From Planctomycetaceae bacterium (GTDB lineage Bacteria; Planctomycetota; Planctomycetia; Planctomycetales; Planctomycetaceae): a DNA stretch of 42,064 nt. Location: the NCBI GenBank assembly GCA_021732415.1, contig JAKFVC010000082.1:1-42064 (forward strand). The letters run 5' to 3'. Of this stretch, positions 1 through 42,064 are shown one piece after another (the first letter of the stretch is position 1; every line of letters begins with the position of its first letter). Below the pieces are notes generated by a model. It was not told the origin of the DNA. It made no database searches and saw only the letters and a program-made list of their open reading frames with translations. Position numbers and translations under genes: made by a program.

Positions 1-43
1 CCCCCAACCCCTCTCCCCGGAGTACCAGGGCGAGGGGAGCCAC
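1..43. repeat. Partial intergenic palindromic repeat at window edge
   Basis: The first bases form a C/G-rich element with the arms CCCCTCTCCCCGGAG and AGGGCGAGGGGAGCC, which can fold on itself imperfectly. The last 15 bases of the window (GCTCCCCTCGCCCT) match the reverse complement of its right part, so the family has at least two copies. It lies upstream of tex with no gene to its left in the window. The role is unknown; a dispersed intergenic repeat is the simplest reading. Confidence 0.45.
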
Positions 44-153
44 TGTCGCTGCGCTTCCTTTGAAGGGGATTGGCGATAGACAATGCATACGAGGTTGAAC
101 ACCTCACCCGCTGCGGCAGTTTACCGGCGGCTCAATCAAGGATTGGTTAAGTG

Positions 154-2595
154 ATGGACACACTGACGGCGATCGACTTCGACCGCATCGCAAAGGAATT
201 GAACCTCAACCGCAGCCAGGTGGAAAGCGCCACCACGCTCCTGGACGAGGGCAACACGATTCCCTTCGTGACTCGCTACCGCAAAGAGCGCACCGGGCAC
301 CTTGACGAAGAGCAACTGCGCCTGATCGAACAACGGGTCACCGCGCTGCGACAGCTCAAAGAGCGCGCCCTGACCATCACCCGGCTGATCGAGTCTCAGG
401 GCAAGCTGACCCCCGAACTGCGGCGAGAGATCGAGAACGCTGATTCGACGAAGCGCCTGGAAGATCTGTATCTCCCCTTCCGTCCCAAGAAGCGTTCGCG
501 AGCCAGCATGGCGCGCGACCGAGGTCTGGAACCGTTGGCCGACCGCGTCTGGCAGGGCGACCCGAGTCTCACCAATCTCGAAGCCACCGCGGCCGGCATG
601 GTTGCTCCCGATAAGGAGCTGCCGACCTCTGCGGACGTCCTCCAGGGCGTCGCCGATCTGATTGCCGAACGCATCGGGGATGATGCCGAACTCCGGTCGG
701 CCTGTCGAGAACTAAGCTGGCAGACCGGTAAGCTGACCGTCACGGGTTCCGATGCCGAGAGCGAAAAGGCTCAACCCTATCGCGATTATTTCAACTATCA
801 GGAAGCCATTTCCCGGATGCCTCCGCACCGGATCCTAGCCCTGAATCGTGGCGAGAAGGAGAGCATCCTCCGCGTCAAATTCGTGTGGGACGACGAACGG
901 GCCAGCGGCATCACCGCAGACTTGTTGCGAATCAATCAGCGTCCGCATGGTCCATTCATTCGGGAGTGTGCACAGGATGCGCTGTCACGTCTCATTCATC
1001 CCAGCCTCGACCGAGAAGTCCGCCGCGAGTTGACCGAACGGGCCGAAACGCACGCCGTGCAAGTCTTCGCGAAGAATCTCCGCAATCTCCTCTTACAACC
1101 CCCGCTGCGTGGCAAGCGGGTGCTCGCGATCGATCCCGGCTTCCGCACGGGCTGCAAGGTCGCGGTCCTGGATGAGATTGGAACCTGCCTGGTGACAGAC
1201 GTCGTCTACCTGACAGGCTCGGCCGATAAACGGGTCGCGACGAAACAGAAACTGGTCGAACTGCTGCAACAGCACAACACGCGGTTGATCGTCCTCGGCA
1301 ACGGAACGGCGTGCCGCGAATCGGAGGAGCTGGTCTCCGAAATCATCAGCGAAACCCTCCCCGATCTCCAATACACGATCGTCAACGAGGCCGGCGCCAG
1401 CATTTATTCCACCAGCACAGTCGCACGGGAAGAATTCCCTAATTTCGACGCGACGATCCGCGGCACAATCTCGATTGGCCGCCGTCTGCAGGATCCGCTG
1501 AGCGAATTGGTAAAGATCGAACCGCAGCATATCGGAGTGGGCATGTATCAGCATGATCTCACTCCCAAACTGCTCAAGGAATCGCTCGAATCGGTCGTCG
1601 AGTCCTGCGTCAACTACGTCGGCGTGGACCTCAACACGGCCAGCCCCGCCCTGCTCAGTCGTGTCTCTGGCTTGAATCAGCTCACCGCCCGGCGAGTGGT
1701 CGAATGGCGCGAACGTCACGGACGATTTCAAACTCGCCAGCAAATTAAAGACGTCGCTGGAATCGGCGATGCCACGTTCACCCAGGCTGCGGGATTCCTC
1801 AAGATTACTGGCGGTGACGAGCCGCTAGATCAAACATGGATCCACCCGGAAAGTTATCCGGCAGCCAAACAGATTCTCACCAAACTTCAACTGCGAATCG
1901 CGGACGACGGCTTGCAAATCGATGGGGGGGCAGAGAACACGGCTCGCGAACGTCTCGCCGCATTGAACGTCGACACTCTGGCCACCGAGATCGGCGTCGG
2001 AGTCATCACGCTCCAAGACATTGTCGATGCCCTGGCCCGTCCGGGTCGAGACCCGCGAACCGATCTGCAAGGCCACGTCTTCAAGCAGGGAATTCTCAAA
2101 CTCGAAGACCTGGCCCCCGGTATGGAGGTCCGCGGCACCGTGCTGAATGTCGTCGATTTTGGGGTCTTCGTCGACATCGGTCTGAAGGACAGCGGCCTGG
2201 TGCACATCAGCCAGATGTCGCGCAATTACGTGCGCTCACCGCACGACGTCGCGGCCGTGGGCGACGTGGTCACCGCCTGGGTCTTACAGATCGATTCCGA
2301 ACGCCGCCGCGTCTCCTTGACGATGATCAACCCGGCAATCCCTCAAGAGAAACCTGCTCCCCGCCAGTCGCCTGCCCCGAAGTCCGCGCAATCGGTCGCC
2401 TCACCCGCCAAGCCCACCAGTTCCGAACGCCCCAAAGCGGTGGCCGCGGCTGCTCCGGCCAGCACTCGCCCAGCCCCCGAACGCCAGCGACCCACACAAC
2501 CAGCGGTCCCGCTGTCCGACGACAAGAACGCTGGCCGGGAACCACTTCGTGGTTTCGACGAATTGAAACAAATGTGGCAGCATAAAAAAGGATGA
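154..2595 (+). CDS. tex: Tex family transcription accessory protein (S1 RNA-binding)
   Basis: A cytoplasmic nucleic-acid-binding protein of the Tex/Spt6-like family, which in other bacteria influences transcription and RNA handling. The family's domain order is visible: a helical Tex N-terminal region (about residues 5-190), a YqgF/RNase H-like fold beginning at VLAIDPGFRTGCK (about 325-455), a helix-hairpin-helix region (NTASPALLSRVSG, VAGIGDATF; about 500-565) and an S1 domain (GMEVRGTVLNVVDFGVFVDI; about 655-725). A Pro/Ala-rich tail with no fold I recognise follows, ending in a short FDELKQMWQ segment. The length of about 813 residues is normal for Tex plus a tail. AAGGA at 138-142 could serve either the GTG at 151 (spacing 8) or the ATG at 154; I chose the ATG, which differs by one residue. 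It is transcribed alone, converging on the toxin/antitoxin pair. Confidence 0.96.
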   Translation: MDTLTAIDFDRIAKELNLNRSQVESATTLLDEGNTIPFVTRYRKERTGHLDEEQLRLIEQRVTALRQLKERALTITRLIESQGKLTPELRREIENADSTKRLEDLYLPFRPKKRSRASMARDRGLEPLADRVWQGDPSLTNLEATAAGMVAPDKELPTSADVLQGVADLIAERIGDDAELRSACRELSWQTGKLTVTGSDAESEKAQPYRDYFNYQEAISRMPPHRILALNRGEKESILRVKFVWDDERASGITADLLRINQRPHGPFIRECAQDALSRLIHPSLDREVRRELTERAETHAVQVFAKNLRNLLLQPPLRGKRVLAIDPGFRTGCKVAVLDEIGTCLVTDVVYLTGSADKRVATKQKLVELLQQHNTRLIVLGNGTACRESEELVSEIISETLPDLQYTIVNEAGASIYSTSTVAREEFPNFDATIRGTISIGRRLQDPLSELVKIEPQHIGVGMYQHDLTPKLLKESLESVVESCVNYVGVDLNTASPALLSRVSGLNQLTARRVVEWRERHGRFQTRQQIKDVAGIGDATFTQAAGFLKITGGDEPLDQTWIHPESYPAAKQILTKLQLRIADDGLQIDGGAENTARERLAALNVDTLATEIGVGVITLQDIVDALARPGRDPRTDLQGHVFKQGILKLEDLAPGMEVRGTVLNVVDFGVFVDIGLKDSGLVHISQMSRNYVRSPHDVAAVGDVVTAWVLQIDSERRRVSLTMINPAIPQEKPAPRQSPAPKSAQSVASPAKPTSSERPKAVAAAAPASTRPAPERQRPTQPAVPLSDDKNAGREPLRGFDELKQMWQHKKG

Positions 2596-2668
2596 ACGCT
2601 GCCGTTCGGTCGAGAATGATGGTGACCTGTCCCAGATCTCTCGTCGCCTCCGACTTTTCAACCAGGAA

Positions 2669-3124
2669 TCACGGAAGGTTACCGGCGAGGACATCGACAG
2701 GAGAGTGAGCGGTAAGACCAGGAAAACGCTGAAAGTCGCTCACATTGAATGTTAGAAGCTGCGAAAGCCCATGACGCTGCATCGCTGCAACAAGGCGGGC
2801 ATCATGAGACGTTTTGCCACTGACGGAGTGATCGACGACCAGCGATTGCCAGATAGGATAGATTCCTCGCTCGTCTTTCAGCAGCACAAAGTCCTGAAGC
2901 AAATCCTGGACAGACCGCATTGCTTGAGCCACACTCATCCCAAGGCCATTGACGTTTACCGGACGCGTTGCGACTGACCAGAACTCATAGATGACTTGAG
3001 GCACCACGCAAAGTGTGTTTCCAGCGCGCACCAATTCGATCAGGGCATCCAAAGCCAGCTGATGATGGGGACTCACCGGCTGTGCGCGACGCAACAAGAT
3101 ATTGGTATCGACGAGAATCTTCAT
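2669..3124 (-). CDS. PIN-domain toxin, VapC-like ribonuclease
   Basis: A 151-residue PIN-domain protein, probably the toxin of a type II toxin-antitoxin pair that cleaves RNA in a metal-dependent way. The acidic active-site set is visible: Asp6 in KILVDTNILL, Glu47 in VIYEFWS, Asp108 in KTSHDARLVA and Asp130 in TFNVSDFQRF. The start overlaps the antitoxin stop in an ATGA, the usual translational coupling, with a GGGACG-type ribosome site inside the antitoxin gene. Target RNA cannot be predicted. Substitution of the pair by an inactive relic is unlikely because all four acidic positions are present. Confidence 0.88.
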   Translation of the reverse strand: MKILVDTNILLRRAQPVSPHHQLALDALIELVRAGNTLCVVPQVIYEFWSVATRPVNVNGLGMSVAQAMRSVQDLLQDFVLLKDERGIYPIWQSLVVDHSVSGKTSHDARLVAAMQRHGLSQLLTFNVSDFQRFPGLTAHSPVDVLAGNLP

Positions 3125-3375
3125 TCACGTCCCGCATAAATGGACTCTCGACTATCGTCGATGGCATGATCGAGCCGGGGATGCAGATCCACCCAAGCTT
3201 TCTGGCGCCGGATAAAATCATCCACGCTCGTTGCTGAATCGATATCCAATTCAACTTCCTTCGCGTTGTCAACGACAACTTGCCTGACGAAGCTTGCAAG
3301 GTCGGTCCCGGCGGCAGCCGCCCGTTTTTGCATGACGTTCCCGATTTCGTCGGGTATTTCGATAGACAGGTTCAT
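3121..3375 (-). CDS. Antitoxin of PIN toxin pair
   Basis: An 84-residue protein immediately upstream of, and overlapping by 4 bp with, the PIN toxin. The N-terminus (MNLSIEIPDEIGNVMQKRA) has the short strand followed by helices seen in ribbon-helix-helix antitoxins; the acidic C-terminal half (SVDDFIRRQKAWVDLHP) would wrap the toxin. Function is inferred from size, overlap and partner rather than from a clear family match. The start is well supported by GGAGG six to seven bases upstream (about 3382-3386 on the minus strand). Such antitoxins normally repress their own promoter; I see no clear operator in the 220-bp spacer to ribF. Confidence 0.8.
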   Translation of the reverse strand: MNLSIEIPDEIGNVMQKRAAAAGTDLASFVRQVVVDNAKEVELDIDSATSVDDFIRRQKAWVDLHPRLDHAIDDSRESIYAGRE

Positions 3376-3597
3376 TCATTCCCTCCGGCACTCCATCTTA
3401 TCAATGCGAGCAGTATTGGTCATCAATTATTTCGATTCTGTCCACGTCTACAAAGATGTAATCGAAGCCCACGCCTTAAAACGGCACAAAAATATTGTTA
3501 TTATGCCTTGGTAAGTTGCGGCAGAAATTGACGAACTGCTGGACACCCATATTTTTCCTATTTCGTAACACTGCCGATTTCGTTCCCCTCGCTCCGC

Positions 3598-4533
3598 ATG
3601 AAACTCTTGCACGGCTTTGACGACCCCGCAGCCTATCAAGGAGGCTACGTTTCCATCGGTAATTTCGATGGCGTGCATCGCGGACATCGCACGATGATCG
3701 CCCGGCTGATCGAGCTGGCTCGACGAGACGGCGTGCCGGCCGTCGTCATGACCTTTTCTCCGCATCCGATTGAAATCCTACGGCCTCAACATGCACCCCC
3801 TCCGCTGACGACAATCGAACGCAAAGCCGAATTGCTGGCGGAATGTGGCGTCGATTGTGTCATCGCCTATCCCACCGATCACGCTCTGCTGCAACTGACC
3901 CCCGGCGAATTCTTTCAATCCATCCTCCTGACCAAGCTGCGAGCCCGTGGCATGGTCGAGGGTGAAAACTTCTTCTATGGTCATTACCGCGCCGGAAACG
4001 TCCATACGCTGCTGGCCGCCTGTGAAGCCGCCGGCATGACGTTGGATGTGATCATTCCTGTGCAATTGGGATCGCGCGTGGTGTCATCGTCCGTCATTCG
4101 CCGGCTGGTCGCTGAAGGGGACGTAGCCGAGGCTGCCGAACTGCTGGGATCTCCGTATCAGTTGCGGGGGTTAGTCACCAACGGTGCGGCCCGCGGACGC
4201 ACCATTGGATTTCCGACCGCCAATCTCATGGATGTCGCGACCGAATTCCCGAAGGACGGCGTCTATGCCGGCCGAGTCACATGGCGGGGGCGGCAAGTTG
4301 CTGCCGCCATCAACATCGGCAGCAATCCTACGTTCTCTGAGCATCAGCGGAAATTCGAAGTCCACCTGCTCGATTTTCAGGAGGATTTGTACGGTCAAAT
4401 CTTGAGTGTCGATTTCATCGCCCGCCTGCGTGATACCCGGCCTTTTGCTTCGATCGAAGAACTGATCGCCCAGTTGCACAAAGATGTTGCCCAGGTTCGC
4501 AGTCTGACGACCCCATCAGCCGCAGGGCGTTAG
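3598..4533 (+). CDS. ribF: Bifunctional riboflavin kinase / FAD synthetase
   Basis: A cytoplasmic enzyme that phosphorylates riboflavin to FMN and adenylates FMN to FAD. The N-terminal FAD synthetase domain shows the nucleotidyltransferase signature GNFDGVHRGH at residues 21-30, and the C-terminal riboflavin kinase domain shows RGRTIGFPTAN (about 199-209) and INIGSNPTF. The length, 311 residues, is typical. No strong ribosome site precedes the ATG and no FMN riboswitch is visible in the spacer. The stop codon TAG (4531-4533) sits inside the left arm of a palindromic repeat, so the last residues (about SAAGR) are encoded by the repeat. In many bacteria ribF neighbours the oligoribonuclease gene nrnA, as it does here. 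Confidence 0.96.
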   Translation: MKLLHGFDDPAAYQGGYVSIGNFDGVHRGHRTMIARLIELARRDGVPAVVMTFSPHPIEILRPQHAPPPLTTIERKAELLAECGVDCVIAYPTDHALLQLTPGEFFQSILLTKLRARGMVEGENFFYGHYRAGNVHTLLAACEAAGMTLDVIIPVQLGSRVVSSSVIRRLVAEGDVAEAAELLGSPYQLRGLVTNGAARGRTIGFPTANLMDVATEFPKDGVYAGRVTWRGRQVAAAINIGSNPTFSEHQRKFEVHLLDFQEDLYGQILSVDFIARLRDTRPFASIEELIAQLHKDVAQVRSLTTPSAAGR

Positions 4534-4599
4534 CCCCCGGTTCAGACAACAATCGACTCGAATTTCGATCCGAACCGGACGCTAACGCGTTCCGGCTGA
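4516..4599. repeat. Palindromic repeat overlapping the ribF 3' end
   Basis: Two 28-bp arms, 4516-4543 and 4572-4599, are inverted copies agreeing at about 23 of 28 positions, with a 28-nt loop. The shared cores are TCAGCCG, GCGTTAGC and CGGTTC. The left arm carries the ribF stop codon within GCGTTAGC. The structure could act as a terminator hairpin for ribF, although it lacks a T tract. Confidence 0.75.
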
Positions 4600-4939
4600 T
4601 GAAAGTCTACAACCGCACCACGCGTCACAACCGTCAGCGGCCACCGCCTATATCCCGCGAGACGCAACTCTTCGACAAGGTCGTTAGCCGCGTCAGAGTC
4701 CCTGTCAGCCGCGAAGACTGCAGAAGATTTTCTGTCTTCTCAGGCCGGATCAAGGCGACCTCGCTTACGTTGCCGCCTGCACTACGCTACTCTATAGCGT
4801 CCGAGCGCAAATCAATCCGGTTCTGCTAGACGTCGCGACATCCATTCGGTGAAGCATTGAGAGCGGTCTTGTCGGTGTTTTTGGAGTCTCGTGGTTCGTA
4901 CATCGAAAAATCACACATAGAAATTCGGACACCAGCACG
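4600..4939. other. Spacer without recognisable gene
   Basis: The 340 bases between the ribF repeat and the nrnA-like gene hold no convincing reading frame; the longest open stretch (4599-4829, plus strand) begins inside the repeat and has no family resemblance. The promoter of the nrnA-like gene presumably lies here, but I see no motif that decides it. Confidence 0.5.
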
Positions 4940-5950
4940 ATGAGTCCCGACTGGAACGTATTCTCAGAATTGATCGCTCCCTGTCAGCGCATCGTCATCA
5001 CCAGCCACGTCCGCCCCGATGCCGACGCCATCGGCTCCGAAATTGGCCTGTGCGGTTTTCTCGAGCAGATCGGTAAGACGGTCCGCATCGTCAACCCTTC
5101 GGCGACTCCCAAAAAGCTCGCCTTTCTCGATCCCACGAATCGGATCCAGCACTACTCGGCCAGCAGCGACGAGGCCATGATTCTGGACACCGACGCCCAC
5201 ATCATTGTGGACACCAGCGCCTGGGGACAACTCGCGGATGTCGGCAAGACTTTCAAGAAGTCGCACGCCGTCAAGATTGTCATCGATCATCATGTCAGCT
5301 CCGATGACCTGGGAGCGACCGTCTTCAAAGACGTGAAGGCCGAAGCCAGCGGCACGCTGATCTATCGCCTGGGCCAGGTCTTGGGATCCAAGCTGGATGC
5401 GGACATCGCCACGGCCCTGTTCGCCGCCATCGCTACCGACACCGGCTGGTTCCGCTTCTCATCAACGACCAGCGAGACCTATCAGATCGCCAGTGCCTTA
5501 ATGGCCGCCGGTGTTCGCCCGGCGTTGCTCCACGAACAGCTCTATCAAAACTACAGCCTGGGTCGGTTGAAGTTGATCTCACGGCTTCTCAACCGGGTTG
5601 AGATTGAATGTGACGGACACTTGGCACATACCTACGTGCTGGTCAGCGACTACGGCGAAACCGTATCAGAACCGGCGGACACCGAAGACCTGGTCAACGA
5701 GTGCCTGGGGATCAAGGGGGTCCAAGGCGCGGTGATCTTCGTCGAACAAGCCAATCACACCATCAAAGCCAGCTTCCGCAGCCGTTCGGCTCTGGATGTG
5801 GCCGCAGTCGCCGAGCAATTCAAAGGGGGCGGCCACAAGCAAGCCGCCGGAGCCGTGCTACCAGGCCCGATCGCCGATGCTCGCGCGATCGTCATCCAAG
5901 CGCTAACCAAAGCGATCCGCGACCTAGAGCCGGCGCAGCCGACTCCGTAG
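4940..5950 (+). CDS. DHH-family phosphoesterase (NrnA-like oligoribonuclease / pAp phosphatase)
   Basis: A 336-residue DHH/DHHA1 phosphoesterase. Family members of this size (NrnA) degrade short oligoribonucleotides and may dephosphorylate pAp in the cytoplasm using two metal ions. The sequence shows RPDADAIGSE (about 25-34), the DHH motif at 116-118 in VIDHHVSSDD, TDTGWFRFS (about 166-174), and the DHHA1 substrate-binding loop FKGGGHKQAAGA near 295-306. The ribosome site is weak. The TAG stop lies in the GTAG that begins the following palindromic repeat. Adjacent ribF gives the context seen in many genomes. The exact substrate (nanoRNA, pAp or cyclic-dinucleotide products) cannot be settled from sequence. 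Confidence 0.92.
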   Translation: MSPDWNVFSELIAPCQRIVITSHVRPDADAIGSEIGLCGFLEQIGKTVRIVNPSATPKKLAFLDPTNRIQHYSASSDEAMILDTDAHIIVDTSAWGQLADVGKTFKKSHAVKIVIDHHVSSDDLGATVFKDVKAEASGTLIYRLGQVLGSKLDADIATALFAAIATDTGWFRFSSTTSETYQIASALMAAGVRPALLHEQLYQNYSLGRLKLISRLLNRVEIECDGHLAHTYVLVSDYGETVSEPADTEDLVNECLGIKGVQGAVIFVEQANHTIKASFRSRSALDVAAVAEQFKGGGHKQAAGAVLPGPIADARAIVIQALTKAIRDLEPAQPTP

Positions 5951-6020
5951 CCCGACTCTCCGAGTCGGGTGCATTCGACGTCGCAAACACCCGACTCAGA
6001 GAGTCGGGCGACGACACTAC
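5947..6020. terminator. Paired palindromes between convergent genes
   Basis: Two copies of the CCCGACTC-nnn-GAGTCGGG palindrome (5951-5969 and 5990-6008) lie in the 66 bp between the converging nrnA-like and aldo/keto reductase genes. Each is a perfect 8-bp stem with a 3-nt loop, and the two together form a larger inverted repeat. They could act as a bidirectional terminator. The GTAG at the left edge supplies the nrnA-like stop. Related copies occur at 7185, 13206, 13578 and 27515. Confidence 0.72.
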
Positions 6021-7051
6021 GCCGTCGGAAACGGATTCCGTTCCTTGAACCCGGCCTGATGCCAGTACGGATAGACCTTCGTCGTTGTACTGGCGGCATC
6101 GAGCTTCGCAACTTGTTCAACGGTCAGGTTCCAGCCCACCGCACCCAGATTCTGCCGCAACTGCTCCTCATTGCGAGCACCCACGATGACCGTCGCCACC
6201 GTCGGCCGCTGCAGCAACCAGTTCAAGGCAATCTGCGGTATCGTTTTCCCCGTCTCCTTGGCGACTTCGTCCAGAGCATCCACGATTTGATAGAGGCGCT
6301 CATCTTCGATCGGCGGCCCGGCGTCAGTGACGACCTTACTCTGCAATCGGCTGTCTGCGGGCAGCGGTTGACCACGCCGAATCTTGCCCGTCAATCGTCC
6401 CCAGCCCAGTGGACTCCAAACCACGGCCCCCACCTTCTGGTCGAGACCCAGCGGCATCAGTTCCCATTCATAGTCGCGACCGGCCAGCGAGTAATAAACC
6501 TGATGTGCCACATAGCGACTGAAACCATAACGTTCCGAAACCGACAGCGCCTTCATCAGATGCCAACCCGAAAAGTTCGAGCAACCGATGTAGCGAATCT
6601 TCCCCGCGCGGATCAGATTCTCAAGCGTACTCAGGACCTCTTCCGCCGGCGTCACGGCATCAAAACCATGCAACTGATAGAGATCGATATAGTCAGTCCC
6701 CAGTCGGCGCAGGCTCGACTCAACCGACTTGATGAGATGATAGCGGGACGATCCCACATCGTTCGCCGCCGGACCAAATCGGAACGTCCCCTTGGTCGAG
6801 ATCAACACGGCATCGCGCCGTCCCTTGATGGCCTGCCCGAGGATTTCCTCAGCCATCCCCTTGGAATAGATATCCGCCGAGTCAAACATCGTCAGCCCGG
6901 CTTCGAGGCAGATATCCACCAGCCGCGAAGCCTCCGCAACATCGGTCGCTCCCCAGGCCTTAAAAAACTCGCCACCACCGCCGAACGTCCCAGTTCCCAA
7001 GCTCAGTACCGGAACCTTGAAACCGGAACCGCCAAGTTGTCGATATTCCAT
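6017..7051 (-). CDS. Aldo/keto reductase
   Basis: A 344-residue NADPH-dependent oxidoreductase of the aldo/keto reductase superfamily (TIM barrel), likely reducing aldehydes or ketones in the cytoplasm. It begins MEYRQLGGSGFKVPVLSLGT, the standard N-terminus of the family. The catalytic Asp and Tyr are in FDSADIYSKG, the Lys in VLISTKGTF and the His near LYQLHGFD; the cofactor-binding end has IVGARNEEQLRQNL. I start at 7051, preceded by GGAG at a suitable distance, rather than at the upstream ATG at 7177. That extension would translate a copy of the 27-bp intergenic repeat. The substrate is unknown. Confidence 0.92.
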   Translation of the reverse strand: MEYRQLGGSGFKVPVLSLGTGTFGGGGEFFKAWGATDVAEASRLVDICLEAGLTMFDSADIYSKGMAEEILGQAIKGRRDAVLISTKGTFRFGPAANDVGSSRYHLIKSVESSLRRLGTDYIDLYQLHGFDAVTPAEEVLSTLENLIRAGKIRYIGCSNFSGWHLMKALSVSERYGFSRYVAHQVYYSLAGRDYEWELMPLGLDQKVGAVVWSPLGWGRLTGKIRRGQPLPADSRLQSKVVTDAGPPIEDERLYQIVDALDEVAKETGKTIPQIALNWLLQRPTVATVIVGARNEEQLRQNLGAVGWNLTVEQVAKLDAASTTTKVYPYWHQAGFKERNPFPTA

Positions 7052-7145
7052 CGAGTCATGCTCCGCAATCAAATCATTGAACGACCCGGCCCGCAGTGAC
7101 GCGATTATATCGGTCCCGAGTCTCAGATTTGAAGGAGCAGCGTAT

Positions 7146-7172
7146 CGTGGGACGGGTCTCCAGGCCCGTCCG
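7146..7172 (+). repeat. 27-bp palindromic repeat, family A copy 1
   Basis: First of six identical 27-bp units containing GACGGGTCTCCAGGCCCGTC, with a 7-bp GGACGGG/CCCGTCC stem and 8-nt loop. It lies upstream of the aldo/keto reductase. With copy 2 in opposite orientation at 7558 it brackets the small gene 7250-7528. Confidence 0.85.
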
Positions 7173-7180
7173 ACCAACCT

Positions 7181-7242
7181 GTAGCCCGACTCTCCGAGTC
7201 GGGGGCTTCGTCGTTGAAATACTCCCGACCCGGAGAGTCAGG
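7181..7242. repeat. Palindromic repeat, family B (GTAGCCCGACTC)
   Basis: A perfect copy of the GTAGCCCGACTC palindrome (7181-7203) is followed by a degenerate inverted partner (about 7224-7242, CCCGACCCGGAGAGTCAGG). The pair sits at the 3' end of the minus-strand gene 7250-7528 and may serve as its terminator. Confidence 0.7.
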
Positions 7243-7249
7243 CGACAGG

Positions 7250-7528
7250 TCAAGCATTCAACCACTGCGATGCCTGCACACCGAAGTCCTCCTTAGCCGC
7301 CTGTTCCGCCGCCTCGATCGATTGGTGCCAAGTATCACCCGAGAACGTGCCATCCTGAGACGAGTAACAAAGCAGATACCCGCCACCATCGTGTTGAATG
7401 TCGATGTCCAGCAGGACATCTCGGACTGGTGTTGGTAAAGGAATAGCGGCGCCAGGCGGCAGCCAGCCCGAGTGCGGTTCGCCACCCAAGCGGAATGGGA
7501 AACCCACGATCCACTTCACCCGGTCCAT
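7250..7528 (-). CDS. Hypothetical 92-residue protein
   Basis: I do not recognise a family. The ATG at 7528 has AGGCAGGAA directly upstream, so I prefer it to the start at 7603, which would translate the family A repeat. The protein begins MDRVKWIVGFPFRLGGEP and contains an aromatic core (DIDIQHDGGGYLLCYSS, GTFSGDTWHQSIEAAEQAA) suggestive of a small alpha/beta domain; no signal peptide or membrane segment is evident. It is bracketed by two inverted copies of the identical 27-bp repeat (7146-7172 and 7558-7584). That is compatible with a small mobile cassette, but equally with chance, since these repeats occupy most spacers here. Confidence 0.65.
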   Translation of the reverse strand: MDRVKWIVGFPFRLGGEPHSGWLPPGAAIPLPTPVRDVLLDIDIQHDGGGYLLCYSSQDGTFSGDTWHQSIEAAEQAAKEDFGVQASQWLNA

Positions 7529-7557
7529 TTTTCCTGCCTGACGCGTTTTCAGACGGC

Positions 7558-7584
7558 CGGACGGGCCTGGAGACCCGTCCCACG
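7558..7584 (-). repeat. 27-bp palindromic repeat, family A copy 2
   Basis: Identical to copy 1 but in inverted orientation. It lies six bases beyond the TAG stop of the secreted protein gene at 7590 and could act as a hairpin terminator for it. Confidence 0.85.
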
Positions 7585-7589
7585 GGATG

Positions 7590-8528
7590 CTACTTGCGAG
7601 CACTCGCTGTCCTGACCGACGGTGTCACTGCCCCGGGTGTCGAATTGGATTTGGGCGCGACAGCCGGTGGTTCCTGGGCCTGCTTCTTCGCCTGCTCAAT
7701 CAACTTCTGAGCCATTTCCAATTCGGATATCGAGAAGATCGGGACCTGCGAAGTATAGACTCCCGGCAGCGTGTACTTCTTGATGTTGGCCAGATCATTC
7801 CAGCTCTGTTTGTCGGTCAAATGCCAGGCGGCAGCCTGAGCCGCCGAGCGATCAACGCCGCCGCGGCCAAAGTTCTTCAGCGTCTCCTGCAAGACTTTGT
7901 CCGTCGAATAATTCTCCAGCGGAACGACCTTGTAAGTCATCCGTGGCGAGGGATCCGGTTTCCCATAATTCAGGCACACCGATCGAAACGGAACCTGAGC
8001 CACGCGTTCAGGCGGGATAGAGAAAAAGTTGTTTCCGATGCCGTTCGGGACATTGTTTCCGTTGTTGTTGCCGGCATTCCCATTATTGTTCTGTTGCCCG
8101 AATCCGCTCCCCAGGCTTTGTGCTCCGCCGCCACCCGATTGGTTGCCGCCGAACAAACTGGAAACCCCATTGCCGCTTCCATTCGCGCCGTTGCCATTCC
8201 CGTTTCCATTGGGCTGCTGGAAAAATCCTTGCTTCAAGACTTGCACCATGGCCACCGCTTCCGGCAGATTCACGGTGAGAGGCTTCCCCGACAGATTCTC
8301 GACGTAGACATTGCCACCCTCGGAGTCGTGTGCCACGACGCGTACCGAGATGGCCCCCGCATCGAGCGCCGCGAACAGATCCATCTTTTCAGCGGCGGGA
8401 TCGTACTTCAGAATTCGCATCGGCGATTTACCCGCACCCACCAGTTGGGTACCGCAAACCACTGCCAGACATGCGACCAATAGACCGGCACGACGTGCCA
8501 CTGCCCTTCTCACAAATTGCGAGATCAT
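7590..8528 (-). CDS. Secreted hypothetical protein with Gly/Asn-rich linker
   Basis: A 312-residue protein with an N-terminal signal peptide (MISQFVRRAVARRAGLLVAC, then a hydrophobic run ending near GTQLVGAG). The first domain (about 35-100) carries a beta-rich segment (ISVRVVAHDSEGGNVYVENL) reading like a small Ig-like or adhesion fold. It is followed by about 90 residues dominated by Gly, Asn, Ser and Gln (NGNGNGNGANGSGNG), then a second globular segment with FGRGGVDRSAAQAAAWHLTD and a Lys/Ala/Pro-rich tail. The start at 8528 has a GAGAG ribosome site; the upstream ATG at 8555 is possible. I recognise no enzyme family; a planctomycete-specific envelope protein is an inference. Confidence 0.75.
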   Translation of the reverse strand: MISQFVRRAVARRAGLLVACLAVVCGTQLVGAGKSPMRILKYDPAAEKMDLFAALDAGAISVRVVAHDSEGGNVYVENLSGKPLTVNLPEAVAMVQVLKQGFFQQPNGNGNGNGANGSGNGVSSLFGGNQSGGGGAQSLGSGFGQQNNNGNAGNNNGNNVPNGIGNNFFSIPPERVAQVPFRSVCLNYGKPDPSPRMTYKVVPLENYSTDKVLQETLKNFGRGGVDRSAAQAAAWHLTDKQSWNDLANIKKYTLPGVYTSQVPIFSISELEMAQKLIEQAKKQAQEPPAVAPKSNSTPGAVTPSVRTASARK

Positions 8529-8765
8529 CTGTCCGCTCTCTTTCTGCCTATTCAAGCCCAGTGGAATATCCGCTGGCAGTCAGACCACGGGACGATCAGG
8601 TTGGATGGGAACACGAGTCTCGCGTGGTGAACGAGACGAAATGGCAGTCCGTACCCCAACTATCCAGTGTCGGAGAGACCGCTTATCCCCAGAAACGCAA
8701 TTTCGTAACGGTTCGAGACAGAAAAATCCAAAAAAGTGGCATTCCGGGAAAAGTTTCTTCCCGTG

Positions 8766-8786
8766 GCGGACGCTGCCAGCGTCCGC
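8766..8786. repeat. Perfect hairpin GCGGACGCTGCCAGCGTCCG family
   Basis: Ten perfectly paired bases each side of a single central base. A related, longer element occurs at 41042-41094 (CGACGCTGCCA and CAGACGCTGGCAGCGTCTG), so this is a dispersed family. Confidence 0.72.
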
Positions 8787-8839
8787 ATCCGTCACGCCGT
8801 CCGGTTGAAATCGCGTTCCTGACCCCCATGTTACGAGCA

Positions 8840-8866
8840 CGGACGGGCCTGGAGACCCGTCCCACG
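8840..8866 (-). repeat. 27-bp palindromic repeat, family A copy 3
   Basis: An identical 27-bp unit located about 86 bases upstream of the start of the PVC dehydrogenase gene, so here it lies in a 5' region rather than at a gene end. Confidence 0.85.
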
Positions 8867-8952
8867 AACTACCGACGCTTTCCCGGTCATTCCTCACCAG
8901 CTATCCTCTATTCTCCGGGTGATTTTGTGAGCGACCAATAAGGATCGAAGTA

Positions 8953-11900
8953 ATGCGATTGTCAGGCCAGTTGTGGTGCGTGCTTGTAGCCGTCATGTGG
9001 CTGGGATGCGGAGTCACTCCCGCGTGGGCTCAGCGTGATTTGAAGGACATTCCCAACCCCGATCCCGAGCTGGAACGCAAGACGTTCATCATGGCCGACG
9101 GGTTCGAGGTCAACCTGTTCGCCGCCGATCCGCTGATCGCCAAGCCGATCCAGATGAATTTCGACTCGCGCGGCCGGCTGTGGATTGCCAGCAGTTCGAT
9201 CTATCCTCAGATTCAACCCGGCCAGGCCGCCAACGACCGCATTCTGGTCATCGAAGACAAAGACGGAGACGGCGTCGCCGACAAGACCGAGGTCTTCGCC
9301 GACGGGTTGCTCATCCCGACCGGAGTCGAACCCGGGGACGGCGGCGCGTACGTCGCTAACAGCACAGAACTAGTCCACTTCAAGGATACCGACGGCGACG
9401 GCAAGGCCGATGATCGCCGCGTGATGCTGTCGGGCTTCGGTACCGAAGACACGCACCACATTTTGCACACTCTCCGCTGGGGTATGGACGGGCAACTCTA
9501 TTTTAATCAGTCGATCTACATCCACAGCCACCTCGAAACCCCGCACGGCGTGCGACGCTTGAACGGCGGCGGCATCTGGCAGTTTCGTCCCGAGACGATG
9601 GAACTCTCCATCCTGATGCGTGGCCTGGTGAATTCCTGGGGCCATCAACAGGATGCCTGGGGCCAATCGTTCGCGACGGATGGTGCTGGTGGCGAAGGGA
9701 TCAACTACGTCTTTCCGGGTGCCTCATTTGTGACGGCAGTCGGCGTGCCACGCGTCATGAAAGGCTTGAATCCCGGCAGCCCCAAATATTGCGGGATGGA
9801 AGTCATCGGCGGACGACATCTGCCTGATGAGTGGCAGGGAAACATCATCACCAACGACTTCCGCGGCCACCGCGTCTGCCGCTTTGTGCTGAGTGACGAT
9901 GGTTCGGGATATGCGGCTCGCGAACAAACCGAGTTGATCAAAAGCAACCACGTCGCCTTCCGTCCGATCGACGTCAAGATGGGCCCCGACGGAGCCATCT
10001 ACATCGCCGACTGGTACAACCCCATCATCCAGCATGGCGAAGTCGATTTCCGCGATCCCCGCCGCGACCTCACGCGTGGCCGCATCTGGCGCATCACGGC
10101 CAAGGATCGCCCGCTGGCTCCGAAGCCGAAACTGGTCGACGTCCCCACCAAGGACATCCTGGCGGCCCTGGCGGCCCCCGAACAATTCACACGGCACAAT
10201 GCCAAACGCCAGCTCAAGGAACGGGGCGACATCGTCCTGCCCGAGCTGGCTGCCTGGGTGAAGCAACTCGATCCCAAAGACCCGCAGTTCGAACATCTGC
10301 GACTGGAAGGCCTGTGGTCGTATCAGTCATTGGATGTCGTCGAACCCGATCTCTTGAACGCCGTCTTGAGCTCCCCCGATCCGCGAGCCCGTGCCGCTGC
10401 GGTCCGCATCGTCCCGCAGTGGGGCGCCCGCCTGCACAACCCGGTCGAACTACTCGCGACGCGCGTCGTGGACGAACATCCCCGCGTGCGACTCGAAGCC
10501 GTCCGAGCCCTGGCCGCGTTCCCGTCGCTCCAGTCGATCGAACTGGCCATGCTGGCGTTGGATCGCCCGGTCGACAAGAACATCGATTACGCCTTGTGGC
10601 TGACGGCCCGCGATCTGCAAGCGGTTTGGTTGCCGAAGCTGCAGGCGGGTGAACTCGACTTTGGCGGCAACGTCCGCCACCTGACCTTCGTGCTCCAAGC
10701 CGCCGGATCGCCCGCGGTTGTGAAGCCGTTATTGGCCTCGCTGGAAAAAGGACAAATCCCGGCCGACCGCGAAGCCGGCATCCTGAAACTGGTGTCTGCT
10801 TTGGGCGATGCCAGCGATCTCGAGAAACTGTTTGCGATGGCAATCGCCAAGAAATCGGCAGCCCATCTGGCGTTGCTGGAATCTGCCGCTCGACTGCGAA
10901 ATCTCAAACCCGCCGGTGATCTGGCACCGATTGTTGAACTCCTCGATTTACCCGAAGAACACGTCCGGGCGAGCGCCGCGCGTCTCGCCGGATTGTGGAA
11001 GGTCGAAGCCGCGCGGGAGAAACTATTAAGCCTGTTGACGAGCACCGACGACGCCCTGCCGAAAGCTGTTCGTCTCGCCGCTGTGGATGGACTGGTCGCC
11101 CTGGGAGGCGATGCCAGCAAGCAGACCTTTACGCAGTTCACGACGAAAGAACATCCCCTCGATCTGCGAATTCAAGCGGTCGCTGCATTGGCCGTATTAG
11201 ATACGCCTGCCGCGGCCAAACTGGCTATCGAAGTGTTGACCGACACCACGGGGAAATCGGATCTGACGCCGCTGTTCAACGCATTCCTGGATCAGAAGGG
11301 GGGCCCCGGCCTGCTGGCGGCCGCGTTGGAAGGCCAGATACTCAATGCGGACGTGGCGAAGCTGGGGATTCGAGCCATCCGTAACTCCATTCGCAATGAA
11401 CCCACTCTCACGGAGGCGTTGTCCGAGGCCGGAAACATCAAGACCGGTGCGCAAACTCTGACACCCGAAGAAATGCAGCAACTGGTCGCCGAAGTCTCGA
11501 AGCAGGGCGACGCGGCTCGGGGGGAAGTCTTGTTCCGCCGCCAGGACTTGGGCTGCTTCCGTTGCCATTCCATCGGCGGGGCAGGTTCTCCGATTGGTCC
11601 AGACTTGGTGAGTATCGGGGCGAGTGCCCAGATCGACTACATCGTCGATTCCATGTTGAATCCCAACAAGCAGATCAAGGAAGGCTACCACTCGCTGATC
11701 GTCGTCAACGATCAAGGCAAGGTCTTTACCGGTATTAAAGTGACTCAGACCGACAATGATCTCATACTGCGAAACGCCAACGGCGAAGAGATCCCGATTC
11801 CGCTCGGCACGATCGAAGAACAGGCCAACGGTGGCTCGTTGATGCCGGTTGGTTTGGTTGATCCGCTGACTCGCGGAGAATTGGTCGACCTAGTTCGTTT

Positions 11901-12366
11901 CCTTTCCGAACTGGGCAAAGTCGGCCCCTATTCGATCGGCAAGGCCCGGATCGTCCGTCGCTGGCAATTCATAATTCCCAATCGCGCACCACAGAGTCAG
12001 ACGTCACCGGCAGATTCCGAACTGACCTGGGTACCAGTCTACACCACAGTCGCCGGCCTCCTGCCGTTGCAGGACCTCAAAGAGGTCCCCTCGAAAACTG
12101 GTACGATCAGCGTGATCCGATCCGACTTCGATGTCACGACACCGGGTGCCGTCCAATTGCAGTTCAATTCGATCGACGGTCTGCAATTCCGGCTCGACGG
12201 CAAGTCAGTTCCGCCAGCCGCTCAGTTGAAGTTAGACCTGACGGCCGGCCCGCATCAACTGACGATCGTCATTGACCGTGCAGTCCGCAAGCAACCCCTG
12301 CGTGTGGAACTGCAAGACGTCGAAGGTTCCGCAGCCCAAGTGCAGATCTTGAATGGGCAACGGTAA
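8953..12366 (+). CDS. PVC-type membrane-bound dehydrogenase with HEAT repeats and cytochrome c domain
   Basis: A 1137-residue exported protein of the large PVC-specific family that joins a sugar-dehydrogenase-like propeller to a heme domain. An N-terminal signal sequence is followed by the propeller (about 40-375; VNLFAADPLIAKPIQMNFD, DGAIYIADWYNPI), with two Asp-rich calcium-type loops (DKDGDGVADKTEVF and DTDGDGKADDRRVM). An alpha-helical HEAT-like region (about 395-830) precedes the heme motif CFRCH at 868-872 with a downstream region GPDLVSIG, and the last 150 residues form a further domain (VQLQFNSIDGLQFRLDGKSV). AAGGA precedes the ATG. The likely role is periplasmic oxidation of a sugar-like substrate with electrons passed to the heme; the substrate is unknown. 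It appears monocistronic. Confidence 0.93.
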   Translation: MRLSGQLWCVLVAVMWLGCGVTPAWAQRDLKDIPNPDPELERKTFIMADGFEVNLFAADPLIAKPIQMNFDSRGRLWIASSSIYPQIQPGQAANDRILVIEDKDGDGVADKTEVFADGLLIPTGVEPGDGGAYVANSTELVHFKDTDGDGKADDRRVMLSGFGTEDTHHILHTLRWGMDGQLYFNQSIYIHSHLETPHGVRRLNGGGIWQFRPETMELSILMRGLVNSWGHQQDAWGQSFATDGAGGEGINYVFPGASFVTAVGVPRVMKGLNPGSPKYCGMEVIGGRHLPDEWQGNIITNDFRGHRVCRFVLSDDGSGYAAREQTELIKSNHVAFRPIDVKMGPDGAIYIADWYNPIIQHGEVDFRDPRRDLTRGRIWRITAKDRPLAPKPKLVDVPTKDILAALAAPEQFTRHNAKRQLKERGDIVLPELAAWVKQLDPKDPQFEHLRLEGLWSYQSLDVVEPDLLNAVLSSPDPRARAAAVRIVPQWGARLHNPVELLATRVVDEHPRVRLEAVRALAAFPSLQSIELAMLALDRPVDKNIDYALWLTARDLQAVWLPKLQAGELDFGGNVRHLTFVLQAAGSPAVVKPLLASLEKGQIPADREAGILKLVSALGDASDLEKLFAMAIAKKSAAHLALLESAARLRNLKPAGDLAPIVELLDLPEEHVRASAARLAGLWKVEAAREKLLSLLTSTDDALPKAVRLAAVDGLVALGGDASKQTFTQFTTKEHPLDLRIQAVAALAVLDTPAAAKLAIEVLTDTTGKSDLTPLFNAFLDQKGGPGLLAAALEGQILNADVAKLGIRAIRNSIRNEPTLTEALSEAGNIKTGAQTLTPEEMQQLVAEVSKQGDAARGEVLFRRQDLGCFRCHSIGGAGSPIGPDLVSIGASAQIDYIVDSMLNPNKQIKEGYHSLIVVNDQGKVFTGIKVTQTDNDLILRNANGEEIPIPLGTIEEQANGGSLMPVGLVDPLTRGELVDLVRFLSELGKVGPYSIGKARIVRRWQFIIPNRAPQSQTSPADSELTWVPVYTTVAGLLPLQDLKEVPSKTGTISVIRSDFDVTTPGAVQLQFNSIDGLQFRLDGKSVPPAAQLKLDLTAGPHQLTIVIDRAVRKQPLRVELQDVEGSAAQVQILNGQR

Positions 12367-12408
12367 TCGTTGAACGCTCCGCGATCGCAGTCGCGACGTG
12401 CCCAGAAA

Positions 12409-12490
12409 TCATAAGTCTCATGTGTCCCATAAGTCCCATGCATTCAGATGGGACCAATGGGACTTATAGGACCAATGGGACTTATGGGAT
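12409..12490. repeat. Palindromic repeat, family C (CATAAGTCCCAT) copy 1
   Basis: Several direct and inverted copies of CCCATAAGTCCCAT / ATGGGACTTATGGG form a compound inverted repeat with a short central ATGCATTC-type loop. It fills the 131-bp gap between the converging dehydrogenase and wrbA genes and may terminate both. Further copies occur at 16222 and 18081. Confidence 0.8.
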
Positions 12491-12497
12491 TCAAAAA

Positions 12498-13118
12498 CTA
12501 CTTTGCGGCCAATTTCGCCGCGATCCCGGCAATATGCTTCCCTTGAGCCTTCGCCACGGCCAGTTCATTTTCACTGGGATGACGATCACCCTTCTGCCCG
12601 GCAATCGTTGACGCTCCATACGGCGTGCCACCACTGGCCGCGTCCATGTAGGACAGACCCGGGACACTATAAGGCACCCCACCGACCACCATTCCCATGT
12701 GGAAGAAGAAGGTCGACATACTCATCAGTGTCGTCTCCTGTCCTCCATGCTGGCTGGCCGTCGAGGTAAACGAACTCCCCACCTTCCCAATCAACGCCCC
12801 TGAAGCAAACAACCCGCCAGTCGCATCCTGAAACGTCCGCATCTGAGCCGTCGCCATCCCATAGCGAGTCGGCGATCCCAGAATAATCGCATCGGCCTCG
12901 GGCAGGCGTTTGGGATCCGCGATGGGAATATGAGCGAACGCCTTCTTGGCATCCGTCGCCCCCATCTTCGCGAGAACCTCAGCCGGCAGAGTTTCGGCGA
13001 TCTGGAAGATCTCGACCTCGGCCCCGGGGACCTCTCTCGCGCCGGCGGCGATGGCTTCTGCTAACTGGTAAACGTGCCCGTACAAGCTGTAGAAAATGAC
13101 CTGAACTTTAACGCTCAT
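12498..13118 (-). CDS. wrbA: NAD(P)H:quinone oxidoreductase, WrbA type
   Basis: A 206-residue FMN-dependent flavodoxin-like quinone reductase that carries out two-electron reduction of quinones, limiting semiquinone stress. The FMN phosphate loop (IFYSLYGHVYQLAEAI), the loop ADAIILGSPTRYGMATAQMR and the WrbA-specific SFTSTASQHGGQETTL segment are all present, as is the C-terminal ARYQGK-like AVAKAQGKHIAGIA. Length is typical. AAGGA lies eight bases before the ATG. It converges on the PVC dehydrogenase with only the family C repeat between, and lies downstream of the nested repeat region on its own strand. Confidence 0.96.
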   Translation of the reverse strand: MSVKVQVIFYSLYGHVYQLAEAIAAGAREVPGAEVEIFQIAETLPAEVLAKMGATDAKKAFAHIPIADPKRLPEADAIILGSPTRYGMATAQMRTFQDATGGLFASGALIGKVGSSFTSTASQHGGQETTLMSMSTFFFHMGMVVGGVPYSVPGLSYMDAASGGTPYGASTIAGQKGDRHPSENELAVAKAQGKHIAGIAAKLAAK

Positions 13119-13205
13119 GCTGAGATTCCTTGATCTGGATTGTGCCGGCCCGCGATGTTGATCGTGATCCTATCAAAGTGATTGAGTCAGAGCAAAAGGC
13201 TGACC

Positions 13206-13593
13206 GTAGCCCGACTCTCTGAGTCGGGTGCAGCTGCTATTTGGTGGGGAATAATTCGTGAGATTCTGTGTGACTGTGTCACAGCGAAACTAGAAGCCCT
13301 GTGTTGTCGCCCCCGTTGGGCTTGCCCCAACGGAGCGCTGACTGGTCAGCTACCCAACAATGAGTTTGGCAGAATTCTCAACCTTTACGTCTCCGATGCC
13401 CCCCGCCGCCAGCCAGTCGCAGCTATTGCAACGGTTCGCTTACGGCGGCAGGGGGCATCGGAGACCACGCGTTGAGGGTCAAGAACGTTTCTCCCTTGTA
13501 GCTGGCCAGTCAGCGCTCCGTTGGGACAAGCCCAACGGGGGCGATTTCCGATGGCCCCCACTGAATAGCGGCTGCTCCCAGAGTCGGGCTACG
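13206..13593. repeat. Triple-nested inverted repeat, about 390 bp
   Basis: Three concentric inverted repeats occupy the gap between wrbA (minus) and the transglutaminase-like gene (plus). Outer arms 13206-13250 and about 13553-13593 begin with GTAGCCCGACTC (family B) and include CAGC-GCTATT. Middle arms 13307-13353 and 13498-13544 are about 47 bp each with only a couple of mismatches (GCCCCCGTTGGGCTTG, CGGAGCGCTGACTGG), and each arm contains its own CCGTTGGG/CCCAACGG hairpin. Inner arms 13389-13410 and 13444-13465 are near-perfect 22-mers (GTCTCCGATGCCCCCC). The arms look like unrelated elements inserted one inside another. Any promoter for the flanking genes must lie within or beside this structure. 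Confidence 0.85.
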
Positions 13594-13694
13594 GTGCCGC
13601 AAATTCTGGCGTCGCGTGCCGAATCCTGTTAGATTCAAGAGGAACGCTATACGCCAGCCTCCCGCGATCGACTCAAAAGACCCACGGCTCACAG

Positions 13695-16205
13695 ATGCTT
13701 GTCATCGAACCCTCATCCCTTCGACCTGCGCCCACCGAGGGCTGGCTGGAGCGTCATGGCCTCTGGTTGGTGATCGTGACGGCGACAGTCGCCGCCATGA
13801 GTTACGTCTGGTGGCTGCGCAATGCTTCGCCAGCTTTGACGCTGCAAACGATTGCCGATCAATCGATCCAGGAAGGTCAGCCTCTAATCATTCAGTTGGT
13901 GCCGCGAGGGGATCGTCCACCAGGCGTCTCTTTAGAATACGGGATCATTTCAGGACCGGCCTCGGCAGTCATCGATTCTCGAAAGGGACGCTGGCAGTGG
14001 ACTCCGGACGAAACCACCGGTGGCCAGATCTTTCGCGTCAAGCTGGCCGCTCGCACGGTCGAGAAACGCACTCCGCAGGCGACGTGTGAGTTCTCGGTCA
14101 CGGTGAGAGAAGTCGTGCAACCTCCAGTCATCCAACCTGTCAGCGATCAAGCGATCGACTTGGGCGAGACCCTGACCTTGGCCATCCAGGCCCACGATCC
14201 CGATGTGCCACCGCAAAGTTTGAAGTATCAGTGGGGTGATCGGTTCCCGGCCGGAGCCGTGATCAATCCCGTCTCGGGGCGCTTCACCTGGACGCCGTCC
14301 TTGGCTGATGCGGGCAATTCAGCACCGGTTCAAATTCTGGTCACGAAATCGGCAGAGCCTAAGCCGGTTGCGTCCCGTATGGAATTCGTGGTCTCGGTGA
14401 GCACCGTTTCGCCAAATTCCGAAGTGCCGCCCGCCGCTGAATCAATCACTTTGGGCCCCGCAGCAGATCCGCTGAGTCCTCCCCTTTCGGGGAAGTCCGG
14501 ATCAACGGCAGCACCGCCAGCCGTTAAGGGTGATTCGCAGCTCTTGGAAGGTCTGGAAAAACTGTATCGCGCGGACAAACTGTGCGATTCGGCCGAGTAT
14601 CCAACACTACGGGCCCTGTTTGCAGCCCGCTTTGCACGGACGCACGCCGCCGAGTTGACAACCGCCTTTCAAGGTTCGGGCAGCGATCTGAAACGCTGGC
14701 TCGATGCCCATCCAGGTTTGCGAGATGAACTCTACACGGCATTGGAACCGACGGACGATGTCGTCTCCTCGCTGAAGATTATCGAACGCCTGCTGGCCCG
14801 GTCGTTTCAGCGTTTGACGACCGATTTCGAACTCGCCATCGCGATCGCCGTTACCTGGGATCGCGAGTCCGGAATCTACGACTACACCATTCAACAACGA
14901 CGCAGCCATGCGACGGTGTCGCGTGAAAAGACCGCCGATGCACTGGCCAACTTTGAGTACTACAGCCACCCGGAATTCGTGGGCCAGCGACGGGTGAGAA
15001 AACTTCCCTGGGAGTTCTTAAAGCATGTCGTCAATCACCGCACGCCTTTAGAAGAACGAGCCTGGGTGGCGCGAACGTACCACGATCCGCGGCGGCCGAT
15101 TGGTCAATGTTATGAAGACGTGGCCTACGATCATCAGATGATCAAATCGGGTGAAACGACTTCCAACCTGGCTCCGCGAGCCTACACGCTGGCCAACTTA
15201 AAAGACCGTGGCGGCATTTGTGTCATGCAGGCGGACTATGCCACGCGGGTCGCAAAATCCCTGGGTATTCCTGCCGCCTACGTCGAGGGTCGCGCTCGAA
15301 CGGGAGGCAATCATGCCTGGGTGATGTGGACCGAACTGCAGCCGTCGAACTCTTCCGGATTGGCATTTTCACTGGAATCACACGGCCGGTTTTTTCTAGA
15401 TCGCTACTACGTGGGCCAGTTGTTAGAACCACAATCGGGTCGCCTGCTGACCGATCGGGAGCTCGAGTTGCGACTGCAGGGCGTGGGGCTGAATCCACTC
15501 GCCTACCGGCAGGCGAAACTGATCATGCAGGCCTGGCCCGAACTGCAGACGCAGCTCCAACTGACCGTCGAACAAGAACTGGATCTGCTCGAATCCGTCA
15601 TCGAGCTCAGTCCGGGTCATCAAGCTGTCTGGCAGACCGTCGCCCAACTGTCGCGATCAGGGCGAGTGACCCCTGAACTCAACCAACGTCTGGATGGGCT
15701 GCGGGATCGCTGTATCAAGACGTTTACGAACTGTCCCGACTTCGTCTGCCAGATCATCGACGATCTGCTGGCTTATGAACCCGATCTGTCGCGGCGCCTG
15801 CCCACCTATGACAGACTGCTGCAACTGTGGGCCAGTACCGGACGCCCTGATTTGACCTGCCGACTGCGATTGCAGCTCACCAATCAACTGATGGACGACA
15901 AGCAATATCAGGCCGCGCTGGGAGGACTGTCGCAAACGATCAAGCGTTTTCCGGATGAAGGGCGCTACGTCCCGCAATTGATCGACAAATACGAAGCGGT
16001 CGCTCATCACGTGGAGGATGGCCAATCGAAAGTCCTGAAACTTTATCAGGAATTGCTGCCGCTGATTCCCCGCCGCCGGCAAAGCCAGACCAGCCCGTTC
16101 TACCTGGAAATGCTGGCCCGAGCCGCACAGCGGTTCGCCCAAGCGGGTGAATCGAAACCCGCCCAAGCCTATGCCGATCAATTGAAGAAGCTGAAGGGGA
16201 AGTGA
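13695..16205 (+). CDS. Membrane-anchored Ig-like and transglutaminase-like protein
   Basis: An 836-residue protein with one transmembrane segment near residues 24-43 (LWLVIVTATVAAMSYVWWL), so most of it should lie outside the cytoplasm. Two cadherin/Ig-like domains follow (about 48-135 and 140-235; SGRFTWTPSLADAGNSAPVQ), then a linker and a helical region. A transglutaminase-like core has Cys509 in DRGGICVMQADYATRVAKS and His540 in GGNHAWVMWTEL, the order and context of a papain-like catalytic pair. The C-terminal 250 residues are helical with TPR-like character. It could be a protease, peptide cyclase or crosslinking enzyme of the cell envelope; the family does not distinguish. The start at 13695 lacks a strong ribosome site. 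Confidence 0.82.
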   Translation: MLVIEPSSLRPAPTEGWLERHGLWLVIVTATVAAMSYVWWLRNASPALTLQTIADQSIQEGQPLIIQLVPRGDRPPGVSLEYGIISGPASAVIDSRKGRWQWTPDETTGGQIFRVKLAARTVEKRTPQATCEFSVTVREVVQPPVIQPVSDQAIDLGETLTLAIQAHDPDVPPQSLKYQWGDRFPAGAVINPVSGRFTWTPSLADAGNSAPVQILVTKSAEPKPVASRMEFVVSVSTVSPNSEVPPAAESITLGPAADPLSPPLSGKSGSTAAPPAVKGDSQLLEGLEKLYRADKLCDSAEYPTLRALFAARFARTHAAELTTAFQGSGSDLKRWLDAHPGLRDELYTALEPTDDVVSSLKIIERLLARSFQRLTTDFELAIAIAVTWDRESGIYDYTIQQRRSHATVSREKTADALANFEYYSHPEFVGQRRVRKLPWEFLKHVVNHRTPLEERAWVARTYHDPRRPIGQCYEDVAYDHQMIKSGETTSNLAPRAYTLANLKDRGGICVMQADYATRVAKSLGIPAAYVEGRARTGGNHAWVMWTELQPSNSSGLAFSLESHGRFFLDRYYVGQLLEPQSGRLLTDRELELRLQGVGLNPLAYRQAKLIMQAWPELQTQLQLTVEQELDLLESVIELSPGHQAVWQTVAQLSRSGRVTPELNQRLDGLRDRCIKTFTNCPDFVCQIIDDLLAYEPDLSRRLPTYDRLLQLWASTGRPDLTCRLRLQLTNQLMDDKQYQAALGGLSQTIKRFPDEGRYVPQLIDKYEAVAHHVEDGQSKVLKLYQELLPLIPRRRQSQTSPFYLEMLARAAQRFAQAGESKPAQAYADQLKKLKGK

Positions 16206-16221
16206 TCGCGCCTTGTGAAAA

Positions 16222-16312
16222 ACATAAGTCCCATTGGTCCCATGTGTCCCATAAGTCCCATGCATTCTGATGGGACCAACGGGACTTATAGGACGGATGG
16301 GACTTATGGGAT
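16222..16312. repeat. Palindromic repeat, family C copy 2
   Basis: A compound repeat nearly identical to the one at 12409, with CATAAGTCCCAT units left and ATGGGACTTATGGG units right of an ATGCATTCTGATGGG centre. It begins 17 bases after the transglutaminase-like gene's stop and fills part of the gap to the converging esterase gene. Confidence 0.8.
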
Positions 16313-16324
16313 TCATTGCTTGCC

Positions 16325-16383
16325 GCCCGACTCTGGAGAGCCAGGCTACAGACGCCCGGCCGCCCCGTGGCGACCGGGCTGTG
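16325..16383. repeat. Degenerate family B copy and GCCCGG/CCGGGC hairpin
   Basis: A weak copy of the family B palindrome (about 16325-16350, CCCGACTCTGGAGAGCCAGG) is followed by a hairpin of ACAGACGCCCGG and CCGGGCTGTGT arms (about 16348-16383). It lies just beyond the TAA stop of the esterase on the minus strand, where it may terminate transcription. Confidence 0.6.
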
Positions 16384-16392
16384 TCGTAGATT

Positions 16393-17970
16393 TTACTTCG
16401 CCGCCGCAGTCACCCCCGGCCAGTCATCAGTCCGGAAGGGCGTCACCGGCAAGCCCTCTTTGCTGTAGAGATTGCACACGGGGTTATCGGCCCACGCATA
16501 GCGGACCGCAACGGGTTCTTTCACCGCGTCGCTCCAGACTTCCACCTTGTTGCCATCCACGATTGTCGCCTGAGCCCAGACAAACTTCTGGTCTTCTCCG
16601 GCAATGGCAAATCCCTTGAGCTGCTGAACATCAAACGGAACCAAGCCGCCTCCAGCATGATCCAACGTGACGATGATCTTGTTGCCCTGCTTCTCCATCG
16701 ACTTATACAGCGGGCTTTGATGAGCGATCGGCAGCTTGTAAACATCCGACAAAGCCCATCGGGCCAGTCGCAGGCCCACACCCTGCTTGTTCTTGGGATG
16801 GATGTCCTTGCCTTCACCAATGTCGATGATCACCGCTTCGCCCGTATTTTTGAGCTTCGACATCGTCATGGTCTGAGCTTCCCGCAACTCGGCCCACGCA
16901 CTCGGACCGGGTTCAGGTTTTTCGCCCAGGAAGTCGGCCAGTTGGACCCAGTAGAAGGGGAACTCACCCTGCTGCCATTCATCGCGCCAGCTCTTGATCA
17001 TCAACGGGAACATATCGCGATATTGGTAAGCGCGGCTGGCGTTCGATTCGCCCTGATACCAGATGGCTCCGCGGATGCCGTAGCCGACTGTGGGCTTCAA
17101 GGCACCGTTGTAGATATTGGCCGGACGGGCATTGCCGCGCATCCGCCCTTCAGGGCTCTGTGGTGCCCGGGGTGCCGGCTGCCCCTTTTCTTTTGCTTCT
17201 TTCGCGGCGACTTCCCACTTGGCTAACATGCCCTTATATTCTTCCAGTGCCTTGGGAAGATTCTCTTCTTCTGCCTTCCAGCGGGCCAGCAGTTCGTCGT
17301 ACTTGCCTTCCTTCGCCATCAGGTCGCGATTGATCCATGCCTCACAGGCCGAGCCGCCCCAGGCATTGTTGATCAACCCGACGGGCACATCGAGAGTCTG
17401 GTGCAACTGGCGTCCGAAGAAGTAACCGACAGCCGAAAAGCTGCCGACCGTCTCGGGTGTGCAAGCGGTCCAGGCTCCCTTGAAATCGGTTTGAACTTCC
17501 TGTGTGCCAACGTTCGGCACGGTGATCAACCGGATCTTGGGGAACTTCGCCGTCAGCTTTTCCAGATCTTGATCATTCGAAGAATTGACCGACCACTGCA
17601 TGTTCGACTGGCCCGAGCAAATCCAGACCTCACCGACGAGAACATCATCAAATGTGAGAGTATTCTTGCCTTGAATCGTCAGCGTATAGGGACCACCGAC
17701 AGCCAGCGGTTCGAGCTCCACCTGCCAGCGACCGTTTTCCCCCGGCTTGGCCGTGAGTTTTTGCTTGTCGATCGAGACGGTGACGTCTTCGCCGGCCCCG
17801 GCCCAACCCCAGACGCGGTTCTTCTGTCCCTGCTGCAGCACCATATGCGATCCAAAGATCGCGGGTGTTTTGACATCCGCCTGGGCCACGCTGCCACTCA
17901 GGGCGGCCAGTACCAGGCAACTCAGCGTCGACACGATCCACTGCGGTCCACTCAGGCGTCTCAGGTTCAT
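16393..17970 (-). CDS. SASA-domain sialate O-acetylesterase-like protein
   Basis: A 525-residue exported carbohydrate esterase-like protein. A signal peptide covers about residues 1-31 (ends SGSVAQADV). A beta-sandwich segment (about 35-110) precedes the SGNH-type catalytic domain with nucleophile Ser122 in CSGQSNMQW, the second block IWYQGESNAS, and an Asp-x-His pair in KDIHPKNKQGVG near residue 390. Family members remove O-acetyl groups from sialic acid or from plant polysaccharides; the second is the more likely role in this kind of organism but is inference. I chose 17970 because GGGAG lies at the right distance; the upstream ATG at 18030 adds 20 non-signal-like residues. It converges on the transglutaminase-like gene. 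Confidence 0.92.
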   Translation of the reverse strand: MNLRRLSGPQWIVSTLSCLVLAALSGSVAQADVKTPAIFGSHMVLQQGQKNRVWGWAGAGEDVTVSIDKQKLTAKPGENGRWQVELEPLAVGGPYTLTIQGKNTLTFDDVLVGEVWICSGQSNMQWSVNSSNDQDLEKLTAKFPKIRLITVPNVGTQEVQTDFKGAWTACTPETVGSFSAVGYFFGRQLHQTLDVPVGLINNAWGGSACEAWINRDLMAKEGKYDELLARWKAEEENLPKALEEYKGMLAKWEVAAKEAKEKGQPAPRAPQSPEGRMRGNARPANIYNGALKPTVGYGIRGAIWYQGESNASRAYQYRDMFPLMIKSWRDEWQQGEFPFYWVQLADFLGEKPEPGPSAWAELREAQTMTMSKLKNTGEAVIIDIGEGKDIHPKNKQGVGLRLARWALSDVYKLPIAHQSPLYKSMEKQGNKIIVTLDHAGGGLVPFDVQQLKGFAIAGEDQKFVWAQATIVDGNKVEVWSDAVKEPVAVRYAWADNPVCNLYSKEGLPVTPFRTDDWPGVTAAAK

Positions 17971-18080
17971 GTTGCGTACTCCCTCGTCGGTTGAAGAATT
18001 CCGATTGTGCGTCGTTCCACCTACGAGCACGAATGTACGAAATTCGATGCGAGGAGTACACCGTCAGAGAGAGGAGAATT

Positions 18081-18124
18081 CATGGGACTTATGGGACGGA
18101 TGGGACCAATGGGACTTATGGGAG
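18081..18124. repeat. Palindromic repeat, family C copy 3 (half element)
   Basis: A shorter copy with ATGGGACTTATGGG units at both ends and ATGGGACCAAT in the middle. It overlaps the 3' end of the minus-strand membrane protein gene: that gene's TAA stop is the TAA of CCCATAAGTCCCAT. It also lies upstream of the esterase start. Confidence 0.78.
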
Positions 18125-18781
18125 AGACGCCCGCCGTCGGCCGATCACCATGACTACGCTGCACAACACACCGAGCAACACAAACAGATGCCCGCCTGAT
18201 TCCATCGTTTCTTCCAGATTCACGCCCCACATGCGGGCATGCGGCAGAAACTTCCAGACACCGGAATCCACGCTCACGGCGAGCGCATACCAGCTGACGG
18301 CACCCAGCCACCAACCGCACAAAGACGAGCAATCCCACACCGGCATCAGCCGTTCGCGGTTCCTCACGGCCGACACGGCCAGCACAACCAATCCGACATA
18401 GACACCGGCGCCGGTCCCTGGGAAATGGAGCTCACGACAGAACAAGATCGCCGGCAGGCAGATCACCCAGGCACGGCAGACGTGACGCTGAACGAACCAC
18501 AAATAGACGGACACGATCAACGCCGCAGCCAGCAATGTGGGGCCGAGAATTTCCTGAAAATCCTTCCCCGTCCAGGCATATTTGCCGACGAACCATGAGA
18601 GCAATTGCCCCGAACCCAGCAGGCCGATGAGGCCCAGACCCGCCAGCGGCAAGACTGCAGACCAGAGCGGAAGTTTTGACGTAATCGCCAGAAGGTCCTG
18701 ACTGGTTGATATCCACGAGGAACGTCGCAGCGATATCGCAGGTTGGGGGGACTCATGCAGAGCAAGGATTTGGCTGGCCAT
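18116..18781 (-). CDS. Polytopic membrane protein, unknown function
   Basis: A 221-residue protein with five or six hydrophobic segments (for example LPLAGLGLIGLLGSG, ILGPTLLAAALIVSVYLWF, AWVICLPAILFC, YVGLVVLAVSAV and HLFVLLGVLCSVVMVIG). Conserved-looking polar residues sit between them (CRELHFP and NLEETMESGGH), hinting at a family with Glu/His positions in the membrane interface, but I cannot name it. An upstream ATG at 18874 overlaps the stop of the propeller gene as ATGA. However, the intervening 30 codons translate a family A repeat, so 18781 may be the real start; neither has a convincing ribosome site. It follows the propeller gene and is probably co-transcribed. The last codons and TAA stop come from a family C repeat. 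Confidence 0.68.
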   Translation of the reverse strand: MASQILALHESPQPAISLRRSSWISTSQDLLAITSKLPLWSAVLPLAGLGLIGLLGSGQLLSWFVGKYAWTGKDFQEILGPTLLAAALIVSVYLWFVQRHVCRAWVICLPAILFCRELHFPGTGAGVYVGLVVLAVSAVRNRERLMPVWDCSSLCGWWLGAVSWYALAVSVDSGVWKFLPHARMWGVNLEETMESGGHLFVLLGVLCSVVMVIGRRRASLP

Positions 18782-18830
18782 GGGATTGCCCAAGGGTGTC
18801 GTTGTTCGCAGAAGCGAGGAAGAATAGGGA

Positions 18831-18857
18831 CGGACGGGCCTGGAGACCCGTCCCACG
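18831..18857 (-). repeat. 27-bp palindromic repeat, family A copy 4
   Basis: An identical 27-bp unit between the propeller gene stop (18871) and the internal start of the membrane protein (18781). It stands at what looks like an ATGA-coupled junction, so it may have separated two formerly coupled genes. Confidence 0.85.
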
Positions 18858-18870
18858 ATACGTTCAACAC

Positions 18871-21800
18871 TCATTCAATCTTCAACAACCCGCCCGTTTC
18901 CAATCGCGGGCGAGATGTCACCGGGGTCGTCCAACTTTGCACACCTTGTGCGGGCACGGTACGCACCACGCTCGCCGCCCACATGGTGTCGGGAGTCGGT
19001 GGGGTCGGTACCAGTTCTTTCCACGGAATGGCGGCTTCAAACCGCCAAGTGGCCTCATCCCCTTCGGCTGCGACGTACCACTTGGGGTTCCACGTGACGT
19101 CTCCCCACAAATCCTCGTTGGTCATGCCGCGTTGATCGATGGTGAAGCGGTAGTAGGTTACATAGTCTCTGTCGACATCCAGCATCAAGGTGATGCGGTC
19201 ATGGTCTCCCAGATCGGCGTCATAGGCGCGACCTTTGTGATCGGGGACTGCTTTTGGCGCACCGGGAACTCGGGGACAAACGCCGGCAAAATAGAGAAAT
19301 TCGCGGTCGTGACACAGCAACACAAAAGCTTTTTCCTGCAACGGCCCATTCGTTTGATCGGTGGCCAAACCCATTTCTTCCGCCTGCTGCCAGCAATCAT
19401 CACTCAGCAGTCCGTCAAGCACCGGCGGCTTGGACGCGACTCGTAGGTTGTAGATGGATTTCGGCGGTACACCCGCCATCTGGTCGATCCACAGTTCCGT
19501 CATGGCGGTTTTCTGCCACGGCGTTTTATCGCCACCGCGCATAATGAAGTGATAGCATTCCGCCGCCTCCGTCCCCAGTTGACGCTGTCGATACAGGGCT
19601 CCCAACGGGAACTGAATCTCGGGACTCTGGTACCAGGCAGGAGACGTCCGTTGCAGCAAACTGGCCATCCGGCGAGCCTTGTCCTGCCAGAGATTGGCCC
19701 GTTCCGAGCGCAAGTCTTTCCCCGGCCCGATATCGATTTTGAAGGGAGCCTGCTCCACCTGCAGCGAGGTATTCTCTCCCTTCAACTGCTGGATTTCGTC
19801 CGCCACTATGCCTTCACCCGTCTGCAGACGTTGCCCGACATTTCGCAACCGTTGAACGAGCTCCGCTGTCTCGACGCTCATCTTTTTGCGTTCGACATTG
19901 GTGGCTTGCAGGCGGCGATAGGTGAGCTCCGTCCCGACCCACAATTGAATCAGCCAGCGCATCGCATCCTGAGCCGCCGGCTCATGCGGATACCGATCGA
20001 CCAACTCCACTAGCGTGGCTTCGGCGAGATCCCAATACCCCTGACGACGATAAGCATCCGCCAATTGAGCCAGCAACAAGGCCGCCTGATCATCGGGCAT
20101 GCCGGCGGTCACGCCACCCAACTGGGCCAGTAACTGCTGAGCATGCCGGCTGTCCGCCATGAAGCGTTGCACGTATCCGTGGAAGTTCCGCTGCGTTTGA
20201 GCCAGCTTTAGCTTCTTTTCCAGTTCTCCGTCTTCCAGGGATGGGAGAGCTCGTCGAGCATCGGTACCAGGAGAAATCTCCAGCTTGGCAAAGAAATCCC
20301 GGCCAGCGTATTCCGCATCTTTGCCGGTCAACGAAATCACCTTGAACGATTCGCGCCCGCTGGCCGCAATGGCTTCACGCTGCAAACGAGCCAACGCCGG
20401 TGCCGCTGCCATCTGCACGGCACAGCCTTGTCGCGGCAGGATATCGAACGAGCCAATATTCACTTGCCCCTGACTACCGGCTGGTAACCTCACAAAAACC
20501 CGTTCGACTTGCCACATCGGCAAATCGGCGAGTTCTTGCTGAGCCAGTTGACTCGTCGGATCGGCTGCCTGGGGAATCGCTTTGAGCATCGTCTCGCGGA
20601 TCAGTCGCCCGACGGCATCGCGCGGGTTGGATTCATCCAGGATCACGACACTCGGCCGCCATGTTCGCAATTGACGTACGAACTGCGCGACCAGTTGTCC
20701 CTGCAACGCACCTTCCGAACGCTTGGTCCATTCGGCCAGCAACTGCTCGGGATTGTTCTCCAAGCCCGGGATATCCAAAGGCAATCGCCAGCCCACGGTC
20801 CCCGCAGAACCACCCGCCAGCATCACCGCTTCCGAGAGTTTGCGATCGATTTCCCGAGTTTGCGCCAGCTCGGATCCAATATCGTGACGTGGCAACACAC
20901 TGATCAGTCCCCGGAAACCGGCTTCCCCCGACACCGCGGTCACCATCGGGATCGACACGTGCTCCAACTGGCTATGAGCCGTCAGATAGGCCACGCGTCG
21001 ATTGTCACCGCGAACGGTCATCCATGTGACGCCTCCATCGGTCGACTGGAGAATGGTCCCCAACGCACCCACGGCCCAACCGCAATCATCATTCGGAAAA
21101 TGAAGCGCCGCGATCGGCAGCGTTTGCCCGGTCGAGTGTCGTTTCCAAGTTTGGCCGGCATCGGGAGAATGCCAGACGACCGTACCGGGATCGCCGGCTA
21201 TCCAGACTTTTTTCCCTCGGACAGCGACGGTTCGGAAATCAAACAGGTCCCGGATCTCGCGCGGGGGTGTAGCTGCCGGAGACTGCCAGACGATGCTGCC
21301 GCGGTCTTGATGTAAAATCAAACCACCATCGCCGACCAGCCAACCTTCGCCGCCGGGCAGTAGCTTGAGACCATACAGACCACGCAGTCCCAGACTCCCC
21401 AGCTTGGTCTTCCCCAACCGGCCATTGCCGTACAACGCATGCTGGCCTCGCAAACCGGCGAGGGCCCCTTGATCAGGGCTGAGGAAATCAGCCGCGCGCC
21501 AGCTACCCAGATTCTCACCCACGGCAGGTTGCCACGTCTTGCCGCCGTCGCTGGTGAGCATCACACCCGACGAGCACTTGGCATTGGGCTCCCCGACAAT
21601 CACGCCATGCGTCAACGTAAAGAATTTGACCCGTTGCAGTTCCGGCAGTTCGGGTCCGCCGGTGGATTGCCATGTCGTGCCGCCATCGGTGGTTGCCAGC
21701 AGCACGCCGACACCTTGATGGGCGTAGGGAATACTCTCACCACCCGCGATCCAACCGACGCGATCGGTCAGAAAACAGACCGATCGTAGAGCGCATTTCA

Positions 21801-22041
21801 CTCCAGAACGCTGCAAATCCCAGTTGGCTCCGCCATCGACGGTCTTCCAGATGACCCCGTGATCACCCACGGCCCAACCAGTTTGAGTCTTGACGAATTG
21901 GACATCGTGCAGAGCTGCATCATCTTGCCAGGGAGTCACCGTCGCCGAACGTTGGCGATCGGAAAAATCATCGGCCGCGTGCGCAGCAGAGCCCACGAAA
22001 CCCAGCAATACGCAGACAATCAGCCATCCGTGACGAATCAT
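18871..22041 (-). CDS. Secreted Ycf48-like seven-bladed propeller protein with CBM9/DOMON-like C-terminus
   Basis: A 1056-residue exported protein. A signal peptide (MIRHGWLIVCVLLGFVGSAA) is followed by seven BNR/Ycf48-type units (about 35-375), recognisable by repeated GWAVGDxG...TxDGGxxW: TGWAVGDHGVIWKTVDGG, CGWAVGALGTILQSTDGG and five others. The middle region (about 380-560) has the block LRTWRPSVVILDE, faintly like a degenerate PIG-L/LmbE deacetylase without its HPDH motif. A helical TPR-like region (about 640-850; RRQGYWDLAEATLVELVDRY) precedes a C-terminal CBM9/DOMON-like sandwich (about 860-1056; LDGLLSDDCWQQAEEM, ITLMLDVDRDYVTYYRF). I start at 22041 with a GGGAG site; a 71-residue longer form is not signal-like. 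Function is unknown; extracellular carbohydrate or protein binding is an inference. Confidence 0.88.
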   Translation of the reverse strand: MIRHGWLIVCVLLGFVGSAAHAADDFSDRQRSATVTPWQDDAALHDVQFVKTQTGWAVGDHGVIWKTVDGGANWDLQRSGVKCALRSVCFLTDRVGWIAGGESIPYAHQGVGVLLATTDGGTTWQSTGGPELPELQRVKFFTLTHGVIVGEPNAKCSSGVMLTSDGGKTWQPAVGENLGSWRAADFLSPDQGALAGLRGQHALYGNGRLGKTKLGSLGLRGLYGLKLLPGGEGWLVGDGGLILHQDRGSIVWQSPAATPPREIRDLFDFRTVAVRGKKVWIAGDPGTVVWHSPDAGQTWKRHSTGQTLPIAALHFPNDDCGWAVGALGTILQSTDGGVTWMTVRGDNRRVAYLTAHSQLEHVSIPMVTAVSGEAGFRGLISVLPRHDIGSELAQTREIDRKLSEAVMLAGGSAGTVGWRLPLDIPGLENNPEQLLAEWTKRSEGALQGQLVAQFVRQLRTWRPSVVILDESNPRDAVGRLIRETMLKAIPQAADPTSQLAQQELADLPMWQVERVFVRLPAGSQGQVNIGSFDILPRQGCAVQMAAAPALARLQREAIAASGRESFKVISLTGKDAEYAGRDFFAKLEISPGTDARRALPSLEDGELEKKLKLAQTQRNFHGYVQRFMADSRHAQQLLAQLGGVTAGMPDDQAALLLAQLADAYRRQGYWDLAEATLVELVDRYPHEPAAQDAMRWLIQLWVGTELTYRRLQATNVERKKMSVETAELVQRLRNVGQRLQTGEGIVADEIQQLKGENTSLQVEQAPFKIDIGPGKDLRSERANLWQDKARRMASLLQRTSPAWYQSPEIQFPLGALYRQRQLGTEAAECYHFIMRGGDKTPWQKTAMTELWIDQMAGVPPKSIYNLRVASKPPVLDGLLSDDCWQQAEEMGLATDQTNGPLQEKAFVLLCHDREFLYFAGVCPRVPGAPKAVPDHKGRAYDADLGDHDRITLMLDVDRDYVTYYRFTIDQRGMTNEDLWGDVTWNPKWYVAAEGDEATWRFEAAIPWKELVPTPPTPDTMWAASVVRTVPAQGVQSWTTPVTSRPRLETGGLLKIE

Positions 22042-22244
22042 CGTCCGATCTCCCATCCATGGGCAGTTCTTCAATGGGCAGCAGTTTACCCAAACTCTCC
22101 AATCGGGGGGAGACCGGTTTGAGTGCGGTGATGTATGGAAAGCGAAAGGGATGGAATGGAAGACTGGATCGCACGGTCCGAAAAAACTTAGGAACTCGAC
22201 CGCCCTATTCGTATACTCAGTGGGACCGTATGGAGGAGGTGGTG

Positions 22245-22676
22245 ATGGATCCAAACAGTGAGTGTTATCGGCTGATTCATGGTAACAACAGGAAGAAGTG
22301 GGCGGTCCGCTTCAACAGAAAAATGTGGGCAATCCTGTTAGCGTGCGCCCACTTTGTACTGACGGTGGGCTGTCTCTGCCTGGGGCTGATCTACAATTGG
22401 CGTGAAAGTTCACCCCTAGACCCTTTGAGGGCACTCGCGCTCCCATTGGGAATGATATTAATGGTCCCTTTAGGTTGGGCCGGTGCATTGACCCTCTCAA
22501 CACCCATTTACATTGCAGGCGTTATCTTGAATAGCGTGCTTTGGGGGTGGATACTGAGTTGGTTGATTTTTGGCGGACCGTATTCGGTCGCGGAAATTCA
22601 TTCGAGCGACGAGAGTTCCATTCCCGAACCTGCGCCGGATAACAATCTTGACCCTGTGGATAGCCCAGATGCGTGA
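22245..22676 (+). CDS. Small membrane protein, unknown function
   Basis: A 143-residue protein with three hydrophobic segments (ILLACAHFVLTVGCLCLGL, ALALPLGMILMVPLGWAGAL and IAGVILNSVLWGWILSWLIF) and an acidic, Pro-rich C-terminal tail. It begins MDPNSECYRLIHGNN. The start is decided by a strong GGAGGAGGT ribosome site about five to eight bases upstream; longer forms from 22059 read through the promoter region of the divergent gene. I recognise no family. It is divergent from the propeller protein with a 203-bp shared upstream region and converges on the gene at 22761. Confidence 0.7.
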   Translation: MDPNSECYRLIHGNNRKKWAVRFNRKMWAILLACAHFVLTVGCLCLGLIYNWRESSPLDPLRALALPLGMILMVPLGWAGALTLSTPIYIAGVILNSVLWGWILSWLIFGGPYSVAEIHSSDESSIPEPAPDNNLDPVDSPDA

Positions 22677-22760
22677 ATCTGGGTGAGTGACGCGAACATG
22701 AGGCTGTGACTCATTCGATGCTCGTAGCGAGCTTGTATTCGCGGACCTCGCGGGCCACTC

Positions 22761-24056
22761 TTACCACCCCAGTAGCTTGGACCCAGCTTCCACCGACAAC
22801 TCCTCCGGAGCCCGATCGTCCCCCTGTTGCTGCAATTCCCAACAGCAATGCAGAGCATAAATCTCTTCGGGCGAATGATCCGGGGTGGTCTCATCGAACA
22901 AGACGCCGGTTTCTGATCCCACCAGCCCCACGCCAGTTTCGGGGAAGTCTTCCGGATCACCGGGGTCCGCCGCGTAGGTGTATTTGATCAACCACAGCGG
23001 ACGCGTGTCATTGGTCGGAGTCCACGCCGCGACGCGATGATCGATGATCTCGACTTCATCGGGGATCTCGCCATAGGCATCGGGCAGCGTCAACCAGGCA
23101 CAAAATTCCGCCACCGCCTGGAAATGAGGATTCTTCGCACTCTCCGGAATCAGTTCCTCGCGTCCCATTTCCCGCAGATGCTGGCAGGCGAAGTAACTGA
23201 CGCTGGCGTCTTCGCAGAGCTGCCCGAGCTTCTGAAACCCGTCGTCACGTCCCAGTTTTGCAGCGGCCGCAGCGGCATCGACGACCACCAACTGGTCCTC
23301 GTGATTCAACAGGACCGCCAGGATTTCATCGCGTTCGGGACGCGTCAAGAACGGCAGCGAATGAGCCACACTCTGAGCATAGCTCGATTCTTCGGCTCGT
23401 TCGCTCAACGCCCATTGCCGCAGCAGTTCGATCCCTTCCGAGGTATCAAACGGATGGGGCTGAGCTTCCCCATGGCTGGCCAGCCGATTGACGAGATCCA
23501 GATAAGCCACGCCGGCGAAACCGGTCGGCAGGGGATCCCGCAGTTGATTGCAGATCAGTTGGCGATCGGGGTGCTCGTCGTGGACCGTTTCAAACAGCAC
23601 GCCCCAGACATACAAGTCATGATCGAGCGGTTGTCGCAAGGCGGCGACGATCCGTTGCATGCCTGGCTCATAGCGGTAGATGACGAACACCTTCAGGACG
23701 AAGATCAGATCTTCCCCTTCGTCAGCAATCGCCAACGGCAACCGCTGATCGAAGATTTCCAGCAGAATGGGGAGCCCATAGGTCTCCAGGACCAGATACG
23801 CTTCGTCGGTCTCGGCTTCCTGAAACAGGGACGCCAAAGGGTGCAGCGGCGAGCAATCACAGTCACCACCGCCCCCCATCGGAGTCAGTTTTGACTGGTC
23901 AGCATACTTGCGCAGCGCTTCAACGACCGCGCGGGCGTCCGAGATCGTCTCGAGCGGATAATCCCCCAGTGCTCCCAATTCCTGGGAGAGCTTACCACCC
24001 GGCGCCAAGCCACGTTCCAGGGCTTGTTCCAGAGGACTGGGTGAGGAACTCTCCAT
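22761..24056 (-). CDS. Hypothetical protein with HEAT-like helical region
   Basis: A 431-residue cytoplasmic-looking protein without signal peptide or membrane segment. Near residue 60 is a Cys-containing stretch GGGGDCDCSPLHPLASLF. The middle is built of alpha-helical repeats reminiscent of HEAT units (VVVDAAAAAAKLGRDDGFQK; SERAEESSYAQSVAHSLPFL), followed by an acidic beta-rich C-terminal part (YTYAADPGDPEDFPETGVGL). I chose MESSSPSPLEQ at 24056, with AAAGGGA upstream, over the ATG at 24098. I cannot name the family. An adaptor or regulatory scaffold is a possible role but only a guess from the repeat fold. Confidence 0.75.
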   Translation of the reverse strand: MESSSPSPLEQALERGLAPGGKLSQELGALGDYPLETISDARAVVEALRKYADQSKLTPMGGGGDCDCSPLHPLASLFQEAETDEAYLVLETYGLPILLEIFDQRLPLAIADEGEDLIFVLKVFVIYRYEPGMQRIVAALRQPLDHDLYVWGVLFETVHDEHPDRQLICNQLRDPLPTGFAGVAYLDLVNRLASHGEAQPHPFDTSEGIELLRQWALSERAEESSYAQSVAHSLPFLTRPERDEILAVLLNHEDQLVVVDAAAAAAKLGRDDGFQKLGQLCEDASVSYFACQHLREMGREELIPESAKNPHFQAVAEFCAWLTLPDAYGEIPDEVEIIDHRVAAWTPTNDTRPLWLIKYTYAADPGDPEDFPETGVGLVGSETGVLFDETTPDHSPEEIYALHCCWELQQQGDDRAPEELSVEAGSKLLGW

Positions 24057-24135
24057 GCTGCAATCCCTTTTCCTTTGACCGACGGGCGACCTCGACAATT
24101 GCCCCGAAACTACCGAGGTGCGCTAAAGAAGAAAT

Positions 24136-24230
24136 CATGATCCTCACGCAAAGGCGCCAAGGCGCAAAGAATACAATTAGCGTGTTCTTCGTATTCCTTT
24201 GCGCCTTGGCGCCTTTGCGTGAGAATCATG
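24136..24230. repeat. Palindromic repeat, family D (CACGCAAAGGCGCCAAGGCG) copy 1
   Basis: Arms 24136-24174 and 24191-24230 pair almost without mismatch over about 39 bases around a 16-nt loop, with core CGCAAAGGCGCCAAGGCGC. A second copy lies at 31722. It stands between two minus-strand genes: about 27 bases after the SDR gene's stop and upstream of the HEAT-like gene's start. Confidence 0.88.
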
Positions 24231-24262
24231 TATTTATTTCCTGATGATGAAACCTTGTCGCC

Positions 24263-25081
24263 TTACGAAGCCCAGATCTGACTTCCGCCATCCACCCGCA
24301 AGACCTCGCCGGTGACGAACTGCCCCAGCGGCCCGGCAAAAAACTCCACCACCCGCGCCACCTCGTCCACGAGGGCAATCCGATTCAACGTCCCTTCGGT
24401 CACCATCCGAGTTTCATCAACCTTCCGCGTTCCCAAGAATCGCCCGGTCCGCGTATCGCCTGGCGCCAAAACGTTCGCCGTAATATTATACGGTCGCAAC
24501 TGAGCGGCGAGGCAACGTGTGTACTCGGTGGCAGCCGCTTTGGCCGTTCCGTAGATGGCGGAATTCTCGTGCCCGAAGAACGCCGAAATCGAGCCGATCG
24601 TGATAATGCGGCCACTCTTGCGTTCCATCATCCCGCGGGCGACATGCTGGCAGGTCAGAATAGTGCTCAGGACGTTGCGATCCATGACACAGCGGATGTC
24701 GGCTTCCGAGATCATCACCGTGTCATTGGGATTCGGTTTCCCACCGGCCGCACCGATGTCTCCGCCGGCACTATGGACGAGAACGTCGATCGGACCCAAT
24801 TCCTTGGTCACGGTCGCCACGACCCGTGCGACTTGCTCCCCGTTCGTCAGATCGCCCAGGACGCGGATCGTCTTCACACCGAATTCTTTGGCGATTTCGG
24901 CCGCGGTCTCGGTCAGCGTGGTCCCTTCGCCGTATTCCGACGGGCCCGCTTCGCGCATCCCATGCACGCCAATGTTGCACCCGAGGGCTGCTAGGCGTTC
25001 AGCAAACGCGCGCCCCAAACCACGGCCGGCTCCAGTGACCAGGGCTACCTGCCCTTCCAACAATCGAGGTGTCTGTGACAT
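24263..25081 (-). CDS. SDR family NAD(P)-dependent oxidoreductase
   Basis: A 272-residue classical short-chain dehydrogenase/reductase with a Rossmann fold. The cofactor motif TGAGRGLG is at residues 16-23, the NAG-like motif appears as HSAGGDIG, the catalytic Ser is in TIGSISAFFG, and the Tyr-x-x-x-Lys pair is in IYGTAKAAAT. The C-terminal VTGEVLRVDGGSQ is characteristic of FabG-like SDRs that act on 3-oxo or sugar substrates; the substrate here is unknown. The start at 25081 has AGGAAAA upstream; the 25138 start adds 19 residues with no family match. It is divergent from the methyltransferase, with a family E palindrome between. Confidence 0.93.
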   Translation of the reverse strand: MSQTPRLLEGQVALVTGAGRGLGRAFAERLAALGCNIGVHGMREAGPSEYGEGTTLTETAAEIAKEFGVKTIRVLGDLTNGEQVARVVATVTKELGPIDVLVHSAGGDIGAAGGKPNPNDTVMISEADIRCVMDRNVLSTILTCQHVARGMMERKSGRIITIGSISAFFGHENSAIYGTAKAAATEYTRCLAAQLRPYNITANVLAPGDTRTGRFLGTRKVDETRMVTEGTLNRIALVDEVARVVEFFAGPLGQFVTGEVLRVDGGSQIWAS

Positions 25082-25143
25082 CGTTTTCCTGTAAATTGCG
25101 TGAGTATTACGGTGTGTGAAGCGGATTTTGCGAGACAAATTGC

Positions 25144-25235
25144 GAATGACTAATGTCTAAATCCGAATGTCTAAAAGGAAACCCGATGTCGTCGCAAGTC
25201 CTTTTAGACATTAGTCATTAGACATTAGTCATTCC
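25144..25235. repeat. Palindromic repeat, family E (GACTAATGTCTAAAAGG) copy 1
   Basis: The left arm (25144-25178, GAATGACTAATGTCTAAA and AATGTCTAAAAGG) pairs with the right arm (25200-25235, CCTTTTAGACATTAGTC repeated ATTAGACATTAGTCATTCC). A second copy at 39747 shares both cores. It lies in the spacer between divergent SDR and methyltransferase genes. Confidence 0.83.
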
Positions 25236-25478
25236 TCACGAAAGGTTATCGCAGCTTCCCCAGATGTGCAAACCCTCGCGCCGGGGGGATTCTGACAGGG
25301 CGAATCACTACGCCAAACGAGCCGGCGCTGCTACAACATTGACTTCCGTAACCGCGCTCGTCACTACGTTTCATGTAGACAGCGTGGCAAGTTTGAGAAT
25401 CGACCCACGCTCTGGCGAGTGTGGCTACAAAATATCCCTCTGGCCAGAACCACAGGCCAGAGTTTGAAGGAATGCCCG
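25236..25478. promoter_or_regulatory. Leader region of the methyltransferase gene with hairpin
   Basis: The spacer holds no gene. A single copy of a CCACGCTCTGGCGAGTGTGG element (about 25407-25426) and a CTCTGGCC/GGCCAGAG hairpin with 9-nt loop (about 25438-25462) lie just before the GAAGG ribosome site. The hairpin could sit in the 5' leader, but it is equally a minor repeat. I see no clear -35/-10 pair. Confidence 0.45.
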
Positions 25479-26213
25479 ATGTCGTTCACTGCGGATTTGA
25501 AAATCCTCTGGCACATGGCCGTCAGCCCGATCCGCGGCAAGACTCATTCCGAACGTCTGGAAAGTTTCTACGGCAAGCAGGCCGAAGGCTACGACGACTT
25601 CCGCCGCCGACTGCTGCAAGGCCGTCGCGAGATGTGGGAAGCCCTGCCGGTGAACGACGGCGACCGTGCCGTCGACATGGGCGGCGGCACCGGGGCCAAC
25701 CTGGAATTCCTGGGGGACCGGATCGCCAAGTTCCAGCAACTGCAGTTGGTGGACCTGTCTGGTTCCCTGCTGAAGGTCGCTCAAGAGCGAATCAAAGCCC
25801 GCGGCTGGAACAACGTGAGCACTGTCGAAACCGATGCCACGACCTGGACACCGCAGGAATCGGTGGATCTAGTCACGTTCTCGTACTCGCTGACGATGAT
25901 CCCCGACTGGTTTGCGGCGATCGATCAAGCCTACAAGATGCTGAAGCCCGGCGGACTGATCGGCGTGGTCGATTTCTATGTGTCACGCAAATACCCCGAC
26001 ACTGGGCGAGCCAAGCATTCGTGGCTGACATCCACCTTCTGGCCGAACTGGTTTCGCTTTGACAACGTGTTTCCGTCGCCCGATCACCTACCGTATTTGC
26101 ACCGGCACTTTACGCCCGTAAAGGTCAGCGAACACCGGGCACGGATTCCTTATATGCCGTTTTCGCGCGTGCCGTATTACATCTTCATTGGCAGAAAACC
26201 GGAAACGCCGTAG
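25479..26213 (+). CDS. Class I SAM-dependent methyltransferase, BtaB-like
   Basis: A 244-residue methyltransferase with a Rossmann-type SAM fold. Motif I is AVDMGGGTGANLEFLG (about 63-78), the acidic residue after strand 2 is in LQLVDLSGSLL, and motif IV is DLVTFSYSLTMIPDWF. The N-terminal HSERLESFYGKQAEGYDDFR and C-terminal FSRVPYYIFIGRK fit the BtaB-like family, which in other bacteria adds methyl groups to the diacylglyceryl-homoserine lipid head group. No BtaA partner lies in the window, so this assignment is tentative and a different lipid or small-molecule substrate is possible. GAAGG lies upstream of the ATG. Confidence 0.8.
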   Translation: MSFTADLKILWHMAVSPIRGKTHSERLESFYGKQAEGYDDFRRRLLQGRREMWEALPVNDGDRAVDMGGGTGANLEFLGDRIAKFQQLQLVDLSGSLLKVAQERIKARGWNNVSTVETDATTWTPQESVDLVTFSYSLTMIPDWFAAIDQAYKMLKPGGLIGVVDFYVSRKYPDTGRAKHSWLTSTFWPNWFRFDNVFPSPDHLPYLHRHFTPVKVSEHRARIPYMPFSRVPYYIFIGRKPETP

Positions 26214-26230
26214 CGGCTGCCTTGGCAATT

Positions 26231-26325
26231 GGGGTCGGGCGTTCAAATTTCAAAATTGGCCGCTCGTCGACTGTCATCTCATGAGTTGCTGACTGGCCAA
26301 TTTTGAAATTTGAAGGCCCGACCCC
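26231..26325. repeat. Palindromic repeat, family I (near-perfect 31-bp arms)
   Basis: Arms 26231-26261 and 26295-26325 pair at about 30 of 31 positions around a 33-nt loop; cores are GGGGTCGGGC and TTCAAATTTCAAAATTGGCC. It lies between the converging methyltransferase and CbiM-like genes and may act as a bidirectional terminator. Confidence 0.85.
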
Positions 26326-26357
26326 AGACTGTCACGGTCAGCGCGCCGGAAAACCGA

Positions 26358-27329
26358 TCAAACCTTTGGCGAGCCCCGCATCCGCGATTGCTTGACCAAG
26401 GCGACTATCGCCCACGCAGCAGCCAGCACGACCAGCGTCCCGATAATCCCGGCAACTGCGGTGCTGAGACCCGGATAATCCTTCAGAGCCGGAATCTGGT
26501 ATTCATCCAGAAGCAGTACCTTGGTAACCGTGCCCAGATCAGAAAATCCGGTCTGTTCTGCCGCCGCTTCCAAACCATCCGAGTGCTCCGAAGCAAACGG
26601 CGCCAGAAACGATGCAACTCCCAATGCGGCAATAATCCCTGCAAACACGAACCTCCCAACCCCCGACAACACCGTCGGTGCGGCCGTTCGTGAACCCAGC
26701 AAATCCGGCCGCTGAACCAGGACAAACCCCAGCACCATCGCCGTGATCAGCCCCTCGCCGATACCAATCAGGCAGTGCAGGAACACCATCACGCCAAAGA
26801 TGCGTGAGAAGTCGTATCCTTGCCCGCGATGTGACAACCAGAACTCCACGCAAAACACCGTCGCCGCCGCCATCACGCTCAGCCATGAGGCGAGGAAGGC
26901 TGCAATCAGCGTCCCGCGTCGCTCAGTCCCCAGCAGATTCCTGAGGGCTGTATAGATCGCATACCCTCCCCAGGTGCCGACGATCCCCATGTTGACGATA
27001 TTCGCCCCGAGCACCGTCCAGCCACCGTCATAGAACAGGGCCAACTGAATAATCAGCACCAGTGAAATCGCAACGCACCCGGCCCACGGTCCCAGCAACG
27101 CCGCGGCGAGCACGCCCCCCAACAGGTGACCGGACACCGGCAACGGCGGCAGAGCAAAGTTGACCATCTGACCAGCAAAAATCAGCGAGGCCGTCATCCC
27201 GGTCAGCGGAACGGTCCGATCCGCCAGCGAGTTCCTCAACTGCCGGACACTCCAGGCCAACGCCCCCACGGCGAGCAGCCCGGTGCCCAGACAAACATCG
27301 GGTGTCAGGAAACCGTCGCGAATGTGCAT
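26358..27329 (-). CDS. Cobalt/nickel ECF transporter CbiM-type component with PDGLE domain
   Basis: A 323-residue integral membrane protein of the CbiM/NikM family, the metal-binding S-unit of energy-coupling-factor importers for cobalt or nickel. The N-terminus MHIRDGFL carries the metal-ligand His2, and His68 lies in PVSGHLLGGV. About six membrane segments follow, with the ANIVNMGIVGTWGGY block. The C-terminal part (about 230-310; SFLAPFASEHSDGLEA) resembles the PDGLE domain of CbiN/NikN, so this looks like a fused MN type. No CbiQ or CbiO gene lies nearby, and no cobalamin riboswitch is visible upstream. The metal, cobalt or nickel, cannot be told from sequence. It converges on the methyltransferase. 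Confidence 0.88.
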   Translation of the reverse strand: MHIRDGFLTPDVCLGTGLLAVGALAWSVRQLRNSLADRTVPLTGMTASLIFAGQMVNFALPPLPVSGHLLGGVLAAALLGPWAGCVAISLVLIIQLALFYDGGWTVLGANIVNMGIVGTWGGYAIYTALRNLLGTERRGTLIAAFLASWLSVMAAATVFCVEFWLSHRGQGYDFSRIFGVMVFLHCLIGIGEGLITAMVLGFVLVQRPDLLGSRTAAPTVLSGVGRFVFAGIIAALGVASFLAPFASEHSDGLEAAAEQTGFSDLGTVTKVLLLDEYQIPALKDYPGLSTAVAGIIGTLVVLAAAWAIVALVKQSRMRGSPKV

Positions 27330-27372
27330 GCGGAATCAACCTGCGATCTTCGACAATTGTTGAATCGAAGGA

Positions 27373-27503
27373 GATTTTTGGAACACTAATCTTCGCTAAT
27401 CTACACTAATTCAGATCATTCAAAGTGAAGGTCAAATGAACTTTCGACTTCTTCCGTATTGATCAGTGTCGATTAGCGTAGATTAGTGTTCCAAAAAATC
27501 CTC
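27373..27503. repeat. Palindromic repeat, family K (CACTAATCTTCGCTAATC)
   Basis: Arms about 27373-27412 (GATTTTTGGAACACTAATC, CGCTAATC) and 27461-27503 (GATTAGCGTAGATTAGTG, TTCCAAAAAATCC) are imperfect inverted copies around a loop of roughly 50 nt. It lies upstream of the CbiM-like gene and downstream of the 1344-residue gene. Confidence 0.75.
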
Positions 27504-27514
27504 TTCATCTGGTA

Positions 27515-27537
27515 CCCGACTCAGAGAGTCGGGCTAC
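27515..27537 (-). repeat. Palindromic repeat, family B (GTAGCCCGACTC) copy
   Basis: A copy of the family B palindrome (8-bp CCCGACTC stem) lying four bases beyond the TAG stop of the large gene on the minus strand. It is a plausible terminator hairpin. The preceding GTCGTAGTCGTAG shows the stop and the repeat edge share a tandem GTCGTAG. Confidence 0.75.
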
Positions 27538-27539
27538 GA

Positions 27540-30500
27540 CTACGACTTCTTCTTCCGCGGCTTCTTAATCGGCGTCTCCCAGATCTCAAACTGCCGATCG
27601 AGTTCTTCCAAGGGAATGGGCACCAACGGCACCGTCAAACGGAAGTCGTTGTTATCTTCTGGCGGATCGCCGTGATGGTCGAACGCGGCAATCTCATCTT
27701 CGAGATCACGCAGCCACGGGGGAATCTCCAACCCGGATCCGGTCGATGTATCCAGATAGTTCTGCACGAGTTTCAACAGCTTATTGAAACTCGCCGAGGG
27801 CTGCCGACGCTCGCGGGCATCTTTCATCGCTTCCGGTACCAGCGCGAGCAACTCATCGAGAGCCAACGGTTTGACGAATTTCTCATTCAGCAAATCAGTA
27901 ATGCCGGGTAGCCGCATTCCGTACTGCTTTTCGAGCTTCTTCAAGTCGTGCAGCAGTTCCTTGGCGATCTCGGTCGTCCGCATTTCGAACAGCCCGCGCC
28001 ACATGGACGCTTCGCTGGCTCGGCCTTCGCGAATCAGGACTTCATGGGCTGCCACCAAGGGGCTGCAGTCCCACGCGTGCCGTTCGTACTGAGCCTCTAA
28101 CCGTAGAAAATCCAGCAGGCTAAAGAATTGTTCGCCATAGTCGGACTGCGTGGTGGTCGTGTTGTATTCGAGGAATCGATCGTATTTCTCGACCGTGGCC
28201 CGGAAGATCAACTCCAGGAAGAACACCGCTTCATCAATCGCAATCTTGCCGGCATCCAGATCAGCCAGCAGCTTGTTGGGCTTCAGTGGATCGTCGTTCT
28301 GTGCGAGATATTCGAGGAACTCGCTGACGCCGTTGTGCAGGATGGCTCGCAGGTTTCCGAATGTCAGCATCTGGGCGTGGAAGAATTCGGAGCCGTACTT
28401 CTTAATGAACTCTTTGATCTCTTTCCAGTTGGAAGGATCTTCAAACGCCTCCAGAGTCGACAGCCGCATCGTGTCGCTGTGTTCGATCCACAACGCGTGG
28501 TAGTACTCGGTCAACCCGCTGACTACGCTGACCAGTTGGTTGTCGGCAAGTTGCTCGGCTGGCCAGTGTCTCGCATGCTGCATCAGGCCTTCCAGCGCCG
28601 CATTGAAGGCCGCGTGGAACAGACGATCGAACTCGGTGATGACGGTCCCGGCCGGCGGTGAGTACCGCTCCATCTTCTGGGCCGTCTTGAGCAGTTGCCA
28701 GCTTTCGCGGAAGAGCCCCAGTCGCGGCAGGTGATCCAGCAAGGATCTAATCACTGTCTGCAGCGTCCGAGTTCGCAGGATGCGTTCGGGATCGCCCCCT
28801 TGATCGAGCGGCACGTACAGCAGCGGGATGTGCGATAACTTCTGGACGAGTTGCGGCAGTTGCTCGCGGACGGCGGCCGGTTCGCCGCGGAGAATCGACC
28901 GATAGATCGTGATCGTCAGCGGTTCCCATTCGGCCAGACCCTCAGTCGGAGTCTGTTCCGGCAGGCAGCTGGCGAGGTGCCACGTGGCTTCATGACAACC
29001 GACATGCGTGAAGATGATGCCGCTCATCAGGTTGAACTTGAGCTGCAACTGGCGATCATATTCGACCAGCGAATCGTGATCGCCGCTCGGCTTAACCAGA
29101 TCGAGCTTCCACACTTCCTGCATCAGTTGCTGCAGTTCCAGCTGTACTTCCTGCGAGCGCGTGTACCAGCTACGGAGTGAATCGACCATCTCCGGAGCCA
29201 GTACGGCCGCCGAGTCCTTTTGCCCGGTCTTCGACGCCTGAATCTTCACGGTCGCATAGGTCGCGGAGGCAATCTGCCAGAGCCGTGACAGCGACACCTG
29301 AAACTTCAACCGGCCATCCAACCGCTGGGCCAGCGTGTCGAGATCGGTGTCGAACGAGGACCGTCCGGTGTCCATCGTGCTGCCTTCGTGGCCATCCTTC
29401 GCGCTGTCGCGGAAGACCACGTTTTCGTAGGCGGCATCGAACAGTTCGTCGTCGTCATCTTCATCGTCATCCCGCGGCCGTTCGTCTTCATCGGGACGTT
29501 GCATGCGCGGCAGAACGATATCGAGCGTCGGCACCGACCAGTAATCGCCAGCATTCGCTTCCATGTAGTCGAACAGCCGCACAATGATCGGCCACGCCTT
29601 CTGGAATCGCTGCAGATTCTCGGCGGCCTGATCGGGGGGCACGCCGACCGTGACATCCTTGGGGTTAATTCGCAATACCAGCCGCAGCCAGCGAAAAATC
29701 AGGTTGTGGAACGAGTACGAACCCGACTCCAGTCCCACTAGATCGGCCTGGCTGAGCCACTGAATCAGCAACGCCATCGCGGCAACGGTGTCCTGCTTAC
29801 TCAACAGAACATCGAGCACCAGCGCGTAAGCTTTGGCCGTTTCAAACTTGTGAACGTGTTGCCGCCAGAAGGAAATGTCCCCGGCCGCTTCACCCGCCGC
29901 GTGCCATTCCGCCAAAGCATCCGCGACCTGATTCGCCGATTCAAAGCTTTCGAGTGCCTTGACCTCCGGCAGGCCGGAAACCGTCGAACTGGCGAACTGA
30001 TCCCACCACTCGGCAAACTTGCGGCAGTTGTAGGACAGTTTTTCTCGCAAGATTCGCTGCCCATCCGCCGCCGCTTCGCTGACGACCCGGGCGTCCAGGA
30101 CCAGAATCTGGTCGATCAAGTACAACATCTTTTCAATGCGCGGATCGACGACCGTATCTTCGCGTGCATGGAAGAGCGGGAAATTCCCTTGAAAACCGAG
30201 GATATTCCACGGGTCCGCCAACGCACCGCAATCGATGCCGCGGTGCAGCCAGTCTTCGATTTCCGGCAAGAGGGCTGCCGATCCAACGATATCCCCACGA
30301 TCAAGCAACAAATGGGCCGACGTCAGCCGCCATTCGAGTTCGCATTCAAACCGCGCGGCATTGGCCGGGATCATTAACGCCTGTTCGCGAGCTGCCTCAG
30401 GGAAACCCATGCGGGCAAACAGGTACGACAGATGCCCGTGTTGAACTTGCTTCGAGCCGTTATTCGCCACGAACAGATTCAAATGCTGGCGGACTTTGCC

Positions 30501-31574
30501 AAACGGCTGCTTGGCCTGATGCGATTCCTTCTTCAAGCGATCGGCATGCTTGCCGGTCACAGTCTCGAGCAATCGGGCATAGAACGCGTCACGCTGCCGA
30601 GCCACCTTCGACAACAACGTCCCCAAGCTGACAGTCGAATCATACGTGTGAGGACCGGAACCGCTAATGGTCGAGGCCATCAACATCGTGCCACACAAGA
30701 CGGCCGCCGCCTCGTAGATCACCTCTTCATGCGGCAGTTTTTCGACGATCCGCATCCAGTCGAGCAACGCGCCCAGCACCACGGACCGCAGCACGAACCG
30801 CCGATACCTACCCTTGTTGTCGATCTGATGCGGGTCCCATTCACCGAACATGTAGTTCGTGCGTTTGAAGACGGGGTGCTGATGGTCGTACGCCCGCGGG
30901 TCGAGCGCGATCTCATCGAGTTGCTCCATGTGAAAATGGGCATCTTCGAGAACGGCCGACGGAGTATCCTTGAGATGCTGAATGACCCGTTCGAGGATTT
31001 CCTGATACTGTCCGACCGCCACGCCGACTCCTGCCAGATAGATCGGGATCGGACGAAAGCGTTCGTGCGGGTAGGGCTGCATCGCCTGCCCGTTCTCGAG
31101 CATTGCGACGGGGCGGTGTCCGATAAAATCGTTCAACTGCGTCAACGCACTTTGGACGATCCGTTCGGTTTCATCCCAAGGGCCCCCTTGGGCGAGCGTC
31201 GCTTCACACAGCCGCGCGAGGAAAAACGGGACCTCGTATTCACTGTCGGCCAGTTGAAACAGCAGATCCGCATGGAACTTGCGATAGGCCGGGGCGACTT
31301 CATCAAAGACCAGACGTAACACTTGAGTCGCCTGATCGATGTTGCTGAAGACGGCACTCGTACCGACGTAGCGCTGCAAGGCGTCGCGCAGGACTGCCGC
31401 CAGTTCCTTCCAATGTCCGACTCCCAATCGTGCGTGAAGTTGATTGAGGTACCCCTGAAACCTGGGGTCCGGTTTGCCACTGGCGAAATTCAGATATCCC
31501 AGCACGCCCTGGAGCGCAAGATCATCCTCGGGAGTCAGCACCGCGGCCAACGGGTTCGAACCAGTGACACTCAT
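27540..31574 (-). CDS. Large hypothetical protein, about 1344 residues, helical
   Basis: I do not recognise a family. The protein is rich in alpha-helical, Leu/Ala/Glu-rich segments throughout, without signal peptide or membrane segment, and looks like a cytoplasmic alpha-solenoid. A very acidic linker (RPDEDERPRDDDEDDDDELF) lies near residue 700 and divides it into two helical halves; the C-terminus ends in a Lys/Arg tail (IKKPRKKKS). The first clear start is MSVTGSNPLAAVL at 31574; upstream ATGs at 31604 and 31652 also lack good ribosome sites, so the N-terminus is uncertain by up to 26 residues. Such long acidic-linked solenoids suit scaffolding roles, but this is guesswork. It runs alone on the minus strand. 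Confidence 0.85.
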   Translation of the reverse strand: MSVTGSNPLAAVLTPEDDLALQGVLGYLNFASGKPDPRFQGYLNQLHARLGVGHWKELAAVLRDALQRYVGTSAVFSNIDQATQVLRLVFDEVAPAYRKFHADLLFQLADSEYEVPFFLARLCEATLAQGGPWDETERIVQSALTQLNDFIGHRPVAMLENGQAMQPYPHERFRPIPIYLAGVGVAVGQYQEILERVIQHLKDTPSAVLEDAHFHMEQLDEIALDPRAYDHQHPVFKRTNYMFGEWDPHQIDNKGRYRRFVLRSVVLGALLDWMRIVEKLPHEEVIYEAAAVLCGTMLMASTISGSGPHTYDSTVSLGTLLSKVARQRDAFYARLLETVTGKHADRLKKESHQAKQPFGKVRQHLNLFVANNGSKQVQHGHLSYLFARMGFPEAAREQALMIPANAARFECELEWRLTSAHLLLDRGDIVGSAALLPEIEDWLHRGIDCGALADPWNILGFQGNFPLFHAREDTVVDPRIEKMLYLIDQILVLDARVVSEAAADGQRILREKLSYNCRKFAEWWDQFASSTVSGLPEVKALESFESANQVADALAEWHAAGEAAGDISFWRQHVHKFETAKAYALVLDVLLSKQDTVAAMALLIQWLSQADLVGLESGSYSFHNLIFRWLRLVLRINPKDVTVGVPPDQAAENLQRFQKAWPIIVRLFDYMEANAGDYWSVPTLDIVLPRMQRPDEDERPRDDDEDDDDELFDAAYENVVFRDSAKDGHEGSTMDTGRSSFDTDLDTLAQRLDGRLKFQVSLSRLWQIASATYATVKIQASKTGQKDSAAVLAPEMVDSLRSWYTRSQEVQLELQQLMQEVWKLDLVKPSGDHDSLVEYDRQLQLKFNLMSGIIFTHVGCHEATWHLASCLPEQTPTEGLAEWEPLTITIYRSILRGEPAAVREQLPQLVQKLSHIPLLYVPLDQGGDPERILRTRTLQTVIRSLLDHLPRLGLFRESWQLLKTAQKMERYSPPAGTVITEFDRLFHAAFNAALEGLMQHARHWPAEQLADNQLVSVVSGLTEYYHALWIEHSDTMRLSTLEAFEDPSNWKEIKEFIKKYGSEFFHAQMLTFGNLRAILHNGVSEFLEYLAQNDDPLKPNKLLADLDAGKIAIDEAVFFLELIFRATVEKYDRFLEYNTTTTQSDYGEQFFSLLDFLRLEAQYERHAWDCSPLVAAHEVLIREGRASEASMWRGLFEMRTTEIAKELLHDLKKLEKQYGMRLPGITDLLNEKFVKPLALDELLALVPEAMKDARERRQPSASFNKLLKLVQNYLDTSTGSGLEIPPWLRDLEDEIAAFDHHGDPPEDNNDFRLTVPLVPIPLEELDRQFEIWETPIKKPRKKKS

Positions 31575-31965
31575 CGAAACAGAACCATTCTTTACAGACT
31601 GCATTTCGCCAAATCGTCCCCGACCGGCGCACCAGTCTCGGGGACACTGCATTCTACCGAGACTGACAACGGGAAGCGACTGCCAGCAAGGCCGGGATCT
31701 GGGCTACGATTTTTCGAAAATCAGAAGAATGATCTCACGCAAAGGCGCCAAGGCGTAAAGACGAGGATGCTTTACCCGGCGTGGCTTCTGAACTTTGCGC
31801 CTTGGCGCCTTTGCGTGAGATTATTCTGAAAACAGGCCTGGATCAGAAGTAAGACGAAAACCGCGCTATAATTGTCAAACGAGAGATGCTTCGAACCGTG
31901 GGCTAGCGTCGGACGGCTGATCCCAGAGCATTGCAAAGCCTTGTAAACGGCGGCAAAATAGATTT
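31575..31965. other. Divergent upstream region, no gene
   Basis: The 391 bp between the large minus-strand gene and the 166-residue plus-strand gene hold promoters for both and one family D palindrome (31722-31828). Open frames here translate that palindrome. I see nothing else. Confidence 0.5.
31722..31828. repeat. Palindromic repeat, family D copy 2
   Basis: Arms 31722-31760 and 31793-31828 share CTCACGCAAAGGCGCCAAGG with copy 1 at 24136, but the loop (about 32 nt) and the flanks differ. Unlike copy 1 it lies between two divergent genes, so a terminator role cannot explain both copies. Confidence 0.85.
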
Positions 31966-32466
31966 ATGGACTTCAACAAGCGGCTGCAGCAGGCCATCGA
32001 ACGTGGCCAAAAAGTAAGCGATTCCAACGATCAGGCACGCGTCTCGCGTGCGCTGAATGAGGATGAGCTGCGCAAGTTGTACGGCGACTTGCGGATCCAG
32101 CTTTCCGAACATATCGAACAATGCCTGCGCCAGTTGGCCGATCATTTCCCCGGTTTTGAATGCCGTTCGGTCGTCGGCGAAGAGGGCTGGGGCGCGGAAA
32201 TGTACCGTGACGATCTGGGCCTGGGGGGCGCGAAATCGCAGCCGAAGACGTACTACAGCCGCTTCTACAGCAAGCTCTTGCTGGTCATTAAACCCTTCTC
32301 CAGTGCCCACATCGTGGAATTAGCTGGCAAGGGTTCGATCCGCAACAAAGAGATCTTCAGCCGCAATCAGTACCAGAAGCTCCCCGATGTGGATGTCCCG
32401 GTCATGATCCAGACGATTGATCAATGGGTCCTGGAATACGCGGAAAAGTACGCAGCGCAGGCGTAA
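31966..32466 (+). CDS. Conserved-looking hypothetical protein, 166 residues
   Basis: A small cytoplasmic-looking protein that I cannot assign. It begins MDFNKRLQQAIERGQKVSD with a long N-terminal helix (to about residue 60), followed by an alpha/beta part (VVGEEGWGAEMYRDDLGLGG, FYSKLLLVIKPFSSAHIVEL) and a helical end (MIQTIDQWVLEYAEKYAAQA). Codon use and GC3 match its neighbours, supporting a real gene. The ribosome site is weak. A family F hairpin follows the stop. It is divergent from the large solenoid gene and converges on the cyclase-fold gene. Confidence 0.78.
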   Translation: MDFNKRLQQAIERGQKVSDSNDQARVSRALNEDELRKLYGDLRIQLSEHIEQCLRQLADHFPGFECRSVVGEEGWGAEMYRDDLGLGGAKSQPKTYYSRFYSKLLLVIKPFSSAHIVELAGKGSIRNKEIFSRNQYQKLPDVDVPVMIQTIDQWVLEYAEKYAAQA

Positions 32467-32484
32467 TTGCTCGTGGGATAGTAG

Positions 32485-32563
32485 GCGGTAGGTCAGGCTG
32501 TGCCTGACGTCTTTTTGCTAAATATCATTTCGCATAATCGTCAGGCACAGCCTGACCTACCGC
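32485..32563. terminator. Perfect 25-bp inverted repeat, family F copy 1
   Basis: Arms 32485-32509 and 32539-32563 are perfect inverted copies (core GTAGGTCAGGCTGTGCCTGA) with a 29-nt loop, each arm itself a small CAGGC/GCCTG hairpin. It lies between converging genes, and the TAG stop of the minus-strand cyclase-fold gene is the TAG of GGTAGGTCAGG. A bidirectional terminator is plausible. Confidence 0.82.
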
Positions 32564-33639
32564 TGATAGATCGGCAGATACTGATATTCCACCGACAGCG
32601 CCAAGACCGCCATGCTGGTGCAATAAATCTTCCCGGCCAGAATCTCTTCATTATTCTGAGGTTCCCACCGGCCGTCAGGCAGTTGCAGGCTGAGAATCAT
32701 CGATTCCAGATGATCGCGCATGACATCCCAGTGCTGGCCCCCGATTTGAAACATCCCTACCGTGCAATAATAGACGCCATAATAAAAGAACGAATCACGG
32801 CTCATCAGCGGCCGTTTCAACAGGTAATTGGCGGCTCCTAAAGCCTCGGCCGAGTGATGTTCGCCGCAGATTTCGAGGCACAAGATCCCGGTCCCCGCAC
32901 GCACGGGCGTGGTTCCGACGTCCGGCTGATAACCAAAACCTTCATTCCCGCGAACGGCGCACTTCTTGACATAGGCCACGGCTCGATCAATGCAGTCGGC
33001 GGGGATATCGCAACCGACATTCTTCGCCGCCCGCAACGCCAACAGTTGCCAACCGGTCGCGCTGAGATCGCTGTCCTGACTATTGGGCTGATAACGCCAC
33101 CCTCCGGCGTTGCGTGCGTCCTTCCGCACATCCTGAGCAATCAAGATGAGCTCGATCGCTCGTTCGAGAGCTTTGCGGACCGCTGGCGCAGTGTCCTGCG
33201 GAGTCATCCCCAGCACTTCGGCCAGCATCAGCGAACAGATGCCATGCGTATACATCGGACCGTGAGTTCCCCGGTCCAGGAACAGTCCGTTCGGGCTCTG
33301 CTGATCGACCACCCAGCGAATTCCACGCTCGATCTGGACGGCATACGGTCCCTCACCGGGAACATGCCCCGCGGCCAGAAAAGCCATGATCGCCAGCGAC
33401 GTACACGCCGGAGACGGCCCGAGCGCGTCGCTGCTCCAGGCACCACTCGGCAACTGTTGCTGAGCCAGAAAATCGAGGGCTCGCACAATCGCCTGATCGA
33501 TCTTCTGCCGTCGCCCCGCCGCCGGCGGAGCCAACGGCAAACCACCGCCAGGGGGTTGAAACGCCAACACCTGCCCCGCCAGCCACAACCCGGTACACAG
33601 CGTCCCCAGCACGAGCGACGATTGAATGCGGGGGGCCAT
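32557..33639 (-). CDS. Secreted terpenoid-cyclase/prenyltransferase-fold protein
   Basis: A 360-residue exported protein with a signal peptide (to about LAGQVLAFQPP) and a run of squalene-cyclase-type alpha-alpha repeats: AIVRALDFLAQQQLPSGAWS, GIRWVVDQQSPNGLF, GGWRYQPNSQDSDLSATGW, AVAYVKKCAVRGNEGFGYQP and LQLPDGRWEPQNNEEILAG. The acidic DxDD motif of true squalene-hopene cyclases is not visible and the protein is shorter than they are, so it is unlikely to make hopanoids. Related secreted forms are numerous in planctomycetes and their role is unknown. It follows the DUF4175-like gene on the same strand across a 254-bp repeat-filled gap. Confidence 0.85.
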   Translation of the reverse strand: MAPRIQSSLVLGTLCTGLWLAGQVLAFQPPGGGLPLAPPAAGRRQKIDQAIVRALDFLAQQQLPSGAWSSDALGPSPACTSLAIMAFLAAGHVPGEGPYAVQIERGIRWVVDQQSPNGLFLDRGTHGPMYTHGICSLMLAEVLGMTPQDTAPAVRKALERAIELILIAQDVRKDARNAGGWRYQPNSQDSDLSATGWQLLALRAAKNVGCDIPADCIDRAVAYVKKCAVRGNEGFGYQPDVGTTPVRAGTGILCLEICGEHHSAEALGAANYLLKRPLMSRDSFFYYGVYYCTVGMFQIGGQHWDVMRDHLESMILSLQLPDGRWEPQNNEEILAGKIYCTSMAVLALSVEYQYLPIYQR

Positions 33640-33673
33640 GGAGGATACCTAATTTGAGGGAAATTGCCGTGAT

Positions 33674-33883
33674 CGTGGGACGGGTCTCCAGGCCCGTCCG
33701 TCCCGCATTGAGTTCGAAACAGTGCGAGTGTATGAGGGTGTGAGGGTATCGGAGTGACAGTGGTGTCAGAATAAGATTGCACCTGTCCGAACCCTCATAC
33801 CCTCACACTCTCACACTCTCACACTTTTGATCTTCGCAAGAATTCCCACAAAGGGACGGACGGGCCTGGAGACCCGTCCCACG
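33674..33883. repeat. Nested repeat: two family A units around a family J palindrome
   Basis: Two identical 27-bp family A units in opposite orientation (33674-33700 plus and 33857-33883 minus), each extended by TCCC/GGGA, form a perfect outer inverted repeat of about 31 bp. Within it are the imperfect arms about 33722-33752 (GTGTATGAGGGTGTGAGGG) and 33788-33823 (CCCTCATACCCTCACACTC, then CTCACACTCTCAC). The TAG stop of the DUF4175-like gene lies about ten bases to the right. The whole gap before the cyclase-fold gene is repeat. Confidence 0.85.
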
Positions 33884-33893
33884 ACACAATTCT

Positions 33894-36800
33894 CTACGGT
33901 GCCGTCGTCGCGGGCTGGGTCTTGGCGATTTCCTTGAAATACTGCCGGATCAATTCGCCATATTCGCTGTTCGGCTTCTTTTGTGCCGCTTGCAGAATCT
34001 CGGTTTGCAGGGTGCCAGGCAGCTCACCCCATTTGCGTCCGGCGAGGCGTTTCTTGAGCCGCGCGAGGTTCGCCGTGTCAACGTCGGCTTCGGCCGCGGA
34101 GCCTGGTTTCCCGTTCCCACCCTTTTCGCTCGGGACGCCTTGGCCATTTCCGCCGGGAGTTCCTTCCTCAGGCTCACCCGCCTGCGGCTTGCCGCCCGAG
34201 CCCTTCGCTTGCCACTGGGCATTGGCCTGTCTCAACGCCGCCGCGGCGCGCTGCAGACGCTGGGCTGCAGATTGCATCGCGGTCTGGGACGGCTGGCCCT
34301 CTTGACCATTCGACTCAGACGACGGACTAGATTGACCTTGTGCGGAGCCAGGCTGACCAGAGCCGCCCGCTTTTCCAGAAGCCGATGCCGGCGCTGAGCC
34401 TTGTCCCGAACTCGATTTCCCACCGGAAGCTTCTCCGGGCGACCCAGGAGCACCACCAGACTTGGCCTCACCAAACTTGGCTTCGCCGGACTTGGCTTCA
34501 CCAGACTTGGCTTCGCCGGACTTGGATTCACCAGACTTGGCTTCACCGGACTTGGCTTCGCCGGACTTGGCTTCACCAGACTTGGCTTCACCGGACTTGG
34601 CTTCACCGGACTTGGCTTCACCGGACTTGGCTTCGCCAGACTTGGCTTCGCCAGACTTGGATTCACCGGACTTGGACTCACCCATCGGTGAACGCGGGGT
34701 CTCGTTGCCTGATTCGGGTTGTGAGGTCTGGGCCGTCGGTGGAGGAGTGGCCGGTGGAGTCGACAAGGCCTCTTGCAATTGTTTTACCGCGTCGGCGACT
34801 TGCCCTGCGGCTTCCTTAGGGACCGCTCCTTCAGGGGCATTTTCAGGGGCGCTTTCCGAGGTGTTTTTCTGTGGATCGGCTGATTGTTCGCCGTCCGACG
34901 GCATGGGCCTCTGTCCGGCGGGATTCTCCTTCGACGAGGGTTGTTTGTTCGCGCCCTGTGGATTGGCCATCGGCCCCGGTTCCTGGGCCAACTGCTGCAA
35001 GGCCTCGGCGGCTTTCTGGCCGGCCGCTGCGGAGCGTTCCAGATTCCCCTGTTCGAGTTCGCGCTGCGCTTCTTCCATGGCCGCCTGCGCCTGTTGGTTT
35101 TGCGCCGCGTTGGGTCCTGGATCGGAAGGCGACTTGGCCGACTCCGGGGCGCTGCGAGGTGTCGTACTCTTTTTGGATGCCGGATCCTTCGCGGCCGGGG
35201 CCTCTTTCATTCGTTCGTTGGCCTGCTGAATTTCTTCGTTCAATTGACGCAGGGTTTCCGCCAGTTTTTTTTGTTTCTCCTGCTGTTGAGACAAATCCTG
35301 AGCCTGCTGGGCCTGTGCCACTTCTTGCTGGAGATCACGAGCTTCCTGGGCCAACCTGGCGGCCTGCTGGGCGTTGGATTGGGGACGCTCTGCCGCACCT
35401 TCAGCCTTGGCACCCTCAGGTTTCCCACCCTCAGGTTTAGCGCCCTCCGCATTGGCTCCCTCTGGCTTCGATTGCGGCGCAGAATTCTGTTCGGGAGATT
35501 TTTCTTCCCCAGCCTTTGGCTGACCTTCCGGCGCATCAGCCCCCTTCTCAGGCGAAGCATTCTTGGCTTCGGGTTTGTTTAGACCATCCAGCTTTTCGGT
35601 CTTTTCGCCCGGCATAGGCTGGGGCTTCTCTGGCGAAGTCTCCTCAGTCCCTTCTGCCCCTTTCTTCTCCGGCGGCTTCAATTCATCCGCCAGCTTCTGC
35701 AGAGCCTCGGCCGCAGCCTGCTGAGCCTCCGCATTTTCTTTCAGCAACCGCTCCAATTCCTGTTCCTTTTCCTCCGGAGTGGCCTTCGATTCCGGATCGG
35801 GCTTGGTCGATTTGTCGGCCAGTTCCTGCTGCTTTTCGGCGGCGTCATTCAGTGCGGATTCCGCGGCCTGTTGTTGCTGTTCTGCTGCGGCCTGTTCCGG
35901 GGTGAGTTTCTTCAACTCCTCTTTCGCGGCATTCAATTGTTCGGCGGCCTCTTCCTGCTTCTCTTTCGCTGGAGCCGCTTTTTCCTGCGCCGCTTCCTGA
36001 GCTGCCTTCGCTGCCGCGGCCTGTTGATCGGCTAACTTTTGAGCCTGTTCCGCGGTCGACTGGTTGGCCTCCTGCAGCTTTTTCTCGAGTTCGTCCAGTT
36101 GCTTGGCGAGTCGTTCCTCTTCTTTGGCGGCCTCACCGAGATTGCCTGCCCGCAGTTCTTCGATGGCTTTTTCCAGTTCAGCGGGATCGATTGGCTGCAC
36201 ACCCGGCGGACGTTTCTCGGCCACTTGCTCGTTCAGTTTTTCAATCTGTTTCTGCAACTCAGCCTGACGTTCGGCCAGGGCCTCATTGTCGCGAGCACTC
36301 TTCTCAGCGGCGTCCCGCAATTCTTCGGCGAGCGCCTGCTGCGGCTGGGCCAATTGTTCGGCTCGCTGAGTCAACTGGGCCAGTTGTTCAAGCGAATTCT
36401 GTCTCGCCGCCTGTTGCAGTTCGGGCTGCTTTTGCAGGAGTTCCGCGGCCTTTTGAGTCAGCTCCTTTTGCTGTGCGACAAGCTGATTGGCTTCGGCCTT
36501 CTGTAACTGCTCGCGAGCCTGTCGCTCCTGTTCGGTTTCCTGCAGCGGGACCGGTTCACGCTGTTTCTGATCGAGCGTTTTCAGCCGCTGCGCCAATTGT
36601 TCGGCATTGGCCGCCAGCCGGTTCAGTTCGAGGAGATCCTGCTCCAGCTTCGCAATCCTGTCGAATTTCTCGGTGAGCGCGTCCAGTTTTTTGTCAGCCT
36701 GAGCGAGTTGCCCCTCAGCCGCTTCCAGTTTTTCGGTTCGCTCGGCGCCGGCAGCCTGCTCGGCGGCACTGAGCGCCGCCTGCGCCTGTTGGAATTCGGC

Positions 36801-38711
36801 GGCCGCCAATTGTTGAGCTTGCTGGGCGAGGTTCGCAAACAGCGGATGGTTTTCAAACGCGGCAGCCAGTTGCTCCAGGCGAGCTTGCAGTTTCGCCTGC
36901 ACATCGGCCGCTTTTTCGATCTCACGCTGTAACTCTCTGGCGGCCGCAGGATCGTCTTGGGGCAGGTCGGCCGCCTCGGTTTGCAACTGTTGGGCTTGCT
37001 TCTGTTGAGCGGTGACGTCGTCGTGCAATTGCGCCAAGAACTGCTGCATCTGTTGTTGATCGAGTGCCAACTGCTGCGTGCCGGGGGGCTTGGCTTTCGC
37101 ATCGATGCGGATCAGTCGCTGTTCCGACCAGGTCTCGTTCGGACCCGGCTCGGGGCGTTCATCCGCAGCCCGCACGCGGTAGCTGACGATCTCGCCATTC
37201 TTCAGCTGCAGGTCGGTCAAGTTGAGATCGAATTGATGTTGAATCTGGGGCCTTCCCAGCTCCTTCTGTTCGCACTTCAGAATGCCCTTGCGAGTCGCAT
37301 CAATTTCATAGTGCAATTCCAGCGCACCAATCCCGACATCATCCGTGGCGTCGATTTTGACCGGAACCACATCGCTGGCCTGAGCCACTTCCGACTCATG
37401 GTTCCCCGAAACGGTCAACGTGGGAGCCACATCCGGGGTCACGATCAACTGCCGGGTGCCGTCGGTGTCGTTGGTCAGGCCGTGTTCATCACGGACCACC
37501 AGACGAAATGCCCCACCCTGCTCGGGAGTGGATTCCCATGTCGCTGACAGTCGATCGGCTGATAGTTTAAAGGGAATCGCGGGCGGACCTGCCGGTTCGG
37601 CGATCGCCTGTGCGTCCTGTTCGGGAGCCTGCGGCGCACCTTCCACAGGTTTGGAAGTTAATCCTTGCTCGACTTGCCATTGCCACTCGGCCGCTTGGAG
37701 CGGCTTGTTAAACGTCAACTGCCAATTGAGGCGGCTGCGTTCGAGAACCGTGATTTCTCCAGCCGCACCGTCCAGCAGTTTTGCCGGTTGGCCAGTGTAG
37801 GCGGGCGGCTGGATTTTGACCTTCAAGCCGGTAATCGCGGGCGCTTCGACGACCTGAATCCGGTACTGGCGCGAGCGATTCCCGCCTCCAGACAAGTCAT
37901 ACTGAAAACCGTGCATCACATGCGGAATCGTGGTCGAATAGAGACCGGTGGAGGCATCGTAATCCACGCGCCGCGAATCCGATTCACCTTGCTCGTTCAC
38001 CCAGTTGAGTTCCGCAATCGCCGGAAAGTCGCCGGGCGTCCCTTTCGGATGGGCTGCCAGGGTCACATCACTGCCACGGACGACGACTCGATCTCCCCGC
38101 TCGACTTCGAACCAGAAACTGGTCACGCGGTCGAGGTTTTGCCAGGGGGTCAAGAAGCGCGTCATCAACAGGCGGTAGTTGGAAGGGACCAGCAGGGGCA
38201 GCAGCAACAGCGTCCACGCCAGTAATCCCCCCAGTGCCATCCGATGCGCCGGACTCGACGAAACGGAGTCACAAAAATCGAGCGGCGCGACGTTCTGCAG
38301 GGCCTGCTTGGCGGACAGTTCGCGCATCAGTGCCGATCCCCGTTCGCTTTCGGGAATCGTCGTGTCGTACAGCTCAATGCACGAAACCAGACTTTCCTTC
38401 AATTCGGGGTGAGCTCGTTCGACGACGGCGGCCAGATCCACGACGGAACGCTGGCGTCGCCACGGCCGCCAGATCATCGCATACGCACTGACGAGAGTGG
38501 CGAGGATCGTCGCGGCCAGCAAACCAATCCGTACCAACAGAGGCAGCTCAAGAGTGATATCAGCGAGCAATCCCAGTCCGAGAGCGATCGCGGAGATGGC
38601 CAAAGTCCAGCCGCACCCGCGGACGATGTCGAGTTGTCGGACGTACGATTCCAATTCCGCGAGCTTCGACCACAGCCCCTCGGGAAGCGACGTCAAGCGT
38701 TTGCGAGCCAT
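33894..38711 (-). CDS. DUF4175-like membrane protein with giant coiled coil
   Basis: A 1605-residue protein. Two membrane segments near 34-80 ([37 protein letters not shown]) and a third near 158-178 ([18 protein letters not shown]) anchor an N-terminal region resembling DUF4175 proteins; about 190-530 looks like extracytoplasmic beta-sandwich domains ([40 protein letters not shown]). From about 545 to 1260 the sequence is almost continuous Ala/Gln/Glu/Leu coiled coil. A Pro/Gly/Lys-rich part follows, including the 15-unit SGEAK tandem repeat (about 1344-1417), and a C-terminal helix ([20 protein letters not shown]). In planctomycetes such proteins often sit near MoxR/VWA and cyclase-fold genes; here a cyclase-fold gene follows. 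The function is unknown; an envelope-spanning role is inferred. Confidence 0.85.
34461..34682 (-). repeat. 15-bp coding tandem repeat ([10 protein letters not shown])
   Basis: About fifteen tandem 15-bp units encode the pentapeptide SGEAK, three units reading GESK and one FGEAK. Unit-to-unit identity at DNA level is very high, differing mainly at the wobble position of Gly and at Ala/Ser codons, so the array is recent and likely variable in length. It lies inside the disordered C-terminal part of the DUF4175-like protein. Near-identical DNA also leaves the opposite strand open, which is a shadow. Confidence 0.9.
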
Positions 38712-38794
38712 GCCAACATCTCCCGTGAGGGGCGACCGAATGCAACATCTTGATATTAGGATCGCATTAAGCTCTATTTAACTCAGTGACCTGT

Positions 38795-38998
38795 CTTCAG
38801 CCCCAACGGGGCGAACTAGGCCAGCCCAGGGCATCGCCCTGGGTACAGTTCCCGTTTACGCTCTGCCAGCCCTGAAGGGGCGTACTAGCCCAGTCACAAT
38901 CCAAGCTAGTGCGCCCCTTCAGGGCTTAGAATACCATTTTGCAAGCTAACCCAGGGCGATGCCCTGGGCTGGCCTAGTTCGCCCCCGTTGGGGCTAAG
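38795..38998. repeat. Nested palindromic repeat, family G
   Basis: An outer pair (about 38795-38845 and 38949-38998) carries AGCCCCAACGGGGCGAACTA and CAGCCCAGGGCATCGCCCTG in inverted order; an inner pair (about 38868-38889 and 38905-38926) carries AGCCCTGAAGGGGCG with CTAGC ends. Each arm is also a local hairpin, giving three levels of pairing in about 200 bp. It fills the 298-bp gap between the Cys-rich lipoprotein gene and the DUF4175-like gene, both on the minus strand. Confidence 0.85.
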
Positions 38999-39009
38999 AA
39001 AACATCAGC

Positions 39010-39513
39010 TTATGCAGACTTCTTCTTCGGCGGCGCGTCGCCCAACTTCTTACCGGCCGTCTTCATCTTCGCTTCAAGTTTCTTACGCACTTTTTCCCAA
39101 GGTTCATCCATCAGCGGAATGTGACATCCGCCCTTCCCCTTGCATTCATTCTCAGCGGCATTCGCACCGCAGCCGCCCTGCCCCTTGCATTCATTTTCAC
39201 CGCCGCAGGCGTGCTCTTTGACGGTCGCGCACTCACTGAGGCCAGCGCAGTCGTTCTTGCCTTTGGATTCCCCGCCGCCCTGGCCTTTGCACTCGTTCAA
39301 GCCACGGCACAGATGCCAATCTTGCTTTTCGACGGCCACGGCGTCCGTGCTGGCCAGGGCGTCAGGTGCCGGTGCTGCAGGTGCTGCGGTGGGAATAGCG
39401 GGAGGGACTGCGGGCTTCGTTTCGCAACCGGCCAGACTGCCAGCCATGACTCCACCCATCGCGGCCATCGACAAGCGGTGAAAGTCGCGGCGATTCAATT
39501 CCTGGGAACTCAT
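39010..39513 (-). CDS. Cys-rich Tat lipoprotein resembling BufA2 bufferin metallophore precursor
   Basis: A 167-residue protein with a twin-arginine motif (NRRDFHRLS, residues 7-15) and a lipobox ending at Cys30 (AGSLAGC), so it should be exported folded and lipid-anchored. After a Pro/Ala linker (31-60) come nine cysteines at 69, 75, 89, 95, 103, 109, 115, 124 and 130 in repeated units: NECKGQGG, GKNDCAGLSEC, HACGGENECKGQGGC and NECKGKGGC. This pattern matches what I recall of BufA2-type bufferins, whose cysteines are modified to bind copper. Their usual modifying partner (DUF692/BufB) and BufC are not in the window. The Lys-rich C-terminus (KLEAKMKTAGKKLGD) is extra. An unmodified metal-binding lipoprotein is the alternative. 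Confidence 0.72.
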   Translation of the reverse strand: MSSQELNRRDFHRLSMAAMGGVMAGSLAGCETKPAVPPAIPTAAPAAPAPDALASTDAVAVEKQDWHLCRGLNECKGQGGGESKGKNDCAGLSECATVKEHACGGENECKGQGGCGANAAENECKGKGGCHIPLMDEPWEKVRKKLEAKMKTAGKKLGDAPPKKKSA

Positions 39514-39570
39514 TCGTATTTCCTTAAGTCGCTGTGGCTTATGTGGTTGCAGGGTTGTGGTGATCGGATT

Positions 39571-39619
39571 GTAGGTCAGGCTGTGCCTGACAACTGGCGT
39601 CAGGCACAGCCTGACCTAC
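39571..39619. repeat. Perfect 21-bp inverted repeat, family F copy 2
   Basis: Arms 39571-39591 and 39599-39619 pair perfectly (core GTAGGTCAGGCTGTGCCTGA) around a 7-nt loop. The arms equal those of copy 1 at 32485, while the loops differ in length and sequence, so the arms are what is conserved. It lies upstream of the Cys-rich lipoprotein gene. Confidence 0.85.
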
Positions 39620-39746
39620 ATGACTGGCAATATCCAGAAACGTCAAATTCGTGCGGAATGGACGGATCAACGTCTCTGAAATGAAACACCGCTCTCTATT
39701 AAACGTATCGGTCTAGCGACAGTCTGTCCAGAGGAGGGAGTGAGGG

Positions 39747-39850
39747 GAATGACTAATGACTCAATGCCTAATGTCTAAAAGGATGAAAATCCGGGTGTGA
39801 TCCCGAATGTTGACCACGGTCACTGTCATCTTTTTAGACATTAGTCATTT
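39747..39850. repeat. Palindromic repeat, family E copy 2
   Basis: The left arm (from 39747: GGAATGACTAATGACT, then CCTAATGTCTAAAAGGATGA) and the right arm (about 39825-39850: TCATCTTTTTAGACATTAG, TCATTT) are inverted. The TGA stop of the minus-strand dehydrogenase gene is the TGA of AATGACTAATGTC in the right arm. With the family F hairpin it fills the 331-bp gap; nothing else is visible there. Confidence 0.82.
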
Positions 39851-40909
39851 CCTCAGCAGCTCCAAAATCGCATCTCCCACTTCATTGCACCGTGACGTTC
39901 CTCCCAAGTCGGGCGTACGCGGCCCACCGCTTTTCAGCAAGTCGGCGACGGCCTTGTGCAGTGCCTGCGCGGCCGGTTCCAGATGGAGGTGCTCCAGCAT
40001 CATGGCTGCAGACAGAATGGCGGCCAATGGATTGGCGATCCCCTTGCCGGCGATGTCGGGGGCCGAGCCGTGGACCGGTTCGAACATGCTGGGATGGGTG
40101 CGAGTGGGGTCGATGTTGCCGCTTGCGGCCAGACCCATGCTGCCGACGACGATTGCTCCCAGGTCGGTCAGGATATCGCCGAAGAGATTACTGGCGACGA
40201 CCACATCGAACGATTCCGGTCTCCGGATGAATTCCATCGCGGCGCGGTCGATCAGCAACGATTCGGTTTCGATCCCGGGAAATTCCTTGGCGATCCGAGT
40301 GAAGCATTCGTCCCACAGCACCATGCCATAGCCCTGCGCGTTGCTCTTCGTAATGGAAGCGACCTTTTTCCGTGGTCGCTGCACGGCCATTTCGAAGGCG
40401 GCGCGGATGATTCGTTCGCACCCGCGACGGGTAAAGACGGCCGTCTGCAGGGCGACCTCTTCGGGGAAGGTCTGGTAGATCCGGCCCCCCGAGTTCACGT
40501 ATTCGCCTTCGGTATTCTCACGAAACACGACGAGATCAATCGAACCGGCCGGCTTGTCGCGGAGTGGGCTTTGGACTCCCTCATACAGGTATGAAGGCCG
40601 CAGGCAGACATATTGATCAAACCGCCGGCGGATCGGCAGCAACAGCCCGTTCAGCGTGATGTGGTCCTGAACTTTGGGATGCCCGACCGCCCCCAGCAGG
40701 ATCGAATCAAACTTGGCCAGTTGATCGAGATAATCGACCGGCGCCATCCGAGAATGCTGGAAATAGTAGTCGGTCCCCCACGGGAAATAGGTCCATGTGA
40801 GGGAGGCCTTAACCCGGGGTAAAACGGCCTCGACGGCCCGGACGGCTTCCCGCGTGACTTCGGGGCCAATGCCGTCTCCGGCCAATACCGCGATTTGAAG
40901 GGTCCGCAT
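39845..40909 (-). CDS. Isopropylmalate dehydrogenase family enzyme, tartrate/D-malate dehydrogenase-like
   Basis: A 354-residue NAD-dependent beta-decarboxylating dehydrogenase. The family signatures AVLAGDGIGPEV (7-18), VVFRENTEGEYVNSGG, NLFGDILTDLGAIVVGSMG and HGSAPDIAGKGIANP are all present. Blocks such as TDYYFQHSRMAPVDYLDQL, ILLGAVGHPKVQDHITLNG and LPIRRRFDQYVCLRP follow the tartrate dehydrogenase / D-malate dehydrogenase (TtuC/DmlA) pattern rather than that of LeuB, so I expect D-malate or tartrate as substrate. LeuB-type activity cannot be excluded, and no leu genes lie nearby. An AGGAG/AAGG site precedes the ATG at some distance. The stop codon lies in a family E repeat. Confidence 0.87.
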   Translation of the reverse strand: MRTLQIAVLAGDGIGPEVTREAVRAVEAVLPRVKASLTWTYFPWGTDYYFQHSRMAPVDYLDQLAKFDSILLGAVGHPKVQDHITLNGLLLPIRRRFDQYVCLRPSYLYEGVQSPLRDKPAGSIDLVVFRENTEGEYVNSGGRIYQTFPEEVALQTAVFTRRGCERIIRAAFEMAVQRPRKKVASITKSNAQGYGMVLWDECFTRIAKEFPGIETESLLIDRAAMEFIRRPESFDVVVASNLFGDILTDLGAIVVGSMGLAASGNIDPTRTHPSMFEPVHGSAPDIAGKGIANPLAAILSAAMMLEHLHLEPAAQALHKAVADLLKSGGPRTPDLGGTSRCNEVGDAILELLRK

Positions 40910-41324
40910 GTTTCGCCCCGCCTTTCTCCTGGATGTGTATCAACAGCGCGTATTCTAAGCGAATCGTCCCCAGATTTGGACTGCGGTGACTAACGAATCA
41001 AGTCAGGCGATCCCGGCGGGGTAAGCCTCGGGGTTCTTCTTCGTGGCCGACGCTGCCAGATTCGGGGACACAGACGCTGGCAGCGTCTGCCACGGGGGCC
41101 GGACCCTTTCGCCTGCGCGGTTCCTGTTGTACATCGTCGAATGGATGACAACTGACCAAAAACTCAAAACCAAAAACCAAGGACGAATCGAACATTCATC
41201 ATTTCTAAATCGGCCACAATTACCAACACGCCACGTCTGAGTTATGATCTAATTCACCTGTTGACCGAATTGTGGCGGTCGCGGGCTCACGGCATCAGAG
41301 AGAATTCAAAAAGGAACTTCGGCC
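40910..41324. other. Divergent upstream region with one repeat
   Basis: The 415 bp between the dehydrogenase (minus) and the small lipoprotein (plus) hold no convincing gene. A CGACGCTGCCA ... CAGACGCTGGCAGCGTCTGC palindrome lies at 41042-41094. Promoters of both genes should be here; I cannot place them. Confidence 0.5.
41042..41094. repeat. Palindromic repeat, family M copy 2
   Basis: CGTGGCCGACGCTGCCA at the left pairs with the TGGCAGCGTCTGCCACG right arm, and the right part contains its own CAGACGCTG/CAGCGTCTG hairpin. It is related to the perfect hairpin at 8766-8786. Confidence 0.7.
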
Positions 41325-41990
41325 ATGCTGCGCAATCTGGGGCTTGGGTGTTGTGTGTTGCTGTTGACGGTGGCTGTGGGCTGCGAAGAGTTGGACCCGA
41401 ACAAGAAGGCCCGGCCGGTGTTGACTCCACCCGGAATCGCACCGATTGGGATGGATGCCTCCGATGGTGGCCGGGCTGCCCCGCCGGCCGAGGCTCCCGT
41501 GGCCGCCCCGCCCGTCGCGGCAGCGCCTGTTGCGGCGCCGCCCCCCGGTGGTGTTCCTGTGGCCGTGTCCCCCGTCGCCAATCCAACGGTCAATGCTCCT
41601 GGTAATGACAGTAAGGGCATCATCGGCAAGACCGACGGCCGAGTGGTCGATGTCAAAAAGGCGCTGGTGGAAAATCCCAATCTGAAGGTCGTGGAAAACA
41701 AGACGGGCGGCGACGACATTCTGTCCTTCGTCGGGTCGGCCTATGTGGTGGCTCGTTCGCAAGCCAGCATGCTGGGTTTCCAGGCGTGGCTCAAGCAGCA
41801 CAAGATCGTCGAAGAACGCAATCCGACCTATGACGAATTCATCCAGGCGATGAAGGAAAACGGCGTCCGATTCAGCGCTCTTTATCCTTGGCAGATGTAT
41901 GGATACGACGCGCAAGCGGGGAAAATGGTCATTTTGGAAGACGAAGTCGTGAAGGCGGAAAAGCACAAGGCCGCCGGGCTCGCTCCCTAG
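41325..41990 (+). CDS. Small lipoprotein with Pro/Ala-rich linker
   Basis: A 221-residue exported lipoprotein: the signal sequence ends in a lipobox with Cys20 (LLLTVAVGC). About 75 residues rich in Pro, Ala, Val and Gly form an extended linker (VAAPPVAAAPVAAPPPGGVP), then a globular C-terminal domain (about 100-221; DILSFVGSAYVVARSQASML, YPWQMYGYDAQAGKMVILED) that I do not recognise. AAGGA lies nine bases before the ATG. The linker would carry the domain across part of the cell wall; the function is unknown. Confidence 0.82.
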   Translation: MLRNLGLGCCVLLLTVAVGCEELDPNKKARPVLTPPGIAPIGMDASDGGRAAPPAEAPVAAPPVAAAPVAAPPPGGVPVAVSPVANPTVNAPGNDSKGIIGKTDGRVVDVKKALVENPNLKVVENKTGGDDILSFVGSAYVVARSQASMLGFQAWLKQHKIVEERNPTYDEFIQAMKENGVRFSALYPWQMYGYDAQAGKMVILEDEVVKAEKHKAAGLAP

Positions 41991-42049
41991 AGCATTGGTG
42001 CCTGCGCAATCGACGTGATCGCGGAAAACGTTGGAAATATAGTAAAACT

Positions 42050-42064
42050 TGCTCCCCTCGCCCT
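42050..42064 (+). repeat. Start of the window-edge repeat
   Basis: The last 15 bases (GCTCCCCTCGCCCT) match the inverted right part of the element at 1-43 and presumably continue outside the window. They lie about 60 bases after the lipoprotein stop. Confidence 0.4.

Follow-up and report, generated by a model that had tools for sequence, protein, structure and literature searches.

Recognition of hairpin arms in single-stranded DNA, and the movement of arm pairs, are established for some RAYT transposases, and to our knowledge IS200/IS605 elements have no terminal inverted repeats and carry subterminal hairpins only. In the part of the 2018 classification considered here, the "REP" column reads "no" for the Y---Q--HH subclass 1.2 (PMC6006769). 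Three further kinds of repeat have been reported separately and, as far as the cited sections of these reports go, without a driver: the GGGAATC repeats of Xanthomonas (PMC4692102), the TAACTGA repeats of Beggiatoaceae (PMC4679880), and the intervening sequences of 23S rRNA (PMC4990558). According to these sections, the Xanthomonas heptamers often occur in inverted-repeat pairs and are generally not associated with mobile elements (PMC4692102), and the 23S rRNA intervening sequences contain four-helix-bundle (S23) open reading frames (ORFs), have inverted-repeat ends, and are excised by RNase III (PMC4990558).

Here we analyzed a contig of 42,064 nucleotides from a Planctomycetaceae bacterium (JAKFVC010000082.1), referred to in its whole length as the window. 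An inverted-repeat search (arms of at least 11 nt, within 150 bp) returned 38 pairs, of which the 25 longest were listed. A stricter search found 13 elements, all 13 in spacers, compared to a mean of 0.45 in dinucleotide shuffles (n = 20); at a threshold of at least 30 bits, there were 12 elements in the window and none in the shuffles. The stricter search missed three elements detected by the looser pair search (4514-4601, 5946-6013, and 24136-24230), and with these included, an inverted repeat was present in 16 of the 21 spacers longer than 30 bp in our own, approximate gene list. Solitary arms and small elements (8757-8867 and 18077-18122) raised the occupancy to 18 of 21, and only 2595-2669, 3124-3598, and 22254-22761 contained neither a palindrome nor an arm. 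The original prediction that nearly every spacer holds an inverted repeat was thus borne out, far above the shuffled background, and in the stricter search elements lay in convergent, co-directional, and divergent spacers alike, as had also been claimed. A scan of 24 window ORFs reported none as a Y1, GxxExxY, or four-helix-bundle gene; the original prediction had likewise noted no transposase. The window gave no match to Rfam families, ruling out a location within a 23S rRNA gene such as that of the intervening sequences.

Fourteen distinct families could be named (A to K, the 13307-13544 family, O, and P). The contig ends carry a further repeat beyond these, and the earlier estimate of at least fifteen families was about right. 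Some elements are nested in the loops of others: I within A at 33672-33884, and O within the 13307-13544 family, itself within B at 13205-13595. The claim that copies share arms but not loops was partly right: 5 of 14 D elements have one common 16-nt loop, and the loops of the remaining D elements are mostly unique.

When 16 arm strings were searched for in a 400-kb sample of the 9.87-Mb genome, 15 recurred above Markov expectation, the margin for several of them being just 1 or 2 copies; an H string had no exact recurrence in this sample, while H-type arms did recur. Genome-wide, the D arm had 101 exact copies, the F 21-mer 73, and the C 14-mer 151, with no copies of the reversed-pattern controls. 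These recurring arms confirm the proposed dispersal of non-autonomous families. In the comparison with sister species, 7 of 10 elements were absent or replaced there, and different palindromes filled the same spacer; the family E element at 25144-25234 was the one plainly common to the window and sister species G003, in a diverged form. The sister spacers are too diverged for such traces, and neither a transposition event nor a target-site duplication nor a clean preinsertion site was seen.

Ten window families matched the arms of a gene-bearing parent, in which the same arms are inverted around a gene, whereas one shuffle per arm yielded no matches. Eight of these parents reside in the same genome and those of C and E in G003. 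Five families (A, B, G, K, and 13307-13544) have Y1/HUH parents. The parents of the other five (C, D, E, H, and I) encode no transposase, and their arms are iterated 7- to 10-bp words: D and H bracket a gene for GxxExxY, a PD-(D/E)XK protein, and C, E, and I bracket Avd-like four-helix-bundle genes. No parent gene was found for F, J, O, and P. The original prediction had non-autonomous families being moved by RAYTs "or an unknown system"; the first part is supported for the five Y1-parented families, but C, D, E, H, and I go with GxxExxY or four-helix-bundle genes, and RAYTs account for only half of the traced families.

Families A, B, G, K, and 13307-13544 belong to the known RAYT/TIRYT system. 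Each of the 13 Y1 genes detected in the genome is bracketed by inverted arms; in three genomes of the same genus, this holds for 15 of 24. Of the arm sets in the genome itself, five correspond to five window families, so that the suggested check for RAYT genes flanked by the same arms succeeded. The arms of the 13 genes measure 18 to 107 nt and are inverted, unlike the organization of IS200/IS605 elements. Gene-less arm copies in 442 kb numbered 32 for L013, 31 for L012, 6 for L011, 5 for L002, and 4 for L009, and the arms of L004, L006, and L007 had none. Family A, which does not start with GTAG (GTATCGTGGG), has L013 as its parent, with 100% arm matches for the pair at 7142-7584 (arms 7142-7172 and 7558-7584, the loop containing a family B palindrome) and for solitary minus-strand arms at 8839-8867 and 18827-18861; a further pair, at 33672-33884 with family I in its loop, is absent from G002, and its right arm is degenerate in G003. 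Both B and F start with GTAG at the stem end. Family B, matching the arms of L012, comprises palindromes at 5946-6013 and 7177-7250, an outer pair at 13205-13595 (13205-13232 and 13578-13595) that encloses two more families and matches the parent through its left arm, and a solitary minus-strand arm at 27514-27538. Both 46- to 47-nt arms of the palindrome at 13307-13544 are 96% identical to those of the two-domain Y1 gene L011. The family G double palindrome at 38794-38999 (94 to 95% to the L002 arms) is absent at this position from G002 and G003, and the family K palindrome at 26230-26326 (97% and 94% to the L009 arms) is absent from G003.

Family F lies at 32485-32563, as a GTAG-type REP pair with the 21-mer counted above, and at 39570-39620, identified by pair search and genome 21-mers; both are absent from G002 and G003, and a search for a RAYT parent of this GTAG-type family found none. 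Inverted-repeat searches located family J at 4514-4601 and a family P palindrome at 41041-41097. Another family P element (CGTGGCGGACGCTGCCAGCG), at 8757-8786, has 12-mers occurring 8 to 11 times in 442 kb (sample plus window), and family O (13389-13465) has one more arm pair in the 400-kb sample.

Family D palindromes of iterated CGCAAAGG words lie at 24136-24230 (100% to the arm beside the GxxExxY parent L282; absent from G003) and at 31726-31827 (arm match; absent from G003, with another inverted repeat in G002). The family H palindrome of iterated CACTAATCT / CGCTAATCT words at 27375-27497 matches the GxxExxY parent L278 with its arms at 100% and 94% and is absent from G002 and G003. In the genome itself, iterated inverted arms stand on both sides of five of the seven GxxExxY genes; L281 has arms on one side only, and L282 on one side, at a contig end. 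The word is mostly CRCNRAK, repeated every 8 to 10 bp. Inverted iterated words flank 37 of 61 GxxExxY genes from this and same-phylum genomes (61 examined of 84 matches), compared to 1 of 778 random segments of the genome. In this count, an inverted double word, a looser post hoc form of a CRCNRAK motif that was itself defined after part of the data had been viewed, spans GxxExxY in 4/7 own, 19/29 phylum, and 14/25 held-out cases, against 1/44 four-helix-bundle genes, 0/37 Y1 genes, 1/778 random own segments, and 0/92 distal segments (Y1 and phylum counts redone with exact coordinates). Inverted arms of at least 34 bits occurred at 14/34 GxxExxY genes versus 1/398 random segments, and at 7/25 held-out GxxExxY genes. 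Our advance prediction that more than 60% of the held-out GxxExxY genes would have a triple word failed (10/25, with 0/15 for held-out four-helix-bundle genes), and the six most divergent of them (L394-L399) had no arms. The D word ranges from Planctomycetota to Cyanobacteria, Bacteroidota, and Spirochaetes, and D arms surround GxxExxY in Nostoc, Spartobacteria, and an alphaproteobacterium, at 3 of 80 D-word loci from other genomes that were screened for GxxExxY. The predicted GxxExxY structure (pLDDT 91.8) best matched SSO0001 (4ic1; Z 9.1, rmsd 3.8, 97 aligned), which we take to be a Cas4, and the D, ExK, and Q residues are invariant in 8/8 aligned proteins. By fold and residues, GxxExxY is a predicted PD-(D/E)XK nuclease.

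Family I (33718-33828, iterated AGTGTGAG octamers) has the four-helix-bundle gene L284 as its parent. Family E, of iterated AATGACT / AATGTCT heptamers, lies at 25144-25234 and at 39745-39852 (pair search; one arm at least 30 bits to the parent), and family C, of iterated CCCATAAGT nonamers, lies at 12410-12489, at 16216-16316 (pair search and arm match), and as a solitary minus-strand arm at 18077-18122. Their arms enclose four-helix-bundle genes found only in the sister species G003, L346 for E and the suffix-type L349 for C, and in L284, L346, and L349 alike the ORF sits inside inverted-repeat ends. Word length is mostly 7 to 8 bp, and 9 bp in family C. Inverted arms of at least 34 bits flank 9/30 four-helix-bundle genes versus 1/398 random segments, 6/15 held-out genes, and 5/10 on cyanobacterial and Azospirillum plasmids; many weak four-helix-bundle matches had no arms. 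At the held-out gene L407, the arms are exactly the Xanthomonas word GGGAATC. The protein is related to Avd and to the proteins of 23S rRNA intervening sequences.

We consider it probable that two superposed small-element systems of one architecture occupy the spacers, one of the Y1/HUH type and one of iterated words with GxxExxY or a four-helix-bundle protein. This reading rests on the observed pairing of arms with genes, their dispersal, the word grammar, and the presence or absence of elements in sister species. Common to both would be a gene-bearing parent with inverted arms and many gene-less palindromes with the same arms; anatomy and turnover point to mobilization of the latter in trans, with rapid turnover, while the parent gene could stay at one locus. 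In the first system, the Y1 transposase would recognize hairpin arms in single-stranded DNA and move arm pairs. In the second, the protein may bind its own iterated words along a hairpin or cruciform stem. GxxExxY would then cut the stem base, the hairpin being copied to a new site in replication or repair, while the four-helix-bundle protein, for which we know of no catalytic site, might act as a nucleic-acid scaffold recruiting a host nuclease or polymerase. More tentatively, iterated-word palindromes may form a pan-bacterial mobile class without a conventional transposase, mobilized by GxxExxY (CRCNRAK, period 8 to 10) or an Avd-like four-helix-bundle protein (period mostly 7 to 8), with the gene-less palindromes as non-autonomous copies.

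It is less likely, though worth weighing, that the proteins are passengers that do not move the palindromes. The palindromes would then be selfish elements acting at the RNA level, of the same type as intervening sequences: RNase III cutting of the stem would render them harmless in transcripts, and host recombination, slippage during replication, or some other enzyme would spread them. Four-helix-bundle ORFs do occur in 23S rRNA intervening sequences excised by RNase III, as the cited part of that work describes (PMC4990558). In Cylindrospermum (L191), a D-type arm pair encloses a KGK-domain gene instead of GxxExxY, which fits a cargo reading. On cyanobacterial plasmids, genes of the iterated-word system separate the partners of an operon, and in Sphingomonas one separates fabD from fabG; at such sites, transcript processing would keep the damage small. 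Two unrelated protein families that each follow a word grammar of their own are, however, more than a passenger role would call for, and the catalytic residues are invariant in the 8 aligned GxxExxY proteins. The passenger reading also sits poorly with words that change in concert within one parent copy: at one orthologous GxxExxY locus in four species, CACAGAT (6/6 in G000) stands against CACGGAT (5/5 in G001).

The main reading of the original prediction, extended to every family, would have RAYT/Y1 enzymes move C, D, E, H, and I as well, their Y1 genes being absent from the draft assembly or lost; this appears improbable. Five of the window families are indeed matched to a Y1 parent, and in a draft of 350 contigs with 98.3% completeness, genes in repeats may be missing; but CRCNRAK triples or inverted doubles occurred at 0/37 Y1 loci in four genomes, the five iterated families have non-Y1 parents, and GxxExxY lies between arms at 3 of the 80 D-word loci elsewhere that were screened for GxxExxY. 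Ordinary intrinsic terminators or regulatory hairpins of independent origin, the outcome that the original prediction had set against its own, would suit intergenic stem-loops and the T run after one F element but are refuted as a general explanation, and wholly implausible, given 73 to 151 exact copies of three arms, arms that bracket genes, spacer replacement in sister species, and no enrichment of terminator-like sites (16 versus 19.0 expected in 23000-42000).

Two small protein families, often annotated but without an assigned function, are here linked to the repeats, so that simple biochemistry can test where the repeats come from. The link also raises the prospect that many genes annotated as GxxExxY or "four helix bundle" mark mobile elements rather than housekeeping functions. 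A single genome can carry a dozen competing spacer parasites that take each other's place from one sister species to the next. If the pan-bacterial class is real, it would explain D-type repeats across about eleven phyla and would cover the heptameric repeats of cyanobacteria, Xanthomonas, and Beggiatoaceae as well as the origin of 23S rRNA intervening sequences.

Compared with known systems, the Y1 families resemble RAYT/REP (REPtron, REPIN) and TIRYT/TIRtron elements as described in the cited sections: a Y1 gene inside inverted arms, spacers with dispersed arm pairs that lack the gene, multiple families in one genome, and head-to-head pairs (PMC3733652; PMC6006769). Five of the Y1 genes are of the Y---Q--HH kind (subclass 1.2; one with RH), yet have inverted arms, and one of them, L002, has gene-less copies, including that at 38794-38999, which differs from the 2018 table entry. 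As in transposon/MITE pairs, gene-less copies carry the ends of a gene-bearing copy, but the iterated-word parents encode no known transposase; such a system, with a nuclease-fold and a helix-bundle protein, seems to be undescribed, and it comprises about half of the traced families. The 23S rRNA intervening sequences, in the cited portion, hold the same protein family (PF05635 / TIGR02436) within an inverted-repeat-bounded element (PMC4990558), whereas the elements described here occupy protein-gene spacers, have iterated-word arms, and have many gene-less copies. The heptameric repeats of Xanthomonas (GGGAATC) and Nostoc (PMC4692102) and the TAACTGA repeats of Beggiatoaceae (PMC4679880) are likewise intergenic iterated 7-mers; the cited parts of these reports give no gene partner, whereas in the present case parents exist.

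The original prediction described intergenic palindromes of many unrelated families in almost every spacer, and this observation stands: spacer elements are far more frequent than in shuffled sequence, and their arms recur genome-wide. The window comprises contig C66 (bases 1-42064), one of 350 contigs in a draft genome of 9.87 Mb, and ∼85% of it is coding according to an approximate gene list. In it we detected 38 inverted-repeat pairs (25 listed). A stricter search retained 13 elements, all in spacers, versus an average of 0.45 per shuffle over 20 dinucleotide shuffles; at ≥30 bits the corresponding numbers were 12 and 0. Recurrence in a 400-kb genome sample exceeded the Markov expectation for 15 of 16 arm strings, several by only 1-2 copies, and 265 12-mers (one of them a run of N) were present at least 7 times in the sample plus window, versus 1 in a second-order Markov control. 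Exact whole-genome counts reached 101 for the arm of family D, 73 for that of family F and 151 for a 14-mer of family C, versus 0 for the reversed controls; the exact D pairs listed were all head to head, 45 to 72 bp from start to start. The explanation that the palindromes are ordinary terminators was rejected for positions 23000-42000, the stretch scanned. No Rfam family was found in the window at gathering scores. Another repeat, present in 8-10 copies in the sample, has members at both contig ends (1-55 and 42051-42064), where the assembly probably broke.

It had further been proposed that the palindromes represent dispersed families mobilized in trans by REP-associated tyrosine transposases or another system. 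Of the families traced, one half belongs to the known Y1 system; the remaining half seems to form a class that has not been described, the mobility of which we infer. A Pfam scan of 24 window open reading frames (ORFs), which included DUF7133 and SASA genes that, with the genome size, point to a probable planctomycete, detected none encoding a Y1 transposase, a GxxExxY protein (PD-(D/E)XK nuclease fold) or an Avd-like four-helix-bundle protein. Elsewhere in the same genome (G000), 13 Y1_Tnp genes were recovered by a PF01797 search, and all 13 lie between inverted arms of 18 to 107 nt, the shortest being those of L007 and L008. Five window families matched the arms of such parent genes: A those of L013, B of L012, G of L002, K of L009 and the family at 13307-13544 of L011. 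In three genomes of the same genus (G001 to G003), inverted arms were found at 15 of 24 Y1 loci (E ≤ 0.01; weakly at L152), and some of the nine misses were near contig ends.

Several Y1 loci showed individual peculiarities. L007 and L008 (C1:49482 and 52274) are near-identical and separated by 2.8 kb, and 100 consecutive N lie a few hundred bases ahead of L007; the pair may have arisen by recent duplication or may be an artefact of assembly. The divergent Y1 genes L151 (G002) and L157 (G003) have arms AGGTGAGCCGGGCGGCG and AGGCGAGCGTCCGGCG, which recur in G000 (8 and 9 matches in 442 kb); such arms occur at 0 of its 13 Y1 genes. In L011 (C231, ORF 1069-1884) and L154 (G001, ORF 823-1818), two complementary half Y1 domains seem to be carried on one protein. 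The first retains the tyrosine region, as shown by a match to positions 40-121 of Pfam Y1 in L011, and the second the HUH region, matched at positions 4-68 in L154. Such a protein could work as a pseudo-dimer within a single chain, its one active site split between the halves; the model predicted for L011 (pLDDT 50.5) was too poor to use.

For families D and F, no gene-sized loop was seen in the exact pairs listed (100 of 101 D places and 73 of 73 F places), and a search of 30 loci per family with mismatches allowed revealed no Y1 parent. D was subsequently assigned to GxxExxY, and F is still without a parent. A single cross-genome contig scan, carried out for the D-type arm only, returned at least 119 stretches (80 loci among the matches listed), versus a chance expectation of ∼0.03 by simple arithmetic (22 fixed bases, 257 Gb). 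By record title, the matches listed cover about eleven phyla, including Planctomycetota, Verrucomicrobiota, Lentisphaerae, Cyanobacteria, Bacteroidota, Acidobacteriota, Spirochaetes (Treponema), KSB1, Hydrogenedentota, Proteobacteria (alpha, gamma and Mariprofundus) and deltaproteobacterial groups including Geomonas; many of the records are metagenome bins, in which single taxon assignments may be wrong, and the isolates include Nostoc, Calothrix, Flavobacterium, Sphingomonas and Geomonas. An inverted partner was present within 200 bp at 32 of the 80 loci. At L191 (Cylindrospermum, 1460-1980), a KGK-domain gene (PF08872) takes the place of GxxExxY between D-type arms.

Since a GxxExxY gene was found between D arms or D palindromes at 3 of these 80 loci (L160, L174 and L177), we examined the GxxExxY genes of G000, of which there are seven (PF13366, all TIGR04256). 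Five (L277, L278, L279, L280 and L283) are flanked on either side by iterated inverted arms; at L281 a palindrome is present on just one side, and L282, truncated where its contig stops, carries D on the only side that can be read. The arms of L278 are family H, and the single four-helix-bundle gene found in this genome (L284, PF05635) lies between family I arms. In the sister species G003, the gene enclosed by family E arms encodes a four-helix-bundle protein (L346), and the one enclosed by family C arms is of the four-helix-bundle-suffix type (L349; TIGR04258, E = 7.2e-25). As read from the sequences, the iterated words are 9 bp long in C, 8 in D, 7 in E, 10 in H and 8 in I.

The association was assessed in a larger set of loci. 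Across 59 genomes from the phylum, including G000, GxxExxY gave 84 matches; 61 were examined (7 from G000, 29 from the phylum and 25 further full-length genes), the other 23 being fragments. For the four-helix bundle, 45 of 136 matches were examined (1 from G000, 29 from the phylum and 15 from four genomes). Best inverted arms of ≥34 bits within 600 bp were found at 14 of 34 GxxExxY loci (2 of 36 were omitted, at contig ends) and 9 of 30 four-helix-bundle loci, compared with 1 of 398 random G000 segments. GxxExxY arms share the word CRCNRAK, which occurred as a triple on either side of the gene at 23/29 phylum, 3/7 G000, 1/5 same-genus and 3/10 plasmid or viral loci. Corresponding counts were 1/29 phylum, 0/9 G000 or genus and 0/8 viral loci for the four-helix bundle, and 0/37 Y1 loci, 18/778 random and 2/105 distal segments among the controls.

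Because CRCNRAK had been defined after part of the loci were inspected, a prediction was written beforehand and applied to unseen loci (25 GxxExxY and 15 four-helix-bundle), mostly from genomes already sampled. The strict triple was found at 10 of the 25 held-out GxxExxY loci, below the preset threshold of >60%, and was rejected as a general rule; it occurred at 0 of 15 held-out four-helix-bundle loci. A looser, post hoc criterion, a double word inverted across the gene, was found at 4/7 G000, 19/29 phylum and 14/25 held-out GxxExxY loci, versus 1/29 and 0/15 four-helix-bundle loci, 0/37 Y1 loci, 1/778 random G000 segments and 0/92 distal segments (exact coordinates were used for the phylum GxxExxY, four-helix-bundle and Y1 sets). 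The six held-out GxxExxY genes that diverge most are among those it misses.

Plasmids and viral contigs were rejected as the main carriers, with few GxxExxY genes there: 8 in 72,556 plasmid records, searched with one query protein, and 2 viral loci. Arms were recognizable by eye at 4 of the 8 plasmid loci, and L371 to L374 had weak or no arms. Four-helix-bundle genes had arms of ≥34 bits at 8 of 8 viral-contig loci, several of which have similar arms and are non-independent, and at 5 of 10 fetched plasmid loci (from 30 records with a match). In the plasmid set L416, L419, L420, L422 and L369, four-helix-bundle genes were flanked by cas6 and cas4, by cas10 and a Cmr3-family gene, and by genes for ribonucleotide reductase subunits, and a GxxExxY gene lay between fabD and fabG.

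For ten of the window palindromes, the sequence on both sides could be aligned with one or more sister species. No counterpart was present there for seven of them (both D, H, K, G and both F); the sister spacers were short or contained other sequence, with 5-9 mismatches in 14-18 nt in the closest arm match. G003 has a diverged counterpart of the E element at 25144 and a degenerate arm left from the A element, and the E element at 39745 lies opposite a related heptamer palindrome in G002. No clean empty sites or target duplications were obtained from this spacer comparison. The L277-type GxxExxY parent lies at an equivalent position in each of the four species, with the word CACAGAT in G000 (6/6) and CACGGAT in G001 (5/5), G002 (7/8) and G003 (6/8); the G003 copy is broken into two pieces, one with a stop. 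Such a combination of a persistent parent and rapidly changing copies also features in descriptions of RAYT and REPIN populations.

The GxxExxY model (pLDDT 91.8) matches PD-(D/E)XK enzymes, and D74, E84, K86 and Q98 are kept in 8 of 8 aligned proteins. Its matches include SSO0001, which we take to be a Cas4 (Z 9.1, rmsd 3.8, 97 aligned), and the Holliday resolvase Hjc 1gef (Z 6.8, rmsd 3.4, 85 aligned; Z < 8 may reflect a common arrangement only); the GxxExxY profile matched no PDB sequence up to E = 1. On the simplest reading, GxxExxY would be a nuclease that binds the words repeated along the stem and cleaves hairpin or cruciform structures, with binding, cutting and movement all presumed. 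The four-helix-bundle proteins are related to Avd, both in our analysis and in a passage of PMC10053308, and to rRNA intervening-sequence proteins, as stated in part of PMC4990558, and these relationships suggest nucleic-acid binding without catalysis. The four-helix-bundle profile also matched XCC0516, whose structure has been solved. The main rival explanation is that the GxxExxY and four-helix-bundle genes are passengers.

A passage of PMC8934634 mentions GxxExxY as a gene beside a reverse transcriptase, and the name also occurs in PMC12085832. In the literature searched, with most subscription journals outside it, we found no report tying PDDEXK_3 to inverted repeats, though prior notice is possible, and, judging by titles, no bacterial repeat study of long word strings. 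Four of the Y1 genes (L001, L002, L003 and L005) have the Y---Q--HH motif that marks TnpA subclass 1.2, and L004 has a variant of it, Y---Q--RH. In the relevant table of Quentin et al. (PMC6006769), this subclass, mostly from Cyanobacteria and Bacteroidetes, is entered with "no" REP, whereas L001 to L005 all have long double arms; in the sample, these matched 2 (L001), 5 (L002), 4 (L003) and 15 (L005) stretches without a listed Y1 gene, and those of L004 did not recur. Di Nocera et al. (PMC3733652) describe REPtrons and TIRtrons and report that genes and repeats of this type abound in R. baltica. Families A, B, G, K and 13307-13544 are of the same kind as this RAYT/TIRYT system, which they extend with unusual breadth.
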